Origin: Corynebacterium amycolatum
Lineage (GTDB): Bacteria > Actinomycetota > Actinomycetes > Mycobacteriales > Mycobacteriaceae
DNA length: 64,000 nt
Direction: 5' to 3'
Assembly (NCBI RefSeq): GCF_016889425.1
Contig: NZ_CP069513.1
Coordinates: 2,294,001 to 2,358,000 of the forward strand
In this document: positions 1-64,000 of the stretch, one piece after another
How the letters are laid out: every line of letters starts with the position of its first letter
Position numbering within the stretch: position 1 is the first letter of the stretch
The notes under the pieces: generated by a model
What the model was told of the DNA's origin: nothing
Seen by the model: the letters and a program-made list of their open reading frames with translations, nothing else
Database searches by the model: none
Position numbers and translations under genes: made by a program

Positions 1-38
1 AACTGGGAACCCTTCTTATCCAAACCCTGGATAAGACC

Positions 39-779
39 ATGAGCTGGCAGTCATCTGCCATCACCGGGTACGTCAGTTCCCTGCACAAGCGCAAAAAAGA
101 TGAAACTCCGGCGCAGGTACAGGAACGTATTGATTCCCACTACCTGAACCTGGTCACCGGCACCGGTGGTGCAGCTGGGGGCAGCGCGGTTCTTCCCGGC
201 GTCGGCATGATTACGGGCTTGGCTGCAGTTACCGGTGAATCGCTGCTGTTCCTGGAAGCATCCGCCTGGTACACACTGGCCTCAGCAACCCTGCGCAATA
301 TTGACATCACCGATCCACAACGCCGTCGCACGCTGATTCTTGCGGCCATGAGCGGTTCTGAAGGGACAGCTATTATGGCCTCCCTGCTTGGCGAGGAATC
401 GCTGCGGAAGCAGACCAAAACTTCCGTGAATTCCCTACTGCCACGGCTTGGCGTTCCGCAGCTGGGTGCAGCAAACCGTCTGCTAATTCGCGAGGCACGC
501 AAGCGCTTGATGAAGAACGCTCGTCTGGCCATCATCGGTAAGATTTTGCCATTTGGAATTGGCGCCGTGGTTGGGGCCTCCGCAAACCGCAAGCTCGGTG
601 GCATTCTTATCAGCTCCACTCGCGCATCTCTGGGCCCACTTCCCCAGGATTGGTCGGACTTTGAACGAAAGCTACCGGCTAAATCCAACACCTCTGAAGA
701 CTCGAAGAAGGACTCAAAGTCATCGAGGTTCTCGATTCCCTCGGCGCTGAAGTGGCCGAAGAAAAAGAAGAATAAGTAG
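39..779 (+). CDS. Conserved membrane-associated protein of unknown function (possibly 5'-truncated by window)
   Basis: I do not recognise a functional family with certainty. The 246-residue frame has a Gly/Ala-rich hydrophobic stretch at about residues 40-75 (containing GTGGAAGGSAVLPGVGM), a second hydrophobic glycine-rich patch at about 160-180, and a strongly basic, Ser/Lys-rich tail ending PKKKKNK. This suggests a membrane-associated protein with a cytoplasmic charged tail. The ATG at 39 has no good ribosome site, and the frame stays open to the first base of the window, so the true start may lie upstream. It precedes the fused ABC exporter by 58 bases on the same strand and may be co-transcribed with it. 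Confidence 0.7.
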   Translation: MSWQSSAITGYVSSLHKRKKDETPAQVQERIDSHYLNLVTGTGGAAGGSAVLPGVGMITGLAAVTGESLLFLEASAWYTLASATLRNIDITDPQRRRTLILAAMSGSEGTAIMASLLGEESLRKQTKTSVNSLLPRLGVPQLGAANRLLIREARKRLMKNARLAIIGKILPFGIGAVVGASANRKLGGILISSTRASLGPLPQDWSDFERKLPAKSNTSEDSKKDSKSSRFSIPSALKWPKKKKNK

Positions 780-837
780 TTCCTCTTACTCCGATTACCC
801 TTCAGCGACGTTTTTCAATGGAAGAGCGGTACCCACC

Positions 838-3800
838 ATGGCCCAGAGCAAACCCCGCAGAACCTCTCCTATGAAGTTCTTGTGGAAACAGTCTCTTCAC
901 AGGCCACTACCGCTCTATGGTGTCGTTGTTGCAGCGCTAATCGTTGTCGGGGTGGAGTCCGTACTTCCGCTTCTCACTAGAGATGCCATTGATGTAGCAA
1001 CGGGCTCGTCCGATGGCGGTGTCCCCGCGCGCCTGCTGCCGTCCCTAACTCCCCTGCAGGCAGTCATTTCCGTATTTCTGGCCATCGCGTTAGTACGCTT
1101 CATCGCCCAGGTGGGGCGCAGATTCTTCTCCGGCAAACTCTCCATTGATGTTCAGCACGACCTGCGACTAAAAATCCTTCGCTCCCTACAAAACCTCGAT
1201 GGTCCAGCACAAGACCGAGTCAACACCGGCCAGGTTGTGTCACGGTCAATTTCCGACCTCCAGGCTGTGTCCGGACTACTGGCGATGCTGCCGTTGACGC
1301 TGGGGTCCGTCGTCAAGCTATTCATCACTATCGGCATCATGCTCGCCCTCTCGCTGCCCCTGACACTGGTCGGCCTCGCCGTGGTGCCAGCGATTGTCTA
1401 CATTGCAGTGAATTCGCGTGACAAACTCCATGCCGCAACCTGGGCTGCCCAACAGCAAGCAGGCGAGATTGCCGGACAAGTCGAGGAAACCGTTTCCGGC
1501 ATCCGTGTTGTCAAGGCGTTTGCGCAGGGTGACAACGAAGTTGTGAAGATGGAGCGTAACTCGTCTCTGCTCTATTCCCTCCGCCTGCGAGCGGCAAAAC
1601 TCAGCGCTCGATTCCAACCGGCGCTGCAGTCGTTGCCGCAACTGTCCCTCGTCGGAAATATCGCGGTCGGTGGCTGGCTAGCGATTCACGGACACATCAC
1701 CCTAGGCACGTTCGTAGCTTTTGCCACGTATCTCACCAGCCTGACTGCCCTGTCGCGTCTGGTCTCCAACATGGTCATCTCGATACAGCTGACGTCGGCA
1801 AGCATCGACCGCATTTCCGATGTCATCGACGCCCGACCAGACAACCCCGAACCCACCGACGCGCTTCCTCTCCCCGACGGCCCCGTTGGCATCAGCTTCA
1901 ACCACGTCACCCACAGCCGTGGCGGACGCACGCTTATCGACGATGTCTCATTCTCCGTCGCGCCAGGGGCGACCTTAGCGTTGATTGGCCCACCGGGGTC
2001 CGGAAAGACTATCGCCACGGAGTTACTCGGCCGTCACTATCTGCCGGATTCGGGAACTATCACTATCGATGCGCCCAGCCACGGCACATCCACAGATACC
2101 GCGCGCACTCTCTCCAGCGACGTATATGACGCTATTACTGTCGTTCCGGACACTCCTTATTTATTTGCGGGCACGTTGCGTGAGAACATTGCATTCGCCA
2201 ATCCCGCGGCGTCCCAGGAAGAGATTATCGCCGCAGCGACCGCCGCCCAGGTCAACTTCGTCGACGACCTGCCTCAGGGGTGGGACACAGCCATCGGCGA
2301 GCGCGGGCATAATCTCTCCGGCGGACAAGCTCAACGCGTGGCATTAGCACGGGCATTCCTCGCCCTTCCTCGAGTTTTGGTTCTCGATGACGCAACCTCA
2401 GCAATCGATGCTGCAACTGAGTTGGAAATCTTCAACGCGCTGACCTCACAGCTGGCGGATACGACTATCGTCATCGTGGCGCATCGATCTTCCACTCTCG
2501 AGCAGGCGGACCACATCGCCATTTTCGAAGACGGTGCCCTCACCGGCATTGGAACCAAGGCCGAACTGATTACTTCTCATCCGCGCTTCACCGAGCTGAT
2601 GGACATCGACCAGAGTGCCTACCCCGAAATCGAAAACCTCGTTCTCGACCCCATCGACAGTGAGGACCCCAGCCCCGAGGAACTCTGGCCCGACGAATCC
2701 GCACCAACCTCCGACGACTCCACGTCAGACACCTCTGCGCGGCTTCCCGGAGGCGCCACTTCTCAAATGGCCCGCGGGGCTGGCCGAGCCGGAGGCGGTC
2801 CAGGTGGACCCGGTGGCCCTGGTGGTCCCGGTGGCCGCGGCGGCGGGCGTGGCGGCATGGGGGCGGCTCTCGCCAATGCTCCTGCGACGCCAGAGCTTCT
2901 CGAGCGTGTGCGAAACCTCCCACCCGCTAGCGAAAAACCGCGTGTACCAGCTCGAGCACTCGACAACTCCGAGCCTTTTTCTCTGCGCCGGCTGCTCTCC
3001 TACGTCCGCGGCCTATTTATAAGCGTCATTGCGCTGCTCGCCCTCATTGCCGTTGCCGATCTCGCGTTCCCCATGCTCGTGCGCTACGCCATTGACCACG
3101 GCATCCGTGAGCACAATGAAGCCGTGTTGTGGGCCTGCGCCGCAGGCGGTTTGGCGACAGTCCTCATCAGCTGGATTGCCGTAGCCACAAATGCTGTTAT
3201 TACTGCGCGTACTGGTGAGCGGCTGCTCTATGCCCTGCGTGTGCGCTGCTACCGTCACCTGCAGTCGCTTGGCATTAACTACTTCGAGGCCAATCGCTCG
3301 GGTGCCATCATGACGAGGATGACAACCGACATCGACGCGCTGTCGTCGTTCCTACAAACGGGATTGGCAGAGGGCGCGATTGCCACGTTCACTCTGCTCG
3401 GTGTCTCAGTGCTGTTGCTTGCCACACAGGTGTCACTCGCCGCGGTGGCGTTGGCGACGCTTCCCATCATTGTGGCGGCCACCCTGGTATTCCGCCGAAT
3501 CTCCTCGCGCCTATACAAGGCTGCACGCGAGCAACTTTCCTTGGTCAACGCTGATTTCCAGGAGACCATTGGTGGGCTTCGCGAGATTCAGATGTACCAC
3601 CGCGTCGCCGATATCGAATCTTCCTTTGCCGAGGAATCCGATAAGTATCGCGCAATTCGTCAGCGAGCACAGCTGGCCGTGGCCTTATTCTTCCCCGGCA
3701 TCAACTTCGTCTCTGAGTTGGCAACAGCTGCGGTGTTGGCTGTCGGCGCCCAACAGGTTGCTGCGGGAACTACGACGCCCGGCGTACTCGTCGCCTTCAC

Positions 3801-4716
3801 GCTATACCTGGGAATGCTCTTTGGCCCGATTCAGCAGCTGTCCCATGTTTTCGACGGCTACCAGCAGGCGAAGGTCGGTCTCAATCGCATTGGTGACCTC
3901 CTACAGACCGCCCCCATGCCAGATTACGGCACTACTGACGGCGCGTCCCGTGCAGCCGCTGGCGACCTGCGCTTAGACAAGGTGACTTTCTCCTACCCCG
4001 CCGCCAACTCTGAGCACGAACGCCCGCAGGTCCTCGATGCTCTCGATTTGCAGATTCCTGCCGGAGAAACAGTCGCAATTGTCGGGTCCACCGGTGCCGG
4101 AAAATCAACAATCATTAAGTTGTTTGCCCGTTTTTACGATCCAGTTGACGGTGTGGTGCGAGCCTCTGAAACTGACATCCGCGACTTCCCTCTTAACGAT
4201 TGGCGACGCCCCCTCGGCTATGTCCCCCAAGAATCACACCTATTTTCGGGGACAGTAGCAACAAATATTTCCTACGGTCTGCCGGACAGCAGTCATGCTG
4301 AAATCCAGCAAGCCGCGAAGAATGTCGGCGCTCTCAGCACCATTGCCAGCCTGCCCGGTGGCTTCCACCACCCCGTCGGCCCAGATGGCCGAGGGCTCTC
4401 CTCCGGACAGCGTCAACTCATCGCACTCGCTCGTGCCGAAATGATGCGTCCTGAACTGCTGCTTCTCGACGAGGCCACCGCGACACTCGACCCTGCAACA
4501 GAGTCGGCAATCCTCGAAGCCACTGACCGTGCGTCGCGTCAACGCTCGGCAATTATTGTGGCCCACCGCCTGGCTACGGCTGCTCGGGCCAACCGGATTT
4601 TGGTACTTGACCACGGGCGTATTGTCGAGGACGGCTCCCATGACGAGCTTCTCGCGGCGGGTGGCCAATACGCAGAGCTCTGGAGCAAGTACCATATGGG
4701 GAGCGCGACGGTGTAG
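838..4716 (+). CDS. Fused two-half ABC exporter (TMD-NBD-TMD-NBD)
   Basis: Type IV ABC exporter with both half-transporters in one 1292-residue chain; most bacterial relatives (for example Rv1272c/Rv1273c) are two proteins. The first membrane domain is at about 20-330 and NBD1 at about 350-600, with Walker A GPPGSGKT at 384-391, signature LSGGQ at 493-497 and Walker B ending in D517. The second membrane domain is at about 720-1030 and NBD2 has Walker A GSTGAGKST at 1083-1091, signature LSSGQ at 1187-1191 and Walker B D1211-E1212. NBD1 carries D518 where the catalytic glutamate should be; NBD2 keeps E1212. Such asymmetry is known in heterodimeric exporters with one degenerate ATP site. A Gly/Pro repeat linker lies at about 652-675. 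Substrate unknown. It is placed directly upstream of odhA, as in C. glutamicum. Confidence 0.93.
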   Translation: MAQSKPRRTSPMKFLWKQSLHRPLPLYGVVVAALIVVGVESVLPLLTRDAIDVATGSSDGGVPARLLPSLTPLQAVISVFLAIALVRFIAQVGRRFFSGKLSIDVQHDLRLKILRSLQNLDGPAQDRVNTGQVVSRSISDLQAVSGLLAMLPLTLGSVVKLFITIGIMLALSLPLTLVGLAVVPAIVYIAVNSRDKLHAATWAAQQQAGEIAGQVEETVSGIRVVKAFAQGDNEVVKMERNSSLLYSLRLRAAKLSARFQPALQSLPQLSLVGNIAVGGWLAIHGHITLGTFVAFATYLTSLTALSRLVSNMVISIQLTSASIDRISDVIDARPDNPEPTDALPLPDGPVGISFNHVTHSRGGRTLIDDVSFSVAPGATLALIGPPGSGKTIATELLGRHYLPDSGTITIDAPSHGTSTDTARTLSSDVYDAITVVPDTPYLFAGTLRENIAFANPAASQEEIIAAATAAQVNFVDDLPQGWDTAIGERGHNLSGGQAQRVALARAFLALPRVLVLDDATSAIDAATELEIFNALTSQLADTTIVIVAHRSSTLEQADHIAIFEDGALTGIGTKAELITSHPRFTELMDIDQSAYPEIENLVLDPIDSEDPSPEELWPDESAPTSDDSTSDTSARLPGGATSQMARGAGRAGGGPGGPGGPGGPGGRGGGRGGMGAALANAPATPELLERVRNLPPASEKPRVPARALDNSEPFSLRRLLSYVRGLFISVIALLALIAVADLAFPMLVRYAIDHGIREHNEAVLWACAAGGLATVLISWIAVATNAVITARTGERLLYALRVRCYRHLQSLGINYFEANRSGAIMTRMTTDIDALSSFLQTGLAEGAIATFTLLGVSVLLLATQVSLAAVALATLPIIVAATLVFRRISSRLYKAAREQLSLVNADFQETIGGLREIQMYHRVADIESSFAEESDKYRAIRQRAQLAVALFFPGINFVSELATAAVLAVGAQQVAAGTTTPGVLVAFTLYLGMLFGPIQQLSHVFDGYQQAKVGLNRIGDLLQTAPMPDYGTTDGASRAAAGDLRLDKVTFSYPAANSEHERPQVLDALDLQIPAGETVAIVGSTGAGKSTIIKLFARFYDPVDGVVRASETDIRDFPLNDWRRPLGYVPQESHLFSGTVATNISYGLPDSSHAEIQQAAKNVGALSTIASLPGGFHHPVGPDGRGLSSGQRQLIALARAEMMRPELLLLDEATATLDPATESAILEATDRASRQRSAIIVAHRLATAARANRILVLDHGRIVEDGSHDELLAAGGQYAELWSKYHMGSATV

Positions 4717-4766
4717 TAATTCAGAATTTTCGTTATCCTTGAATGACACTTTGACGCTTGCGCTCA

Positions 4767-4811
4767 TTAGAATAAACGTGAGTTAGTAAAACTAAGACGA
4801 AAAGAGGCGAG
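4767..4811 (+). promoter_or_regulatory. Candidate -10 and ribosome site for odhA
   Basis: The 103-base gap before odhA holds a -10-like TAGAAT (4768-4773) and a purine-rich AAAAGAGGCGAG just upstream of the GTG start, which fixes that start. I see no convincing -35 at the right spacing, so the promoter part is tentative. Confidence 0.3.
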
Positions 4812-4819
4812 TACCTGCC

Positions 4820-7800
4820 GTGAGCAGCGACATGAGCTTCGGCCAGAACGAATGGCTGGTCGACGAGATGTACCAGCAATTCCAGAAGGATCCACAGTCT
4901 GTGGGTCAGGAATGGCGCGAATTCTTCGCAACCCACACCCCGTCCCAAAAGGGCGAGGACCTTTCCAACATGGCAAAGCCCGCAGCAGCCACGAAGGAGG
5001 AAGCAAAGGCAACCGGACGTCGTGAGTCCAAGGGGGTCGAACCAACCAAGACCCCGAACAAGCCGTCGTCTCCGAAGCCGAAGAAGTCCCCGATGGATGC
5101 AGCAGCCAAGGTTTCGGCTGTTGAATCCGGCGAGGAGCCTCTGAAGGGCGTCGCACGGGCTATCGCTAAGAACATGGATGTCTCCCTGGAGATGCCGACT
5201 GCTACGTCGGTTCGCGATATGCCGGCACGTCTGATGTTTGAAAACCGCACTCTGGTTAACAATCATCTGGCACGCGCCCGCGGCGGCAAGATTTCCTTCA
5301 CCCACATCATTGGTTACGCCATGGTGAAGGCTGTCATGCTCCACCCGGACATGAACAACAACTACAAGGTGGTTGACGGCAAGCCAGTTCTGGTTACCCC
5401 GGAACACATTAACCTCGGCCTGGCCATTGATATGCCAGCTAAGGATGGCTCTCGTTCTCTCGTAGTTGCCGCTATCCGTGAGTGTGAGACCCTGACCTTC
5501 AAGCAGTTCGTCGACGCCTACGAGGACATCGTCGTTCGTGCTCGCCACGGCAAGCTGACCGGCAAGGACTTCCAGGGTGTCACCATTTCCCTGACCAACC
5601 CGGGCGGCATCGGTACCCGCCACTCCGTCCCGCGCCTGACCAAGGGCCAGGGCGCGATTATCGGTGTCGGTTCCATGGATTACCCGGCTGAGTTCGCCGG
5701 TGCTTCCGCTGACCGTCTGGCAGAGATGGGCATCGGCAAGCTGGTGACCATCACCTCTACTTACGACCACCGCATCATCCAGGGTGCAGAGTCCGGTGAG
5801 TTCCTGCGTACGATGAGCAACCTGCTCGTCGACGACAAGTTCTGGGACCACATCTTCCAGACCATGCGCGTCCCGTACACCCCAATCCGTTGGGCACAGG
5901 ACCTGCCGAACACGGGTATCGACAAGAACACCCGCGTTATGCGTCTGATTGAGGCCTACCGCTCCCGCGGTCACCTGTTGGCTGACATCGACCCGCTGCG
6001 TTCTGACCAGCCGAATACTTCCGCTCCGAACCATGCTGACCTCGATATCGAGGAGCACGGTCTGACCCTGTGGGATCTGGACCGCACCTTCAACGTCGGT
6101 GGTTTCGGCGGCAAGGAGACGATGACGCTGCGCGAGGTGCTTTCTCGGCTGCGCAACGCATACTGCCTCAAGGTCGGTTCCGAGTACGCTCACATTCTCG
6201 ACCGCGAAGAGCGCGAGTGGTTGGAAGAGCGCCTTGAGGGCGGCCAGCCGAAGCCGTCCCACGCTGAGCAGAAGTACATCCTGCAGAAACTGAACGCAGC
6301 TGAGGCATTCGAGAACTTCCTGCAGACCAAGTACGTCGGGCAGAAGCGCTTCTCCCTTGAGGGTGCAGAGTCGCTGATTCCGCTGATGGACTCCGCCATC
6401 GATACCGCTGCTGGTGCTGGCCTGGATGAGGTCGTCATCGGTATGCCACACCGCGGTCGACTGAATGTGCTCGCAAACATCGTCGGCAAGCCACTGCGCC
6501 AGATCTTCACCGAGTTCGAGGGCAACATCGACCCGGCACAGGTCGGCGGTTCTGGTGACGTCAAGTACCACCTGGGCACTACTGGTCGTCACATCCAGAT
6601 GTTCGGCGAGGGCGAGATCGACGTCACCCTGACTGCGAACCCGTCCCACCTCGAAGCCGTCAACCCGGTCGTTGAGGGTCTTGCTCGTGCACGCCAGGAC
6701 AAGATCAACAAGGGCGAAGAGGGCTACTCCGTCATGCCGCTGCTGCTGCACGGTGACGCTTCCTTCGCCGGCCTGGGCATTGTCCAGGAGACCCTGAACC
6801 TCATGTCCCTGCGTGGTTACAAGGTCGGCGGTACCGTCCACATCGTGGTGAACAACCAGATTGGCTTCACCACTTCACCGGACTCCGGTCGCTCCTCCTA
6901 CTACGCAACCGACATTGCCAAGGCATACGGCTGCCCGGTCTTCCACGTCAACGGTGACGACCCGGAGGCTGTCGTCTGGGTCGGCCAGCTGGCTGTTGAG
7001 TACCGTAACCGCTATGGCAAGGACGTCTTCATCGACCTGGTCTGCTACCGCAAGCGCGGCCACAACGAGGCCGATGACCCGTCTATGACTCAGCCGATGA
7101 TGTACAAGATCATCGACGAGAAGGAAAGCGTTCGCGCTCAGTACACCGAGGACCTCATCGGTCGCGGTGATATTTCCGAGGAAGAGTACGAAGCAGTACG
7201 CCGAGACTTCCACGACCAGATGGAAGCTGTCTTCAACGAGGTCCGCGCAGCTCAGGACGCAAAGCCGGGCGAGCAGACCGGTATCGCCGGTTCTCAGCCG
7301 CTGCCGCATGGCCTCAAGACCGGTATCGAGAAGGCTGAAATCGTCGAGATTGGTCAGTCTTACGTCAACCTCCCTGAGGGCTTCAAGATTCACCCGCGTG
7401 TTGCGCCGGTCGCTAAGAAGCGCGCGGAGATGACTCAGGAAGGTGGCATCGACTGGGGTATGGCCGAGCTGCTGGCAATCGGCTCCTTCACCGGTGCTGG
7501 CATCGACGTCCGCTTCGCAGGTGAGGATGTCCGCCGCGGTACCTTTACCTCTCGCCATGCAGTTCTGATTGACTCCGAGGACGGTTCGGAATACAACCCG
7601 ATCGACGCCTACGGTAAGTCCAAGAACGGTGGCCGCTTCATGATCTACAACTCGGCTCTGACCGAGTACGCAGGCATGGGCTTCGAATACGGCTACACCC
7701 TGGGTAACCCGGATGCAGCAGTGTTCTGGGAGGCACAGTTCGGTGACTTCGCCAACGGCGCTCAGACCACTATTGACCAGTACGTTTCCTCGGGCGAGGC

Positions 7801-8488
7801 TAAGTGGGGTCAGACCTCCAAGCTGATTCTGCTGCTTCCGCACGGCTACGAGGGCATGGGCCCGGACCACTCTTCGGCACGTATCGAGCGCTTCCTGCAG
7901 CTCGCAGCCGAGGGTTCCTACACCGTTGCTCAGCCGTCCGAGCCGGCTAACTACTTCCACCTGCTGCGTCGCCACGTCCTGTCCGACCTGCACCGTCCGC
8001 TGGTTGTGTTCTCTCCGAAGTCGATGCTGCGCAACAAGATGGCAGCGTCCGCTGTCGAGGACTTCACCAACCCGAACAAGTTCCGCTCGGTCATCGATGA
8101 CCCGAACTTCGAGTCTAAGGGCAAGTCCGGCATCAAGACCTTGCTGCTCTGCTCCGGCAAGATCTACTGGGAGCTGGAGAAGAAGCGCAAGAAGGACAAG
8201 CGCGACGACATCGCAATCGCTCGCCTGGAGATGCTGCACCCGTTGCCGCACAACCGTCTCCGCGACCTCTTCGAGTCTTACCCGGATCTTGAGGAAGTCC
8301 GCTGGGTCCAGGATGAGCCGGCTAACCAGGGCCCATGGCCATTCCTGGCACTGAACCTCCCAGAGGCTCTGCCGGATATGCCGAAGCTGACTCGCGTTTC
8401 CCGCCGTGCGCAGTCCTCCACCGCAACTGGTGTGGCCAAGGTCCACCAGATTGAGGAGAAGGCTCTTCTGGAAGAGGCTCTTAAGTAG
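4820..8488 (+). CDS. odhA: 2-oxoglutarate dehydrogenase, fused E2-succinyltransferase/E1 (OdhA)
   Basis: TCA-cycle enzyme of the actinobacterial type, 1222 residues from a GTG start with ribosome site AAAGAGGCG. Order: short helical N-terminus ([14 protein letters not shown]), a Lys/Pro/Ala-rich linker, an E2-like acyltransferase core (about 100-340) without a lipoyl domain, then the thiamine-diphosphate E1 domain. The acyltransferase has H317 in YDHRIIQG, where classical E2 enzymes read HxxxDG; the Asp is Q321, as known for OdhA/Kgd. The E1 domain has the ThDP/Mg motif G645-D646-A647 followed by N678-N679. In corynebacteria OdhA joins a mixed complex with AceE, AceF and Lpd and is inhibited by unphosphorylated OdhI (family knowledge). 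Followed by a strong terminator. Confidence 0.98.
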
Positions 8489-8541
8489 GTCTCGCGAGAC
8501 CGCGGTGAAGTCGCGTGATTGAGAACACCGCTTCACCAGGT

Positions 8542-8580
8542 GGTCTTCACTGGCGGTCTTCACTGGTGGTCTTCACTGGT
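8542..8580 (+). repeat. Three tandem 13-bp repeats after odhA
   Basis: Three head-to-tail copies of GGTCTTCACTGG plus T/C at 8542-8554, 8555-8567 and 8568-8580, preceded by a partial related stretch. They lie in the 3' untranslated region of odhA, 54 bases after the stop and just before its terminator. Confidence 0.85.
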
Positions 8581-8589
8581 GATCAAACG

Positions 8590-8630
8590 CTAAGGGGCTC
8601 CAACCACTCGGTTGGAGCCCCTTAGTCGTT
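8590..8630 (+). terminator. Intrinsic terminator of odhA
   Basis: A perfect 14-15 bp stem with left arm TAAGGGGCTCCAAC (8591-8604), a six-base loop and the complementary right arm 8611-8624, followed by a short T-rich run. Its symmetry would let it act in either direction between odhA and the convergent lipoprotein gene. Confidence 0.85.
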
Positions 8631-8729
8631 GTCTAGCAATTGTCAGACGCACAGTAGATAAGGGTTAATAGACAGAATGCGTGTCCGGTCGGCGTGTTAC
8701 CGGGTCGGCACCATTTACTACTTAGTCCT

Positions 8730-8820
8730 CAATGCGAGTTACTGACTGCGTTTATGACAAAATGACCTGAAAAATGGCATGAAAATGTCATAAACTCGCA
8801 CAGTTTCACATTTGCAGCCG
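8730..8820 (+). repeat. Intergenic palindromic repeat element, copy 1
   Basis: Member of a five-copy family in this window. It begins CAATGCGAGTTACTGACTGC. The left arm is 8733-8759 and the right arm TGTCATAAACTCGCA 8786-8800. The inner stem TTTATGACA/TGTCATAAA is perfect, and the outer TGCGAGTT pairs with AACTCGCA once a block of the left arm is bulged out. A tail reading CAGTTTCACATTTGCAGCC follows. It lies between convergent genes (odhA and the lipoprotein), about 105 bases from a terminator. It has no coding content. Confidence 0.85.
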
Positions 8821-8905
8821 GCATTCAAGGGCGAATAGACAAACACAGCAGCAGCCAACAGCGGATACGCGTCAGATACCGCCGCAACTAGCCCCGCCGC
8901 CCCGG

Positions 8906-9667
8906 CTACGCCTTATCCAGCCACTCCTGAGCGACCAACTCAGGGCTGGCGCCACCAGCCACAGCCCGGGTCATCAGCTTTAAGTCCTCAGTGCTCAGCG
9001 AACCAGCAATCTCATTGAGCACTCGGACTCGATCGCTCCGGTCCAACGCTGGCTTGACGTAGAAAGGCACAAGCCATTGCGGCAAGTCAGCCCCAGCATT
9101 GTCAGCTGGCACATCCGTGCACCCCTGCGCCATGCCCGCGTCGGTGGCCATAACTTCACCCGGCAACGACCGCGAAAATGCGTCGTAAACACGGTCTCGC
9201 CACTCGCCGCTGAATTGCTTGTGCGGGGTGGAGTCGTCGGCGTACTCCTCAGCCAGCGAAGCCGCGGACGCGGAATCGCTCAGGCCGAGCAGCTCACCTG
9301 TGCATCCGAAAGAGACCAGGACTGCTTCATTGCGTACGGCCCGCAACCGGTCATCAGCATCGCGAATGCCGATGACCTCCGCTTGCCGCCCTATCCTCTC
9401 AAAGCTTTGCGCATACAGGTACGCAAGAGCTGCCTGCTCGGGGTTGCGTAGGTCTGCCCCGACAGTCACTACCGCCTCCTGTTCGGGAGGAACGGGCATC
9501 TGCGGATCTAAATCAGAACATGCGGCAAGACCGAACCCCGCTGCCCCAGCGACCAATGCCAGGGCGGTAAAAGTGCACGCAGTAGCCTTGGAGCTCCCCT
9601 TGCACCCCATTGAGCGGATGCGAAAGTGGAACCCGGCGTTCGCACGTCTAAAATTAATCATCGACAC
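8906..9667 (-). CDS. Lipoprotein, OpuAC/glycine-betaine-binding-like fold, function unknown
   Basis: A lipoprotein signal peptide ends in LAAC, with the acylated cysteine at about residue 50 of the 253-residue frame. Mature residues such as VVTVGADLRNPEQAALAYLYAQ resemble the start of osmoprotectant-type substrate-binding proteins (OpuAC/OsmF family), and the C-terminus VAQEWLDKA also fits. The mature part (about 200 residues) is shorter than a usual binding protein, and no permease or ATPase gene is adjacent. The start is uncertain: GTG 9667, ATG 9661, or ATG 9610, which would give a more normal signal-peptide length. C. glutamicum has a secreted protein gene in the same place beside odhA. 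Divergent from corA. Confidence 0.8.
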   Translation of the reverse strand: MSMINFRRANAGFHFRIRSMGCKGSSKATACTFTALALVAGAAGFGLAACSDLDPQMPVPPEQEAVVTVGADLRNPEQAALAYLYAQSFERIGRQAEVIGIRDADDRLRAVRNEAVLVSFGCTGELLGLSDSASAASLAEEYADDSTPHKQFSGEWRDRVYDAFSRSLPGEVMATDAGMAQGCTDVPADNAGADLPQWLVPFYVKPALDRSDRVRVLNEIAGSLSTEDLKLMTRAVAGGASPELVAQEWLDKA

Positions 9668-9704
9668 CAGCGTAACCTACGAACGGATTGTGAGGTCACC
9701 CAGA

Positions 9705-10928
9705 ATGGGCGATGAGAAAAGCCGCAACAACAGCGCTTCGTCAAAGGCTCGCAATCCGCGAACTAACTCGGTCAGTAAAAGCCAAACGCCGTCGGCCACA
9801 GCAAAACCCGGCAAAACTGCTCGGGCAACGAATGCAGCTAAATCCGCAGCAATGTCAGCTGTCTCGAAGGTGACGCGCACCAACGGATCGTCGTCAAGCG
9901 TGGGAGAAACGCAGTCGGAGGCGGTGCGCGATGCCCTGCGCGATTGCGGCGTCTACATCGGCGGCAAGCGTTTGCCGGGCACCTACGACCACTTCTCCGG
10001 TCTGTCCGAGGTGCGTAATTTTGGCGAGGGCTTCACGTGGCTGTCATTGTCGCGCCCCAACGCGACACAGATGGACGCCATCGCTGAGCTTTACGGGCTG
10101 GATGAGCTGACGGTGGAGGATGCACTGACTAACCGCCAGCGCCCCAAGATTGAAATCCACGATGATCACGTGGTTTTTGTGATTCGCTCGATTCACTACT
10201 CCCCGGAAGGTCTCGCGGACGACGAAAATGAGATCATTCGTTCTGGCCAGCTGATGATTGTTATCGGCCAGGAGTACGTCATCACCATTCGCATGGGCAT
10301 GCCGAGCTCGGATATGCAGCGCATTAGCGCGCGTGTGGAAAACACCACCGACGCCATCGACTACGGTCCCGCGGGCGTGCTGTGGGCGCTGACGGACAAC
10401 CTCGTCGATGCGTACCTGCGCATTGCGTTGCAGCTGGAAGATCGCGTGGAGATTATGGAAGATGCCGTCTTCGAGCCGAATTTGGTGTCGGATATTGAGG
10501 ACATTTACATCCTCAAACGAGAAATCCTGGAGATGCGCCACGCAATCGATCCGCTGACGCCGGCGCTGCGCTCCCTGATGAATCTGCGAGAAGACATCAT
10601 GCCGAAGGACGTCAGCCGTTATCTTTCCGATGTTCTCGACCACCAGCTCGCCGCGGCGGACCTCGTAGCCGGACTCGACGAACGCCTCTCCTCCCTCATC
10701 GACGCCGCCGCAGTGAAGATCCAGCTGCAGCAGAACCAGGACATGCGTACTATCTCGGCATACGCGGCTATTCTCGCCGTGCCAACCGCCCTGGCCGGTA
10801 TCTACGGCATGAACTTCGACCGCATGCCCGAACTGCACTGGGAGTACGGGTACTTCATCGTCCTCGCCATCATGTTCGCCATTGTGGCGTTTTTGGTGTG
10901 GCTCCTGCGCCGCAACAAGTGGCTGTAG
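9705..10928 (+). CDS. corA: CorA-family magnesium/cobalt transporter
   Basis: Pentameric Mg2+ channel of the CorA-MRS2-ALR1 superfamily. The 407-residue product has a disordered Ser/Lys/Thr-rich N-terminus of about 65 residues, a cytoplasmic alpha/beta and long-helix domain, and two C-terminal membrane segments. The diagnostic GMN motif (YGMNF) closes the first of these, and the protein ends with basic RRNKWL. The frame is open far upstream, over the antisense of the lipoprotein gene, but ATG 9705 is preceded at nine bases by GAGG (9692-9695), so I take that start. The basic N-terminal extension is longer than in E. coli CorA, which is about 316 residues. Confidence 0.95.
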   Translation: MGDEKSRNNSASSKARNPRTNSVSKSQTPSATAKPGKTARATNAAKSAAMSAVSKVTRTNGSSSSVGETQSEAVRDALRDCGVYIGGKRLPGTYDHFSGLSEVRNFGEGFTWLSLSRPNATQMDAIAELYGLDELTVEDALTNRQRPKIEIHDDHVVFVIRSIHYSPEGLADDENEIIRSGQLMIVIGQEYVITIRMGMPSSDMQRISARVENTTDAIDYGPAGVLWALTDNLVDAYLRIALQLEDRVEIMEDAVFEPNLVSDIEDIYILKREILEMRHAIDPLTPALRSLMNLREDIMPKDVSRYLSDVLDHQLAAADLVAGLDERLSSLIDAAAVKIQLQQNQDMRTISAYAAILAVPTALAGIYGMNFDRMPELHWEYGYFIVLAIMFAIVAFLVWLLRRNKWL

Positions 10929-10971
10929 TTTCCGCTTCTGGCAGGCAACGCTTTACGACGAGTACAACAAC

Positions 10972-11517
10972 CTACCCGCGGTTCCCACCGAGAGCCCGCT
11001 GCGCCAACAGGTCGCGAGCACGCTCGGCATTGCGGGGATTGCACAAAACATCGTAGCGACGAGCAACAATCTCCGTGGTGGTGGAGAAATCCCGCTTGCC
11101 GTTTTGCATGGCGTATGGGACTGCCGCCAGCACGATGCCAAAGATGGCGCCCATCCCGAGGCCAACAATCAACGGGCTAACCCAATCTTCCTGGAAAAGC
11201 CCCAGAATCAGGCCGAAGAACAGGCCCATCCATAGGCCGTACAGCGCGCCACCACCGAGCACTTTCGGCCAGGTCAACCGACCTACCACGCGCTCCACCT
11301 GCATCAGGTCAACGCCGACGATGGTGAGGTCGGAAACCGGGAACTCATCGCGATCACTGAGCGAATCAACCGCAGCCTGGGCATCGGCGTAGTTGGTGAA
11401 GCTACCCACCGGCCACCCCTCGGGCACCTGCCGCTGAGGCAACCGGGACTTCATGCTCTGTTCCCGGCCGCTCCCCCAACCGCTGTTCGCTTCCCCATTT
11501 GCCATCGGTACTTTCAC
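10972..11517 (-). CDS. Membrane protein with general-stress-protein (GSP17M/YflT-like) domain
   Basis: 181 residues. Residues about 35-75 (GSFTNYADAQAAVDSLSDRDEFPVSDLTIVG) match the pattern of the YflT/GSP17M N-terminal domain seen in small actinobacterial stress or membrane proteins. Two hydrophobic helices follow (about 85-107 and 115-135), then a polar C-terminus (TEIVARRYDVLCNP). The biochemical role is unknown. Start is GTG 11517 or ATG 11505; AGGGA lies close to the former. It converges with corA, with a 43-base gap. Confidence 0.8.
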   Translation of the reverse strand: MKVPMANGEANSGWGSGREQSMKSRLPQRQVPEGWPVGSFTNYADAQAAVDSLSDRDEFPVSDLTIVGVDLMQVERVVGRLTWPKVLGGGALYGLWMGLFFGLILGLFQEDWVSPLIVGLGMGAIFGIVLAAVPYAMQNGKRDFSTTTEIVARRYDVLCNPRNAERARDLLAQRALGGNRG

Positions 11518-11736
11518 CGTTCCCTTGCAGTTGTTGTCACAGCAATTGGTGACTCAGTTGCTGAAAATATTGCTAAAACTATCGCTAAAAAGCGTTCTAT
11601 CAAGGACAACGCCTGACAGTTTCCAATTGTTCCACCGTCTGGCCCACCACCCATTCCACCGCCACCGCGCTTGTCGGAAGGGTTGGGCGCTGTGACCGTC
11701 GTAAAGCGGAAAACTGCTGATTTTGTCAGTAGTTCT

Positions 11737-11774
11737 TTGTCTTACGGGGTCTCACGATAAGATTCACTACATAA
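11737..11774 (+). promoter_or_regulatory. Possible leaderless promoter of mrp
   Basis: TTGTCT (11737-11742) and TAAGAT (11758-11763) are 15 bases apart. The expected start of transcription falls at or next to the A of the mrp ATG (11774). The mrp start lacks a ribosome site, which agrees with a leaderless transcript, a common arrangement in corynebacteria. Confidence 0.35.
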
Positions 11775-12907
11775 TGTCTACGATTACTGAAGCTGAAGTT
11801 CGCACCGCCCTGGCGCAGGTCGAAGATCCTGAGGTACGTCGCCCGATTACCGAGATTGGCATGGTCAAGTCCATCTCGGTGGCGGACAACAACGACGTGG
11901 CCGTGGAGATTTACCTCACCATCGCCGGTTGCCCCATGAAAAACACCATCATCGAGCGCACCGAAGATGCGCTCAACGGTATCGAGGGCGTTGGCAACGT
12001 CACCGTCACCACCGATGTGATGAATGACGAGCAGCGCCGCGAGTTCCGCAACGCCGTCCGCGGCACCGCCTCCGAGCCGGTGATCCCATTCGCCCAGCCG
12101 GACTCCCGCACCCGCGTGTTCGCCGTCGCCTCCGGTAAGGGTGGCGTTGGTAAGTCCTCTGTGACCGTGAACCTCGCTGCCGCGCTGGCTGCGAAGGGTC
12201 TATCTGTCGGTGTGCTCGATGCCGATGTCTACGGCCACTCCATCCCGCACATGATGGGCTCCGAGGAAAAGCCGCACCAGGTCGACGACATGATTATGCC
12301 TCCGCAGGCACACGACGTGTCGCTGATTTCTATCGGACACTTCGTCGACGACAACGCACCGGTTGTCTGGCGTGGGCCAATGCTGCACCGCGCTATCCAG
12401 CAGTTCCTCGCGGACGTGTTCTGGGGCGACTTGGACGTCCTGCTTTTCGACCTGCCCCCGGGAACCGGCGACATCGCCATCTCCGTGGCGCAGCTCGTGC
12501 CGAACGCTGAGCTAGTGATTGTTACTACCCCGCAGATGGCCGCCGCCGAAGTTGCCGAGCGTGCCGGCACCATCTCGCTGCAGACCCGCCAGCGGATCGC
12601 CGGTGTCATTGAGAACATGAGCTGGATGGAAATGCCCGACGGCTCCAAGATGGAAGTCTTCGGCACAGGCGGCGGCGAGACCGTTGCCCGTCGTCTTACC
12701 CAGATCACCGGAGGAAAGGTCGAGCTGCTCGGCCAGGTGCCACTGGACACCGAACTCCGCGAGGGTGGCGACAAGGGCACCCCGATTGTCCTATCCAAGC
12801 CGGATTCGGGCGCGGGCGAGGCCCTGAACGCTATCGCCGACAAGCTGGTTGTTCGTCGCGAGTCGCTCGCAGGCAAGTCGCTAGGCTTGGGCGTGACGCC
12901 GAAGTAG
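11774..12907 (+). CDS. mrp: Mrp/ApbC-type iron-sulfur cluster carrier P-loop ATPase
   Basis: Cytosolic scaffold or carrier for Fe-S clusters, 377 residues. An N-terminal MIP18/DUF59-like domain (about 5-95, with AGCPMKN) is followed by a MinD-type ATPase domain with deviant Walker A GKGGVGKSS at 121-129 and DLPPGTGD in the Walker B region. The CxxC motif present in E. coli Mrp after 'IENMS' is replaced here by WMEMPDG; the M. tuberculosis homologue also lacks it. I chose ATG 11774 because homologues begin MSxxTEAxVR and the upstream part looks non-coding. A terminator follows. Confidence 0.93.
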   Translation: MSTITEAEVRTALAQVEDPEVRRPITEIGMVKSISVADNNDVAVEIYLTIAGCPMKNTIIERTEDALNGIEGVGNVTVTTDVMNDEQRREFRNAVRGTASEPVIPFAQPDSRTRVFAVASGKGGVGKSSVTVNLAAALAAKGLSVGVLDADVYGHSIPHMMGSEEKPHQVDDMIMPPQAHDVSLISIGHFVDDNAPVVWRGPMLHRAIQQFLADVFWGDLDVLLFDLPPGTGDIAISVAQLVPNAELVIVTTPQMAAAEVAERAGTISLQTRQRIAGVIENMSWMEMPDGSKMEVFGTGGGETVARRLTQITGGKVELLGQVPLDTELREGGDKGTPIVLSKPDSGAGEALNAIADKLVVRRESLAGKSLGLGVTPK

Positions 12908-12935
12908 TCCTTCGCTTTACGACGATCATAGCGAC

Positions 12936-12976
12936 GCCCCCTCCCCGGTATTTTCAGTGCCGGGAAGGGGGCCTTT
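12936..12976 (+). terminator. Intrinsic terminator of mrp
   Basis: GC-rich hairpin: left arm GCCCCCTCCCCGG (12936-12948), loop, right arm 12960-12972 ending GGGGGC with one mismatch, followed by TTT. Confidence 0.75.
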
Positions 12977-13090
12977 GCTCATTGTGGCTGCAGTGTCTGG
13001 GGCGTATGTGGTTTGGGGGTTTTCGGCGGTGTAAGTGTTGTCGGTGGTCCGGGGTTTGCGGGCGGTGTATCCACCGACGCGGCTGCGTGC

Positions 13091-13163
13091 ACTTACTGAC
13101 TAGGTTTATGACAGTTTCGTGGCAAAATTTGTGCTCAAAGTGTCATAACCCTGGTCAGTAACT
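13091..13163. repeat. Intergenic palindromic repeat element, copy 2 (symmetric form)
   Basis: Divergent but nearly symmetric member of the family. The left arm ACTTACTGACTAGGTTTATG + ACA (13091-13113) is mirrored by the right arm (13141-13163), whose reverse complement reads AGTTACTGACCAGGGTTATG + ACA; 20 of 23 positions pair. Both arms keep the ACTGAC block that only the left arm has in the other copies. It lies between convergent mrp and tatB. Confidence 0.8.
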
Positions 13164-13188
13164 TGCGGTCGGGAACGGTTTGCCACCT

Positions 13189-13773
13189 CTATAGGTTGTC
13201 GTCGTCGACCCAGGCCTGCACCCCACGGGGCTGCTGTGGTGTTTGCTGTGCCTGCTGTTGGCGGGCCTGGGCAACTGGATCCTGCCACGTTCCTGGCTGC
13301 TGAGCCGACTGCGGGACCGGCTGCTGCGACGGAGCCGGTTGCACTGGCTGGCTCTTGTTGGATTGCTGGTACTGCTGGCCTGCGGCACCAGTTGCTCCAG
13401 CCGCACCAGCTACTCCAGAGGATCCACCGGCTCCTGCAGCTCCGGTTGCACCAGTTCCGCCGCCACCCGCTGCGGGCTTACCGGAGAGCATGTCCAGGTA
13501 GGTGTCATCGCCGTCGAAAAGCGTCCTGGTGATGGCGGTCTTCGGGTTGAGACGACGGAGATCGTTGAGCTCCTGCAGCGGCTTGCGAAGATCGTCGAAG
13601 TCTTCACCGAACTCATCCGAGAGGTTATCGCGTGCGTCATTGATTGCGGTGCGCGCAGCCAGAAGCAATGCGCGGATGTCCTCAATTACCTTCGGCAACC
13701 GCTCAGGTCCGATGAGAATTAGTCCGAGGATAAAGAGGACGAGAATCTCGCCCCAGCCAACATTAGAAAACAC
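13189..13773 (-). CDS. tatB: Sec-independent protein translocase subunit TatB
   Basis: The TatB component of the twin-arginine export receptor. The 194-residue protein starts with a short periplasmic N-terminus and a membrane helix (about 7-22, [20 protein letters not shown]). The E/G-P hinge is followed by the amphipathic helix that defines the TatA/B family. The rest is a low-complexity tail, first Gly/Ala-rich and then Gln/Pro-rich ([14 protein letters not shown]), typical of actinobacterial TatB. It sits below sigE, cseE and the HtrA protease on the same strand, as in C. glutamicum, which links export with envelope-stress control. Confidence 0.95.
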
Positions 13774-13885
13774 GTTATACCACCTTAGTTACAGTGCACC
13801 TCGCATGCAGCATTGCGCGGCCAAATCCGCCAAATCCGCAGAAACCAGCCAACCCCAGGCAAGTCCAAGCAAAACCAGCGCCACC

Positions 13886-15205
13886 CTACTCCGGCGTGAT
13901 CTTCGCCTCCAGCTCGGCTCCGTGGCGAACGATCTTCAATACCGCCTCATTACCAGCGCCAACAGTCCACAGTGCCACCGTGAGCTCATCTGCGGACGAT
14001 ACCGCGCGGTCCCCCACAGCCGTAATCACGTCGCCTTCCTGCAGGCCTTCCCGATCAGCGACACCTCCCGGCAGGATGCTGGCAATCTCGGCACCAGTCA
14101 GTGCGCCATTGGAAACCGTGCGCGCTGTCACGCCGATCCCCGGATGAACCGGCTTCTCACCGGCAATGAGCTGCTCAGCGATGGCAACGGCTGAATTGAT
14201 CGGGATCGCAAAGCCCAACCCCTGTGAGCCACCCGAGCTACTGAAAATCACTGTATTAATACCAATAATGGCACCGCGGATATCCACCAGTGGACCACCC
14301 GAGTTACCCGGGTTGATGGAGGCATCGGTCTGAATCGCATCGGCGTAGCCATCCGTATCAGTCCCCTCAGCAGCCAGGCGCACCGGCCGATTAAGCGCCG
14401 AGACAATGCCCGAAGTCACCGTTCCGCCCAGCCCCTGCGGCGACCCCATCGCAATCACCGTGTCACCGACCGCAACCGCATTGGAATCACCAAGCTGCGC
14501 CACGGTCAGCCCCGCAACGTCTTCGACCTTAATTACGGCGAGGTCGGTCTTCGGGTCGCGGCCAATGATCTTGGCCGGCACCTCTTTCAGCTTGCCACCG
14601 TCCCAAAACGTTACCGAGACCTGCATATCCTGCCGGTCCGCCACTGCCGAAACGACATGGTTATTCGTCAAAATATGACCGTCACCATCAATGACAAACC
14701 CCGAGCCCACGCCCGAAACCTCACCGGCACTGACCGCAATCGACACCACCGCGGGACGAAGAGTCTCCGCCACCTTGCCGATTTCGGTCAAATCGCCGTT
14801 GCCCGGTCGCCCCTCGACCTGTTGCAACTCCACACGCTGGTAGTCCGAGCGGAAAGTCTTACCAGCCCAACCGCCGACAAAGCCACCAACACCGCCAATC
14901 AGCAGCACCACGGCCGACGACGCCGCAATCACACGCCACGGCACCTCACGGCCAAAAATCACTTCCCGCGCGCTGACGCGGGGGGCCATCTTCGGGCGAG
15001 GTTTCTTCTTCGCTTCGGGTTTGCGGGCTGGACGCCCCGTCGTCATGCGTGACGACGAATCCTGCCACGGCGAATACTCTCTAGTAGTGGCGCTGGTGTC
15101 GTCGTCAAGCTTATGCCCTGGCGCACGCTGTAACCCGCCAGTTGCGGCGGCACGATCGGCGTCCGGGGCAAACGCGGAATCATCGAAATCGCGATGTTTG
15201 CCCAC
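13886..15205 (-). CDS. htrA: HtrA/DegP-type membrane-anchored serine protease with PDZ domain
   Basis: Envelope quality-control protease, 439 residues. The cytoplasmic N-terminus (about 90 residues, basic and Pro-rich before the membrane) is followed by one membrane segment (about 91-112). The trypsin-like domain has the catalytic triad H183 (TNNHVV), D221 (KTDLAVIKV) and S302 (NPGNSGGPL), and a PDZ domain lies at about 355-437. The architecture equals mycobacterial HtrA/PepD. Its start overlaps the cseE stop by one base, so translation is probably coupled. Likely part of the SigE regulon by its position behind sigE and its anti-sigma factor. Confidence 0.95.
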   Translation of the reverse strand: MGKHRDFDDSAFAPDADRAAATGGLQRAPGHKLDDDTSATTREYSPWQDSSSRMTTGRPARKPEAKKKPRPKMAPRVSAREVIFGREVPWRVIAASSAVVLLIGGVGGFVGGWAGKTFRSDYQRVELQQVEGRPGNGDLTEIGKVAETLRPAVVSIAVSAGEVSGVGSGFVIDGDGHILTNNHVVSAVADRQDMQVSVTFWDGGKLKEVPAKIIGRDPKTDLAVIKVEDVAGLTVAQLGDSNAVAVGDTVIAMGSPQGLGGTVTSGIVSALNRPVRLAAEGTDTDGYADAIQTDASINPGNSGGPLVDIRGAIIGINTVIFSSSGGSQGLGFAIPINSAVAIAEQLIAGEKPVHPGIGVTARTVSNGALTGAEIASILPGGVADREGLQEGDVITAVGDRAVSSADELTVALWTVGAGNEAVLKIVRHGAELEAKITPE

Positions 15206-15597
15206 TAGTGACTACCACCTTTACGAAAACCGCGAACGATCTGCTCCAACGCAGCGCTCAGCGACTCCGGCGGACGGTGCGCGAGATGCCGCGCCGACCT
15301 ATGGGGCTCTGAGTCCTCGCAGCTGCCTGCGAAATCAGCAATACGAGCGCGCAGCTCAGCTGGAATGTGCAAGGCCGCGCTATCACGCAGACGCTTGGCT
15401 GCCTGCCGCTGCTTCGCGACCTCCCGGCGACATTCCGGGCATGCCATCAGGTGCGCCTGCGCACGTCGCTCAGCTACGACCGACAACTCGCCGTCAACAA
15501 AAGCGGCAATTGCCTCGGTGCCGAGATGCTCCGTTGACAAAAAACGCTTGTCATCGCCCTGCTGAATCACAGACTGCAGCACCTCCAGAAATCGCAC
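15205..15597 (-). CDS. cseE: Anti-sigma factor CseE (zinc-associated, RseA-like)
   Basis: Inhibitor of SigE. The 130-residue protein carries the ZAS motif HxxxCxxC as H49-LMA-C53-PE-C56 in an all-helical anti-sigma domain. No membrane segment is visible, so it should be a cytoplasmic anti-sigma factor like mycobacterial RseA. It lies 50 bases downstream of sigE and overlaps htrA. Named by position and motif after C. glutamicum cseE. The first dozen residues are less certain than the rest. Confidence 0.92.
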   Translation of the reverse strand: MRFLEVLQSVIQQGDDKRFLSTEHLGTEAIAAFVDGELSVVAERRAQAHLMACPECRREVAKQRQAAKRLRDSAALHIPAELRARIADFAGSCEDSEPHRSARHLAHRPPESLSAALEQIVRGFRKGGSH

Positions 15598-15647
15598 CTA
15601 TTAACTAGCCCCACAATAGCCGCTCCCACGGATTGAGTGCGGGAAAA

Positions 15648-16301
15648 CTAGCCTGCGGTGACCGACTCCGGCAGCTCCTGCCGCTGCCTCTCCAGACGCT
15701 CCAACGTCGCCCGCAAGCTGGAACGTGCCCGGTGAATGCGCGAACGCACGGTGCCCATCTTGAGCCCAAGGGTGTTAGCAATTTCCTCGTAGGTCAGCCC
15801 CACCACATCACAGAGGACAACCACCGCGCGATAGTCCGGCTGCAGCTCAGCCAGCGCGATTTCCAAATCCGGATCGAGCATCGCGTCATCGACGGCCTGC
15901 TCCGGCGTCTTCAGCGTGCCCGGGACGCGGTCGTAGTTCTCCGGCAACGCCTCCATCCGGATCACCTGCCGATGCCGGACCATATCCAAAAACAGGTTAG
16001 TTGTAATCCGATGCAGCCAGCCTTCAAAAGTGCCGGGACGGTATGACTTCAGCGAGCGGAACACACGCATGAATGTCTCCTGCGTCAGGTCTTCCGCGTC
16101 CTGTTGGTTACCAGTCAACCGATATGCGAGCCCGTAAACACTATCCGCGTGGGCTTGGACAAGTTCCGACCACGACGGCATCTCTCCCACACCTGCGTCA
16201 AAAGCTGCGGTGCCGGACAGTTGCTCAGTTGCGTCAGCGGACGGGGCGTCCTCGCGGCTGGCGCCTGCGCTGACTCGTTCGGACTTGACTCGTTCGGGCA
16301 T
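15648..16301 (-). CDS. sigE: ECF sigma factor SigE
   Basis: Extracytoplasmic-function sigma factor for envelope stress, 217 residues. An N-terminal extension of about 43 residues is followed by region 2 (about 45-112; [25 protein letters not shown], with [19 protein letters not shown] for -10 recognition) and region 4 (about 148-202; [25 protein letters not shown]) for -35 binding. It shares its strand and order with cseE, htrA and tatB. The upstream gap contains GGAAC on the minus strand (16312-16316), but it is too close to the start codon to be a normal SigE -35. Confidence 0.96.
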
Positions 16302-16459
16302 GAGGTTCAGTGTTCCTTACCAACCTTAGGTTTGTAGTGACCTTACCCTGAAAATAGTTTGAGAGTCCAGACAAATTTGAGGCTTGTTTACCCGCCTAGT
16401 CCGGCACGGACCGGCGCGCCCCGCTGCCCTGCACGGAGTTTTTTCCTACGCTATAGAGC

Positions 16460-17134
16460 GTGTCCGAAACGAGTTCTTCTGCTACCCCGCTATCCGCACG
16501 TGACGCTATTGCACAGCACGTCAACAACACGACCGTAGTCTCCGAGGCCCTTGAAAGCGCCCGAGAGAGCGCTAGCGAATACGGAGTTGCCGTCCCCGAT
16601 ACGATGACCGGCGCCGCTTTGACCTCGCTCATGGCCCTGACCAGTGCCCGCCGCGACGGCCACCCCGCCGCTGTCATCGCATCGCCTGCAGCAGGCGTAG
16701 TCGGTTTGCACCTGGCCGCCGGTCTCGGCGATGACGGCGTTCTCACCTGCATCGACCCTGAGCTCGAGCACCAGTCTCTGGCAAAGTCCGCTTTCCGAGC
16801 CGCAGGCATCCGCCCCAACCGACAGCGCTTCCTGCCCTCGCAGCCACTGGAGGTCATGGATCGCCTGGCAGCCGACTCCTACGACTTGGTCTACTTGGAC
16901 GTCGCCCCGGCAATCCTCCGCGCCGCCCAGGAAAAGGCCTGGCCGCTGCTTCGCTCCGGTGGCGCGCTCGTCCTGACCGGCGCGCTCCTCGACGGCACTG
17001 TTGCTGACTCGTCACGCACTGACCGTGACACCGTCGCTGCCCGCGAAGCCGACGAATACATGCTCCAGCTTGACGACGCTTACGTGATGCGGCTCCCCTT
17101 AGCAGCCGGAACCACTGTGCTGGTGAAGAAGTAG
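16460..17134 (+). CDS. Class I SAM-dependent O-methyltransferase-like protein
   Basis: 224 residues from a GTG start, matching in length and position the methyltransferase gene that is divergent from sigE in mycobacteria (Rv1220c) and corynebacteria. The Rossmann pattern is visible: AVIASPAAGVVGLHLAAGL (motif I), GVLTCIDPE (acidic loop after beta2), YDLVYLDVAP (motif around the metal-binding Asp of the catechol-O-methyltransferase family), and LRSGGALVLTGAL. Motif I lacks the usual E-x-G-x-G-x-G and reads SPAAGVVG, so SAM binding is likely but not proven. Substrate unknown. Confidence 0.85.
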   Translation: MSETSSSATPLSARDAIAQHVNNTTVVSEALESARESASEYGVAVPDTMTGAALTSLMALTSARRDGHPAAVIASPAAGVVGLHLAAGLGDDGVLTCIDPELEHQSLAKSAFRAAGIRPNRQRFLPSQPLEVMDRLAADSYDLVYLDVAPAILRAAQEKAWPLLRSGGALVLTGALLDGTVADSSRTDRDTVAAREADEYMLQLDDAYVMRLPLAAGTTVLVKK

Positions 17135-17154
17135 TTTTCTACTGTTGGCCGGCT

Positions 17155-17310
17155 GGCTGGCGGCCTCCCGCCAATGCGAGTTACTGACTGCGTTTATGGC
17201 TGGCGGCCTCGGGCCAATGCGAGTTACTGGCCGCGTTTATGTCAGAAATGAACCAAAAAAGTGGCCTGAAAGTGTCATAAACTCGCACAGTTTCACTTTT
17301 GCAGCCCGTA
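17155..17310 (+). repeat. Intergenic palindromic repeat element, copy 3 (with duplicated 43-bp module)
   Basis: Long form of the element. The head module CAATGCGAGTTACTGACTGC… occurs at 17172-17198 and again at 17215-17241, exactly 43 bases apart, with the intervening GGCTGGCGGCCTC also present before the first module. The right arm TGTCATAAACTCGCA is at 17273-17287, followed by CAGTTTCACTTTTGCAGCCC. It lies between the convergent methyltransferase gene and glgC, just before the glgC terminator. Confidence 0.85.
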
Positions 17311-17380
17311 GCCCCACGTGCAGCCCACATTTTTGGGATTGCCAGTTTTGGGGCTAGGTAGCAACTAAGCAGCAAAAAGC

Positions 17381-17418
17381 TTAAAAGAAAAAGGCACGTA
17401 CCCCACGGTACGTGCCTT
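17381..17418 (-). terminator. Intrinsic terminator of glgC
   Basis: Perfect 12-bp stem AAGGCACGTACC (17391-17402) with loop CCAC and complement 17407-17418. On the minus strand it is followed by a T-rich tract (complement of TTAAAAGAAA at 17381-17390), so it serves glgC. Confidence 0.88.
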
Positions 17419-17445
17419 CTTGCAGCCTGAGCCGGCTTTGACAGG

Positions 17446-18663
17446 CTAGATAACCTTGCCCTTACCGACGGCCACAACGCCACCAGCGCTGACCTTGAAG
17501 CGCTCTGCGTCCTTCTCCGGATCGACACCAATGATGGCGCCGTCGGAGACAACAACGTTCTTATCCAAGATCGCGTGACGAACCACTGCTCCGCGGCCGA
17601 CGCGCACACCTGGGAAGAGAACCGAGCCCTCCACCGTCGCGCCATCCTCGACCACGACGTTGGTGCTAATCACCGAGTTGCGAACTGTGCCACCAGAGAC
17701 AATCGAACCGGCACCCACCATGGAAGCCTGAGCAATACCACCCTGGACAAACTTCGCCGGAGGCAGGTTCTCCTCCGAGAAGGTGTGGATTGGCCACTTC
17801 TTGTTGTAGAGGTTAAACACCGGGTGGACGGAAATCAGGTCCATATTGGCCTCGTAGAAGGCATCGATGGTACCGACGTCACGCCAGTAGCCCTTATCAC
17901 GTTCGGTCTCACCCGGAACGTAGCTGTCCTTGAAGTCCCAGACGAAGGCCTCGCCCTCCTCTACCAACATCGGAATGATGTCTCCGCCCATGTCATGGTC
18001 GGAGTTTTCATCTTCCGAGTCACGCTTAATTGCGTCGATAAGCGCGGAGGTAGTGAAGATGTAGTTACCCATCGACGCGAACGTCGAGTCCGGGTCATCC
18101 GGGGTGCCAGGCGGATCAGCCGGCTTCTCCAGGAACTCGGTGATTCGGTTGTTGTCATCCGCATCGATGACACCGAATGCGCTGGCCTCGGAGCGTGGGA
18201 CACGGATACCAGCAACGGTAACGCCAGCGCCAGACTCGATGTGGGCCTCCAGCATCTGCTGCGGGTCCATACGGTAGACGTGGTCGGCACCGAAGACGAT
18301 GACGTACTCCGGATCCTCGTCATAAACCAAATTCAGCGACTGCAGAATCGCGTCAGCCGAACCAGTGAACCAGCGCTTACCCAGACGCTGCTGAGCCGGC
18401 ACCGGAGTGACGTACTGGCCGGTGATGCCGGACAGCTGCCACGCCTGCGAAATGTGACGGTCGAGCGAGTGGGACTTGTACTGGGTCAGCACACAGATCT
18501 TCAGGAAACCTGCGTTAACCAAGTTCGACAGCACGAAGTCGATAAGCCGATAGCTGCCGCCGAAAGGCACGGCGGGCTTAGCGCGGTCTTCCGTCAGCGG
18601 GAAGAGACGCTTGCCTTCGCCACCGGCAAGGACAATGGACAAAACATGTGGTTGACTCCTCAC
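17446..18663 (-). CDS. glgC: Glucose-1-phosphate adenylyltransferase
   Basis: Makes ADP-glucose from glucose-1-phosphate and ATP for glycogen and related alpha-glucans. The N-terminal nucleotidyltransferase domain has the consensus [13 protein letters not shown] and the K in [21 protein letters not shown] follows, and the C-terminal part shows left-handed beta-helix hexapeptides ([20 protein letters not shown]). About 405 residues, normal for bacterial GlgC. I take GTG 18663 as the start: it gives [15 protein letters not shown] and has AGG about ten bases upstream, whereas the TTG three codons earlier has no ribosome site. It is divergent from glgA across a gap of 112 bases that must hold both promoters. 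Confidence 0.95.
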
Positions 18664-18775
18664 ACCAACCAACCTATATGCGATTTACGTTCCTCGCTGC
18701 CAGTCTCCCCTCCTCACTACCCACACCCAGACATATCAAGCGACGGAAATTGTCAAATCTGGCTACGCTGGAACT

Positions 18776-19972
18776 ATGCGTGTTGCCATGATGACCAAGG
18801 AATACCCTCCGGAGATTTACGGCGGAGCAGGTGTTCACGTAACTGAACTGACTCGTTTCATGCGCGGCCTCGACGGCGTTGACGTCGATGTGCACTGCAT
18901 GGGTGCTCCTCGCGATGAGGCGGATGTATATGTCCACGGCGTTGACCCGGAGCTGAAGGATGCCAACGCCTCGATTAAAACGCTGTCCACGGGTTTGCGC
19001 ATGGCTGATGCCGCTGCGGCAACCGACATTGATGTCGTCCACTCTCACACCTGGTACTCAGGCCTGGGTGGCCATCTCACCGGTCTGCTCAAGGGCATTC
19101 CACACGTGGCTACCGCGCACTCGTTGGAGCCGCACCGCCCGTGGAAGCGCGAGCAGCTCGGTGGCGGTTACGACGTTTCCAGCTGGTCCGAGCGCAATGC
19201 TATGGAGTACGCAGACGCTGTCATTGCTGTCTCTGCGCGCATGAAGGACGCCATCTTGGACGCCTACCCGCGTATCTCCCCCGACAAGGTCCACGTCGTT
19301 CTGAACGGCATCGACACTGAGCTGTGGCACCCGCGTCCGACGTGGGAAGAGTCCAAGGAGCAGAACGGCTGGTCCGTCCTGGAAGAGCTCGGCGTTGACC
19401 CGTCTCGTCCGATGGTTGCGTTCGTCGGCCGCATCACCCGTCAGAAGGGTGTCGCTCACCTGGTCAAGGCCGCATCGCTTTTCGACGACGGTGTGCAACT
19501 TGTACTGTGCGCCGGCGCGCCGGACACCCCGGAAATCGCTAAGGAGACCGAGCAGCTCGTTCACGACCTGCAGGAAAAGCGCGACGGCATTTTCTGGGTG
19601 AAGGACATGCTACCGAAGGAAAAGATTCAGGAAATCCTGACGGCCGCGGATTCCTTCGTCTGCCCGTCCATCTACGAGCCGCTGGGCATCGTCAACCTCG
19701 AGGCTATGGCCTGTGGCACCGCCGTTGTCGCCTCTGATGTCGGCGGTATTCCGGAGGTTGTCGTCGACGGTGAAACCGGCACTCTGGTTCACTACGACGA
19801 GTCCGATCCGGAGGGCTTCGAACGCGACATTGCTGCCGCTGTCAACAACATGGTCGCCGACCGTGACCACGCTGCCAAGGTTGGCCAGGCGGGTAAGAAG
19901 CGCGCTGAGGATGTGTTTAGCTGGGAGAACATCGCCGAGCAGACCGTCGAAGTCTATAAGTCTTTGATGTAA
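18776..19972 (+). CDS. glgA: GT4 glycogen synthase / maltose-1-phosphate synthase (GlgA/GlgM type)
   Basis: A 398-residue GT-B glycosyltransferase starting RVAMMTKEYPPEIYGGAGVH. It ends its donor-binding half with the E-x7-E signature (SIYEPLGIVNLEAMACG), as in GT4 retaining enzymes. Corynebacterial genes at this place are called glgA. The mycobacterial orthologue was redefined as GlgM, which joins ADP-glucose and glucose-1-phosphate to maltose-1-phosphate; the sequence alone does not settle which reaction holds here. Paired divergently with glgC, its ADP-glucose supplier. Confidence 0.94.
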   Translation: MRVAMMTKEYPPEIYGGAGVHVTELTRFMRGLDGVDVDVHCMGAPRDEADVYVHGVDPELKDANASIKTLSTGLRMADAAAATDIDVVHSHTWYSGLGGHLTGLLKGIPHVATAHSLEPHRPWKREQLGGGYDVSSWSERNAMEYADAVIAVSARMKDAILDAYPRISPDKVHVVLNGIDTELWHPRPTWEESKEQNGWSVLEELGVDPSRPMVAFVGRITRQKGVAHLVKAASLFDDGVQLVLCAGAPDTPEIAKETEQLVHDLQEKRDGIFWVKDMLPKEKIQEILTAADSFVCPSIYEPLGIVNLEAMACGTAVVASDVGGIPEVVVDGETGTLVHYDESDPEGFERDIAAAVNNMVADRDHAAKVGQAGKKRAEDVFSWENIAEQTVEVYKSLM

Positions 19973-20022
19973 CAGGCTGCCTGCGAGACGCTACGGCTGT
20001 GCAGTGGACGGTGTGTCCTCAT

Positions 20023-20066
20023 AAGGCCCATCGCTTCCAAAGAGGAAGCGGTGGGCCTTTTAGCCT
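20023..20066 (+). terminator. Intrinsic terminator of glgA
   Basis: A 16-bp stem AAGGCCCATCGCTTCC (20023-20038 region) with a short loop and complement ending GGGCCTT (to 20059), including one G-T pair, followed by TTTAGCCTTTTT. Confidence 0.85.
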
Positions 20067-20172
20067 TTTTGCTAACCCCATTCAGGACGTTTATTTATGC
20101 GTTTGCCCACTTTTCTGAACCTAATTTGAGTTTTGGATGAATTTATCATTACTGGTCAATAGCATATTGAGT

Positions 20173-21696
20173 ATGAGATTCACTAAGAAGGTGGCAGCAG
20201 TTGGTGCCGCCATTGCCATAGCGCTAGCGGGGGCAGTACCGCATCAGGCGCTCGCGACAGAAGTAGCACCATCCCCTAGTACCGCTACCATCACCGAGCG
20301 TGGTCCCCTGGGACAGTCCGGTCGCTGGTTTACCGACGGTGATGGCCGAGCTTTCCTCACTCAGGGGTCGAACATCGTCTACAAGCACGATCCCTACACC
20401 CCCGAGGCCGGAGGCTTTAACGAGGACGACGCTGACTGGCTCGTGCAGCAGGGCTTCGACTCCATGCGAGTCGGCATTATCTGGAAAGCAGTAGAGCCAG
20501 AGCCCGGCGTCTACAACGACGAATACCTGGATTCCATTGCCCGCACCATCTCTATGCTCACTGAGCGTGGAATCGCGGTCTTGGTCGATGCCCACCAGGA
20601 CATGTACAACGAAAAGTTCGAGGGCGAATTTGCCCCGGATTGGGCTGTCATTGACGACGGCGTTCCCAGCCTTCTGAAGGTTGGCTTCCCAACTAACCAG
20701 GCCCTCAATATCGGTCTCATTAGGGCATACGACAACTTCCTAAATAACCGCGAAGGACCGGGTGGCGTTGGGCTGCAGGAGCGTTACGCTGCCATGTGGG
20801 GTCATGTCGCAGAACGTCTCGGTGACATGCCGGGCCTGATGGGCTACGACATCATAAATGAACCGTGGCCAGGTTCTGCGTACCCACTGTGCTACCTGGC
20901 TCAGGGCGACTGCGGTCCAGCTAAGGCAAAGCTCGATGAACTGCACCAGAAGGCTGCCGATCAGATTGTCGCCAAGGACCAGGACGCTATTGTCCACTAC
21001 GAGCCCTACTCCATGTGGAACACCGGATTGAATACCGATCCGGCCGCCCCGCAGGTTCCTGATACCGCTGGCACGGCCCTCAGCTGGCATGTCTACTGCA
21101 CCACGAACGCCCTGTTCAACACCTACACGGGCTGCGACTTCTTCGATGGTCGTGTCTTCGACAATGCGGAAATCGTCTCATCCGGTAACGGCTCGGCCAC
21201 ACTGCTTTCCGAGTTCGGCGCCACCGACGATGCCGATACCCTCAATGGCGTAATTTCGCTTGCCCGCCGCCACATGGTCGGCTGGCAGTACTGGTCCTAC
21301 TGCGGATGCAACGACCCGACGACGCAGAACCAGAAGGAACAGGGCATGGTCTTCGACCCGACTGTTCCAGGACCTGTAGGTGCCGATGCCTTCAACCGCG
21401 ACAAGATGACCATCCTCGCTGCTCCACACCTGCGGGCAGTCGCGGGCACCCCGCAGGCTACTGACTGGAACGCAGACACCCGGGTCTACGAGGCCAGCTG
21501 GAACAATAGTCGCGTCGATGGCACCGGAGTTTTCGCACCTGGTTCCACCAGCGAGCTCGTTGTGCCCTCGATCAACTTCCCGAATGGGTTCACAGTGAAT
21601 GTCGAAGGCGGCCACGCCACTGTCGCTGCCGATGGCCAGACCGTTCATATCGTCTCCACTGCTGACCAAGTGACAGTCACCATCCAGCCGAAGTAG
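20173..21696 (+). CDS. Secreted GH5 glycosidase, endoglycoceramidase-like
   Basis: Signal peptide MRFTKKVAAVGAAIAIALAG…HQALA-T, so exported. The (beta/alpha)8 domain has the GH5 acid/base in DIINEPWPG (E230 from this start) and the nucleophile in LLSEFGAT (E347). DAHQDMYNEKF and SWHVYCT are also typical of the clan-A endoglycosylceramidase branch. A beta-sandwich-like C-terminal segment follows (from about 420; VPSINFPNGFTVNVEGG). Likely attacks glycolipids or other beta-glycosides outside the cell; substrate not provable. ATG 20137 is 12 codons upstream and in frame; I prefer 20173 because it gives a standard signal peptide. Flanked by terminators on both sides, so monocistronic. Confidence 0.88.
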   Translation: MRFTKKVAAVGAAIAIALAGAVPHQALATEVAPSPSTATITERGPLGQSGRWFTDGDGRAFLTQGSNIVYKHDPYTPEAGGFNEDDADWLVQQGFDSMRVGIIWKAVEPEPGVYNDEYLDSIARTISMLTERGIAVLVDAHQDMYNEKFEGEFAPDWAVIDDGVPSLLKVGFPTNQALNIGLIRAYDNFLNNREGPGGVGLQERYAAMWGHVAERLGDMPGLMGYDIINEPWPGSAYPLCYLAQGDCGPAKAKLDELHQKAADQIVAKDQDAIVHYEPYSMWNTGLNTDPAAPQVPDTAGTALSWHVYCTTNALFNTYTGCDFFDGRVFDNAEIVSSGNGSATLLSEFGATDDADTLNGVISLARRHMVGWQYWSYCGCNDPTTQNQKEQGMVFDPTVPGPVGADAFNRDKMTILAAPHLRAVAGTPQATDWNADTRVYEASWNNSRVDGTGVFAPGSTSELVVPSINFPNGFTVNVEGGHATVAADGQTVHIVSTADQVTVTIQPK

Positions 21697-21722
21697 AACC
21701 AACCGCTCGATTCACCAAATCG

Positions 21723-21753
21723 CGCCCTGTGGATTTTTCCGCAGGGCGTTTTT
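21723..21753 (+). terminator. Intrinsic terminator of the GH5 gene
   Basis: Stem CGCCCTGTGG (21723-21732), loop ATTTTT, complement CCGCAGGGCG (21739-21748) with one G-T pair, then TTTTT. Confidence 0.85.
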
Positions 21754-21813
21754 CTTGCCACGATTTCCTTACCCACAAGCCGATCGGACATCTAACAGAC
21801 GACCCGCCCCAGC

Positions 21814-21840
21814 TTGGGCTACAAATATCGCGAATATAAT
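21814..21840 (+). promoter_or_regulatory. Promoter of alsD, predicted leaderless
   Basis: A perfect -10 box TATAAT at 21835-21840 and a weak -35 TTGGGC at 21814-21819. Transcription would start seven to eight bases after the -10, on the A of ATG 21848. There is no ribosome site before that ATG, which fits a leaderless mRNA. Confidence 0.55.
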
Positions 21841-21847
21841 GGCTTCC

Positions 21848-22588
21848 ATGACCACTCACGAGAATTTTCCAACGGTCCGACACACAATTTTCCAAAACTC
21901 ACTGATGTCCGCACTGCTCGATGGCATCTACGACGGCGAGATGACCATTGGCGAAATCCTTGGTCATGGAAACTTCGGCATCGGTACCTTCGACGGCCTC
22001 GATGGCGAAATGGTAATCCTCGACGGGGTCTGCTGGCAGGTGCGTCACGACGGCTCCGCAACCCGGGCCACCATGGATCAGCGCAGCCCCTACACGGTGG
22101 TGACCAACTTCGTCCCGCACACGGTGATGGATGCGCCGGAAAACCTGACTCGCAAGGAAATTAGCCCCATCATCGATTCCCTGGTGCCGAGCCAAAACTT
22201 TATGTACGCACTGCGGATTACCGGCGAATTTGAGTGGGTGAAGACTCGAACCGTCGTAAAGCAGGAAAAGCCGTACCAGAAGATGGTTGATGCGACGGAA
22301 GAAGACGCCTCGGTTGATTTTGAGAACTTACGGGGCACGATTGCGGGCTTCCGCACGCCGGTCTATGAGAAGGGAATTTCGGTGCCCGGCTGTCACGTGC
22401 ACTTCCTCGCGGAAGGCGGCACCGGCGGCGGGCATGTGCTGGACTTTAAGCTGCGCTCGGGCACTATCGAGTTGTGCCCGGGCACCGACCTGCAACTTCG
22501 CCTTCCGCTAACGGCGGAATTCTCGGATGCTGATCTGGATCCGGATGACCTGGATGAGCAGATTCACAAAACCGAGGTCAAGGAGTAG
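21848..22588 (+). CDS. alsD: Alpha-acetolactate decarboxylase
   Basis: Converts 2-acetolactate to acetoin, diverting pyruvate-derived acetolactate from valine/leucine synthesis to the overflow product acetoin. 246 residues, the usual family length. Family features: GEILGHGNFGIGTFDGLDGEM near the N-terminus, and the zinc-binding H183-V-H185 in GCHVHFL, followed by GGHVLDF. ATG 21848 is chosen over the earlier ATG 21839 because a consensus -10 lies directly upstream. No acetolactate synthase gene is adjacent. It converges with the methyltransferase gene with a three-base gap. Confidence 0.94.
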   Translation: MTTHENFPTVRHTIFQNSLMSALLDGIYDGEMTIGEILGHGNFGIGTFDGLDGEMVILDGVCWQVRHDGSATRATMDQRSPYTVVTNFVPHTVMDAPENLTRKEISPIIDSLVPSQNFMYALRITGEFEWVKTRTVVKQEKPYQKMVDATEEDASVDFENLRGTIAGFRTPVYEKGISVPGCHVHFLAEGGTGGGHVLDFKLRSGTIELCPGTDLQLRLPLTAEFSDADLDPDDLDEQIHKTEVKE

Positions 22589-22591
22589 GCG

Positions 22592-23467
22592 CTAGTCTCC
22601 CGGGCGCCCCAGACGGGTGACATAGGCACGGGCGGTGACGTGCATTTCTGCAGGTAGCGCTGCAATACGTTCCTGCAGCACCTCTGGGTGGATATGGCGT
22701 GCCGACGGGCTCATCCCGATCTGAGCGGCAATTGCACTCTGGTTGAGGTTCATACCGAACTCCACCAACTCCGGGTCACCAACAGGCACGAGGTGCCCCT
22801 CCGCCTGGGAAATCATGCGCTCGACCTTGCCGCGCTCGACATCGATGATGCCCAGCGGCTCACGAAGCTCGCCCAGGTGACCAGTAGTGGCAGTCAGAAC
22901 CACGACCTGGCCGCCCGGCTTGAGCACGCGAGCGAACTCCTCCGCGTTGCGAGGTGCGAAGACAACCGTAAGCGCATCGATGGAGCCATCACGCAGCGGC
23001 AACCGTGCCCACGCATCGGCCACGACCGCACCGAGCCGCGGGTGACTCTTGGCCAGATGCTTGGCGGCCGGCACAGACACATCAATGCCTACGCCACGAG
23101 AATTGGGAATGCTGTCCAGCGTGTGTGCGAGGTAGTAACCAGTGCCCGCACCGACTTCGCAGATGACTGGGCTGGCGGCCTCGGACACATTGGCGTCGTC
23201 AAGCACGTCCTGGACGTTACCTGTAACTGCCTCAACGAATGGAGCATAGTGGCCACCAGAGAGGAACTCCTCTCGAGCGGTAATCATCTTGGCGTCATCG
23301 CCGGTGTAGCGCAGACCAGCCCCACCGGCGAGCGTAACGTAACCCTGGCGGGCGACATCATAGCTATGTCCGGATTCGGACTTCAGAGTCATTCGTTCGG
23401 CATCACCAAACTTCAAATCAGTGCCATCGATGGGGTCAGCAAGCACATCAATGATGTCAGCTAGCAC
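22592..23467 (-). CDS. RlmA/RrmA-like 23S rRNA (guanine-N1) methyltransferase homologue
   Basis: SAM methyltransferase with an RlmA-type layout: a short N-terminal segment (DIIDVLADPIDGTDLKF…GHSYDVARQGYVTL), then the Rossmann fold with motif I VICEVGAGTGYY and a late VVVLTATTGHLGEL. E. coli RlmA and TlrB bind zinc through N-terminal cysteines; here the region has none, so the zinc site is missing. I take GTG 23467 as the start, because GAGGA (23477-23481) sits nine bases upstream. The GTG at 23476 overlaps that site. Target nucleotide inferred from the family only. Confidence 0.85.
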   Translation of the reverse strand: MLADIIDVLADPIDGTDLKFGDAERMTLKSESGHSYDVARQGYVTLAGGAGLRYTGDDAKMITAREEFLSGGHYAPFVEAVTGNVQDVLDDANVSEAASPVICEVGAGTGYYLAHTLDSIPNSRGVGIDVSVPAAKHLAKSHPRLGAVVADAWARLPLRDGSIDALTVVFAPRNAEEFARVLKPGGQVVVLTATTGHLGELREPLGIIDVERGKVERMISQAEGHLVPVGDPELVEFGMNLNQSAIAAQIGMSPSARHIHPEVLQERIAALPAEMHVTARAYVTRLGRPGD

Positions 23468-23543
23468 GTCGGTCACTCCTCAAACTGAGCTAGAAAAATA
23501 ATTTTCACTATCTTAGCCCGTGTCGAGCTCAGCCAAGTAACTC

Positions 23544-23638
23544 CAATGCGAGTTACTGACTGCGTTTATGACAAAAATGGTCCGAAAGACGGCTTCAAAG
23601 TGTCATAAACTCGCACAGTTTCACATGTGCAGCCCGTA
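23544..23638 (+). repeat. Intergenic palindromic repeat element, copy 4
   Basis: Left arm 23547-23573 beginning TGCGAGTTACTGACTGCG, right arm TGTCATAAACTCGCA 23601-23615, tail CAGTTTCACATGTGCAGCCC. This is the only copy not between convergent genes: it lies between the rlmA-like gene and DUF3117, both on the minus strand, but is again about 50 bases from a terminator. Confidence 0.85.
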
Positions 23639-23679
23639 CTTTTTGTTTATAAACCCGCATTCGAGCCGTTATCACCTGA

Positions 23680-23718
23680 AAAAAGAAAAGGCGACCTACA
23701 CCACTTGTGTAGGTCGCC
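23680..23718 (-). terminator. Intrinsic terminator of the DUF3117 gene
   Basis: Stem GGCGACCTACA (23690-23700) pairs exactly with 23708-23718. On the minus strand it is followed by the complement of AAAAAGAAAA, a strong T tract. Confidence 0.88.
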
Positions 23719-23770
23719 CCTGGGGCAAAACCGGACAAGCCCGGCCGCTACCCCGCTACCCGGGTATCCA

Positions 23771-23938
23771 CTACTCCACTACTGCTACGAGCTCTGCGCC
23801 GAGCTCCTTGGCCTCCTCTGGGGAGAGTTCCACCACCAGGCGCCCACCACCATCTGCGGGGACGCGCATCACAATCTTCTTGCCCTCTTTAACTGCCTCC
23901 AGCGGACCATCACCGGTACGCGGCTTCATTGCTGCCAT
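23771..23938 (-). CDS. DUF3117 small conserved actinobacterial protein
   Basis: A 55-residue protein beginning MAAMKPRTGDGPLEAVKEG and ending ELGAELVAVVE, nearly a textbook DUF3117 member (Rv1211 family in mycobacteria). The start is secured by AAGGAG seven bases upstream of the ATG. The family is highly conserved in Actinomycetes next to the glgA/glgC and folP2 genes, but its function is not known. The composition suggests a small cytosolic beta-rich protein with two acidic/basic faces. It has its own terminator. Confidence 0.93.
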   Translation of the reverse strand: MAAMKPRTGDGPLEAVKEGKKIVMRVPADGGGRLVVELSPEEAKELGAELVAVVE

Positions 23939-24160
23939 GTGAACTCCTTCGTTCTAAGACAATGTCGATGCAGGAGACGACCAGCTACCCCAGCTCAGCT
24001 GTGGTAGCCGGGAGATTGACAATCCGGTTCAAGACCTCGGTCTAAGACCCCGGTTCAAGATTCCGGTTTAGAATCCCTGTCGGCATTTTCGACTACTTCT
24101 CTTCATCATAATCCTTTATTTCACGCAGCGGCATGGGTGAAGCGCCTCAAACTACGCCCC

Positions 24161-25012
24161 TTACACCAGCCCACGCACCGGATGCAGTGGTGCAAAATCA
24201 CCGAAAATAGCCAGAGTCATGCGACAGACATCAAGGGTTTCGGACACCTGATGCGAACGGAACACCGCAACGCCGGCAGCTGCCGCATGGGCAGTCGCGG
24301 CCAAGGTGCCGGGCACACGTTGCTCGACCGGGCGGTCCAGAGTCTCACCGACGAAGTCCTTATTCGACAGCGCCATAAGCACCGGCCAGCCTGTATCCAC
24401 GAGCTCATTGCAGCGCCGCAGAAGTTCGAGGCCGTGGTAGGTGTTCTTGCCAAAGTCGTGGGTGGGATCGATGAGGATGCGGTCCTCCGGCACGCCAGCG
24501 TCCACTGCCCTCTGGGCGAGTTTGCCGGTTTCTGAGATGACATCGTCCACGATGTCGTCGTAACGCACGCGAATCGGATTGGTGCGTGGCAGAGCCCCAC
24601 CGGTGTGCGAGCAGACGTAACCCATCCCGTGGGAACCCGCGACTTCCAGCAGCTCCGGGTCATGGCCCGCCCAAGTGTCGTTAATGAGGTTGGCGCCAGC
24701 GTTGATGGCGGCCTCTCCGACTTCTGCGCGCCAGGTGTCGACGCTGATGTGCAGGTCAGGATAGCGCTCGCGAACCTTCGCGATGGTCGGCACCACGCGC
24801 TCGATTTCCTCGGCAACAGTTACTTCTGCACCGATACCGGCCTTGACGCCGCCGATGTCGACAATGCCCGCGCCTGCCGCAACAACTTCGTCGACGCGAG
24901 CAAGCGCAGCCTCCTCCGCAGCCGTCTCGCCACGGTCATAGAAGGAATCCGGGGTGCGATTGACGATGGCCATCACCGTCGGCACCGCGGAGTCCTGATA
25001 AAAGCTCCGCAC
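24161..25012 (-). CDS. folP2: FolP2, dihydropteroate-synthase-like protein
   Basis: 283-residue TIM-barrel of the pterin-binding family: MAIVNRTPDSFYDRG, GAGIVDIGG, ISVDTWRAEV, LINDTWAG, ILIDPTHDFGKN. It corresponds to the second actinobacterial copy (Rv1207 type). In mycobacteria that copy was reported not to act as a true dihydropteroate synthase, so the reaction is open. GTG 25012 has AGGA five bases upstream, within the end of the LOG gene, and lies six bases after its stop, so the two are one operon. In M. tuberculosis gpgS follows folP2; here it does not. Confidence 0.9.
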   Translation of the reverse strand: MRSFYQDSAVPTVMAIVNRTPDSFYDRGETAAEEAALARVDEVVAAGAGIVDIGGVKAGIGAEVTVAEEIERVVPTIAKVRERYPDLHISVDTWRAEVGEAAINAGANLINDTWAGHDPELLEVAGSHGMGYVCSHTGGALPRTNPIRVRYDDIVDDVISETGKLAQRAVDAGVPEDRILIDPTHDFGKNTYHGLELLRRCNELVDTGWPVLMALSNKDFVGETLDRPVEQRVPGTLAATAHAAAAGVAVFRSHQVSETLDVCRMTLAIFGDFAPLHPVRGLV

Positions 25013-25018
25013 AGCGTC

Positions 25019-25846
25019 CTACCTTTCGCTGAAACGACGGACTCGGCGGAGCTTTTCGCGAACGTCAGAGGTCTGCTTACAGTCTTCCATCAGCTTTTCG
25101 TGCGCGGCCTCGATGTACTCGACAGCTTCTTCAATGGAGTCGGTGACCAGGAAAAGGTCCATATCAGTCGGAGAAATTAGCTCCATGGCCACTAGTTTCT
25201 CACGCATCCAATCAACCAGCCCCGACCAGAACTCAGTGCCGAGCAGCACGATTGGGTGATTTTCCACCTTCTCGGTCTGCACCATCACCAGTGACTCAAA
25301 AAGTTCATCGAGCGTGCCGAAACCACCCGGCAGGCAAATAAACGCCTGCGAGTACTTCAGGAACATGGTCTTACGCACGAAGAAGTAGCGGAAGTTCATG
25401 CCCAGGTCGACCCAGTCGTTCAAGTGCTGCTCGTGCGGCAGCTCAATGCCCAACCCAATGGACAGGCCGTCGGCGTCGTAGCAGCCGCGGTTGGCGGCTT
25501 CCATGATGCCCGGGCCGCCACCAGTGATGGTCGCGTAACCCGCCTCCGCCAGCGCCTTGCCCAGGTCGAAGCCCCACTGGTAGTAAGGGCTGTCCTCTGG
25601 CAGACGTGCCGAACCATATACCGTCACCGCCGGCGGGATTTCCGCCAACGCACCAAAGCCGTCAACGAACTCCGACTGAATGCGCAGCACACGCCAGGTA
25701 TCGTTGTGCAGCCAATCCGTGTTCGGATTGTGTGACAACAGCCTGCGGTCGGTCGTAGACGCCTGCGGTTCGCCTGCCTGTCGGATCGCGATTGGGCCGC
25801 GGAGTGCACGGCGCTTAGCTGGGGACGGAGTACGTACAGGTTTCAT
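25019..25846 (-). CDS. LOG-family (TIGR00730) Rossmann protein, probable nucleoside-5'-monophosphate phosphoribohydrolase
   Basis: 275 residues with both LOG signatures: TGGGPGIMEAANRG (about residue 110) and CLPGGFGTLDELFE (about 175), which form the active site of cytokinin-activating LOG enzymes. Bacterial members split the base from AMP- or cytokinin-type nucleotides; the natural substrate here is unknown. An N-terminal extension rich in Arg and Pro (RTPSPAKRRALRGP) precedes the domain. It sits between dapE and folP2 like Rv1205 in mycobacteria. Confidence 0.9.
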   Translation of the reverse strand: MKPVRTPSPAKRRALRGPIAIRQAGEPQASTTDRRLLSHNPNTDWLHNDTWRVLRIQSEFVDGFGALAEIPPAVTVYGSARLPEDSPYYQWGFDLGKALAEAGYATITGGGPGIMEAANRGCYDADGLSIGLGIELPHEQHLNDWVDLGMNFRYFFVRKTMFLKYSQAFICLPGGFGTLDELFESLVMVQTEKVENHPIVLLGTEFWSGLVDWMREKLVAMELISPTDMDLFLVTDSIEEAVEYIEAAHEKLMEDCKQTSDVREKLRRVRRFSER

Positions 25847-25915
25847 AACCTCACAATGTATGCCAGCAATGACATACGCGCACCCGCTCGGCGAGGGCGG
25901 GGTGTGATTCTAGGC

Positions 25916-27052
25916 TCACTCAGCCACCGGCGCGGTGGTCAAATACCGCCGCAAATCCTCCCACAGTGCCGCTATGCACTCGACCGGAATCTGCTCATCC
26001 TTCTTGTGGCAGTACGCCGGGTCACCCGGGCCAAAGTTCACCGCAGGAATGCCGAGCGCCGAAAAACGCGCCACATCGGTCCACCCAAACTTGGGCTTTA
26101 CGACGTCGCCTGCGACCGCAACCAACTCCTTCGCAGCAGCCGCATGCAGTCCAGGCAGCGCCCCAGGGCTCACATCCTCGACATCGACAGTGAGGTCCTC
26201 GGCCGCGAACTCGTCGAGCCCCAGCACCTCGCGGAAGTGTGCCATAGCCTCATCGGCGCTGCGGTTGGGCGCGAATCGGAAGTTGACTCGCAGCACCGCC
26301 TCGTCGGGAAGCGTATTGGTAGCAACCCCGGCTTCCAGCCAGACGACGTTGAGCCCTTCGCGGTAGGCCAAGCCATCGATGTCCACAGTCTGCGGTTCAT
26401 AGGCGGCAATGCGTGACAGCACCGGCGCTAACTTGTGCACGGCATTGTCGCCGAGCCACGCCCGAGCCGAGTGCGCACGTGTGCCGTGAGCGGTCAAACG
26501 CAGGCGAATAGAGCCCTGACAACCGGCTTCGATGACATTGCCGCTGGGCTCGCCCAGCAGAGCGACATCGCCAGTCAGAAGCTCCGGATGCGACTCACTC
26601 AAGTGCCGCAACCCGTTGAACTCCGCGGCGATTTCTTCGCATTCGTACATGATGAGCGTCAGGTCGCGCTGCAGCTCCTGGTTTGCCGCTAGCGTCGCAA
26701 AAGCATGCAGATAGACCGCGTCCCCGCTTTTCATATCCACAGTTCCGCAGCCAAAGAGCGTGTCTCTCCCCTGCGCGTCTACCCCACGCGTCGAAGGCAC
26801 ATTGCCCGCAGTCGGCACCGTATCCAGGTGCCCTGCCAAAATCACGCGCTGCGGCAACCCGCGATGAGTCCGCGCAATCACGTTGTTATCGATGCGCAGG
26901 ACCTCAATCGACTTATCTGCCTGCGCTACCTCACGCAATGCCACCTCGACGGCATCCGCAATCGCGGTCTCATTGTGGGACACCGATTCGATGTCAACCA
27001 GTGCCGCCGTGAGGTCGACAGGATCTTGGAGCAGATTTAACTTCGATTTCAC
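25916..27052 (-). CDS. dapE: Succinyl-diaminopimelate desuccinylase
   Basis: Penultimate steps of the succinylase route to meso-diaminopimelate and lysine: removes succinate from N-succinyl-LL-DAP. 378 residues of the M20 dinuclear-zinc family. GHLDTVP has the metal ligand H75 and catalytic-type D77, followed by CGTVDMKSGD (bridging Asp) and YECEEIAAEFNGL (catalytic glutamate pair, about 141-142). The lid domain lies between about 180 and 290. It starts five bases after the stop of the membrane protein gene at 27058, so the two form an operon. Confidence 0.94.
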   Translation of the reverse strand: MKSKLNLLQDPVDLTAALVDIESVSHNETAIADAVEVALREVAQADKSIEVLRIDNNVIARTHRGLPQRVILAGHLDTVPTAGNVPSTRGVDAQGRDTLFGCGTVDMKSGDAVYLHAFATLAANQELQRDLTLIMYECEEIAAEFNGLRHLSESHPELLTGDVALLGEPSGNVIEAGCQGSIRLRLTAHGTRAHSARAWLGDNAVHKLAPVLSRIAAYEPQTVDIDGLAYREGLNVVWLEAGVATNTLPDEAVLRVNFRFAPNRSADEAMAHFREVLGLDEFAAEDLTVDVEDVSPGALPGLHAAAAKELVAVAGDVVKPKFGWTDVARFSALGIPAVNFGPGDPAYCHKKDEQIPVECIAALWEDLRRYLTTAPVAE

Positions 27053-27057
27053 ATCAA

Positions 27058-27981
27058 TTAAGCGTACAAACCATTGTGCGCCAGCGAAACCAGAATTTTG
27101 TGATGAATATGCGCCGCACGACCATTGATCGCATCCCCATTGGCAGGCGCGCCACCGCCGAGGAACAGCGCCAGCTCATGCGGTTCGGCGGAGGTCACAC
27201 CAACTCTCCCCTCCGCCGGACGCTTAAGCCCATCAGCCACCTCAAAGACCAGGGTTTTCGCTCCTTCCGGGAGAGTTTGGGCAATGATTTCCTCCGGAGT
27301 TTCGCTTGCCGACGACCCCAGCGCCCGCTCCTCCCCCGCAGAATCGGTCACCTCTCCGTTGCCGCTTTCTTCCTCGACAACGCCCGCGCCGGGTCCATAG
27401 ACCACAGCCACACGGGAGCCATAGACCGCAATCACCGGACGAAGCTCATTCGTGCTGACAATCACCGTAGAACCGGCCAACGGCTTGCAGACGGCCGCGA
27501 CAATCTTGGCCGTTGCATGTGGCAGCTGCACTGGAGTGGGATCGATGTCTCGTCGATAAGCAGGACGAAGCGTTTCGGCGACATCGCCCAGCTCATCGCG
27601 CTCCCACATTGGCAGAGCGTCGATGCGTGCCTGCTGATCGCGGTTCTTGCGCTCCAGCAGAAGACGGGCGATCATGCCACCACCGAGCCCCACTGCGATG
27701 GCAACTGCGATAACCAGCACAAGACGGTTCGGCGCGATGAGCGCAACCACTGCGGCAATCACCACGCCGACTGCCCCAATTGGCATTGCTCGCGGTGGCA
27801 AAACGAAACCAAAGAAGCTGGCTACGGCAAGAATCCAAGCACTCAGCAGTGCGAATCCGACATAGAAGACCACCGGCAGGGCCAGGACGAAGCCGAGTCC
27901 GAGCACACTGACAGCAATGATGAGGCTAACTAAGAACCACTGCTTCATTTTCTGTGTGCTTTCAAGGCCAGCTAGGGGCAT
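27058..27981 (-). CDS. Conserved membrane protein of unknown function, linked to dapE
   Basis: 307 residues. Four hydrophobic segments lie in the first about 110 residues (for example WFLVSLIIAVSVLGLGFVLA and LVLVIAVAIAVGLGGGMIA). A long soluble C-terminal domain has an acidic insert (EEESGNGEVTDSAGEER) and ends with a conserved-looking NGRAAHIHHKILVSLAHN. No known catalytic motif seen. It is transcribed into dapE with a five-base gap and is divergent from the dapD paralogue across only 50 bases. A membrane protein gene occupies the same place next to dapE in C. glutamicum. Confidence 0.85.
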   Translation of the reverse strand: MPLAGLESTQKMKQWFLVSLIIAVSVLGLGFVLALPVVFYVGFALLSAWILAVASFFGFVLPPRAMPIGAVGVVIAAVVALIAPNRLVLVIAVAIAVGLGGGMIARLLLERKNRDQQARIDALPMWERDELGDVAETLRPAYRRDIDPTPVQLPHATAKIVAAVCKPLAGSTVIVSTNELRPVIAVYGSRVAVVYGPGAGVVEEESGNGEVTDSAGEERALGSSASETPEEIIAQTLPEGAKTLVFEVADGLKRPAEGRVGVTSAEPHELALFLGGGAPANGDAINGRAAHIHHKILVSLAHNGLYA

Positions 27982-28017
27982 AGTTCATCCTTCCGCGAAG
28001 ATTCCTCTAAGGGATAC

Positions 28018-28032
28018 TAATATTAAGAATCA
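28018..28032 (+). promoter_or_regulatory. Possible -10 of a leaderless transcript for the dapD paralogue
   Basis: TAATAT at 28018-28023 lies eight bases before ATG 28032, and no ribosome site precedes that ATG. No clear -35 is seen, so this is tentative. Confidence 0.3.
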
Positions 28033-29024
28033 TGATTACATCTGGTGCTGTCGCTACGGGAATCGCCAACATCGCAATGGACGGTACAGTTCTCGATACT
28101 TGGTTTCCCGCACCTCAGTTAAGCGATGAGGTCGTAGAGTCGAGCACTCACCGGCTCGGCGCCGCTGATTTGACCCCACAGCTGCTTCGTCAGGTGATTT
28201 TGGACGAGGATCGCCGCGTGGAGCAGGTGGCAGTGCGCACGTCCATTGAGGATTTGTCCAAGCCGGCTGTCGACCCGCACGATGCCTACCTGCGCCTGCA
28301 TTTGCTCTCCCACCGCCTGGTCAAGCCGCACCAGCTAAACACCAAGGGGCTCTACGAGCTGCTCCACGTCGTGGCGTGGACCAACAAGGGGCCATGCCTG
28401 CCGGACAACTTCGAGCAACTGCGTACCCACTTGCGCGTCCGCGGCCTGATTCACGTCTACGCCATCGACCGTATGCCGCGCATGGTCGACTATGTGCTGC
28501 CCGCAGGTGTCCGCATTGCAGAGGCCGAGCGCGTGCGGTTGGGCGCTTATCTGGCACCGGGTACGTCAGTACTGCGCGAGGGATTTGTCTCGCTGAACTC
28601 GGGCACTCTGGGCCCATGCAAGATTGAGGGACGTCTATCCTCCGGTGTTGTCATTGGCGCGCACACGAAGGTGGGGCTGTCGGCCTCCATCATTGCCGCT
28701 CACGACGATTCCGGTCAGCGTAAGCCGCTCACGGTTGGCGAGCGCTGCCACATCGATATCGCGGCCGGCACCGTCGGCGTCAGCCTCGGTAATGACTGCA
28801 TTATTGACCGAAGCATCCTCATTGCCCCCGATACGCCCATCGATGTCCCCGCAGAGAACCGCCGTATTCAGGCATGGGAAATCTCCGGCCGCAACAATAT
28901 GCACTTCTACCATCACCCGGACCACTCGGCGGTGTGCGTCCGCCGCACGGAACGCCCGGGCAATGACGAAGGTGCCGCTACTTTCACTCAGCTTGCCGAC
29001 GTGCCGGATGAGCTGGCCGGATAA
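28032..29024 (+). CDS. Divergent DapD paralogue (tetrahydrodipicolinate N-succinyltransferase-like)
   Basis: 330 residues, clearly homologous to the DapD encoded 1.6 kb downstream: [48 protein letters not shown], and E of KIEGRLSSGV at the position of the catalytic glutamate. It lacks several parts that form the succinyl-CoA and substrate pocket in true Dap[15 protein letters not shown] is replaced by LSASIIAAHDDSGQ, NAGTLG by NSGTLG, and the C-terminal LFRRNS by HFYHHPD. So it is either a degenerate subunit or an enzyme with changed specificity. C. glutamicum has a similar pair around aroP. Confidence 0.88.
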   Translation: MITSGAVATGIANIAMDGTVLDTWFPAPQLSDEVVESSTHRLGAADLTPQLLRQVILDEDRRVEQVAVRTSIEDLSKPAVDPHDAYLRLHLLSHRLVKPHQLNTKGLYELLHVVAWTNKGPCLPDNFEQLRTHLRVRGLIHVYAIDRMPRMVDYVLPAGVRIAEAERVRLGAYLAPGTSVLREGFVSLNSGTLGPCKIEGRLSSGVVIGAHTKVGLSASIIAAHDDSGQRKPLTVGERCHIDIAAGTVGVSLGNDCIIDRSILIAPDTPIDVPAENRRIQAWEISGRNNMHFYHHPDHSAVCVRRTERPGNDEGAATFTQLADVPDELAG

Positions 29025-29132
29025 CCTACTTTAGGTGTCTTGAAGGCACATTAATGGACCCCGAAACGGTGAATGGGGGTAAACCCGTAATACGGTTATT
29101 GCCCCTGTTATCAGCGAGGTAATGTTTGCGAC

Positions 29133-30551
29133 ATGACCGAATCGCAAATTACCTCCACCTCCGGCGAGACAACTCAGCTGGGCAAGGGGCTGCAGGTTCG
29201 ACACCTGACCATGATGGGTCTTGGCTCCGCAATCGGTGCCGGTCTTTTCCTTGGTACGGGCGTCGGCATTAAGGCAGCTGGCCCGGGTGTTCTCATTTCC
29301 TACGTCATCGCTGGCTTCATTGTCGTCCTCGTCATGCAGATGCTCGGCGAGATGGCCGCTGCCCGCCCGACACCGGGTAGCTTCTCCACCTATGCTGAGA
29401 TGGCCTTTGGTTCTTCGGCTGGCTTTGTCCTCGGTTGGCTCTACTGGTTCATGCTCATCATGGTGCTCGGTGCTGAAATCACCGGCGCCGGTGCCATCAT
29501 GGGTGCGTGGTTCGGTATTCCGGGCTGGATTCCAGGCCTGATTTGTGTTGTCTTCTTCGCTGTAGTGAATTTGGCGAATGTGCGCGGTTTCGGCGAGTTT
29601 GAGTTCTGGTTCGCGTTCATCAAGGTCGCGGTGATTATCGCGTTCTTGGTTATTGGCGTCCTTCTTTTCTTCGGTCTGCTGCCAGGTACCAGCTTCGTCG
29701 GTACGACGCATATTGCCGAATCCGGATTCCTCCCGAATGGCGTTTCCGGCATTGCCGCTGGTCTGTTGGCTGTGGCCTTCGCCTTCGGCGGTATCGAGAT
29801 TGTCACGATTGCCGCTGCTGAGGCCGAGGATCCGCAGCGCTCCATCGCTGCTGCTGTCCGCTCGGTAATCTTCCGCATCTCTGTGTTCTACCTGGGCTGC
29901 GTGACCGTCATCATCCTGCTGTTGCCGTACTCCCAGATCGACGGCGCTGACTCCGCAGCTGAGTCGCCGTTCACCCAGGTTCTAAAGCAGGCGAACATTC
30001 CAGGTGCGGTTGGCTTCATGGAGGCCATTATCGTTCTGGCGCTGCTGTCCGCATTCAACGCTCAGATTTACGCCACCTCTCGCCTGGTCTACTCGATGTC
30101 CACCCGCGGTGAGGCACCGCGCTTCTTCGCCCACACCAATGAGCACGCAGTTCCGAACCGTGCGGTCATCATGTCGATGGTCTTCGCCTTCGTCTCTGTT
30201 GGCCTGCAGGTTGTCTTCGACGGCTCGAGTGTCCTGGTCTTCCTGCTGAACGCTGTCGGCGGCTGCTTGCTGGTGATCTGGCTGGTCATTGCCCTGTCCG
30301 AGATTAAGCTGCGCCCGCAGATGGAGGCCAACAACGAGCTTTCCGTTCGCATGTGGGCCTACCCGGCACTGTCCTGGGTAGCGGTCATCCTGATCCTGGG
30401 CCTCGCTGTTGGCATGCTCACCGATTCTGGTGCTCGCCAGCAGGTTATCGCCGTAGTGTGTGTTACTGCGTTCCTTGCGGTGCTCGCTGCACTGACTAAG
30501 AAGAGCCGCACCGCGGCTCGCGAGGCCTTCGAGCCCAGCGATAGCAACTAG
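29133..30551 (+). CDS. aroP: AroP-type amino acid permease (APC superfamily, AAT family)
   Basis: 472 residues with 12 predicted membrane helices. The N-terminal signature RHLTMMGLGSAIGAGLFLGTG of the AAT family is in helix 1, and the consensus GWLYWFMLIMVLGAEITGA in helices 3-4. In C. glutamicum the permease between the two dapD genes is AroP (phenylalanine, tyrosine, tryptophan uptake), and many blocks agree (AAGLLAVAFAFGGIEIVTIAAAEAEDP, AESPFTQVLKQANIPG). The aromatic substrate is thus inferred from family and place. GAGG at about 29115 is rather far (about 14 bases) from the ATG. Confidence 0.88.
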   Translation: MTESQITSTSGETTQLGKGLQVRHLTMMGLGSAIGAGLFLGTGVGIKAAGPGVLISYVIAGFIVVLVMQMLGEMAAARPTPGSFSTYAEMAFGSSAGFVLGWLYWFMLIMVLGAEITGAGAIMGAWFGIPGWIPGLICVVFFAVVNLANVRGFGEFEFWFAFIKVAVIIAFLVIGVLLFFGLLPGTSFVGTTHIAESGFLPNGVSGIAAGLLAVAFAFGGIEIVTIAAAEAEDPQRSIAAAVRSVIFRISVFYLGCVTVIILLLPYSQIDGADSAAESPFTQVLKQANIPGAVGFMEAIIVLALLSAFNAQIYATSRLVYSMSTRGEAPRFFAHTNEHAVPNRAVIMSMVFAFVSVGLQVVFDGSSVLVFLLNAVGGCLLVIWLVIALSEIKLRPQMEANNELSVRMWAYPALSWVAVILILGLAVGMLTDSGARQQVIAVVCVTAFLAVLAALTKKSRTAAREAFEPSDSN

Positions 30552-30667
30552 CCCATGACAACTAATCGCAGGGCCTAACCGCCCTGCTACCCCTATCCGA
30601 ACACTTCCTTACTACACATTTGCGGAACACTTTTCATAGATAGGGATATGCCGGTAGCCTGTTTTCC

Positions 30668-31639
30668 ATGAAATTTGGAGCACAAGCTACCGGCATTGCC
30701 ACTTTTAACAACGATACTGTTCTCGACGTCTGGTTCCCCGCCCCCAAGCTCATCGAAGAGGGCACGGCAACCTCCACCACGACCGGAACCATTGACACCG
30801 ACGCGCTCCCCGAAGATTTCACCTACCTCGCAGACCTGGCCGTAGCCGATGCGGACCGCGGTACCACACGCCGTCTGGTCACAGCTACCATCGCTTCACT
30901 CGATGACGCACCAGTCGACACCATCGATGCCTACCTGCGCCTCCATCTGCTCTCCCACCGCCTGGTTGTGCCCAACAGCATCAACCTGGACGGTATCTTC
31001 GGCAAGCTCAACAATGTGGCGTGGACCAATTTTGGCCCCTGTGCTGTCGAAGGCTTCGAGGTAACCCGAGCCAAGCTGTCACGCCGCGGGCCTGTCACCG
31101 TCTACTCCATCGATAAATTCCCCCGCATGGTCGACTACGTCACTCCCACCGGAGTCCGCATCGGTGACGCTGACCGCGTGCGCCTTGGAGCCCACCTCGC
31201 TGAGGGCACCACAGTTATGCACGAGGGCTTCGTCAACTTCAACGCAGGCACGCTTGGACACTCCATGGTGGAAGGCCGTATCTCCCAGGGCGTCATCGTC
31301 GACGACGGCTCCGATATCGGCGGTGGAGCGTCCATCATGGGCACACTATCCGGCGGAGGTAAGGAAGTTGTGTCCGTCGGCAAGCGATGCCTACTCGGTG
31401 CGAACGCTGGACTCGGCATCTCGCTCGGCGATGACTGCGTACTGGAAGCCGGGCTCTACATCACCGCCGGCACCAAGTGTCACGTTGCCCTGGACGGCGT
31501 GAAGAAGACGCTCAAGGCCCGCGAGCTTTCGGGCGGATCGAATATGCTCTTCCGCCGCAATTCACTCTCTGGTGCAGTCGAGGTTGTGCCGTGGGCTGCC
31601 GAAAAGGTGAAGCTCAGCGCCGAGCTGCACGCTAACTAA
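30668..31639 (+). CDS. dapD: Tetrahydrodipicolinate N-succinyltransferase
   Basis: Adds succinyl from succinyl-CoA to tetrahydrodipicolinate, first committed step of the succinylase branch to DAP and lysine. 323 residues of the actinobacterial DapD type: an N-terminal alpha/beta part with WFPAPKL and [12 protein letters not shown], then a left-handed beta helix with [10 protein letters not shown] (catalytic Glu), [14 protein letters not shown] and [16 protein letters not shown], then the C-terminal [19 protein letters not shown]. All expected motifs are intact, in contrast to the upstream paralogue. Its stop overlaps the end of the convergent pseudouridine synthase gene by eight bases. Confidence 0.95.
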
Positions 31640-32576
31640 CGGTGGTCGGCACGTCTGCCGGGGCCGAAATATTCCGCGCGCTCCGGTAGGCACATCGCTC
31701 ACCAGTGACGGGGTCGATGAACGCCAATGCGGTCGCCGTCAGGCGCAACTGCGGCGTGTACCTTGGCGCGCTGCCCGCGCTTGCCGACGGCTCCTGCGTC
31801 CTAACCTCTCGGCCATACGTGTCCTCACCGAGAATGGGATAGCCTAGCCAGTCCATCGTCGCCCGCAGCTGATGTGTGCGGCCCGTATGGGGCTGTAGCC
31901 GCCAGTGCCCTACCTGCATGCGGCTGCCGCAATGCCCGCAACCACAGCCGACTGCATGCAGCGGAATGCTGGCGCTGGTCGCACCACCGCCACGGCTGCT
32001 CGCCAGCACATCGCCGATATCCGCCGCTACCGGACCTAGGAAGGTCACTGTTGTGTGTGCGAGCTTGAGCTTGGGATTCTTCGCAGCGGCGCGTGCGGGA
32101 TCATTGGTCTCCACAACTTTTACTCCGTGCTCTGCCGGGTTGGGGTCGAGCAGGAGTGTGACTTCCCTGCTTTCTCCCGCATGCCAATCATCGGGCATCA
32201 CGGTGAGGCATTCGTATTCTTTGGTGATTTCCTGGTTTTGGAAAAGCTGCTGGTAGCGCGCACGGGTAGCCGGATTCCGAGAGAGCAACAGGAGCCCGCT
32301 GGTCAGCAGGTCCAGGCGGTGAACGGCCACAATCTCCGATTCCCCGAGACTACGTCGCAGGCGCTCCTGCACGGTATTGGCCACGATGCGGCCATTGGGG
32401 GTCGCTGGCAGAAAAGGTGGCTTGTCTACGACCAAAAACTCATCAGTGTCGGCCACAATTGCCGGCTCAAAGGGGATGTACTCCTCGCGCTCGTGAGCGG
32501 CGGCATCGACTTGCGCTGCCTGACGGTTCTTCTCAAGTCCCCACCAGGCATCGCGATTGCCTGCGGCACGTCCCAC
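31632..32576 (-). CDS. RluA-family pseudouridine synthase with Cys-rich insertion
   Basis: 314 residues. The catalytic aspartate D89 sits in [16 protein letters not shown] and the family motif [12 protein letters not shown] near residue 230; [10 protein letters not shown] follows. No S4 domain precedes it. Between the two motifs lies an insertion of about 45 residues ending in [16 protein letters not shown]. Its three cysteines plus histidines could bind a metal, and it is not part of the basic RluA fold. RNA target unknown. GTG start with GGGGAG about nine bases upstream. Confidence 0.9.
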
Positions 32577-32665
32577 GGCACACTCCCCTTTTTATGATTT
32601 GGTCTATGCCGATGTCGGCACCGTTTGCAGCATTCGGCCTACTCGGGCCAGCACATCTGGCCGAG

Positions 32666-33793
32666 CTAGCCGCGAATGCGCGCCGCGGCCACTTCGATAT
32701 CGTCGAGCGTCGCTGTGAGCCCCACCCGCACGTGCTGTGCACCCTTGGGGCCGTAGAAGCTACCCGGCGCGACCAGGATGCCGCGTTCGGCCAGCCAATC
32801 AACCGTCTGCCAGCAGTCTTCCCCGCGAGTAACCCACAGATAGAGCCCGCCCTCGGAGTCATCGACACGAAAACCTGCGGCTACCAGTGCATCCCGCAGA
32901 ATCTCACGGCGGTCACTGTAACGCTGCTTTTGTTCGGCCTCGTGGGAGTCGTCGTTAAGCGCGGCGATCGTGGCGTGCTGGATGGGTCCCGGCATCATCA
33001 GTCCCATGTGACGGCGCACGGAAACCAGCTCGGCAATAAGGTCCGCATCGCCGGCGAACCAGCCGGTGCGGTACGACGCCATGTTCGACGTCTTGGACAG
33101 TGAGTGGATAGCCAGCAGGTTGGTGAAATCACCGTCGCACACTCGCGGGTCGAGAATACTGACTGGCTGTTCAGTCCAACCGAGCCCCAGATAGCACTCG
33201 TCAGAGGCGACGATGACGTCCCGAGCACGAGCCCACTCAACCACCTTGCGCAGGTGTTCAACACCGAGGACCTTGCCGTTGGGGTTGCCCGGGGAATTGA
33301 TGAACATCAGTGTCGGCGAGGCGGGGCCGATTTGCGTCAGCGAGTCCGCACGCAGCAGCTCAGCGCCTGCGATGCGAACGCCAACCTCGTAGGTGGGATA
33401 TGCCAGCTCGGGGATGACGACGGTATGCCCCACGCCCACACCGAGGAGGAAAGGAAGCCAGCCAATCGCTTCCTTGGTACCGATGACCGGAAGCACATTG
33501 CCGCCGTTGACCGCTGACTCCAGTCCCGTCACGCCGTAACGCCGCGCCATCGCTGCAACAATCGCCGCGCGTAACTCAGGCGTGCCGACGGTCTGAGGAT
33601 AACCCGGTGCGGCAGCGCCTTCGGAAAGGCCCTGCCGGATTATCGACGCGACTTCATCGACCGGTGTGCCGACCGAGAGATTCACCATGCCCTCTTCATG
33701 CGCAGCCACAGTGGCTTTCGCCCGCGTGAGAGAATCCCACGGAAACTGAGGCAAAAGAGAACCGGGAGTTACGCGCTTGCGGGCAGCTGACAT
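32666..33793 (-). CDS. dapC: Succinyl-diaminopimelate aminotransferase (DapC type)
   Basis: PLP-dependent fold-type I aminotransferase, 375 residues, transferring the amino group to N-succinyl-2-amino-6-oxopimelate. Visible features: GYPQTVGTPELRAAI, INSPGNPNGKV, VASDECYLGL, and the lysine K234 that binds PLP in HSLSKTSNMASYRTGW. It follows fdxC on the same strand with a 53-base gap, as in C. glutamicum and in Rv1177/Rv1178. Together with dapD and dapE nearby, the window carries three consecutive steps of the succinylase pathway. Confidence 0.93.
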   Translation of the reverse strand: MSAARKRVTPGSLLPQFPWDSLTRAKATVAAHEEGMVNLSVGTPVDEVASIIRQGLSEGAAAPGYPQTVGTPELRAAIVAAMARRYGVTGLESAVNGGNVLPVIGTKEAIGWLPFLLGVGVGHTVVIPELAYPTYEVGVRIAGAELLRADSLTQIGPASPTLMFINSPGNPNGKVLGVEHLRKVVEWARARDVIVASDECYLGLGWTEQPVSILDPRVCDGDFTNLLAIHSLSKTSNMASYRTGWFAGDADLIAELVSVRRHMGLMMPGPIQHATIAALNDDSHEAEQKQRYSDRREILRDALVAAGFRVDDSEGGLYLWVTRGEDCWQTVDWLAERGILVAPGSFYGPKGAQHVRVGLTATLDDIEVAAARIRG

Positions 33794-33846
33794 GGGCGGT
33801 GATGAAATCCTTCCCGGGAAAGAAATAGGTTTAGTCCTCTGTGGCT

Positions 33847-34170
33847 TTAGTCTTCTGCCTGTGGCGGCAGAGCTGCCACGAATGGCACATCGAAGTCCTG
33901 GGGGCCGAGCTTGGCGGCACCGCCTGGGGAACCCAGCTCATCGAACCAGTCGACATTGGCATCGATGAATTCAACCCACTCATCCGGAACATCGTCCTCA
34001 TAGAAGATGGCCTCGACTGGGCAGACCGGTTCACAAGCGCCACAGTCCACGCACTCATCAGGATGAATGTAGAGCATGCGCTTGCCCTCGTAAATGCAGT
34101 CAACCGGGCACTCCTCGACACAGGCACGGTCGAGGACGTCAACACATGGCTGGGCAATGATGTAAGTCAT
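33847..34170 (-). CDS. fdxC: Seven-iron ferredoxin FdxC
   Basis: Small electron carrier, 107 residues from ATG 34170. Cysteines C9, C17, C21, C25 and then C40, C43, C46, C50-P fit a [3Fe-4S]/[4Fe-4S] seven-iron ferredoxin of the FdxA/FdxC type ([36 protein letters not shown]). I reject the in-frame GTG 34197, because homologues begin MTYxIAxPCVD. The C-terminal extension of about 45 residues, including [12 protein letters not shown], is normal for this group. Redox partners unknown. Confidence 0.95.
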
Positions 34171-34414
34171 GGTTTTAGGTTTAAGAACCTTTCTCACAAG
34201 ATATGGGATGAGGCTTTCGCTATCTGTCGATTATGCCGTTCCAACGAGAAACAGAGCAAAATAGACAGAGCGGTATATTCAGATTGGAGTCTACACCCAA
34301 CGTGGGTGTTGTTATCAACTAGCTCCAGAAAGATGCGCATTCATGCAGGCCTGCCCTGCATCAGTTCCCCACCGTCTCCTGCAGCATCGACTGCAGGTTC
34401 CGCTGCATTTTCCG

Positions 34415-34936
34415 TTAGAGTGCCCGCAGATGGCGCAGTGGCCAGGCACCGCCCAGCACACCGCAAACAAGCAGCAGAACTGTTCGCAACCACTGCCCTA
34501 TTGCCAAATCACCACCGAAGGGCAGCACTGCCCACAGCAAAATGCCTGCAAAGCCCAGCACCCAGATGACAGTCGGAATCGCAGCTTTAGAACGATCACG
34601 AGTCCACAGCAACGCTGTATTGGTGATAACCAGATTGGCAATATAGGCCAACGGAATAGTCCACGGCAACGGAATAGCAACCGAGCCGATGGTAATCCAC
34701 GCTCCGAGGAAAACTACCTCAATCACCAGCGTTGCCAGCGCAGCCAGCGACAGCCAGACCAGCGCTACCGTGGCTTCCCCCTGATGGAAGTTCTCGCGTG
34801 GCTGCGAACGTTCCGGATCGCCCCAATAGCGCTCATCTCCAAACGTGCGCTTTTCAATACTCAAGCGCTCGTTTTTCAACTTTCCGCCAGCAGCGTTAAT
34901 CAAGTCTTCGCTTTCGTGAGGTTGAAAGTCACTCAT
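34415..34936 (-). CDS. Conserved membrane protein coupled to mshB
   Basis: 173 residues. A polar N-terminus (MSDFQPHESEDLINAAGGKLKNE) is followed by four predicted membrane helices from about residue 57. ATG 34936 overlaps the mshB stop in the arrangement ATGAGTGA, so translation is probably coupled. A comparable small membrane protein follows mshB in mycobacteria (Rv1171). Function unknown. Confidence 0.85.
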   Translation of the reverse strand: MSDFQPHESEDLINAAGGKLKNERLSIEKRTFGDERYWGDPERSQPRENFHQGEATVALVWLSLAALATLVIEVVFLGAWITIGSVAIPLPWTIPLAYIANLVITNTALLWTRDRSKAAIPTVIWVLGFAGILLWAVLPFGGDLAIGQWLRTVLLLVCGVLGGAWPLRHLRAL

Positions 34937-35882
34937 CGTCCGCACTCCCCTCCGCCGCCAGATCCACGCCCGGTACCGACTCGACGCTCGCTACCGGCTC
35001 CGACAGTAATCGGATATTCACCAGCTCCCCTAGCGCTTCCATGGACGCAGCGGTCGCCGTACCAAAACGGTATGCCTCAGTCGGCGTCACCGGTTGACAC
35101 AGCAAATTGGAAAACGCCCAGACGGCTCGCGCACGACCAGAGCCATCGGTCTGCCCATAGACAGCATCCGGATTGACCTCGCTGACGGAACCATCGGCGA
35201 ACCACACCTGCGTCGCATGCGCGCGCATGGCCTCAACCTTGGCAGCCACAGCGGCGTCATCCAGCTGAACCTCGAAATGGCCAGTCACGGTGGCGAAGTC
35301 GTCGATATCGCACGACTGCCAGCTCTCCGGTACCACGGTAATGGCATCCAGCCCCGCCGCCATTGCCTCACGATCGGTGACCGCCCACAGCGTCGGAAAG
35401 CGATTTCCGCACGCCGCGACAGTGATATCGTGCGCACGAATGTGGTCCGGATGCCCATAGCCACCATCAGCATCGTAGGTAATGACCAGGTCTGGCTGCA
35501 GCTCATCGAGGATGGTGCGAAGCTGGGCGACCGCCTCATCACCTGAGTTCACGAACGCACGGGGATGCTCATTGCCCTTGTCACCGGCCATACCGGAGTC
35601 ACGCCAACGCCCGGCACCACCGAGGAACCGCGGCGCATTTTCTGGAGCATTGGCCCCAAGCGCACGCAGCGCCGAGCGCAACTCGGCGACGCGGAAACCG
35701 CCCAACTGGTCGGCTTCATCAGCAACTAGCCCCTGGTACGGCGCGCCGATGACCTCTCCCAGCTCGCCCATCGTGCAGGTCACTACGCTTACCGACGCTC
35801 CGGACCGCGCGGCAGCCGCAATCAAACCACCTGTCCAAATGGACTCGTCATCTGGATGTGCGTGAACAAAAAGTAACTTCAC
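34929..35882 (-). CDS. mshB: Mycothiol biosynthesis deacetylase MshB
   Basis: Removes the acetyl group from GlcNAc-inositol in the mycothiol pathway, the low-molecular-weight thiol of Actinomycetes. 317 residues of the LmbE/PIG-L family: HAHPDDESIWTGG (zinc ligands and catalytic Asp in AHPDDE, residues 8-13) and GYGHPDHIRAHD (third zinc ligand His near residue 144). GTG start. It lies eight bases after the lpqW stop, as in the typA-lpqW-mshB order of mycobacteria. Confidence 0.93.
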   Translation of the reverse strand: MKLLFVHAHPDDESIWTGGLIAAAARSGASVSVVTCTMGELGEVIGAPYQGLVADEADQLGGFRVAELRSALRALGANAPENAPRFLGGAGRWRDSGMAGDKGNEHPRAFVNSGDEAVAQLRTILDELQPDLVITYDADGGYGHPDHIRAHDITVAACGNRFPTLWAVTDREAMAAGLDAITVVPESWQSCDIDDFATVTGHFEVQLDDAAVAAKVEAMRAHATQVWFADGSVSEVNPDAVYGQTDGSGRARAVWAFSNLLCQPVTPTEAYRFGTATAASMEALGELVNIRLLSEPVASVESVPGVDLAAEGSADDE

Positions 35883-35890
35883 GGACTTTC

Positions 35891-38056
35891 TTACTTCCCC
35901 TTGTTCTCCTGGTCGACGTTATCGCGGCCATCTTGGTTCTGCCCCGAACCGTCCTGCTCTGTATCTTCGCGCGGATCATCTCCCGGCTGAGAATTCTCAG
36001 ACGATTCTCGAGCCCCACTCTGTGTCGAGACACGGCGAACCTCGCCCAGAACACCGAGGCGGCCCAACACTGGGTCATCGGTCCACTGCGAAGAGTCCCT
36101 CCTCCCGGTAATTGTAATTTCCGGGCTGACCACCGTCAGCAAGCCGTCTTTCACCAAGGTCAGCTCGATACTGTGGCCAGCAATGATATCGGCGAGTTCA
36201 GCGGGCAACGCAGAACTGTCGGGAGCGAGCAGTTCATCAATCTGTGGGTCACAAAGACCGGAGAGATTCTCGCTCCGAGCAGCCGATTTCGGAGCAACTG
36301 GTACTCCATTTAGGTCAGCCGGCTCCGCTGAGGTAGAAGATTTGGACTGCTCAGATGGTGTTGTCCCGTCCGACGAGCCCTGCTCTTCAGCACTCTTTTC
36401 CCGATCTCTACTTGGCGCAGGCTTTGTCGAACTGTCGACACGCTCAGAATCAGACTCGGACTCAGACTCAGCAGCCGACTCTGCGCCCGCTTCGTCCAGG
36501 TCCTTCGGCGGCAGCGAGCTGACCGAGCCTTCCGTACACGTATAGCGTTCCCGGGCCGCCTGGACAGAATTGGGCTGCTCTGCCCATGCCACCACGGCAT
36601 CGACAGTTCCGTAGGGCAACGAAGACCGCAGCATGTCCGCTGGAGAATACGAAACAACGGTGGCGGGGATACCAGCTGCAGTCAACTGGTCAGCGACCGC
36701 AAAAGCCGCAGCGCGTGCCGCTATACCGTCGCTAATGATGCCAATTCGTAGCGGATTGTCCTCAGTAAAACCAGCCTGTGGTGTCTCGGATCGCTCCTGG
36801 TCACCACCGTCACCAGAACCACCCGCAATTCGGCGGCCGGTGGCCACCTCTGAGACCTCTGCAACGTTGATGCTGCTCAGAATGGCCCGGCGGACGGACT
36901 CGTCGGCAAGCCTGTTCGACGCGAGATTGGTACTGAAAACCAGTTCCCGGTTTGGCTCATGGAAAAACTCAGCAACACCGGGGACCAGACCATACGTCAG
37001 CTCAGATGTCTCCGTAGGACGGACCTGCACAGCCTGGATCTGCTTCGAACGCAGTTGCTCCGCACCATCGATGGCACTACGCATGGCACGCAGCGTAATA
37101 ATCTCCGAGGCCGCTGGCTGCTCACCCCAGTATCGGTCATTTCGAACCAGCCGAATAATGTTGCGGCCGACATCCATCGACTCGACGGTGTACTGCCCAC
37201 CGGAAGCCGGGAAACGACTGGCCAGCCCTTCGGAAAAACCATCAGTGTTCGACCGCATCAGATGCGCTGGCAAGAGATGCGCAAACAGGCGCTGCCAATG
37301 CGTAATCGGCTGAGTGAACGTCACGTCAATCTGATGGCCCCCGTCAGAGACATCAATGGATTTAATCAGCTCATAGGTCGCTGTATCCAACGATCCTGGA
37401 GTGGACGTGACTTGGGTATGCAGATAGCGGAAGTCCTCGCCGCTAATCGGCGTGCCATCGCTCCACTGCGCCCCCTTTCGAATGCGGTAGCGGACATGCT
37501 CTGCCGCTACCGTCGGATCCGTGATGTCAACATCGGCTGCTTTCCAGCCTCCAGCTCCATTACTGGTGTCGCCGTCTTTGCTGTCATCGTTCCTGATGAC
37601 CTGCACGGAATCCAATAAATCGGAGTTGAGCAGCCACTGGGGAGCACCTGCCAAACGGGCATTGGCAGCGTTATCCACCACTCCGGGAGCTTGCGCGGAG
37701 GCAGTAGCGTCACCAGCCTCGCCCTCAACTGGCGCGGGGGTGAAAACACTGGGCAGTGTCAGTCGCGCTACCAGGCTGGTCACTGGGGAGACGTCGGCAA
37801 GCAAATGCGGATTGAAGCCTTCGACAAACTCGTCGACACCGACCGTGACTTCACGCATCTTTTTAGCCTGGTCAGCGGTGTCTTCCTGCTGTACCGGCAC
37901 TTCCTGCTGCCCGGGCACAGTCGGAGCGTCGGACGGGCGAGCCATGCACGAGGACGCCAAAGCCGCCGTCACGCAGAGTGTCGATGCTACGAAAAATCGA
38001 CGAGAAGCTGCGTGACGACGGCTGCGAATAAACATATTCACGAGATTACTCGACAC
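35891..38056 (-). CDS. lpqW: LpqW-type lipoprotein (SBP family 5 fold, cell-envelope glycolipid biosynthesis)
   Basis: 721-residue lipoprotein with lipobox LASSC (C37 from the GTG start; ATG 38035 would give a shorter signal). The fold is that of oligopeptide-binding proteins (SLDTATYELIKSIDVSDGGHQIDVTF, PASGGQYTVESMD). Position between typA and mshB identifies it with mycobacterial LpqW and its C. glutamicum counterpart, which act in lipomannan/lipoarabinomannan biosynthesis rather than peptide uptake; no permease genes are adjacent. A long acidic Ser/Glu-rich insertion (about 525-600: AESESESDSERVDSS) and an acidic tail are unusual for the fold. Likely cotranscribed with mshB. Confidence 0.85.
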   Translation of the reverse strand: MSSNLVNMFIRSRRHAASRRFFVASTLCVTAALASSCMARPSDAPTVPGQQEVPVQQEDTADQAKKMREVTVGVDEFVEGFNPHLLADVSPVTSLVARLTLPSVFTPAPVEGEAGDATASAQAPGVVDNAANARLAGAPQWLLNSDLLDSVQVIRNDDSKDGDTSNGAGGWKAADVDITDPTVAAEHVRYRIRKGAQWSDGTPISGEDFRYLHTQVTSTPGSLDTATYELIKSIDVSDGGHQIDVTFTQPITHWQRLFAHLLPAHLMRSNTDGFSEGLASRFPASGGQYTVESMDVGRNIIRLVRNDRYWGEQPAASEIITLRAMRSAIDGAEQLRSKQIQAVQVRPTETSELTYGLVPGVAEFFHEPNRELVFSTNLASNRLADESVRRAILSSINVAEVSEVATGRRIAGGSGDGGDQERSETPQAGFTEDNPLRIGIISDGIAARAAAFAVADQLTAAGIPATVVSYSPADMLRSSLPYGTVDAVVAWAEQPNSVQAARERYTCTEGSVSSLPPKDLDEAGAESAAESESESDSERVDSSTKPAPSRDREKSAEEQGSSDGTTPSEQSKSSTSAEPADLNGVPVAPKSAARSENLSGLCDPQIDELLAPDSSALPAELADIIAGHSIELTLVKDGLLTVVSPEITITGRRDSSQWTDDPVLGRLGVLGEVRRVSTQSGARESSENSQPGDDPREDTEQDGSGQNQDGRDNVDQENKGK

Positions 38057-38118
38057 CTGGCCGAGTCAGTTACCCCGAGACTGGTTTTCCAGGTCGCCCA
38101 GTCCCCTAGTAACCCGAA

Positions 38119-40032
38119 TTACTTCTTATTCATTGCCTTCGCGCGGGAACGGGCGCGAGCGCGATCGGTGGCGCTGAGGATCTGCTTGCGTACGCGAATG
38201 CCCTCCGGGGTGACCTCAACACACTCGTCAGCGCCACAGAACTCCATAGCCTCATCGAGGGAGAGCTTGTGAGCCTTCTCCAGGGTCACGGTCGCATCAG
38301 CCGAGGCTGCGCGCATATTCGTCAGCTTCTTTTCCTTGGTGATGTTGATGTCCATGTCCTCATCACGCGGATTCTGGCCAACGACCATGCCCTCATAGGC
38401 CTGGTCACCCGGCTCGACGAAGAAAGTACCGCGGTCAGAAAGCTGGATCAGCGCGTAAGCGGTGATCTGGCCGGTACGGTCAGCCACCAGCGAACCAGTC
38501 GGGCGATCCTTAATCTCGCCTGCCCACTCGCCATAACCTGCCGAGTAGTGGTTGGCGATACCGGTGCCCTTGGTCTCCGTCATGAAAGTGGTGCGGAAGC
38601 CAATCAGACCGCGGGACGGAATGAGAAACTCCATGCGCACCCAACCGGTGCCCTGGTTACCCATCTGTTCCATGCGTCCCTTACGAGCCGCCATCAGCTG
38701 GGTGACCGCACCCAGGTGCTCTTCTGGAACATCGATGGTCAAGTGCTCGTACGGCTCTTCAACCTTGCCATCGACGGTCTTGGTCACAACCTGCGGCTTA
38801 CCGACGGTCAGCTCAAAGCCTTCACGGCGCATGGTTTCAACCAGGACGGACAGCGCCATTTCACCACGGCCCTGCACCTCCCAGGCATCCGGGCGTTCGG
38901 TCGGCAGCACGCGCAGCGAGACGTTACCGATCAGCTCCTGGTCCAGGCGGGCCTTGACCATACGAGCGGTCAGCTTATCGCCACCACCCTGGCCTGCCAG
39001 TGGCGAGGTGTTCACACCGATCGTCATGGAGATAGCCGGCTCATCGACCAGAATGCGTGGCAGCGGATCCGGGTGCTCAGCATCACAGAGAGAGTCACCG
39101 ATCATGACCTCATCGATACCGGAGATAGCAGCGATGTCACCTGCAATGGCCTCTTCAGCAGGAACACGGGTCACACCGACGGTACGCAACAGCTCCGCGA
39201 CCTTCGCGTTCTTGATGTGCTCATTGCCATCAGAGTCATAGTGAATCCACGAAATCTGCTGTCCCTTGCGGATACGGCCCTTGTGAATACGAATCAGGCC
39301 AATTCGACCAAGGAAGGAGCTGGAGTCCAGGTTAGTAACCTGCGCCTGCAGCGGGGCATCAATCTCAGCGGACGGCTCCGGGAGCACCTCGGTGATGACG
39401 TCGAACAGCGGCTGCAGGTTCTCAGACTCCGGCAAGTTGCCGTTACCCGGGTTCTCCGTCGAAGCCTTACCGGCACGACCGGAAGCATAGAGAACCGGCA
39501 GCTCAAGGTTGCGCTCTGCGACCTCAGCAGCTTCCGGGTCTTCCAGGGTAGAGGCTAGCTCTAGCAGCAGATCCTGGGCTTCCTCAACAACCTCGTCGAT
39601 ACGCGCATCTGGACGGTCGGTCTTGTTGACCACAATGATGACTGGCATGGACGCAGCCAGGGCCTTGCCCAGCACGAAGCGAGTCTGTGGCAACGGACCT
39701 TCGGAAGAGTCAATCAGCAGCACGACGCCGTCAACCATGGACAGCGCTCGCTCCACCTCACCACCGAAGTCGGCGTGGCCAGGGGTGTCAATGACGTTGA
39801 TGATGAGATCTTCGCCGTTCTTGCCCTCACCTTTTCGGCGAATAGCGGTGTTCTTCGCCAAGATGGTGATGCCCTTTTCCTTTTCAAGGTCACCAGAGTC
39901 CATCACTCGGTCTGCAACTTCTTCGTGGTCGCTGAAAACGCCGGACTGCTCCAGCATGGCGTTCACGAGAGTGGTCTTGCCATGGTCGACGTGCGCGACA
40001 ATGGCGACATTACGGAACTCGGTATCGCTCAC
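38119..40032 (-). CDS. typA: Ribosome-associated GTPase TypA/BipA
   Basis: Translational GTPase of the EF-G/LepA group, 637 residues. G1 is AHVDHGKTT (13-21), G3 DTPGHADFGGE, G4 NKTD; these are followed by beta-barrel domain II, two alpha/beta domains and the C-terminal BipA-specific domain (VEPGDQAYEGMVVGQNPRDEDMDINITKEKK). GTG start. It aids 50S assembly and growth under stress in other bacteria. It leads the typA-lpqW-mshB set on the minus strand. Confidence 0.96.
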   Translation of the reverse strand: MSDTEFRNVAIVAHVDHGKTTLVNAMLEQSGVFSDHEEVADRVMDSGDLEKEKGITILAKNTAIRRKGEGKNGEDLIINVIDTPGHADFGGEVERALSMVDGVVLLIDSSEGPLPQTRFVLGKALAASMPVIIVVNKTDRPDARIDEVVEEAQDLLLELASTLEDPEAAEVAERNLELPVLYASGRAGKASTENPGNGNLPESENLQPLFDVITEVLPEPSAEIDAPLQAQVTNLDSSSFLGRIGLIRIHKGRIRKGQQISWIHYDSDGNEHIKNAKVAELLRTVGVTRVPAEEAIAGDIAAISGIDEVMIGDSLCDAEHPDPLPRILVDEPAISMTIGVNTSPLAGQGGGDKLTARMVKARLDQELIGNVSLRVLPTERPDAWEVQGRGEMALSVLVETMRREGFELTVGKPQVVTKTVDGKVEEPYEHLTIDVPEEHLGAVTQLMAARKGRMEQMGNQGTGWVRMEFLIPSRGLIGFRTTFMTETKGTGIANHYSAGYGEWAGEIKDRPTGSLVADRTGQITAYALIQLSDRGTFFVEPGDQAYEGMVVGQNPRDEDMDINITKEKKLTNMRAASADATVTLEKAHKLSLDEAMEFCGADECVEVTPEGIRVRKQILSATDRARARSRAKAMNKK

Positions 40033-40667
40033 AGGCGGATAGCTCCTAACAAGCTAAGAGGACTAAAAGAAAAAGATACGGCCTTGCCCTAAAGGACTGT
40101 CTTTGCGACTGTCTTTAACGCCCCGCATCAACGCGTAATAAAGCGTTCTACAGTGTACTCCTTCTTAATGGCCCTGCACATCTGGCAGAGCTTCTCGCAA
40201 CCCCGAGCACCTATCCGTCATGCAAAGTGGCATTGCCGCGCCGCCCCTAGGCATAAATTACCCCCTTGCTGCACCCCCGCTTTACCGACAGCCATAACGG
40301 CATATCCACCCACACCACAACGCTTCACGACGGCAATCTCTCAGCCCACCATGTGATAGATGTGACCAAATGCCATAGTTGTAACCCCACGGGATGAGAC
40401 TTGACTCCACCTGCTTACACGCTGCGAAACGCCATTAACCCCATAAGCATGCAGTGTGCCTCAATTGTCACAATCATCTCTTTCTACACCTTCATCCACT
40501 CTGATTGACTTGCGACACGCGGGAACCCGTGCGTTAATCTCCTGAGAAGATTCTGAACATTTCTTTTTCAAATCTTTCCAATTCACGTTGGAGTCGTTCT
40601 AAGATGAGCAACGATTCCGAAATTTTGATTCCGACTCCAATAGCCCACGAATGAGAGGTACTTCACC
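40033..40667. other. 635-base divergent intergenic region, no gene found
   Basis: Between typA (minus) and the secreted protein gene (plus). I see no convincing reading frame, RNA gene or palindromic element. The last about 150 bases are AT-richer and probably hold the promoter and a long leader of the downstream gene, whose ribosome site GAGAGG is at about 40653-40658. Confidence 0.6.
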
Positions 40668-41360
40668 GTGGTTTCGACTGGACGCTCCTTCCTTCGCCGT
40701 GCCGCAGCGACCTTGGGTGCAGCTGCAATTCTCACTGCGGGCATGACTCCCGCCGCTTCTGCTTCCCCCTCGCTGGACTCCCTGAACATCGCTTCGCCGG
40801 ATCTTTACGGCAACGCGCGCGACATCATTAACTCCCCAGGCGTTCCTGAGGAAATTTCAAGCGCGCTGAACAAGGGAATTGACTTCCTGACTGGTGAGGG
40901 CGACGGCGAGCCGGGCTTCAAGGTTCCGGAAGGCGCCCCGAAGACCAACCAGTTCCTGCTGCCGACCGTGGCTGACAAGTGCATCGGTGGCGAAAGCCGC
41001 TCCATCGGTATGGCCACCTCCGTTCCGGGTCCGGCTGACCTGCCGCTGCCTGGCGTTCCGGAGAACCAGCTTGGCTTCGTCTTCACTGGCCTGGGCACCA
41101 AGCAGCTGGCTAAGGAACAGAACACCGAGATGAACGTCTACTGGGTCAACGTTGCCAACGGCAAGTACGGCAAGACCACCCTGCAGAACAACGGTATTAA
41201 CGCCGAGGAGGGCCCGGGCGCTGTCAACGGCACCGCTGACACGGGCAAGGGCTTGGTCATCGCTGTCATGCAGGGCGGTATCACCACTCAGGAAGAGCCT
41301 GGTCCGACCAACTGCAGCTACACCCCGACCGCCGGTGTCTTCCCGGTCGGCCTGAACTAA
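40668..41360 (+). CDS. Secreted protein of unknown function
   Basis: 230 residues from a GTG start with GAGAGG ten bases upstream. A signal peptide (SFLRRAAATLGAAAILTAGM…ASA, cleavage after about residue 32) directs export; the Arg pair is not a full Tat motif. The mature protein has just two cysteines (C105 and C216), which may form a disulfide. It shows beta-rich, Gly/Pro-rich sequence such as VPGPADLPLPGVPENQLGFVFTGLGT. Secreted proteins of this kind occur near typA in related genera, but I cannot name a function. Codon use (CTG, GGC, AAC) suggests strong expression. Followed by a good terminator. Confidence 0.85.
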   Translation: MVSTGRSFLRRAAATLGAAAILTAGMTPAASASPSLDSLNIASPDLYGNARDIINSPGVPEEISSALNKGIDFLTGEGDGEPGFKVPEGAPKTNQFLLPTVADKCIGGESRSIGMATSVPGPADLPLPGVPENQLGFVFTGLGTKQLAKEQNTEMNVYWVNVANGKYGKTTLQNNGINAEEGPGAVNGTADTGKGLVIAVMQGGITTQEEPGPTNCSYTPTAGVFPVGLN

Positions 41361-41379
41361 GTTTTTCTAGTTCTCCCCT

Positions 41380-41416
41380 AGCCCTTTTTGCATCACGTAT
41401 GCAGAAAGGGCTTTTC
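41380..41416 (+). terminator. Intrinsic terminator of the secreted protein gene
   Basis: Stem AGCCCTTTTTGCAT (41380-41393), loop CACGT, complement 41399-41412 with one G-T pair, then TTTT. Confidence 0.87.
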
Positions 41417-41456
41417 TATGCCCAAAAAGGCAGCACCCACACGTTAAGGTATTCGC

Positions 41457-42101
41457 ATGTCCACTTCACCGGCCACTTCGGCTTCGACCGCGGCAGCTCC
41501 TGCACTCTCCCCGATTCACTCGAGTCAGGACACACATCCTCCAAAAGTCGAGACCTTTGACCTACGTGAAATGGTCAACACCGACCCCAAGGGCTTTCAG
41601 CGCAAAGTCGACGAGTTCCGAGCTCTCACGCCCAGCCGCCTCTATATGCGCCGTGGGATGGATCATCCAAAGTTTGGATATCTTGAGTCATTCCTGCTTG
41701 CCGACGAGGGGTTGCGCATCAGCATTTATCACTTCCGCCCGGGCGTGAAGGTGGAACACCAACGCTACGTCGATATTGTCAGCATCGACCGGACTGATCC
41801 GCAGTGCTGGCGTATGACCGATTTGTATCTCGACATCCTGCAGGCACCGACCGCCCCTGAGGCCATAGCTCCCCTACCTGTCGATGCGGCCACACAGATT
41901 CGAGTTGAAGATGTCGACGAGCTCGTCGCGGCCCACACTCAGGGACTGATTAGCGATGAACTCACCGAGTTCGCTATCGAGACCACGCTGACTGCACGCG
42001 CCGCAATCGCTGCACACGGTGACAACATTGATGCGTGGATGCAGACTTTGAACCTCGAAGCGACGTGGGCTGACGCTGTTGAGCTTTCGCCTGCAGCCTA
42101 G
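41457..42101 (+). CDS. DUF402-domain protein
   Basis: 214 residues. After a Ser/Ala/Thr-rich N-terminus of about 30 residues, the sequence PSRLYMRRGMDHPKFGYLESFLLADEGLRISIYHF and WRMTDLYLDILQ has the look of the DUF402 fold (FomD/Ntdp-like nucleotide or phosphoester hydrolases). VDELVAAHTQGLISDELTEFAIETT in the C-terminal helical part is typical of the family. Metal ligands of known family enzymes cannot be assigned by eye, so activity is not claimed. It is followed after 30 bases by the SUFU-type gene on the same strand. Confidence 0.8.
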   Translation: MSTSPATSASTAAAPALSPIHSSQDTHPPKVETFDLREMVNTDPKGFQRKVDEFRALTPSRLYMRRGMDHPKFGYLESFLLADEGLRISIYHFRPGVKVEHQRYVDIVSIDRTDPQCWRMTDLYLDILQAPTAPEAIAPLPVDAATQIRVEDVDELVAAHTQGLISDELTEFAIETTLTARAAIAAHGDNIDAWMQTLNLEATWADAVELSPAA

Positions 42102-42131
42102 AACTACCACCTCAACAAAGGAGTACCGTTC

Positions 42132-42743
42132 GTGTTCGATAACTTAACCGGCCCCATCCCTCCCGCCGGCCCTGATGGCAATGCGATTATCAAAGCCGTC
42201 CGAGCAGCATTTACCTCCTACTTTGAAGAGTCCAACCCCGGCGAAGCCCAGCTGACCTTCCTCGGCTCTGCTCCGCTGAAGATGCTGCGCTTCGGACCTG
42301 ACACAGGCCGGATTGTCACCTACGCAACACTCGGTTGCAGTGCCGAGGCAATGCAAGATCCGTCCGCAATGGTGGTGGACACCAACTCTGGCCCGCGTGC
42401 CGAGCTCATCTTGCCTATTCGTGGTGGTCTGGACGAAGTCATCCGCCCGCTGGGTATTCTTGCCGCTTCCCCAAGCATCGAAGGCCTCATCCTCACCGAG
42501 GGTGCACTTATCGACTTCGGCCAGCCACTGTGGGATCAATCGCGCTTCACCGGTTTTGTGCTGCTCAAGGCAGAAATCCCGCCGGTCGTGGTAGAGGAAA
42601 CCGAAGTCACGATCTTCCAGCCAGTCCCGGCCACAACCAACGAATTTGCCCTTGCTCGCGCTAAGGGCGTTGACGAACTGCGTCGCGTGTGGGAAACCCA
42701 AGGTGTCGACTTCACCGACCCGTACCGCACCAGCGCTGTATAA
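42132..42743 (+). CDS. Suppressor-of-fused (SUFU) domain protein
   Basis: 203 residues from GTG with a strong AAGGAG site. The blocks IVTYATLGCSAEAM, GPRAELILPIRGG, EVIRPLGILAASPSIEGLILTEGALIDFGQPLW and FTGFVLLK match the bacterial SUFU-like family (PF05076 type). Animal members regulate Hedgehog signalling, but bacterial members have no established role and are often found near toxin/immunity or metabolic genes. Here it forms a probable two-gene operon with the DUF402 protein. Confidence 0.82.
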   Translation: MFDNLTGPIPPAGPDGNAIIKAVRAAFTSYFEESNPGEAQLTFLGSAPLKMLRFGPDTGRIVTYATLGCSAEAMQDPSAMVVDTNSGPRAELILPIRGGLDEVIRPLGILAASPSIEGLILTEGALIDFGQPLWDQSRFTGFVLLKAEIPPVVVEETEVTIFQPVPATTNEFALARAKGVDELRRVWETQGVDFTDPYRTSAV

Positions 42744-42850
42744 AAGTTAGCTTTTTCGACGGTTGCCGATTATCTGCTCGTCGGCAAGCGATAAGTGCAA
42801 CCTAGCAGTGACGTTTCGCGCCGAGACAGCGTGGTTTAGAGTGTGGAGTT

Positions 42851-43348
42851 ATGGTAGTCAATTCGGCTAAAGACGTTCCTTACCATGCGGCGCAGTCCTT
42901 TAGGTGGTGGCGGCTGGCGGTATATTCTTACGTCCCGGCGCTACTCCTCACCGTGGTCAGTTCCCTATTGAAATGGGATGCGACTGTTACGGAAGCGGCA
43001 AAGGCCAACAACATCGAGATTTCTGCTGCTCAGACCAGCTTGGCTGTGAGCTTCGCGTTTGCAATTATCGCGCAGACGGCAACGGCGATTGCGTGCTGGT
43101 GGCTTGCTGGCAAACTCCTTGAAGGATCGACTGCAGCGCGCACGGTGCTGTCCGTGGCAGCGGCAGTTTTTGTCATTAATGCATCAATGACTCTGGTCGG
43201 AACGATTTCCCAGTTGCGCTCCGGAGACTCATCGGTGCTCGGTTTGATTACAGCTGGCCTGCTGATTGTTGCCTCTATCATCGCCGCAACTGCAACCGTC
43301 CAGTCCTACCGTGGCGAGCGAAACCAGAAGTTCTTTGTGACGACGTAG
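42851..43348 (+). CDS. Small four-helix membrane protein
   Basis: 165 residues with hydrophobic segments at about 22-40, 65-85, 95-118 and 127-145, and short polar ends. GTGGAG is close to the ATG. No family recognised. It is downstream of the SUFU gene with a 107-base gap, so possibly separate. Confidence 0.75.
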   Translation: MVVNSAKDVPYHAAQSFRWWRLAVYSYVPALLLTVVSSLLKWDATVTEAAKANNIEISAAQTSLAVSFAFAIIAQTATAIACWWLAGKLLEGSTAARTVLSVAAAVFVINASMTLVGTISQLRSGDSSVLGLITAGLLIVASIIAATATVQSYRGERNQKFFVTT

Positions 43349-43656
43349 GCAGCTCTTAGTGACTCGGCGGCTTCGCGGATGAGAGCAGCGCTGTTGGCAA
43401 CCACAACCCAGCTTTCGCCCCTGACCTCCAACCCACTCTTGACCGGGGAGTAGAGGCAATCGTTGTAGCTACCTGTGCTTGGTTGGCGAAATGAGGGTGT
43501 GATTAGCGAGGCTGATGCGTGCGGCTGCTGGCGAGCTGGTGGATGGTGTGGTGCCGGACTCGTGCGGGACGGCCGAAAACCTGGGGTTAAGAGACAAACC
43601 TAACCCCGGCCACACGCCGACCGGACATGCTTCTTGCTACTTATCCCAAAAACTTA
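43349..43656. other. Intergenic stretch, no gene found
   Basis: About 300 bases after the small membrane protein gene, before repeat copy 5. No reading frame with ribosome site and no clear terminator for the upstream gene are visible. Confidence 0.5.
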
Positions 43657-43792
43657 CGGGCTGCAAATGTGAAACTGTGCGAGTTTATGACATTTTGAAG
43701 CCGTTTTTCGGGCCATTTTTGTCATAGACGCAGTCAGTAACTCGCATTGGCTCGCGGTCGCCAAACATAAACGCAGTCAGTAACTCGCATTG
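43657..43792 (-). repeat. Intergenic palindromic repeat element, copy 5 (inverted, with duplicated 43-bp module)
   Basis: Read on the minus strand it has the long form of copy 3: head modules at 43792-43766 and 43749-43723 (43 bases apart), then the rest of the left arm, and the other arm at 43692-43678 (TGTCATAAACTCGCA on the minus strand), then the CAGTTTCACATTTGCAGCCC tail. It lies between the convergent membrane protein and acyl-CoA dehydrogenase genes, 41 bases from the latter's terminator. Confidence 0.85.
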
Positions 43793-43829
43793 GGGTTAAT
43801 AGACAAATTCTGGGTGATGTGGTGGCGTG

Positions 43830-43860
43830 AAAAAAGCCCCCGCCTTGATAGCGAGGGCTT
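43830..43860 (-). terminator. Intrinsic terminator of the acyl-CoA dehydrogenase gene
   Basis: Stem AAGCCCCCGC (43834-43843), loop, complement GCGAGGGCTT (43851-43860) with one mismatch. On the minus strand it is followed by TTTTTT-type sequence. Confidence 0.75.
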
Positions 43861-43877
43861 AGCGTTTGCACTGGTGA

Positions 43878-45062
43878 CTAGCGCTTCTGAGCGTCTGCGA
43901 GAATCTGGCGACCTGCGACCATGCGGCAAATCTGGTTGGTGCCCTCGTAGATCTGGGTGATCTTGGCGTCACGCATCATGCGCTCAACCGGGAAGTCACG
44001 GGTGAAGCCGTAACCACCGAGCAGCTGCACAGCGTCAGTGGTGACCTGCATAGCAACGTCGGAGGCGAAAGCCTTGGCGTTTGCGGCCATCATGCCCAGG
44101 CGAGCGCCGCCCTCAGCAGTGCCACGCTCAGCGTTAGCGGCTGCGGTGTAGACCATGAGACGAGCAGCGTCAATCTTCATACGCATGTCAGCCAGCATGA
44201 ACTGGGTGTTCTGGAAAGCAGCAATCGGCTTGCCGAACTGCTGACGCTCCTGCACGTAACCAACGGCGTAGTCGTAAGCACCCTGCGCAATACCCAGTGC
44301 CTGTGCACCAATGGTCGGGCGGGTGTGGTCCAGGGTCTCCAGGGCGGTCTTGAAACCAGTGCCCTCTTCACCGATGATGCGGTCAGCCGGGATACGGCAG
44401 TTTTCGAAGTACAGCTCCGCGGTCGGGGAGCCCTTGATGCCCAGCTTGTGCTCCAGGCCACCGACGCGGAAGCCCTCGTCGTCCTTGTGAACCATGAATG
44501 CGGAGATGCCGTTGGCACCCTTCTCCGGGTCGGTGACAGCCATGACGGTGTACCAAGTGGAGCGGCCACCGTTGGTGATGAAGCACTTGGAGCCGTTGAG
44601 GACCCACTCATCGCCCTCACGGACAGCGCGGGTCTTCATGGACCCGGCATCCGAACCAGCCTCGCGCTCAGTCAGCGCGTAGGAAGCCATTTCACCGTTG
44701 GCGATGTCCGGCAGGACCTTGCTCTTCAGCTCGTCGGAGCCCTTGAGGATCAGGCCCATGGTGCCCAGCTTGTTCACAGCCGGGATAAGGGAGGACGAGC
44801 CACAGACGCGAGCAACTTCCTCAATGACGATGCAGGCCGCAACCGAGTCCGCACCCTGACCACCGAACTGCTCCGGCACGTGGACGGCGTTGAAGCCAGC
44901 CTCGTTGAGAGCCTTCAGGGCCTCCTCCGGGAAACGCTCATTCTCATCGACGTCCGCTGCGTACGGAGCAATCTGCTTCTCCGCCAGATCACGGATAACG
45001 GCGCGGAGCTCCTGGTGCTCCTCTGGCAGCTGGAACAGGTCGAATCCTGGGGTCAAAGCCAT
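43878..45062 (-). CDS. Acyl-CoA dehydrogenase
   Basis: FAD-dependent alpha,beta-dehydrogenation of acyl-CoA, 394 residues, the usual length. YALTEREAGSDAGSM (FAD/substrate loop), FITNGG, RQQFGKPIAAFQNTQFMLADM, QLLGGYGFTRDFPVERMMRDAKITQIYEGTNQI: the last carries catalytic-base glutamate E373. Closest in pattern to short/branched-chain dehydrogenases of the FadE25/AcdA kind, so branched-chain amino-acid or short fatty-acid breakdown is likely. The sequence does not fix chain length. Single gene with its own terminator. Confidence 0.93.
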   Translation of the reverse strand: MALTPGFDLFQLPEEHQELRAVIRDLAEKQIAPYAADVDENERFPEEALKALNEAGFNAVHVPEQFGGQGADSVAACIVIEEVARVCGSSSLIPAVNKLGTMGLILKGSDELKSKVLPDIANGEMASYALTEREAGSDAGSMKTRAVREGDEWVLNGSKCFITNGGRSTWYTVMAVTDPEKGANGISAFMVHKDDEGFRVGGLEHKLGIKGSPTAELYFENCRIPADRIIGEEGTGFKTALETLDHTRPTIGAQALGIAQGAYDYAVGYVQERQQFGKPIAAFQNTQFMLADMRMKIDAARLMVYTAAANAERGTAEGGARLGMMAANAKAFASDVAMQVTTDAVQLLGGYGFTRDFPVERMMRDAKITQIYEGTNQICRMVAGRQILADAQKR

Positions 45063-45169
45063 GTGGGTGTTCCTCCCGATTTAATGATTCCGATGTCGTG
45101 TTCGATATCGCGCTCTACGCATTTCTACGTAGCACTATCACCGCACGACGTAATTATCTTCGTTTGATA

Positions 45170-46015
45170 CTAATGGCTAACACTTTGTTGCACCCGCGAA
45201 ATTCGTAAAATTCTCGCGTTGCCGCGCGGCGCCCACAGAATAAACTGCGCTAGGAATTCTCGCAGCAGCGATGTCGCCCAGTACCTTAACGGCGTATAGG
45301 CTCCGACGACACACCAGGATTCCAGCCCCCGTTCGCGCACGAGCTTCGCTACCCGTGGCGCATGAAAATCACTGGTCACAACAACCGTTCCAGCGCTCAA
45401 CGCACCGTCCATGCCGCGCATCAACTCGCACGCATAGTCAATGTTTTCCGACGTATTCGTCGATTGGTCCTCGGCAATCAACTCGATGTCGCCACGCTTT
45501 ACGACGTCCCCAGCGTTCGCCTCCAACCACTCCGCCATGGCATCCGCTTCGGAACTGATGGCATCTGTCACCGCTTCACTGCCGCGCCCACCGGAGCAGA
45601 TGATTCGCTCGGTGCGCTCATCACACGCTGCTACTGCCCGCTGCAATCTTTTGGCCAGCAGGGCCGAGGGCCGATTGTTCTTCAATGCGCATCCCAGCAC
45701 AATCACGGTGTGTGGCGGTACAGTTGGCTTTTTGGCAGCACATCGAAGGCGAACGGCCTCGAAAACTATCGCTGCGGCTCCTGGTACTGCGAGGCCGGCG
45801 AGCAGGGGCGTCGTCAAGCGATGCGATGCGCGGGCGTAATAGGCGCGGTAGCTGGCCAGCGTCCACGCGGCACCGACTGCGGGAAGAACCCACCGTGGAG
45901 GTCTGCGATTGGGCAGGCGTGGTGGGCGTAGCTCCGAACTAGCGGCGACACGTAGTCCGCCGACGAGGAGCATGGAACCGAAGCCTGCACCGAGGCACGC
46001 GAGCGTTTTTCTCAT
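45170..46015 (-). CDS. DUF218 (YdcF/SanA-like) membrane protein
   Basis: 281 residues starting MRKTLACLGAGFGSMLL. There are hydrophobic segments in the first about 85 residues, then the DUF218 domain: HTVIVLGCALKNNRPS, RIICSGGRGSEAVTDAISSEADAMAEWL, TNTSENIDYA, TVVVTSDFHAPRVAKLVRE. Family members act in the envelope (SanA, ElyC) but are biochemically poorly defined. The start is fixed by TGATG overlap with the stop of the kinase gene, so it is the last gene of the ykoEDC-kinase operon. A longer upstream frame exists but runs through the kinase gene. Confidence 0.87.
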   Translation of the reverse strand: MRKTLACLGAGFGSMLLVGGLRVAASSELRPPRLPNRRPPRWVLPAVGAAWTLASYRAYYARASHRLTTPLLAGLAVPGAAAIVFEAVRLRCAAKKPTVPPHTVIVLGCALKNNRPSALLAKRLQRAVAACDERTERIICSGGRGSEAVTDAISSEADAMAEWLEANAGDVVKRGDIELIAEDQSTNTSENIDYACELMRGMDGALSAGTVVVTSDFHAPRVAKLVRERGLESWCVVGAYTPLRYWATSLLREFLAQFILWAPRGNARILRISRVQQSVSH

Positions 46016-46530
46016 CAGAGCTTCCACGTTAACTGTTCTGGGACGTTGATAGTCCAGTCGACGAGCTGTTGCGGATTGTGCTTGGCCATGTGCTGAGATT
46101 CCTGCTCGGCCCACATGTCCCAGTGTTCCTCGAAGTGGTCGTCGCGAGCCATGGCGCGGGCAAAGCGAGTCTGCGTGTCCAGCTCTACCCAGACTCCCCA
46201 CGCGTTGCCGTCGCCGATGGCACGGGCAGCGGCAAGATTAGCTTCAGTGACAGCGCCGCAGCCTTCGACGATGAGAGAGCAGTCCGGTGGCATCGGCACC
46301 CACTCAGCGAATTCGCCGGCGTACCAGTCCCAACGGCGATAACCACGCTCATCGGCCGGTAGCGCGGGGTTCAAAATGGTCTCCGCGACTGCGGCCGATG
46401 CTTTGTGCAGGCCGGACCAGCCCGGATAGACATCCTCCAAGTGGATAACTGGCCAGCCGAGGATACTGTGCAACTTTGCCGAAAAGGTGGTTTTGCCACT
46501 GCCGGAACGGCCGTCGATAAGCAGAATCAT
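46015..46530 (-). CDS. P-loop nucleoside/nucleotide-kinase-like protein
   Basis: 171 residues from ATG 46530. Walker A GRSGSGKTT at 7-15, then HLEDVYPGW with an acidic residue where uridine-kinase-type enzymes bind substrate, and VEGCGAVTEAN. Resembles small uridine-kinase-like ATPases. It lies 20 bases after ykoC and overlaps the DUF218 gene. Position behind a putative HMP/thiamine uptake system suggests a role with the imported compound, but this is inference only. Confidence 0.82.
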   Translation of the reverse strand: MILLIDGRSGSGKTTFSAKLHSILGWPVIHLEDVYPGWSGLHKASAAVAETILNPALPADERGYRRWDWYAGEFAEWVPMPPDCSLIVEGCGAVTEANLAAARAIGDGNAWGVWVELDTQTRFARAMARDDHFEEHWDMWAEQESQHMAKHNPQQLVDWTINVPEQLTWKL

Positions 46531-46549
46531 CGTGATCGAAACGCCTTTA

Positions 46550-47368
46550 CTACGCCACGCCCAGGAAGCGGAACTCCCCGGCCCACACGGAAATACCGAT
46601 TGCTGCGACGGCGATGGCGAGGCAGGCAGCCATGGTGACATAGTCACGCGCGGCCAATGTCGAGGTGTGCCACCACGTACGCTTAATCGGCGCGCCAAAA
46701 CCGCGGGCTTCCATGGCGGTGGCCAGCTTGGTGCCGCGGCGCAGCGCAAACACCAGCAGAGCGAACACCTGGGAAATAGTGCGGCGAATTGCGCCGTGGT
46801 CACCCAAACCGCGTGCGCGACGGGCTCGGGTCAGCGCCTGCCAATCACTGATGAACAGACCGACGAGCCGCAGACTCGCCACCGTTGCCAGCACAAACCG
46901 GCTGGGCAGCTTGAGAACCTGCGCCAGCCCATTGCCCAGATCGGTGGGATCGATATTAGCTGTCAGCACGATAACTGGAGTACCGATAGCCAGCACACGC
47001 AACATGATCGCGATGGCCAGGGAAATGGAATTATCCGTCACATGCGCAAGCAGAAAGGAGAAATACTCTTTGCCCTCCGGGTTGCCGTAGAGCGCCATCG
47101 AGATGCCCGAGATGGGCGCGGCGATAAGAAGCGGCAGGCTGCGTCCTAGAAAACGACGAAAACCCAAACCCGACAGTGGCACCAAGAAAAGCGTGCAGAC
47201 AAGTGCCACCACTGCGGAGACCCAGTCGATGGAAATCAGCAGCGGTGTGGTGAGCAAGAATAGGCCCAGAACTCTCGCCACCGGGTTGACCGTCGCGAGG
47301 AAAGGCTGCTTGCTCTGCTCGGCGCTCTGCGTACCTTCAGCCGTACCGGCGGAACCGACTTCAGTCAC
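46550..47368 (-). CDS. ykoC: ECF transporter T component (YkoC/EcfT)
   Basis: Membrane coupling protein of an energy-coupling-factor importer, 272 residues with five to six predicted helices. The two Ala-Arg-Gly signatures that contact the ATPases are present: ARRARGLGD and AMEARGFGAP. The N-terminus is Ser/Glu/Gln-rich. It overlaps the ATPase gene by four bases. The set E-D-C is called YkoEDC and is assigned to hydroxymethylpyrimidine (HMP) transport in the literature. Confidence 0.9.
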   Translation of the reverse strand: MTEVGSAGTAEGTQSAEQSKQPFLATVNPVARVLGLFLLTTPLLISIDWVSAVVALVCTLFLVPLSGLGFRRFLGRSLPLLIAAPISGISMALYGNPEGKEYFSFLLAHVTDNSISLAIAIMLRVLAIGTPVIVLTANIDPTDLGNGLAQVLKLPSRFVLATVASLRLVGLFISDWQALTRARRARGLGDHGAIRRTISQVFALLVFALRRGTKLATAMEARGFGAPIKRTWWHTSTLAARDYVTMAACLAIAVAAIGISVWAGEFRFLGVA

Positions 47369-48981
47369 GATTTCCCTCCTACTTCGCCCTGGCCGCGCGA
47401 ACCGCTATTGCTGCTCGGACCGGCCTGCTCCCCCGAACCACGCTGTCCCGGCGCCGCACGGCCTGACCGCTCCGGATGAAACGCATCCATGTCGACGACG
47501 TAGTCCCCCATTGCTTGGACCACCAACGGATCGTGGGTAATCGAAATAACAGTTCGACCGTCGTCTGCAAGTTGGCGAAGCAAAGTGAGCAGCTCGGTGA
47601 ATGTCCGGCGGTCTTGGCCGAAGGTCGGTTCGTCGAGAAGCACAATATCCGGCGCTGTCGCCAGCATGGTCGCCACCGACAGACGTCGCTTCTCACCGCC
47701 GGAAAGCGAGAATGGATTCGCCTTGGTCAGGGCGGTTAGTCGCAGCCGCTCAAGTAACTCCTCGATGCGCTGATCAGCGTTGACACCGACAAGCTTGGGG
47801 CCAAGCTGCAACTCTTCCAGCACTGTGCCGGTGACGAATTGATGCTCGGGGTCCTGGAATACCGTGCCAATCCGAGTAGCCAACCTCTTCGATGGCCATT
47901 TCCACGGCGCGCTACCGCTGCCTGCCACTTGGACCGTGCCCGCCATCGGCTCAAGCAGACCGCCGAGCGTCAGCGCTAACGTGGACTTGCCGCTGCCATT
48001 GTGACCAACAATGCAGGTGGAAGCTTGAGATGGGATTGAAATTGATACACCGCGAGCAATCGGTTCAACAGTTTCGCCACCGCTGAACCAGGACTTCTTC
48101 GCGCCATAGCCGATGGCCAACTCGCGGGTTTCAATCGCGATGTCACCGCTAGGGTGCCCGTCCTGGTCGCAGGCAACGGAACGGGCGCCCGGCAGCGCGG
48201 GCGGCGCATTCGGAATCCACACCCCAGCATCCGTCAGAGCCTGTCCGTGGTCTTCCAAGACTCGATGAGGCGCACCATCGGCAATCACACCTTCGCGGCC
48301 CAGCACGATGATGCGGTCAACCACATCGACCCACGCATCCACTCGATGCTCGACCACGATCAGCGCCGCACCGGTTCTCTCCGCCGCGGTAATCGCCGCA
48401 TCGCGCAGTACCGGCACACCGGCCGGATCGATGTTGGCCGTCGGCTCGTCCAAGCAAATGACCCGTGCGCCCATCGCCAGCACACCCGCCAATGCGAGGC
48501 GCTGTTTCTGTCCCCCGGAAAGCCGGTGCGTGGGATGGTCCAGCGGCAAATCCAGTCCCACCACATCCAGGCTGGCGCGTACTCGGTTGCCGATCTCAGC
48601 CGGGGCAACGCCAAGGTTTTCCGCACCAAAGGCAACATCGTCGCCAACGCGGGCACTAATCGTCTGCGAGTCAGGGTCTTGCAGCACTAAGCCCACCGCG
48701 CCCCGTGCGGAAGCGGGAGTACAACCTTCAATCAGGAGCTCTCCGGTGGCTTCGCCATCGGAGTCGTCGCCAAGTACGCCAGCAATAGCGGCAAGCAGCG
48801 TCGACTTCCCTACCCCCGACGCGCCGAGCAACAGCACCTTTTCACCACGCTCCACGTCCAGTGTGATGTCATTCAGTACCGCAGCTTTGCGCCCCGCGTG
48901 CCGATATCCGAACCCCCGCGCGCTCACCGCAGGGACATTTCCGCTTGACGACGGCCTCCGCGTCAACGCCTCATCTGTCAT
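47365..48981 (-). CDS. ykoD: Duplicated ECF ATPase (YkoD)
   Basis: 538 residues with two complete ABC ATPase domains in one chain. The first has Walker A GASGVGKST (about 53-61), signature LSGGQKQR and Walker B ICLDEPTANID. The second has Walker A GHNGSGKST (about 328-336), signature LSGGEKRR and Walker B VLLDEPTFGQD. Both catalytic glutamates are present. Thus one polypeptide replaces the EcfA1-EcfA2 pair. It ends in a Gly/Ser/Arg-rich tail. It follows ykoE after nine bases. Confidence 0.93.
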   Translation of the reverse strand: MTDEALTRRPSSSGNVPAVSARGFGYRHAGRKAAVLNDITLDVERGEKVLLLGASGVGKSTLLAAIAGVLGDDSDGEATGELLIEGCTPASARGAVGLVLQDPDSQTISARVGDDVAFGAENLGVAPAEIGNRVRASLDVVGLDLPLDHPTHRLSGGQKQRLALAGVLAMGARVICLDEPTANIDPAGVPVLRDAAITAAERTGAALIVVEHRVDAWVDVVDRIIVLGREGVIADGAPHRVLEDHGQALTDAGVWIPNAPPALPGARSVACDQDGHPSGDIAIETRELAIGYGAKKSWFSGGETVEPIARGVSISIPSQASTCIVGHNGSGKSTLALTLGGLLEPMAGTVQVAGSGSAPWKWPSKRLATRIGTVFQDPEHQFVTGTVLEELQLGPKLVGVNADQRIEELLERLRLTALTKANPFSLSGGEKRRLSVATMLATAPDIVLLDEPTFGQDRRTFTELLTLLRQLADDGRTVISITHDPLVVQAMGDYVVDMDAFHPERSGRAAPGQRGSGEQAGPSSNSGSRGQGEVGGKS

Positions 48982-48990
48982 CGATTTTTC

Positions 48991-49599
48991 CTAGACGTCG
49001 CCGTGCCGCTCTCGCCCGATGGCAAACCGATCCAGCGCTCCAGTTGCCGCCAGTGCCTTAGCCAGGAAGTAAGCCAGCAGACCGGCGAGGACGGCACCAG
49101 ACAGCGCCGTGGAGATCAGGTAGATGATGTTGAATTCGAAAGTCTTGGCCAGGTTGCCGGTGAAAAACTCATAGGTCCACGCGCCGACACCTGCCATGAG
49201 ACCGGAGATAACCACGGTGGCCAGGTTGTAGCTCTTATACGTCAGAATGAGGAACACCAGCTCCGCGCCGAGCCCCTGCGCCAAACCTGAGTACACGGTA
49301 GGGATACCCCACTGGTTACCGATTAGTGCTGAAACTGTCGCTGCGATTACCTCAACGAAGATAGCGGCACCCGGCTTGCGAATGATGTACGCGCCGAGTG
49401 GCCCACCGAGGAACCACATACCCGCGACCAAACCGCCAAGGCCAGGAGTAAGCGCGTTGACTGCTTCATAGCCCGCACCGCCGATGATGTTCCAGATAAC
49501 AAAAATCAGGCCAACGGCCACGCCGATAACAGCTGCAATGATGATGTCAATATTGCGCCATGAGAAGTTAGCGCGTGCTGCACTCGCCGATTGCGTCAT
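48991..49599 (-). CDS. ykoE: ECF transporter S component YkoE (thiamine precursor HMP)
   Basis: Substrate-binding membrane subunit, 202 residues with about five or six helices; NIDIIIAAVIGVAVGLIFVIWN, GLGGLVAGMWFLGGPLGAYIIRKPGAA and GLAQGLGAELVFLI are typical YkoE blocks. ATG 49599 is chosen because GGAG lies eight bases upstream. ATG 49614 and TTG 49644 are earlier options without such a site. I looked for a TPP riboswitch upstream (49600-49757) and found neither the CTGAGA nor the CCTGA-CTGG core on the minus strand. Confidence 0.88.
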   Translation of the reverse strand: MTQSASAARANFSWRNIDIIIAAVIGVAVGLIFVIWNIIGGAGYEAVNALTPGLGGLVAGMWFLGGPLGAYIIRKPGAAIFVEVIAATVSALIGNQWGIPTVYSGLAQGLGAELVFLILTYKSYNLATVVISGLMAGVGAWTYEFFTGNLAKTFEFNIIYLISTALSGAVLAGLLAYFLAKALAATGALDRFAIGRERHGDV

Positions 49600-49757
49600 C
49601 TCACTTGCTCCCATTTTTTCTTTAACTCGAGCGATATTGCTCAAAAGATTTTGATGTATTCATTAGCGGCATATGGGGCCTGTGCCGACACGCCCTAAGC
49701 ACTAACTTTTGCCTACCCTACCGCGCCCAGCAGATGGCCTAGATAACATAAGGAACC

Positions 49758-51809
49758 ATGACTAAAGCCGAGCGGTCATCTACTGGAGATACCCCAACTG
49801 CCCAAACCCCTCATCCGCCGACAGTCGGCGATGAGAGGACAGCCGCGGATTCCGCAGTGAAAACTGCCGAGTTCCCTGGTGCTGACAACACCGCTGAGCA
49901 GGAAAGTTCTCGCCCATACTACATGCCCTCATTGACGTGGGGCGAGAGACTTGACCTGTCTGCGAAGCAGTGGTGGCCACTCATCGGAGTTGTTATTGCG
50001 ATACAGCTTGTCGCTCGCATTCTGGTTCTGACTAGCCATGGTTTTTACTGGGATGACTTCATCATCGTTGGCCGCCTTTACGACACCTCGCTGCTGAGCA
50101 AGGACTACCTGCTTCAGGATCACGACGGGCACCTTGCACCACTGGCCTTCCTGGTGCAAGGCCTCTATCACCTCATTGCGCCGTGGAACTGGTGGCTGCC
50201 GGCTATCACCATGGCCGTGATGTCGGTAGCGCTGACATACGCCACCACTAAGCTCTTTGAGCTTCTCACTGGCCGCACGCTGGTGTCGCTCTTCCTCATC
50301 ACGGTCGTCGCCTGGACTCCGCTGATGCTTCCGGGAGACACCTGGTGGTCGGCTGCGGCCAATTCCCAGCCGTTCCACCTGGCATTCGTGGTTTTCATGA
50401 TTGTCGCTATTCGCACCACTATGCGTCGTTCTTTCGGCCCCCGCCCGTGGGAAGCCGCTGGTCTGTTTGTACTGCTGGCAGTGGCGCTGGGATTCTTTGA
50501 GAAGTCCCTGGCTATCGCGCCGATTTCGATGCTGGTTGTCATCACTTTGGCTTACATGGAGCGCAGCAATATCCTGCAGGTTCTCCGTCGCGGCCTAGTC
50601 ATCTGGATCCCATCGATGCTGCTGACCGGCGCCTGGGCACTGTGGTACTACTTCGGCCCCGCCGAAACTACCGGCTTCATTTCTGACAAGCTACAGCCCG
50701 AACTGTTCTTCAACGGCCTCGGCCAGATTTTTGCCGGCATCATCGGCGGGCCAACAAGTTGGGAACGTTGGGCTCCGGGACAGCCGTTTGCCTCCGCTTC
50801 GTCTCAGCTGATTACTCTCGGCGGCATTATTCTGTTGATTCTGTCTGCCACCCTCATTGGCCGCGACTACCGTGGCTGGGCTCCGTGGACGCTATCGGTG
50901 GCGTACATGTTCACCACCTTGTTCGCCATCACCCTGTTCCGCTCGGGAGAGAACACCTCCGGCGTGCTGGCGCACACTTTGCACTACTACTCTGATGTCG
51001 CGCTCGTGATCGCTATCTGTGTCGCGATCTCCCTGGCGGGACTCCCGCCAAAGGACGAGGCGCCGGCTCTGCTACCGGCTCGTACGCACATTCTGATTTG
51101 GTCGTTGGGTGTCGCACTGGCGGTCACCTCCTCGATTTCCGTGGTTACTTACCGCAATGCCTGGTCTGATGACATCGCAATGGAGTGGATCGGCAACACC
51201 AAGGCGTCGCTGTCCGCGCTGCGCGAGGAGGCCGACGCCGCTGGCCCCGACAAGGCGATCGACTACAACCTCATTGACCAGCCCGTCCCCTTCGAGATTC
51301 TCGTGCCCGTCGCCGCTCCGATGAACATGTACTCGCGCGTTTTTGATGCGGTCGCCGATCGCCCACCATTTGAGCGCGTCACCGGTCACCCACGCATGTT
51401 CAATACCGACGGTTCGCTTATCGACGCCAAGGTCTCCGAGATTACCCGGGTCACCGATGGCCCTGTCGAGCAGTGTGGCCATCACATCACAGTTGGTGAG
51501 GACGGCACTGCGTCGGAGGACATCAAGCTTGAGAACATTATCAAGCTCGGTGACTGGGTGCTTGAGTTCCCGGCCACCGCCTCTGAGGACATGGATGTGC
51601 GCCTGTCGCTACCCAATCCTTTCGAGACTGAAGAGCAAACCCGCGCTGGTTCCACGGTCGTGAAGATGAACAACGATCTGCGGCCGCGCTATGCGTACCT
51701 CAACGGTGGCGGAAATACTCTCCGTGTCGATGTGGAAAAGGCGTCTCCGGGGGCAACGCTATGCATCGGCGCGGGGGCGATTGGCCCCTTGGTTCCCGCA
51801 AGCCGTTAA
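49758..51809 (+). CDS. Large polytopic membrane protein, GT-C glycosyltransferase-like
   Basis: 683 residues. A disordered polar N-terminus of about 70 residues is followed by about 11 membrane helices (75-470) and an extracytoplasmic C-terminal domain of about 200 residues. The first periplasmic loop after helix 1 has HGFYWDDFIIVGRLYD with D99-D100, the acidic pair found in GT-C polyprenyl-phosphate-sugar transferases. This suggests a cell-envelope glycan role, but no specific family is recognised. Divergent from ykoE across 158 bases. Confidence 0.82.
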   Translation: MTKAERSSTGDTPTAQTPHPPTVGDERTAADSAVKTAEFPGADNTAEQESSRPYYMPSLTWGERLDLSAKQWWPLIGVVIAIQLVARILVLTSHGFYWDDFIIVGRLYDTSLLSKDYLLQDHDGHLAPLAFLVQGLYHLIAPWNWWLPAITMAVMSVALTYATTKLFELLTGRTLVSLFLITVVAWTPLMLPGDTWWSAAANSQPFHLAFVVFMIVAIRTTMRRSFGPRPWEAAGLFVLLAVALGFFEKSLAIAPISMLVVITLAYMERSNILQVLRRGLVIWIPSMLLTGAWALWYYFGPAETTGFISDKLQPELFFNGLGQIFAGIIGGPTSWERWAPGQPFASASSQLITLGGIILLILSATLIGRDYRGWAPWTLSVAYMFTTLFAITLFRSGENTSGVLAHTLHYYSDVALVIAICVAISLAGLPPKDEAPALLPARTHILIWSLGVALAVTSSISVVTYRNAWSDDIAMEWIGNTKASLSALREEADAAGPDKAIDYNLIDQPVPFEILVPVAAPMNMYSRVFDAVADRPPFERVTGHPRMFNTDGSLIDAKVSEITRVTDGPVEQCGHHITVGEDGTASEDIKLENIIKLGDWVLEFPATASEDMDVRLSLPNPFETEEQTRAGSTVVKMNNDLRPRYAYLNGGGNTLRVDVEKASPGATLCIGAGAIGPLVPASR

Positions 51810-51897
51810 GAATCCTCTAAGATATTGCTTTAAGATAATGTGAGAAAAGTTCATTAGCCCTTGTAGCTATTGTTTTTCCGACAGAGGAGCCACATCC

Positions 51898-52095
51898 ATG
51901 CGTAACCGCATCGCCGGCGCTATCGCCGCATCCGCCATTGCCGCAGCAGCCCTGGTCGCTTGCTCTCCCCCGAACGAGGTTGACTCGGACGTAAAGGTCG
52001 GCGACCAGGCCAACCCGTCGGAGACCTTCGAGCAGAAGGCCACCACACCGGCACCCTCCGACGAGATGACTCCTGCTGAGACCGCAGAGATGTAA
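51898..52095 (+). CDS. Small lipoprotein
   Basis: 65 residues. ATG preceded by GAGGAG at eight bases; signal MRNRIAGAIAASAIAAAALVAC with lipobox LVAC and acylated C22. The 43-residue mature part is acidic and Ser/Thr/Pro-rich with no fold evident (SDVKVGDQANPSETFEQKA). Function unknown. Confidence 0.8.
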   Translation: MRNRIAGAIAASAIAAAALVACSPPNEVDSDVKVGDQANPSETFEQKATTPAPSDEMTPAETAEM

Positions 52096-52197
52096 CTGCA
52101 GATTCAATAATTGAAACTGCGAAAACCGAGGTAGTTAGCAAACAGAAACGCAGTCACTACCCCTTGTGCCCACTCATCGATGGGGCGCGAAAGAATT

Positions 52198-52229
52198 ACC
52201 GCCCGGGCCATGGTGTCCGGGCGGTTTTG
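52198..52229 (+). terminator. Intrinsic terminator after the small lipoprotein gene
   Basis: Stem ACCGCCCGG (52198-52206) and complement CCGGGCGGT (52217-52225), then TTTT. Confidence 0.82.
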
Positions 52230-52264
52230 GTTCTCTGGGGGCAGCCTAGAGCCACGATGAGAGC

Positions 52265-53608
52265 CTAGGAAAACTCAAATTCCACGTGGTCACCATCACG
52301 GATTACCGCGCTGGTTGCGCCATTTTCCAGGTTCAGCTCGACAATGAGCGAGGGCATCTCGCCGGAAACTCCAGCCTCACCCGAGGCCCCGGCAGCATCG
52401 TCCACGAGCGCCGCATCGGTCGCGATCACGCGGTAGCGAAGGAAACCATTGCGCAATTCATCAGTCTCCACGCGAGCGGAGTGCAGCCATGGGAATCGGC
52501 GGCGCAACGCAACGAGCTGCTGATAGGAGCGGTAGAGAGCCTCGCCGAGCGTAGAGAGTTCCTCCGGACTATCCGGGAACACTGGACGGACCTGGTCGTC
52601 ACCGCCGATGCGTTCCTCTTTGAGACCGGTATAGCCCTGTTCGTCACCGTAGTAGACCAGTGGCACACCGGCCACGGTAAACAGCACCGTTGCCGCCAGC
52701 ACGGCCTTGTCGGCCCCTACCTGTGTCGCAATGCGTGAAACATCGTGGTTTCCCACAAACGTCACCGGCACAAAAGACTCCGCGAAGGTGTTATGGCGCT
52801 TCAGAGTCCAGTCCAACTCGAAGAAGTTTTCCTCCTTCAGCGCCGACCAGGTCGCTTTCCACAGCTCGTATTCCGTCACCGAGTCCATGCCGGACACCGA
52901 CACAATCTCCGCATAGTCGCCGTGGATGACCTCCCCGTAGATAAAAGCATGCGGGTGCTCAGCACGCACTCGCGGCAAAACCTTGTGCCAGAATTGTGGA
53001 TCCACTGCGTAGGCCGCATCCAGGCGCCAGCCATCAATCCCCCGCACCAGCCAGTAATTCATGACGTTCACGACAAAATCAACAGTCGCGTCACTGGTGT
53101 GATCGAATTCGACCAAACTCTCATGTCCCTCAAACACCGACGCGATCATGTCGCCATCTGAGTGCGTAAACGCAAAGAGCTGCGCTTCTTCAGAGTCAGG
53201 GTTTTCCTTCGCGGTCTTCAGCGCGGGCGCCTCTGACCCGATGTGGTTGAAGACGCCGTCGAAAAGCACTTTGATGCCGCGCTCATGGGCAGCTTCGATG
53301 ACGGCCTTCATGTCCTCTTCGGTGCCTAGGCGCGAGTCAATGCGGTAGTAGTCCTCGGTATCGTAGCCGTGGCTGGTGGACTCGAAAACTGGTGCCAGTT
53401 GCAGGACGTTGAGTCCCAGTTCCTGGACGTAGGGCAGCCAGTCAATCAGTTTGCGAATTCGATTGACCGGCGCGGCGCCTCGATCCTTCTCACGGATGGG
53501 CGCTCCCACAAACCCCAGTGGATAGACGTGCCATCCAATCGCCCACTTCGTCCACTCAGGTGCGGCGGCAGCGAGCGTCTTATCAGGGGCGTTGGGGGTA
53601 GTGGACAT
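52265..53608 (-). CDS. GH13 alpha-amylase-family enzyme, probably intracellular
   Basis: 447 residues from ATG 53608, without signal peptide. The (beta/alpha)8 barrel has the four GH13 regions: DGVFNH (117-122), GWRLDAAYA with nucleophile D197, YGEVIHGD with acid/base E226, and FVGNHDV with D289. A small beta-domain ends the protein. The pattern is that of cytosolic maltodextrin-acting enzymes (neopullulanase or cyclomaltodextrinase-like); the product is unknown. AGGA lies three bases and GAGAGG twelve bases before the ATG. It starts four bases after the M20 amidohydrolase stop; a longer upstream frame overlaps that gene and is Arg-rich shadow. Confidence 0.92.
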   Translation of the reverse strand: MSTTPNAPDKTLAAAAPEWTKWAIGWHVYPLGFVGAPIREKDRGAAPVNRIRKLIDWLPYVQELGLNVLQLAPVFESTSHGYDTEDYYRIDSRLGTEEDMKAVIEAAHERGIKVLFDGVFNHIGSEAPALKTAKENPDSEEAQLFAFTHSDGDMIASVFEGHESLVEFDHTSDATVDFVVNVMNYWLVRGIDGWRLDAAYAVDPQFWHKVLPRVRAEHPHAFIYGEVIHGDYAEIVSVSGMDSVTEYELWKATWSALKEENFFELDWTLKRHNTFAESFVPVTFVGNHDVSRIATQVGADKAVLAATVLFTVAGVPLVYYGDEQGYTGLKEERIGGDDQVRPVFPDSPEELSTLGEALYRSYQQLVALRRRFPWLHSARVETDELRNGFLRYRVIATDAALVDDAAGASGEAGVSGEMPSLIVELNLENGATSAVIRDGDHVEFEFS

Positions 53609-53612
53609 TGTC

Positions 53613-55028
53613 CTATGCATCCTCTCTAGGTGCCTGAGGCTGATTGGAATTATCTGGTGCCGTCGCAGCCTCAGGGGTCGGTGAGGTCTCCCCCGCCGAT
53701 TCGCTTGACGACGCCCGCGCCTGGCCCGCATGCGACTTCGGCGTGCCAAGGCCTGCATTCCGCGGCCGTGGAGGCACGGTACCTGCTGCGGGCATGATCG
53801 GAGATGCGACAGGGCGCTCCGGCGGTTGGCTCTTCGACGGGTTCAGTGCATCTAGCGCGATTTGGATTTCCGTGCGCATGCCGCTGACCATGGCTCTCTC
53901 CACAATTTTAAACTTGGAGTTGTGAAGAAAGAAGGGATTACCCGCTTCCGGGCCACCGGTGCCGAGGAACATGTAACAGCCCGGCGCTTCACGGGAAAAA
54001 TACGAGAAATCATCCGAAGGAGCCCACGGATCGGCAGCGAACACCTTGGACTTGCCAACCGCCTTCGTCGCCGCATGCCAAGCACGATTGACCGCAATGT
54101 CGGCGTTGACCACCATCGGGTACGGAATCTGCCAGTCGAAAGTCGCCTGTGCACCGTGAGCCTGGCAGACGCCGTTGACGACGGCCTCGATACGCTGGCA
54201 GACAATCTCCCAGTCGGCCTCATCCACCGAGCGGATGGACACTTCCAGGTTGGCCGTATCCGGAATCACGTTGCCGGCCTCACCTGAATGCAGTGAGCCG
54301 ACATTGACAATGTTCATGTGCTTCGGATCCACATCGCGGGAGACAATCGTGTTCAGCATCAGAGTCACCTCGCTGGCGATGAGCACCGGGTCAATCGACA
54401 GCTGCGGGTTCGAGGAGTGTCCGCCACGGCCACGAATCGCGATGGAGACGATGCCCGACATAGTTGTCACTCGCCCAGCGCAAATCCCAACATGCCCCAC
54501 CGGATGCGGCGCGACGTGGAAGGCATAGACCTCATCTAAGTCATCGGCGGCGCCCTTGTCGACCAGCTCACGAGCCCCGCCCGGCAGCATTTCTTCGGCG
54601 TGCTGGAAGATGCACAGCACCTTGCCGTGCAGCTGATCGCGCATTCCGGAAAGCACCTTCGCAGTGCCCAGCAGCATCGCCGTGTGAACATCATGACCAC
54701 AGGCGTGCATCACACCCGGCGTGCGCGAGGCGTACGGCAGTCCCGTTTCCTCCTGAATCGGCAGCGCATCAATATCCGCGCGGTAGCCGATCACACGGCC
54801 CGTGCTGGGGTCGCCTGCTGTGCCCTCGATGACGCCAATTACGGACGTCGGGGTCAACCGGTACGTCGGGATGTCCCACTGATTGAGCAGATCCTCAATC
54901 ATGTCCGAGGTCCGGTACTCCCGGAAGCTCAGCTCCGGATTCTGGTGCAGTTGGCGACGCCATGCCACCGCCTCTTCGATGGGTACTTCAAGGCGGTGCG
55001 ACGGCAGGGTGTCGTTAGCATCAGTCAT
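53613..55028 (-). CDS. M20D-family amidohydrolase with Pro/Ala-rich tail
   Basis: 471 residues. Carboxypeptidase Ss1/HipO-type dinuclear hydrolase: GYRADIDALP, HACGHDVH (C110, H112), FQHAEEMLPGGA (catalytic E145/E146) and FHVAPH, with the lid domain in between. Such enzymes cleave N-acyl or amide bonds (hippurate, N-acetyl-amino acids, indole conjugates); the substrate is unknown. After the domain ends (about residue 400) there is an unusual disordered tail rich in Pro, Ala and Ser (PPERPVASPIMPAAGTVPPR). Probably cotranscribed with the GH13 gene. Confidence 0.9.
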   Translation of the reverse strand: MTDANDTLPSHRLEVPIEEAVAWRRQLHQNPELSFREYRTSDMIEDLLNQWDIPTYRLTPTSVIGVIEGTAGDPSTGRVIGYRADIDALPIQEETGLPYASRTPGVMHACGHDVHTAMLLGTAKVLSGMRDQLHGKVLCIFQHAEEMLPGGARELVDKGAADDLDEVYAFHVAPHPVGHVGICAGRVTTMSGIVSIAIRGRGGHSSNPQLSIDPVLIASEVTLMLNTIVSRDVDPKHMNIVNVGSLHSGEAGNVIPDTANLEVSIRSVDEADWEIVCQRIEAVVNGVCQAHGAQATFDWQIPYPMVVNADIAVNRAWHAATKAVGKSKVFAADPWAPSDDFSYFSREAPGCYMFLGTGGPEAGNPFFLHNSKFKIVERAMVSGMRTEIQIALDALNPSKSQPPERPVASPIMPAAGTVPPRPRNAGLGTPKSHAGQARASSSESAGETSPTPEAATAPDNSNQPQAPREDA

Positions 55029-55163
55029 GGTTCATAGCATGACAGAAAATGGACTCCACGACGAGCAGCTACGGAAATTCCCTCACCCATTTTCGCTTCA
55101 CGACGGCCACAGCGCCCCGACATCTCCCCTGCTAGAGGTGACTTAAGCGCTGCCAGCGAGCTG

Positions 55164-56546
55164 CTAGTTTCCGGCACCCCAAAAATCCACGGTGAGTTCG
55201 GCCAACCACCATGGATCAATCGTGCCGCACATCTCACGCGCCGAGTGCATGGAGACCATCGCAGCTCCGATATCAATGGTGTCAATACCCAGTCGCGTTG
55301 CGGTGATTGGGCCGATAGTGGAGCCGCATGGCTTATGGTTCGCAGAGACAAAATACTGCACCGGCACTTCCTGACCAATGCGCTTGGAGGTTTCCGCTGC
55401 AATTCGGACAACCTCGGCCTGACCAGCCGCCGTGGTGGCATAGCGCTGGTTGGCATTGATCTTCACCACTGGGCCAGCATTGAGTTCCGGCTGGTGCCCC
55501 GGCTCGTGTTCACCTGCATAGTTCGGGTGCACACCGTGTGCGCCGTCGGCAGAGAGACAGATGGAACCGCGGTAAAGCTGCTGGGTGCGTTCCAGGTCAG
55601 CGCCTGTGGCCGCTGCGATGCGGGACAGAACGTCGGCAAGCAGTGGCCCTGCAGCGCCCGTGGTGGAGGCGGACCCGACTTCCTCGTGGTCAAAAGCGAC
55701 CATGACGGGGATAGTGGTTGACGTGCTCCAGTCTTGGCGGAGCAAGGCCTCGAAGGCGACCAGGGAGGAGTGAACACTGAGCAGATTGTCCAGCCGGCCT
55801 GAAGCCAGGAACTCATCGTGAGCACCGAAGGTGCGCGGCTGCTGAGTGTCGAAGGAAATGAGGTCCCAGGCGACGATGTCGTCGATAGACAGGCCCGCAG
55901 CATTGGCGATGATCTGGTGCACATCGGTGCCGAAGGTATCCAGTCCGATGATTGGTGCAGTGTGATTCTGCTTGTGAAGCTTCAACCCCTCTTCGTTAAC
56001 CGCACGATTGAGGTGGATAGCCAACTGCGGGATGCGTGCGACCGGACCGGTGCGGGCAAGGTGCTCATTGCCGCTTTTATCAATTACACGGCCAGCGAAC
56101 TCAATTTCGCGGTCGGTCCAGCTTCCCAACAACGCGCCGCCGTAGACCTCGACGGCGACCTGCGCATAGCCTGCGGCCGAGGCGCGCGCATTGGGCTTCA
56201 CACGAAAACCGGGCGAATCCGTGTGGGAACCCACAATACGGAAACCGGTCAAATCGGCAGCTGGTGTCTCCGGGACGATCCAAGCAACGGCAGCGCCATC
56301 GCGACGCAGGACATAGGCACCGGGTTCGCTTGGCCACTGTTCGTGCTCGTCGACGACCGTGGCACCGGCTGCACTCAGACGGTCAACGACCTGTTGTGCC
56401 GCATGAAATGAGCTTGGCGACGCAGTCACAAAATCTATTAAATCCTCAACGTGACTGAGCGCTGCCGCCGGAACGCTGCGCGATGCCGCGTCCGAGGTAT
56501 CCGCCGAATCCGGGGACTCAGTGGTGGGTGCCGAAGAAATAGCCAT
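55164..56546 (-). CDS. M18-family aminopeptidase
   Basis: About 460 residues, cytosolic dodecameric zinc aminopeptidase type. GSHTDSPGFRVKP (first metal ligand His), DHEEVGSAST (catalytic Glu and ligand) and the late SMHSAREMCGT (last His) are diagnostic for M18 (ApeB/PepC/aspartyl-aminopeptidase). ATG 56546 is supported by AGGAG seven bases upstream; a TTG six bases earlier is less likely. A low-complexity Ser/Asp/Ala N-terminus of about 30 residues precedes the domain. Confidence 0.93.
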   Translation of the reverse strand: MAISSAPTTESPDSADTSDAASRSVPAAALSHVEDLIDFVTASPSSFHAAQQVVDRLSAAGATVVDEHEQWPSEPGAYVLRRDGAAVAWIVPETPAADLTGFRIVGSHTDSPGFRVKPNARASAAGYAQVAVEVYGGALLGSWTDREIEFAGRVIDKSGNEHLARTGPVARIPQLAIHLNRAVNEEGLKLHKQNHTAPIIGLDTFGTDVHQIIANAAGLSIDDIVAWDLISFDTQQPRTFGAHDEFLASGRLDNLLSVHSSLVAFEALLRQDWSTSTTIPVMVAFDHEEVGSASTTGAAGPLLADVLSRIAAATGADLERTQQLYRGSICLSADGAHGVHPNYAGEHEPGHQPELNAGPVVKINANQRYATTAAGQAEVVRIAAETSKRIGQEVPVQYFVSANHKPCGSTIGPITATRLGIDTIDIGAAMVSMHSAREMCGTIDPWWLAELTVDFWGAGN

Positions 56547-56810
56547 AACCAAACTCCTACTTCACATTTGATTCCGCATTTCATTGTATTGGAGCCCACA
56601 ACTGACCGTAACCGAGCATTAAGCCGGTCCACAGTGTGATGCAGCTTTCATGTTGGGAACGGTATCCACTTAGTCACTTTTGCCCGTTTTAACTCGATAT
56701 CGGGCATATTCAGACATATAGTGGCAACCGCATCAAAGAAAACCGTTTGAATACAGAAACTCTCAAACCGGAGTCCCGACCGGATTCCGACCACAGAAAG
56801 GGTTTATACC

Positions 56811-57008
56811 GTGAGCCTTGAAAACCTGTTCCCCCGTTCTTTCACTACCAAGCGCGCCTTCTTCTCTCAGCCGCTACGCGAAGCTCTTACCCGCGACACC
56901 AGCAGTGACGCTAACGCAGTCCACTTCGGCCACCAGGTTAAGAGCACCCGGAATGAGATCTACAGCGACATGTCTCCCCGTGACATCGTCTCTATGCTGA
57001 GCCGCTAA
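56811..57008 (+). CDS. Small protein of unknown function (65 residues)
   Basis: GTG start with AGAAAGGG upstream. The sequence (SLENLFPRSFTTKRAFFSQ…NEIYSDMSPRDIVSMLSR) has no signal peptide, no membrane helix and no cysteine. Two basic/aromatic blocks surround a polar middle. Its stop is two bases from the end of the convergent GT87 gene. I see no family. Reality as a gene rests on the ribosome site and balanced codon use only. Confidence 0.5.
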   Translation: MSLENLFPRSFTTKRAFFSQPLREALTRDTSSDANAVHFGHQVKSTRNEIYSDMSPRDIVSMLSR

Positions 57009-57010
57009 AT

Positions 57011-58528
57011 CTAGCGCTTCCTCAAGTCGAATAAGACCATTGGCTCTGGCTGAGGAAATTTCAACGTCTCCACGGCAGCTAATTCACTGCCAAAACCAGG
57101 TCCAACCTCGCCTGTATCACCATCGCCATACCGATGTACCGCAAACGCGTGGCAGCCACCAATAACTAGCATCAATGCCAGCGTCAAGAGCATCGCAGTA
57201 ATCCCCGAATACATAAATCCGCCGGTATATGGCGTAGCAGCAATCGGGTTTGTCACAGGAAACGTCAGCAGGACCACTAGCAACGCAATACCGATATACG
57301 GCCACTGTCTGGTCAATCGGGTCCGCGCCATGGCGGCCAAACCGAACACAGATGTGACCAGCATCAACATGTAGTGGGTCCAAAGAATCGATGAGAATGT
57401 GGCTGCAATAAGCCAAGCGCCCGTGATCAGAAATTCAAACCGGTAGACCGGGTTCAACCACGCAACTGCCGTGACCATCAACACCACGCCAAGCGCAATA
57501 CACAGTGGAATCGTTTTCACGTGACTCGGGTAATCACGAACCACTGTTACTAATAAATCAGGTTTGCCCAGGTCTGTGGCTAAAGTCGACGCCAACGACT
57601 GATTCGCACCGCCGACCAAGACCGATGAACCAATGTCGCCGATTCGATCAATCCAATCCGAAATCACCGACATATCAACGCGGATAAACATCCAGACCGC
57701 CAGTACCGCCGTGGTGGCCAGCGACCAGAGGGCTGCGCGCCGTCGATAAGCGAAAAAGAGCATCACAGCGATGAGCGCATACGGAGTCAATTTAATGGAT
57801 GCGACGATGCCGAGCAGGATGCCCGCGAGCCAATGACGAGTGCGCGAGGCAGCAAGACCATAGGCGACGCCCGCGACAATCAGCGGTGTCGTCTGACCGA
57901 TCCAGAACGAATTAAGAGTGGTCGGCAGAGCGAATACGCATGCGGTAACCAGCGCTGCGATGCCCCAGGGCATGGTGGACCGAAACCACAGGTGGTAGGA
58001 GGCTGCGACGAGGACCACGACGGCCATTCCAGAGAGAAAGAGCAACCAAGCAACCGAGGTTTCAAAGCTCATGACGTGGGATATCGCTCCCAGAGCCTTT
58101 GCGAACAAAGGGTTTTGCACAAAGGGATGCGTAAATGGCGCAGGCACTTCCTGCGCCAGGCGTGGCCAGACCTCTCCACTCATGGCGGTGAAATCGATTG
58201 GATCGGCGTCATAGAGATGGGACGCAAGCCCCCTGTCCATAAGTAGCCCGCCTACCCAGAGCGAAGCCCAATCGTCCGGCTGAGTACGACCATTCCAGGC
58301 CAACAGCGAGGCAAGACCACCGAGCAGCGAGACCAGAATAAGAGGCCAGCTCATCACAGGCGATTGCGCCAGCGCGGGGGCCTGACTGGGTTTGCGAGCC
58401 CACATTTTTCGCAAGACCTGTGACCGAGACTTCGCAACAGCACGTTGCGACTCCGCAGCCTGTGACGATGCTCCATCCTGTGACACAGGTCCTTCTGCCC
58501 GACTATGCCGTCCCACGTTCCTCCTCAT
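57011..58528 (-). CDS. GT87 (DUF2029) polyprenyl-phosphate-sugar glycosyltransferase-like membrane protein
   Basis: 505 residues. A polar N-terminus of about 55 residues is followed by about 10-11 membrane helices with the DUF2029/GT87 pattern. The acidic pair DD is in the first outer loop (NGRTQPDDWASLWVGG); HPFVQNPLFA, WIGQTTPLIVAGVAYGLA and GILLGIVASIKLTPYALI are typical of mycobacterial and corynebacterial arabinosyl/mannosyl transferases. Specific sugar and acceptor unknown. The C-terminus is cytoplasmic (about 45 residues). Single gene; its end nearly touches the small convergent gene. Confidence 0.85.
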   Translation of the reverse strand: MRRNVGRHSRAEGPVSQDGASSQAAESQRAVAKSRSQVLRKMWARKPSQAPALAQSPVMSWPLILVSLLGGLASLLAWNGRTQPDDWASLWVGGLLMDRGLASHLYDADPIDFTAMSGEVWPRLAQEVPAPFTHPFVQNPLFAKALGAISHVMSFETSVAWLLFLSGMAVVVLVAASYHLWFRSTMPWGIAALVTACVFALPTTLNSFWIGQTTPLIVAGVAYGLAASRTRHWLAGILLGIVASIKLTPYALIAVMLFFAYRRRAALWSLATTAVLAVWMFIRVDMSVISDWIDRIGDIGSSVLVGGANQSLASTLATDLGKPDLLVTVVRDYPSHVKTIPLCIALGVVLMVTAVAWLNPVYRFEFLITGAWLIAATFSSILWTHYMLMLVTSVFGLAAMARTRLTRQWPYIGIALLVVLLTFPVTNPIAATPYTGGFMYSGITAMLLTLALMLVIGGCHAFAVHRYGDGDTGEVGPGFGSELAAVETLKFPQPEPMVLFDLRKR

Positions 58529-58666
58529 CGCTGGTAAGCGCCTCTATCTAATGTAGTGATTCCAATACGGCAGTGGTTACAACCCGCAAGAACCCACAAG
58601 GTATAACGGCTTACTTTGAACAAAGTGCCAGGAGGACGACAGTTGGCGGCCGTGATGGCCGGAGGA

Positions 58667-59851
58667 CTATCGAATCTGTGAAATAGTGCCGATAGTCGTG
58701 ATCAGCTGATCTCCATCGCTGTTGACCACAGCGGCTATGGGCATGCGCTCCATCTCATCCGGGCCGACGTCGTAGCCCTGCGAGACCTCTGCGGTAATAA
58801 TCTTTCCGGTCGGGCCTTCCTCAATGCGTGGATTACGGACGACCACATGAACCAGACTGAACTTCGCGGTGATGTGAACTTCTCCGCGGTAGCTCTCCCC
58901 TTCGGCATCGCTGTTGTCATTGTCGCGGGTAAATGAGACAACACCGGCCTCAGGCTCTAGGGCACCATTCTTGGCAGTGACCCCACCACCCAGTGCGCCG
59001 AATACCTTCTCCAGCGCAGACACAGAAATGACTAAATCCTCGCTGGAGGGAGCCGGGGCATTCTTGCCCGGAGCATCGGAATAATTCAACGGGATGTAGA
59101 TTTCCTCGGCCTCATTAATGGAGCCTGCCGCCGGGTAGACGTAAATACCCCAGTTATCACCGGCAGGAGTCTCCGGCGGGTCAACAACAATGCGGGCCTC
59201 AAAACTGCCGTCATCCGCCATCGGGGTAGCCTGACGAGCGATAGAACGTCGCATGTCGACGCCCTGGTTCGGTATTGCCTCGAGAGTTCCAACCGGAGTG
59301 ACCCAAGCAATGTTGTCGTGCGGATGTTTCCGCGACGAGGACGGAGCACCTTCACTTGGCTTCCAGGAGTCTGGGAACGCACTGTAGAGAACGTAAACAC
59401 CATTGGGCACACCCGGAGGAATTGGAAGCGGGTAACCACCACGGTTGGCCGACGGATTGAAACCACTACCGCGAACGATAAGAACATCGCCGCGATGAAC
59501 CGTGGCACCTTCAGCTGGTGTGCCGTCCTCAAAAGTGACAGTAACTTCCGGGGATTCGACATACTTCGGATCCTGCGGCTGGAAGTTCTCCGCTGGATTA
59601 ATCACATTGGGAAAGTTGTCTGGCACGATTGGCTTCGCAGTTTCAGCCATTGCTGGGGACACAAACACCGAAAGGACCATGGCGCCGGACAGCGAAACCG
59701 CAGTAACACCTCTGCGCGCACTCTGCCTCACCGGTCGACGCTTGCCTTCTCCAACGGGCGATGATTCGGAGCCGGACGAAAGGCGAGTTTCGTGAGCATC
59801 CGCAAGATGGCGGTGGGAATGATCGAAAGTCAGGAACTTCAGACTGTGCAT
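58667..59851 (-). CDS. Secreted/surface protein under iron-box control (HtaA-neighbour-like)
   Basis: 394 residues from ATG 59851 with a long N-region, a twin Arg (SARRGV, 44-49) and a hydrophobic core ending SPAMA-E, so exported with cleavage after about residue 69. The mature protein has a beta-sandwich-like module (VTVTFEDGTPAEGATVHRGDVLIVRGSGFNP…YVLYSAFPDSWKP) seen in corynebacterial surface proteins tied to haemin uptake, though no complete HtaA domain is evident and no sortase motif or C-terminal anchor is visible. A near-consensus DtxR box lies directly upstream. Likely expressed when iron is low. Function inferred only. Confidence 0.75.
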   Translation of the reverse strand: MHSLKFLTFDHSHRHLADAHETRLSSGSESSPVGEGKRRPVRQSARRGVTAVSLSGAMVLSVFVSPAMAETAKPIVPDNFPNVINPAENFQPQDPKYVESPEVTVTFEDGTPAEGATVHRGDVLIVRGSGFNPSANRGGYPLPIPPGVPNGVYVLYSAFPDSWKPSEGAPSSSRKHPHDNIAWVTPVGTLEAIPNQGVDMRRSIARQATPMADDGSFEARIVVDPPETPAGDNWGIYVYPAAGSINEAEEIYIPLNYSDAPGKNAPAPSSEDLVISVSALEKVFGALGGGVTAKNGALEPEAGVVSFTRDNDNSDAEGESYRGEVHITAKFSLVHVVVRNPRIEEGPTGKIITAEVSQGYDVGPDEMERMPIAAVVNSDGDQLITTIGTISQIR

Positions 59852-59873
59852 ACAAGCAATGTACACCTGTATA

Positions 59874-59892
59874 TTAGGCTCACCTAACCTAT
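59874..59892 (-). promoter_or_regulatory. DtxR iron box
   Basis: TTAGGCTCACCTAACCTAT agrees with the DtxR consensus TTAGGTTAGCCTAACCTAA at 15 of 19 positions, with both conserved half-sites kept. It overlaps a -10-like TAATAT on the minus strand (about 59872-59877), as expected for a repressor site. It controls the surface protein gene. Confidence 0.8.
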
Positions 59893-59896
59893 TTAT

Positions 59897-59910
59897 TAAG
59901 GCGCGCCTTA
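59897..59910. promoter_or_regulatory. Perfect 14-bp palindrome next to the iron box
   Basis: TAAGGCGCGCCTTA lies four bases beyond the DtxR box, at about the -35 to -45 region of the same promoter. It may be a site for a second regulator. It is too short and lacks a T tract for a terminator. Confidence 0.5.
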
Positions 59911-59960
59911 TCCACCCCCGTTTGAGTCTCAGCGCTGGGATTGGAAGAAATGGCTGAGGG

Positions 59961-60005
59961 CAAAAGAAAACCGCGGCCAAGCCCAATAGAGCTCGACCGC
60001 GGTTT
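59961..60005 (-). terminator. Probable intrinsic terminator of thiC
   Basis: AAACCGCGG (59968-59976) pairs with CCGCGGTTT (59997-60005), extended inward by AGC/GCT with two mismatches. The minus strand continues with TTTTCTTTTG. Confidence 0.75.
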
Positions 60006-60030
60006 GCTTCAGCAGCTTTGAGACAACCAA

Positions 60031-61852
<1,822 letters not shown>

Positions 61853-62117
61853 TGTAATGCGCCTCATAGTCTAACCAATCGTTCGGATTACTTCGGTTAT
61901 TACACCCATGCTGTCCACCAACGCTTAACGACGTCCCGGGGAACGCACCCCAAAGGTGCAGGTGGTGGCTACGCAGAGGCGTCGTTTTGCACGGCGACCG
62001 CGTTGTCCACACCCCCTAAAAGTTATCCACAGCCGGTCTATTTTTCGGCTTCTCAGCAAGCGCAATTGCGACCGCGGTGTTATATCTTTCTCACACAAAT
62101 TCTTTGGGGAGGGAAAA

Positions 62118-62771
62118 TTGAAAAAGGCGACTACTGCCGCCCTACTGTCAGCACTTCTATGGGGAATAACGGGGACTAGTTGCGCATCGACCGAGGCATC
62201 CGTCGAGGACGTTCAACCTGTCGGCGACAATGCGACAACCATGACTACTGACTCGGGCGTGACGTTACCTGCGGGTGTGCTTCCACCCAACAATCCGCCG
62301 GAGCCCGGTGATGCTCCACTTGGTCCCGATGGGCACTACAACTACGACGCACCTGAATTCGTACTGACCAATCCGTGTGATGACCCTGCGATTATGGGGC
62401 GTTTAGACAGGCTGGGGTTCCGGGAGCAGACGTACATGGAGGGCCGAATCGAAGGAAATAAACAGATTGGCTGCGTTATTGAATCCGATGCTTCCGGCCT
62501 GCTGAGCATCTGGCATGCTGCGGTCGCTCACTCACAACTCGAACGCTACAGTGCCGAGCCTTTGGCTCATCACGAAGGGATTTTCAATTGGGTGACATTC
62601 ACTCAAATCAATCCGCTCGGAAGTTCCGCCTGTATTGCTTCTGTCGAAACAGAACAAGGAGCTCTCGGATTCGTTATCGACACAACCGGACAAGATAGCC
62701 CTGACCCACAGCACCGGCTGTGCGCTCCAGTAAATGAGCTGTTAATTGATTATTTGGGGGAAGAATCATGA
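62118..62771 (+). CDS. Lipoprotein, DUF3558-like
   Basis: 217 residues from a TTG start with a strong GGGGAGGG five bases upstream. The lipoprotein signal KKATTAALLSALLWGITGTSC has acylated C22. After a Pro-rich spacer, the core NPCDDPAIMGRLDRLGF…QIGCVIESD…SSACIASVETEQGALGFVI…CAPVNELLIDYL has paired cysteines as in DUF3558 lipoproteins of Actinomycetes. Its TGA overlaps the ATG of the next gene (ATGA type), so the two are co-translated. This suggests an envelope-anchored partner of the PPE/WXG-like protein. Confidence 0.82.
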   Translation: MKKATTAALLSALLWGITGTSCASTEASVEDVQPVGDNATTMTTDSGVTLPAGVLPPNNPPEPGDAPLGPDGHYNYDAPEFVLTNPCDDPAIMGRLDRLGFREQTYMEGRIEGNKQIGCVIESDASGLLSIWHAAVAHSQLERYSAEPLAHHEGIFNWVTFTQINPLGSSACIASVETEQGALGFVIDTTGQDSPDPQHRLCAPVNELLIDYLGEES

Positions 62772-64000
62772 TGCATGCCGTAATTCCAACAATCGACTCT
62801 GCAATTCAGAAGTTCCATTCCACGAATTTGCTGGCAAATAATGCCATCCATATCCAGCCAAACTTGGCCGGCTACTCACAGGTTCCGTCACTCCAGCTGG
62901 TGGCGACAGAACACAGTCTCGCAATTTCCGGCAGCTCAGGAAGCTCTGCTGCCATCGGATTGTCTCTGGGCAAACAGCTCACGTGGGCGCAAACAAATCT
63001 CGCTGACTTCCGTCGCGTGATCACTGAGCACGAGTCCACCATGAATCGGATTCTTCGAAGCATTAACCCATTCAATGGTGACGGCGCTTCCCTTGCCGAA
63101 GTAGCGCGCACAAGCGGTGTATTTCAGCGTCGGCCGATGTTTGAAGCTGGAAGTCTCACTTTCGCGCCAGTCACTCTTTCCGCGGAACTTGGTCTCGATG
63201 CGAAGTCCCTACTATCCATGTTTTCCTCAACAAACGACGGTGCCGTAGCCGAGGCAATCGCCTACTGGAATAACTTCGCCGACACTATGACCACGTTGGC
63301 CAGCAATCTAACCTCCATCTCATCCGGCTTGGTGTCGAGCAACAGCGGTGCTGTCTTCTCTGCTGCGGACTCAACAATGAAAGGTCTGGCCGCACGCGCT
63401 ACCAGCATCGCCACCGCATCTGAGGTCATGGCCGGGCACCTTGCCGTATTGCCATCTGTGAAGGCGATGGCCGTCAATGCACTATCAGCGATCGAAGCCG
63501 AGTCCAAAGCACTCCCAAACCCTGGCGCGCAAAAGGCTTTTGAACAGGCCGAGGTAGCAGCCTTTCTCTCTGGTCCGTATACCGCACAACTACAGACCGC
63601 TATTCCCCGAATTCCTAACCTGGTTTCTGCCGATGCGGGAAGTGGTGTGACCGCCGAGGTGTCCGTTGGAGCCACAGTCGCCGGACGTTCTGGAACTAGC
63701 CAGTTCAGCCTTTCGCCTGCGGGGATGGCTGGAAGCATGCAGGCCGCCAGCGCACCAGTTGGTGCCACCTCAACTGTTCCGGATTCTCCGACACCGCAAT
63801 CCACAACCGCGAGCCCTTCCGCTCCTTCGCACTTGCAACCGAGCGCTTCGACTTTGTCGAACCCTACTAATCCGTCTGCTACCCCTGTGCACCCCGCATC
63901 ACCTAGCAGCCCAACGAGCTCCACAATCTCGCCAACATCCCCGACCGGTAAATCAGCTATGGCTCAACCGAATGCGGCGAATCCAGCCATGGTCGCTCCT
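62768..64000 (+). CDS. PPE/WXG-like probable type VII exported protein (3' end beyond window)
   Basis: The frame is open to the window end, 411 codons so far. Start MMHAVIPTIDSAIQKFHS, no signal peptide. Residues about 70-110 and 140-280 are predicted helical and Ala/Ser/Thr-rich (AIAYWNNFADTMTTLASNLTSISSGLVSSNSGAVFSAADSTM…). W167-N-N takes the place of the W-x-G turn of WXG100/PPE helical hairpins, and ATASEVMAGHLAVLPSVK follows. From about residue 320 it becomes a Ser/Pro/Thr-rich low-complexity region. This is the layout of PPE-like or large WXG-type ESX substrates. Assignment is by pattern, and no secretion genes are in view. Coupled to the preceding lipoprotein. Confidence 0.8.
   Translation, partial: MMHAVIPTIDSAIQKFHSTNLLANNAIHIQPNLAGYSQVPSLQLVATEHSLAISGSSGSSAAIGLSLGKQLTWAQTNLADFRRVITEHESTMNRILRSINPFNGDGASLAEVARTSGVFQRRPMFEAGSLTFAPVTLSAELGLDAKSLLSMFSSTNDGAVAEAIAYWNNFADTMTTLASNLTSISSGLVSSNSGAVFSAADSTMKGLAARATSIATASEVMAGHLAVLPSVKAMAVNALSAIEAESKALPNPGAQKAFEQAEVAAFLSGPYTAQLQTAIPRIPNLVSADAGSGVTAEVSVGATVAGRSGTSQFSLSPAGMAGSMQAASAPVGATSTVPDSPTPQSTTASPSAPSHLQPSASTLSNPTNPSATPVHPASPSSPTSSTISPTSPTGKSAMAQPNAANPAMVAP

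What the first reader, a model, noticed from the sequence alone, without database searches (positions are those of the whole stretch)
8730..43792. Five-copy family of intergenic palindromic elements
Copies at 8730-8820, 13091-13163, 17155-17310, 23544-23638 and 43657-43792 share a head (CAATGCGAGTTACTGACTGC), an inner inverted repeat (TTTATGACA/TGTCATAAA), and, except copy 2, a tail (CAGTTTCACATTTGCAGCC). They code for nothing. A density of one per about 11 kb in this stretch and defined ends argue for a REP/MITE-like family. I know no named corynebacterial repeat with this sequence.
Basis: seen in the sequence. Interest (0 to 1): 0.75.

Follow-up and report, generated by a model that had tools for sequence, protein, structure and literature searches.

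The report
Corynebacterial intergenic palindromes hosting insertion sequences
Short hairpin-forming DNA repeats lie between genes in one group of corynebacteria; some appear to have been spread by a jumping gene, a second jumping gene lands in their middle, and some keep their two halves matched as they evolve, which hints at a function that nobody has tested.

Summary
The five copies are real and part of a genome-wide family: 28 near-full copies of the main type in this 2.47-Mb genome, found in 6 of 242 genus genomes. Copies 1, 3, 4, 5 are type A: an asymmetric hairpin core with extra head and tail modules. Three fuller type A units end in 31-60 bp matching the ends of a 1.4-kb IS1249-family (IS256 superfamily) insertion sequence; one site is empty in a relative and shows an imperfect 8-bp duplication. 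Type A is best read as a non-autonomous IS1249-type MITE with palindromic cargo; head and tail are not its true ends. Copy 2 is type B: a ~77-bp near-symmetric palindrome, loop usually 27 nt, mostly between convergent genes in two of three species, with arms that change together. An IS30-family element lands in the loop: all 33 IS ends found in five genomes lie 9-10 or 20-21 nt from an arm. No RAYT-type transposase domain in 5 genomes. Function of type B is inferred, not shown.

The parts
8662..8676 (+). copy 1 (type A): IS1249-type end motif, left
   Evidence: GGGTTAATAGACAGA
8731..8819 (+). copy 1 (type A): head 8731-8756, stem 8751-8759 / 8786-8794 around a 26-nt loop, tail 8800-8819
   Evidence: between the convergent genes ending at 8488 (+, 2-oxoglutarate dehydrogenase domains) and 8906 (-)
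13089..13165 (.). copy 2 (type B): near-symmetric palindrome, arms 13089-13113 and 13141-13165, 27-nt loop
   Evidence: convergent genes ending at 12907 (+, Mrp-type P-loop ATPase domains) and 13189 (-)
17173..17310 (+). copy 3 (type A): two head units 43 nt apart (17173-17198, 17216-17241), stem 17236-17244 / 17273-17281 around a 28-nt loop, tail 17287-17306
   Evidence: convergent genes ending at 17134 (+) and 17446 (-)
23545..23638 (+). copy 4 (type A): head 23545-23570, stem 23565-23573 / 23601-23609 around a 27-nt loop, tail 23615-23634
   Evidence: classed as tandem gap
23642..23656 (-). copy 4: degenerate IS1249-type end motif, right
   Evidence: GGGTTTATAAACAAA, 2 substitutions
43584..43598 (+). 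copy 5: IS1249-type end motif
   Evidence: GGGTTAAGAGACAAA
43655..43791 (-). copy 5 (type A): tail 43659-43678, stem 43684-43692 / 43720-43728 around a 27-nt loop, head units 43723-43748 and 43766-43791
   Evidence: convergent genes ending at 43348 (+) and 43878 (-)
43793..43807 (+). second IS1249-type end motif, directly beside the outer head unit of copy 5
   Evidence: exact GGGTTAATAGACAAA
52139..52159 (-). possible half-unit remnant, in the fifth convergent gap of at least 100 bp of the window
   Evidence: 21 nt, 90% to the head unit of copy 5; not tested further, may be chance

Best explanation
The family is a hairpin-forming palindrome in two states. (1) Type B, the near-symmetric form: about 77 bp, arms AGWWASTG-N5-GTTTATGRCA, loop usually 27 nt, mostly shared by position between species, mostly at the facing 3' ends of convergent genes in two of the three species classed. 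(2) Type A, the dispersed form of the window: an asymmetric relative of that palindrome carried as cargo in a non-autonomous IS1249-family (IS256 superfamily) MITE of about 240-295 bp, moved in trans by an IS1249-type transposase through GGGTTAA... ends with 8-bp target duplication, then decaying at its ends. In both states the loop is where an IS30-family insertion sequence lands, mostly with a 3-bp duplication. Shown: copy numbers, IS1249-type ends on three type A units, one empty site, intact IS1249-type elements with 8-bp duplications, the fixed IS30 insertion point, arm covariation. Inferred: that an IS1249-type transposase moved type A in trans; that the IS30 transposase recognises the palindrome itself; and that type B arms stay matched because the hairpin acts at transcript 3' ends (bidirectional barrier or stabiliser). 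I give the last step about one in three; the stated confidence is for the rest.
For: 28 near-full type A copies in G000 and 28 in G082. Type A units L083, L070 and L017 match both ends of IS1249-type elements over 31-60 bp at 77-88%, E down to 5e-11. The site of L083 (G082) and L070 (G235) is empty in G000, with flanks GCTCTCTA and GGTCTCTA or GGTTTCTA. The 437-aa product of the 1,406-bp element is an IS1249-family transposase, 515.7 bits against a cut-off of 300; G082 has 21 matches, G000 5 with one full length and open, G194 none, and G194 has only one weak half-match to type A. Exact 8-bp duplications flank 8 of 12 IS copies checked. All 33 IS30-type ends in five genomes lie 9, 10, 20 or 21 nt from a palindrome arm; 5 of 6 complete G082 copies have a 3-4-bp direct repeat. 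Arm covariation: 70 cells changed on both sides against 38.9 in shuffles, score 0.220 against 0.118, 0 of 500 shuffles as high for either. Orthologous loci differ in both arms together.
Against: Only one clean empty site; of the other three sites with a clear or partial gap, L012 may be a deletion between short ACCC repeats, and L104 and L008 are not clean. The duplication at the clean site is 7 of 8 or 6 of 8 identical, not exact. Most type A loci lack a recognisable end motif, and 26 of 28 G000 type A loci share flanks with element-bearing G082 loci, so movement is rare or old. Two of the five covariation measures are weak (57 of 500 and 49 of 500 shuffles as high), and the structure was named from the same sequences. 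In G194 only 4 of 11 classed type B loci are convergent. Three of 12 IS1249-type copies lack a duplication and one of six IS30 copies has none.
Confidence: 0.72

Rival explanations
1. Type B palindromes are old neutral repeats whose arms are kept alike by template-switch (quasi-palindrome) correction during replication, with no selected function.
For: Paired changes arise in one step under this mechanism and need no selection (recalled). Single-arm mismatches persist, as in L160 and L165. G194 shows no convergent bias: 4 of 11.
Against: Convergent placement 11 of 13 in G000 and 11 of 13 in G082 against 11 of 64 gaps.
Confidence: 0.4
2. Type B is a bidirectional 3'-end element (transcription barrier or mRNA stabiliser) shared by convergent genes, under selection for pairing.
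For: Convergent placement in two species; in 5 of the 11 convergent G000 type B loci both called stops lie within about 75 nt; folds of -33.5 to -50.6 kcal/mol, z -6.8 to -12.1, for four copies tested; both-arm changes at orthologous loci.
Against: Weak T-tracts: mean 5.5 T in 14 nt against 2.8 background, part of it the arm's own TTTC. The copy-2 locus also has a separate terminator-like hairpin for the + gene, by eye. No expression data. G194 not biased.
Confidence: 0.35
3. A REP/REPIN system: hairpins mobilised as single strands by a REP-associated tyrosine transposase.
For: Inverted arms around a spacer, intergenic, many copies, as REPINs are described (abstract of PMC3116915).
Against: No Y1_Tnp match in 5 of 5 genomes searched, while the control found it in 5 of 14 named genomes. 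No GTAG or CGTC foot in the consensus.
Confidence: 0.04
4. Type B arms are half-sites of a DNA-binding protein, and the elements are a dispersed operator or chromosome-organising site.
For: Conserved AGWWASTG and GTTTATGRCA at near-fixed spacing; TTTATGGCA in most G194 arms against TTTATGACA in most G000 and G082 type B arms.
Against: The middle of the arm is free in sequence yet covaries between arms, which independent half-sites would not need; placement mostly at gene 3' ends in two species.
Confidence: 0.12

Closest known systems
MITEs derived from IS256-superfamily (IS1249-type) insertion sequences
   Same: Short, non-coding, terminal repeats like those of a full IS in the same genomes, 8-bp target duplication at one site.
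   Different: Carries a palindromic core with repeated head and tail modules related to a separate, positionally stable palindrome; most copies have lost recognisable ends.
REP / REPIN elements
   Same: Intergenic inverted arms around a spacer, dispersed, targets of an IS.
   Different: No RAYT domain found, no GTAG or CGTC foot; arms are 20-24 nt and the loop is near-constant in length.
Palindromic hot spots of IS30-family elements, and REPs targeted by ISs
   Same: IS30 prefers nearly palindromic hot spots (passages of PMC9333248); REPs are targets of several IS families (passages of PMC1525189).
   Different: Here an IS30-family element is found only in one dispersed palindrome family, at one point of the loop; the passages of PMC1525189 name IS3, IS110, IS4, IS256 and IS5, not IS30, as REP-targeting families; duplication 3 bp rather than 2.
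BOX-type modular repeats (recalled)
   Same: Variable numbers of modules around a core.
   Different: No sequence relation tested; here modules sit inside IS1249-type ends.

Membership tests
MITE of the IS1249 type (type A) | Terminal repeats matching those of an autonomous IS | tested here: met
   L083, L070 and L017 match both IS ends over 31-60 bp at 77-88%; only three units compared
MITE of the IS1249 type (type A) | Target-site duplication and empty site | tested here: met
   one site: empty in G000, 8-bp repeats identical at 7 or 6 of 8 positions in G235 and G082
MITE of the IS1249 type (type A) | Transposase source in the same genome | tested here: met
   G000 has one full-length open match, G082 many
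MITE of the IS1249 type (type A) | Transposition in trans by that transposase | not testable with these tools
   needs an assay
MITE of the IS1249 type (type B) | IS1249-type ends, duplication or empty site | not tested
   no autonomous element with type B ends was seen among arm pairs listed, but those lists are capped; empty type B sites were not sought in G194
REP / REPIN | GTAG (or CGTC) foot | tested here: not met
   consensus of 36 type B sequences ends AGAAAG...CTTTCT; definition from passages of PMC3733652
REP / REPIN | RAYT (Y1_Tnp) in the genome | tested here: not met
   0 of 5 genomes
IS30-family hot spot | Palindromic site, fixed insertion point, short duplication | tested here: met
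   33 of 33 IS ends at 9-10 or 20-21 nt from an arm; 3-4-bp repeat in 5 of 6 copies
Known structured RNA family | Reaches an Rfam gathering score | tested here: not met
   one Rfam hit in the window, a TPP riboswitch elsewhere
Intrinsic terminator (type B) | Stable hairpin followed by a U-tract | tested here: inconclusive
   hairpins strong, T-tract weak on average over 86 strand-sides

The most novel reading that the evidence does not exclude
Type B palindromes are a base-pairing-constrained, bidirectional 3'-end element of convergent gene pairs in corynebacteria that mobile DNA has recruited twice: as cargo of an IS1249-type MITE and as a dedicated safe landing pad of an IS30-family element. 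A second set of species (G087, G125, G136, G202) carries a palindrome family of similar design with a different stem.
Probability: 0.25. Interest if true: 0.7.

Novelty: new variant of a known kind. Interest (0 to 1): 0.5.

Why it matters
It gives corynebacteria a counterpart of REP-type repeats without a detected RAYT, with named partners: a likely mobiliser (IS1249 type) and a site-specific guest (IS30 type). Orthologous palindromes that change both arms together between close species are a natural test of whether such hairpins are selected or only corrected by template switching. Several draft contigs of these species begin or end inside the palindromes because of the IS30 guest, which matters for assembly.

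Tried and rejected
Plasmid or phage carriage: types A and B against plasmids gave only short matches at E 2 or more; an exact 16-mer of the type B arm in viral contigs gave 0; an IS30 end against plasmids gave 0. The phage record collection was not searched. RAYT hypothesis: not supported. The ~1.44-kb split copies in G082 first looked like the autonomous parent of the palindrome; rejected because the insert is an IS30-family element found in both orientations with its own ends. Single hits of the arm pattern in G010 and G014 lack a partner arm and were set aside as chance. Literature: searches for Corynebacterium with MITE, REP, repeat or IS terms (listings only) showed no title or abstract start about this family; most subscription papers are not in that library. 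Rows left out: L011 and L018 failed the pairing filter and are not in its context counts; loci at an edge (1 in G000, 4 in G082, 1 in G194) are outside the k of n; the G000 palindrome at 473154 is not in the 13. In one search type was set by a loose tail match, so two B-like copies each in G000 (463410, 563344) and G082 (152232, 246584) were counted as A. The context baseline uses the window and six stretches picked as orthologous insertion sites, so it is not a random sample. The first module list for the window used a best-match flag and missed places; one search corrects it. One search counted 32 IS ends because two ends share the same 30-nt flank; one search counts 33.
Full report
WHAT IS THERE. 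The five copies exist as described. The window is bases 2294001-2358000 of a single-contig Corynebacterium genome of 2,474,943 bases, G000. Named relatives with the exact 23-mer of the head are C. amycolatum SK46 and an isolate labelled C. vitaeruminis 1285_CVIT. G005 is probably SK46 (contig length 436,012 in both) and G235 probably the second isolate (1,589 identical bases). A 96-base copy finds 59 places in G000 at E<=10, 28 of them near full length, and 54 in G082, 28 near full length (40 of 55 candidates scored). In the genus 6 of 242 genomes match at E<=0.001, G000 included; in G194 the match is a 39-base half. No Rfam family matches.

TWO SUB-TYPES. Type A (copies 1, 3, 4, 5) has a core stem TTTATGACA/TGTCATAAA, poorly matched outer arms (CTGCG against CTCGC) and the conserved tail CAGTTTCACATTTGCAGCC; several copies have extra head units 43 nt upstream or extra tail-like units. 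Type B (copy 2) is a near-symmetric palindrome with arms AGWWASTG-N5-GTTTATGRCA. Among 43 distinct type B sequences fetched (14 G000, 14 G082, 12 G194, 1 G005, 2 G235) the loop is 27 nt in 36 and 26 or 28 nt in 7 (which allowed 26-28; one search allowed 24-31).

TYPE A LOOKS LIKE AN IS1249-TYPE MITE. A motif GGGTTAATAGACAAA recurs outside type A cores. In G082 a similar end bounds a 1,406-bp insertion sequence beside a type A core (L085:61-1466), flanked by TATGTTCC on both sides. Its 437-aa product is an IS1249-family transposase (NF033544, 515.7 bits). Matches to it: G082 21, G235 8, G000 5 (one full length and open), G005 2, G194 0. Of 12 IS1249-type copies checked, 8 have exact 8-bp duplications, 1 has 7 of 8, and 3 have none, two of the latter (L259, L267) with exchanged flanks. 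Type A units L083 (242 bp), L070 (241 bp) and L017 (295 bp) match both IS ends over 31-60 bp at 77-88%. L083 (G082) and L070 (G235) occupy one site that is empty in G000: left flank GCTCTCTA, right flank GGTTTCTA or GGTCTCTA, and GCTCTCTA once in the empty site. With a strict motif match within 350 bases, 8 of 28 G000 and 11 of 30 G082 type A loci still show at least one such end, 1 in each genome both. Of 28 near-full G000 loci, 26 share flanks with an element-bearing G082 locus (not L008, L012); of 28 near-full G082 loci, 4 (L083, L084, L092, L104) have no counterpart among the G000 loci held. At L012 the G082 gap lies between short ACCC repeats and may be a deletion; L104 and L008 are not clean; L084 and L092 aligned on one side only. 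Movement is therefore rare or old.

IS30 LANDING PAD. Several G082 copies are split by a ~1,432-bp IS30-family element (NF033563, 233.9 bits), in both orientations. Its ends occur at 33 places in five genomes. In all 33 a palindrome arm, in one case (L214) with a substitution, ends 9, 10, 20 or 21 nt away: 7, 12, 2 and 12 cases. This is one insertion point seen from both sides, in types A and B alike. Exact direct repeats of 3, 4, 3, 3 and 3 bp flank five of six complete G082 copies; the sixth has none. The strict arm motif occurs 8 times in the 64-kb window, both strands together. G000 has one such end, beside a type A half. Passages of PMC9333248 say that IS30 prefers nearly palindromic hot spots and makes 2-bp duplications; passages of PMC1525189 name IS3, IS110, IS4, IS256 and IS5 as REP-targeting families.

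TYPE B KEEPS ITS ARMS MATCHED. On 36 gapless type B sequences (those with 27-nt loops), 85.8% of cells pair (shuffle mean 80.1, 0 of 500 as high), 70 cells change on both sides (mean 38.9, 0 of 500) and the covariation score is 0.220 (mean 0.118, 0 of 500); slid partners score 0.027-0.063. Two measures are weaker: pairs with a change on both sides (57 of 500 as high) and further pair types (49 of 500). The structure was named from these sequences, which favours it over slid versions, and relatedness inflates the shuffle test. Orthologous loci are more direct. The copy-2 locus lies between a gene with Mrp-type ATPase domains and a gene I take for TatB by eye (no Pfam match); it reads TGACTAGGTTTATGACA in both arms in G082, the same with two changes in one arm in G000, and TGCCAGCGTTTATGGCA in both arms in G194. 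L030 (G000) has ACCCC where L181 (G082) has ACTAG, both arms. L166 (G000) has TTTATGGCA where L236 (G082), 96% identical over 4.1 kb, has TTTATGTCA, both arms. Single-arm mismatches also exist (L160, L165). Folds of four type B copies give -33.5 to -50.6 kcal/mol, z -6.8 to -12.1; type A copy 4 gives -20.6, z -2.1, with 5 of 200 shuffles as low.

CONTEXT. With a codon-usage gene finder trained on the window, type B lies between convergent genes in 11 of 13 (G000), 11 of 13 (G082) and 4 of 11 (G194); type A in 14 of 27 (G000) and 16 of 26 (G082). Baseline in the window plus six G000 stretches of 20 kb: 11 of 64 gaps of at least 80 bp are convergent. Fisher p is 6e-6 for G000 type B and 0.0016 for G000 type A. 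The finder is crude, the baseline is not a random sample and includes element-bearing gaps, and G194 does not follow. In the window four of the five convergent gaps of at least 100 bp hold one of the five copies.

HOW IT MOST LIKELY WORKS. Type A spread as an IS1249-type MITE with a palindrome related to type B inside; copies at gene ends are tolerated; the IS30-family element exploits the palindromes as harmless sites. For type B I weigh neutral palindromes kept alike by template switching (0.4) against a bidirectional 3'-end role (0.35). The second gains from near-constant loop length, placement in two species and 5 of 11 convergent G000 loci with both stops within ~75 nt; it loses from weak T-tracts, the G194 placement and the lack of any expression data.

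WIDER FAMILY. A covariance model of type B has matches at E<=0.01 in 9 of 242 genomes (at most 19 candidates scored per genome): strong in G000, G005, G082, G194, G223 and G235, weaker in G128 (three places, best E 1.5e-6), G136 (three, best 0.0012) and G087 (one, 0.0077). G136 and G087 carry a palindrome with arm AAAASTGCGGGGGTATATGG, further units about 30 nt outside the core and, in two of the four loci viewed (L277, L286), an IS1249-like end. That unit is in 4 of 242 genomes (G087, G125, G136, G202), 34-56 matches each, 0 for the reversed control in those four. The likeness of design is judged by eye; common descent is not shown.

NOVELTY. My paper searches found no description of this family (listings only, open-licence papers only). 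MITEs, REP-like palindromes and palindrome-targeting ISs are known kinds; the combination, and the arm covariation at orthologous sites, is a new variant as far as these searches go.

Noticed in passing
L001-L028 against L061-L106, four bases after ATAAAC in the type A tail: In 24 orthologous type A pairs the bases read TCGC in 16 of 24 G000 copies but 2 of 24 G082 copies (there mostly TCAC or TCAT), a species-wide shift at copies that stayed in place. Unexplained.
   Followed up: partly
G087, G125, G136, G202 (L276, L277, L282, L286, L288-L307): A second multi-copy palindrome family, arm AAAASTGCGGGGGTATATGG, 34-56 matches per genome, with extra units ~30 nt outside the core.
   Followed up: partly
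L275, L281 (G128): Palindromes GCTTTGGGTTTATGGCG...CGCCATAAACCCAAAGC that share the inner GGTTTATGGC motif with type B.
   Followed up: no
L176 (G082) and L163 (G000): Two type B palindromes about 1.4 kb apart flank one conserved gene of about 347 aa in both genomes.
   Followed up: no
L259 and L267 (G082): Two IS1249-type copies have exchanged 8-bp flanks (CTCTTGGC / GTGCTAGA), as if recombination joined two insertions.
   Followed up: no
L171, L125 (G000 409752-411900): A broken IS1249-type copy lies near a one-ended IS30 remnant inside a type A core.
   Followed up: no
window 61736-61857 (-): TPP riboswitch (RF00059, 55.5 bits).
   Followed up: no
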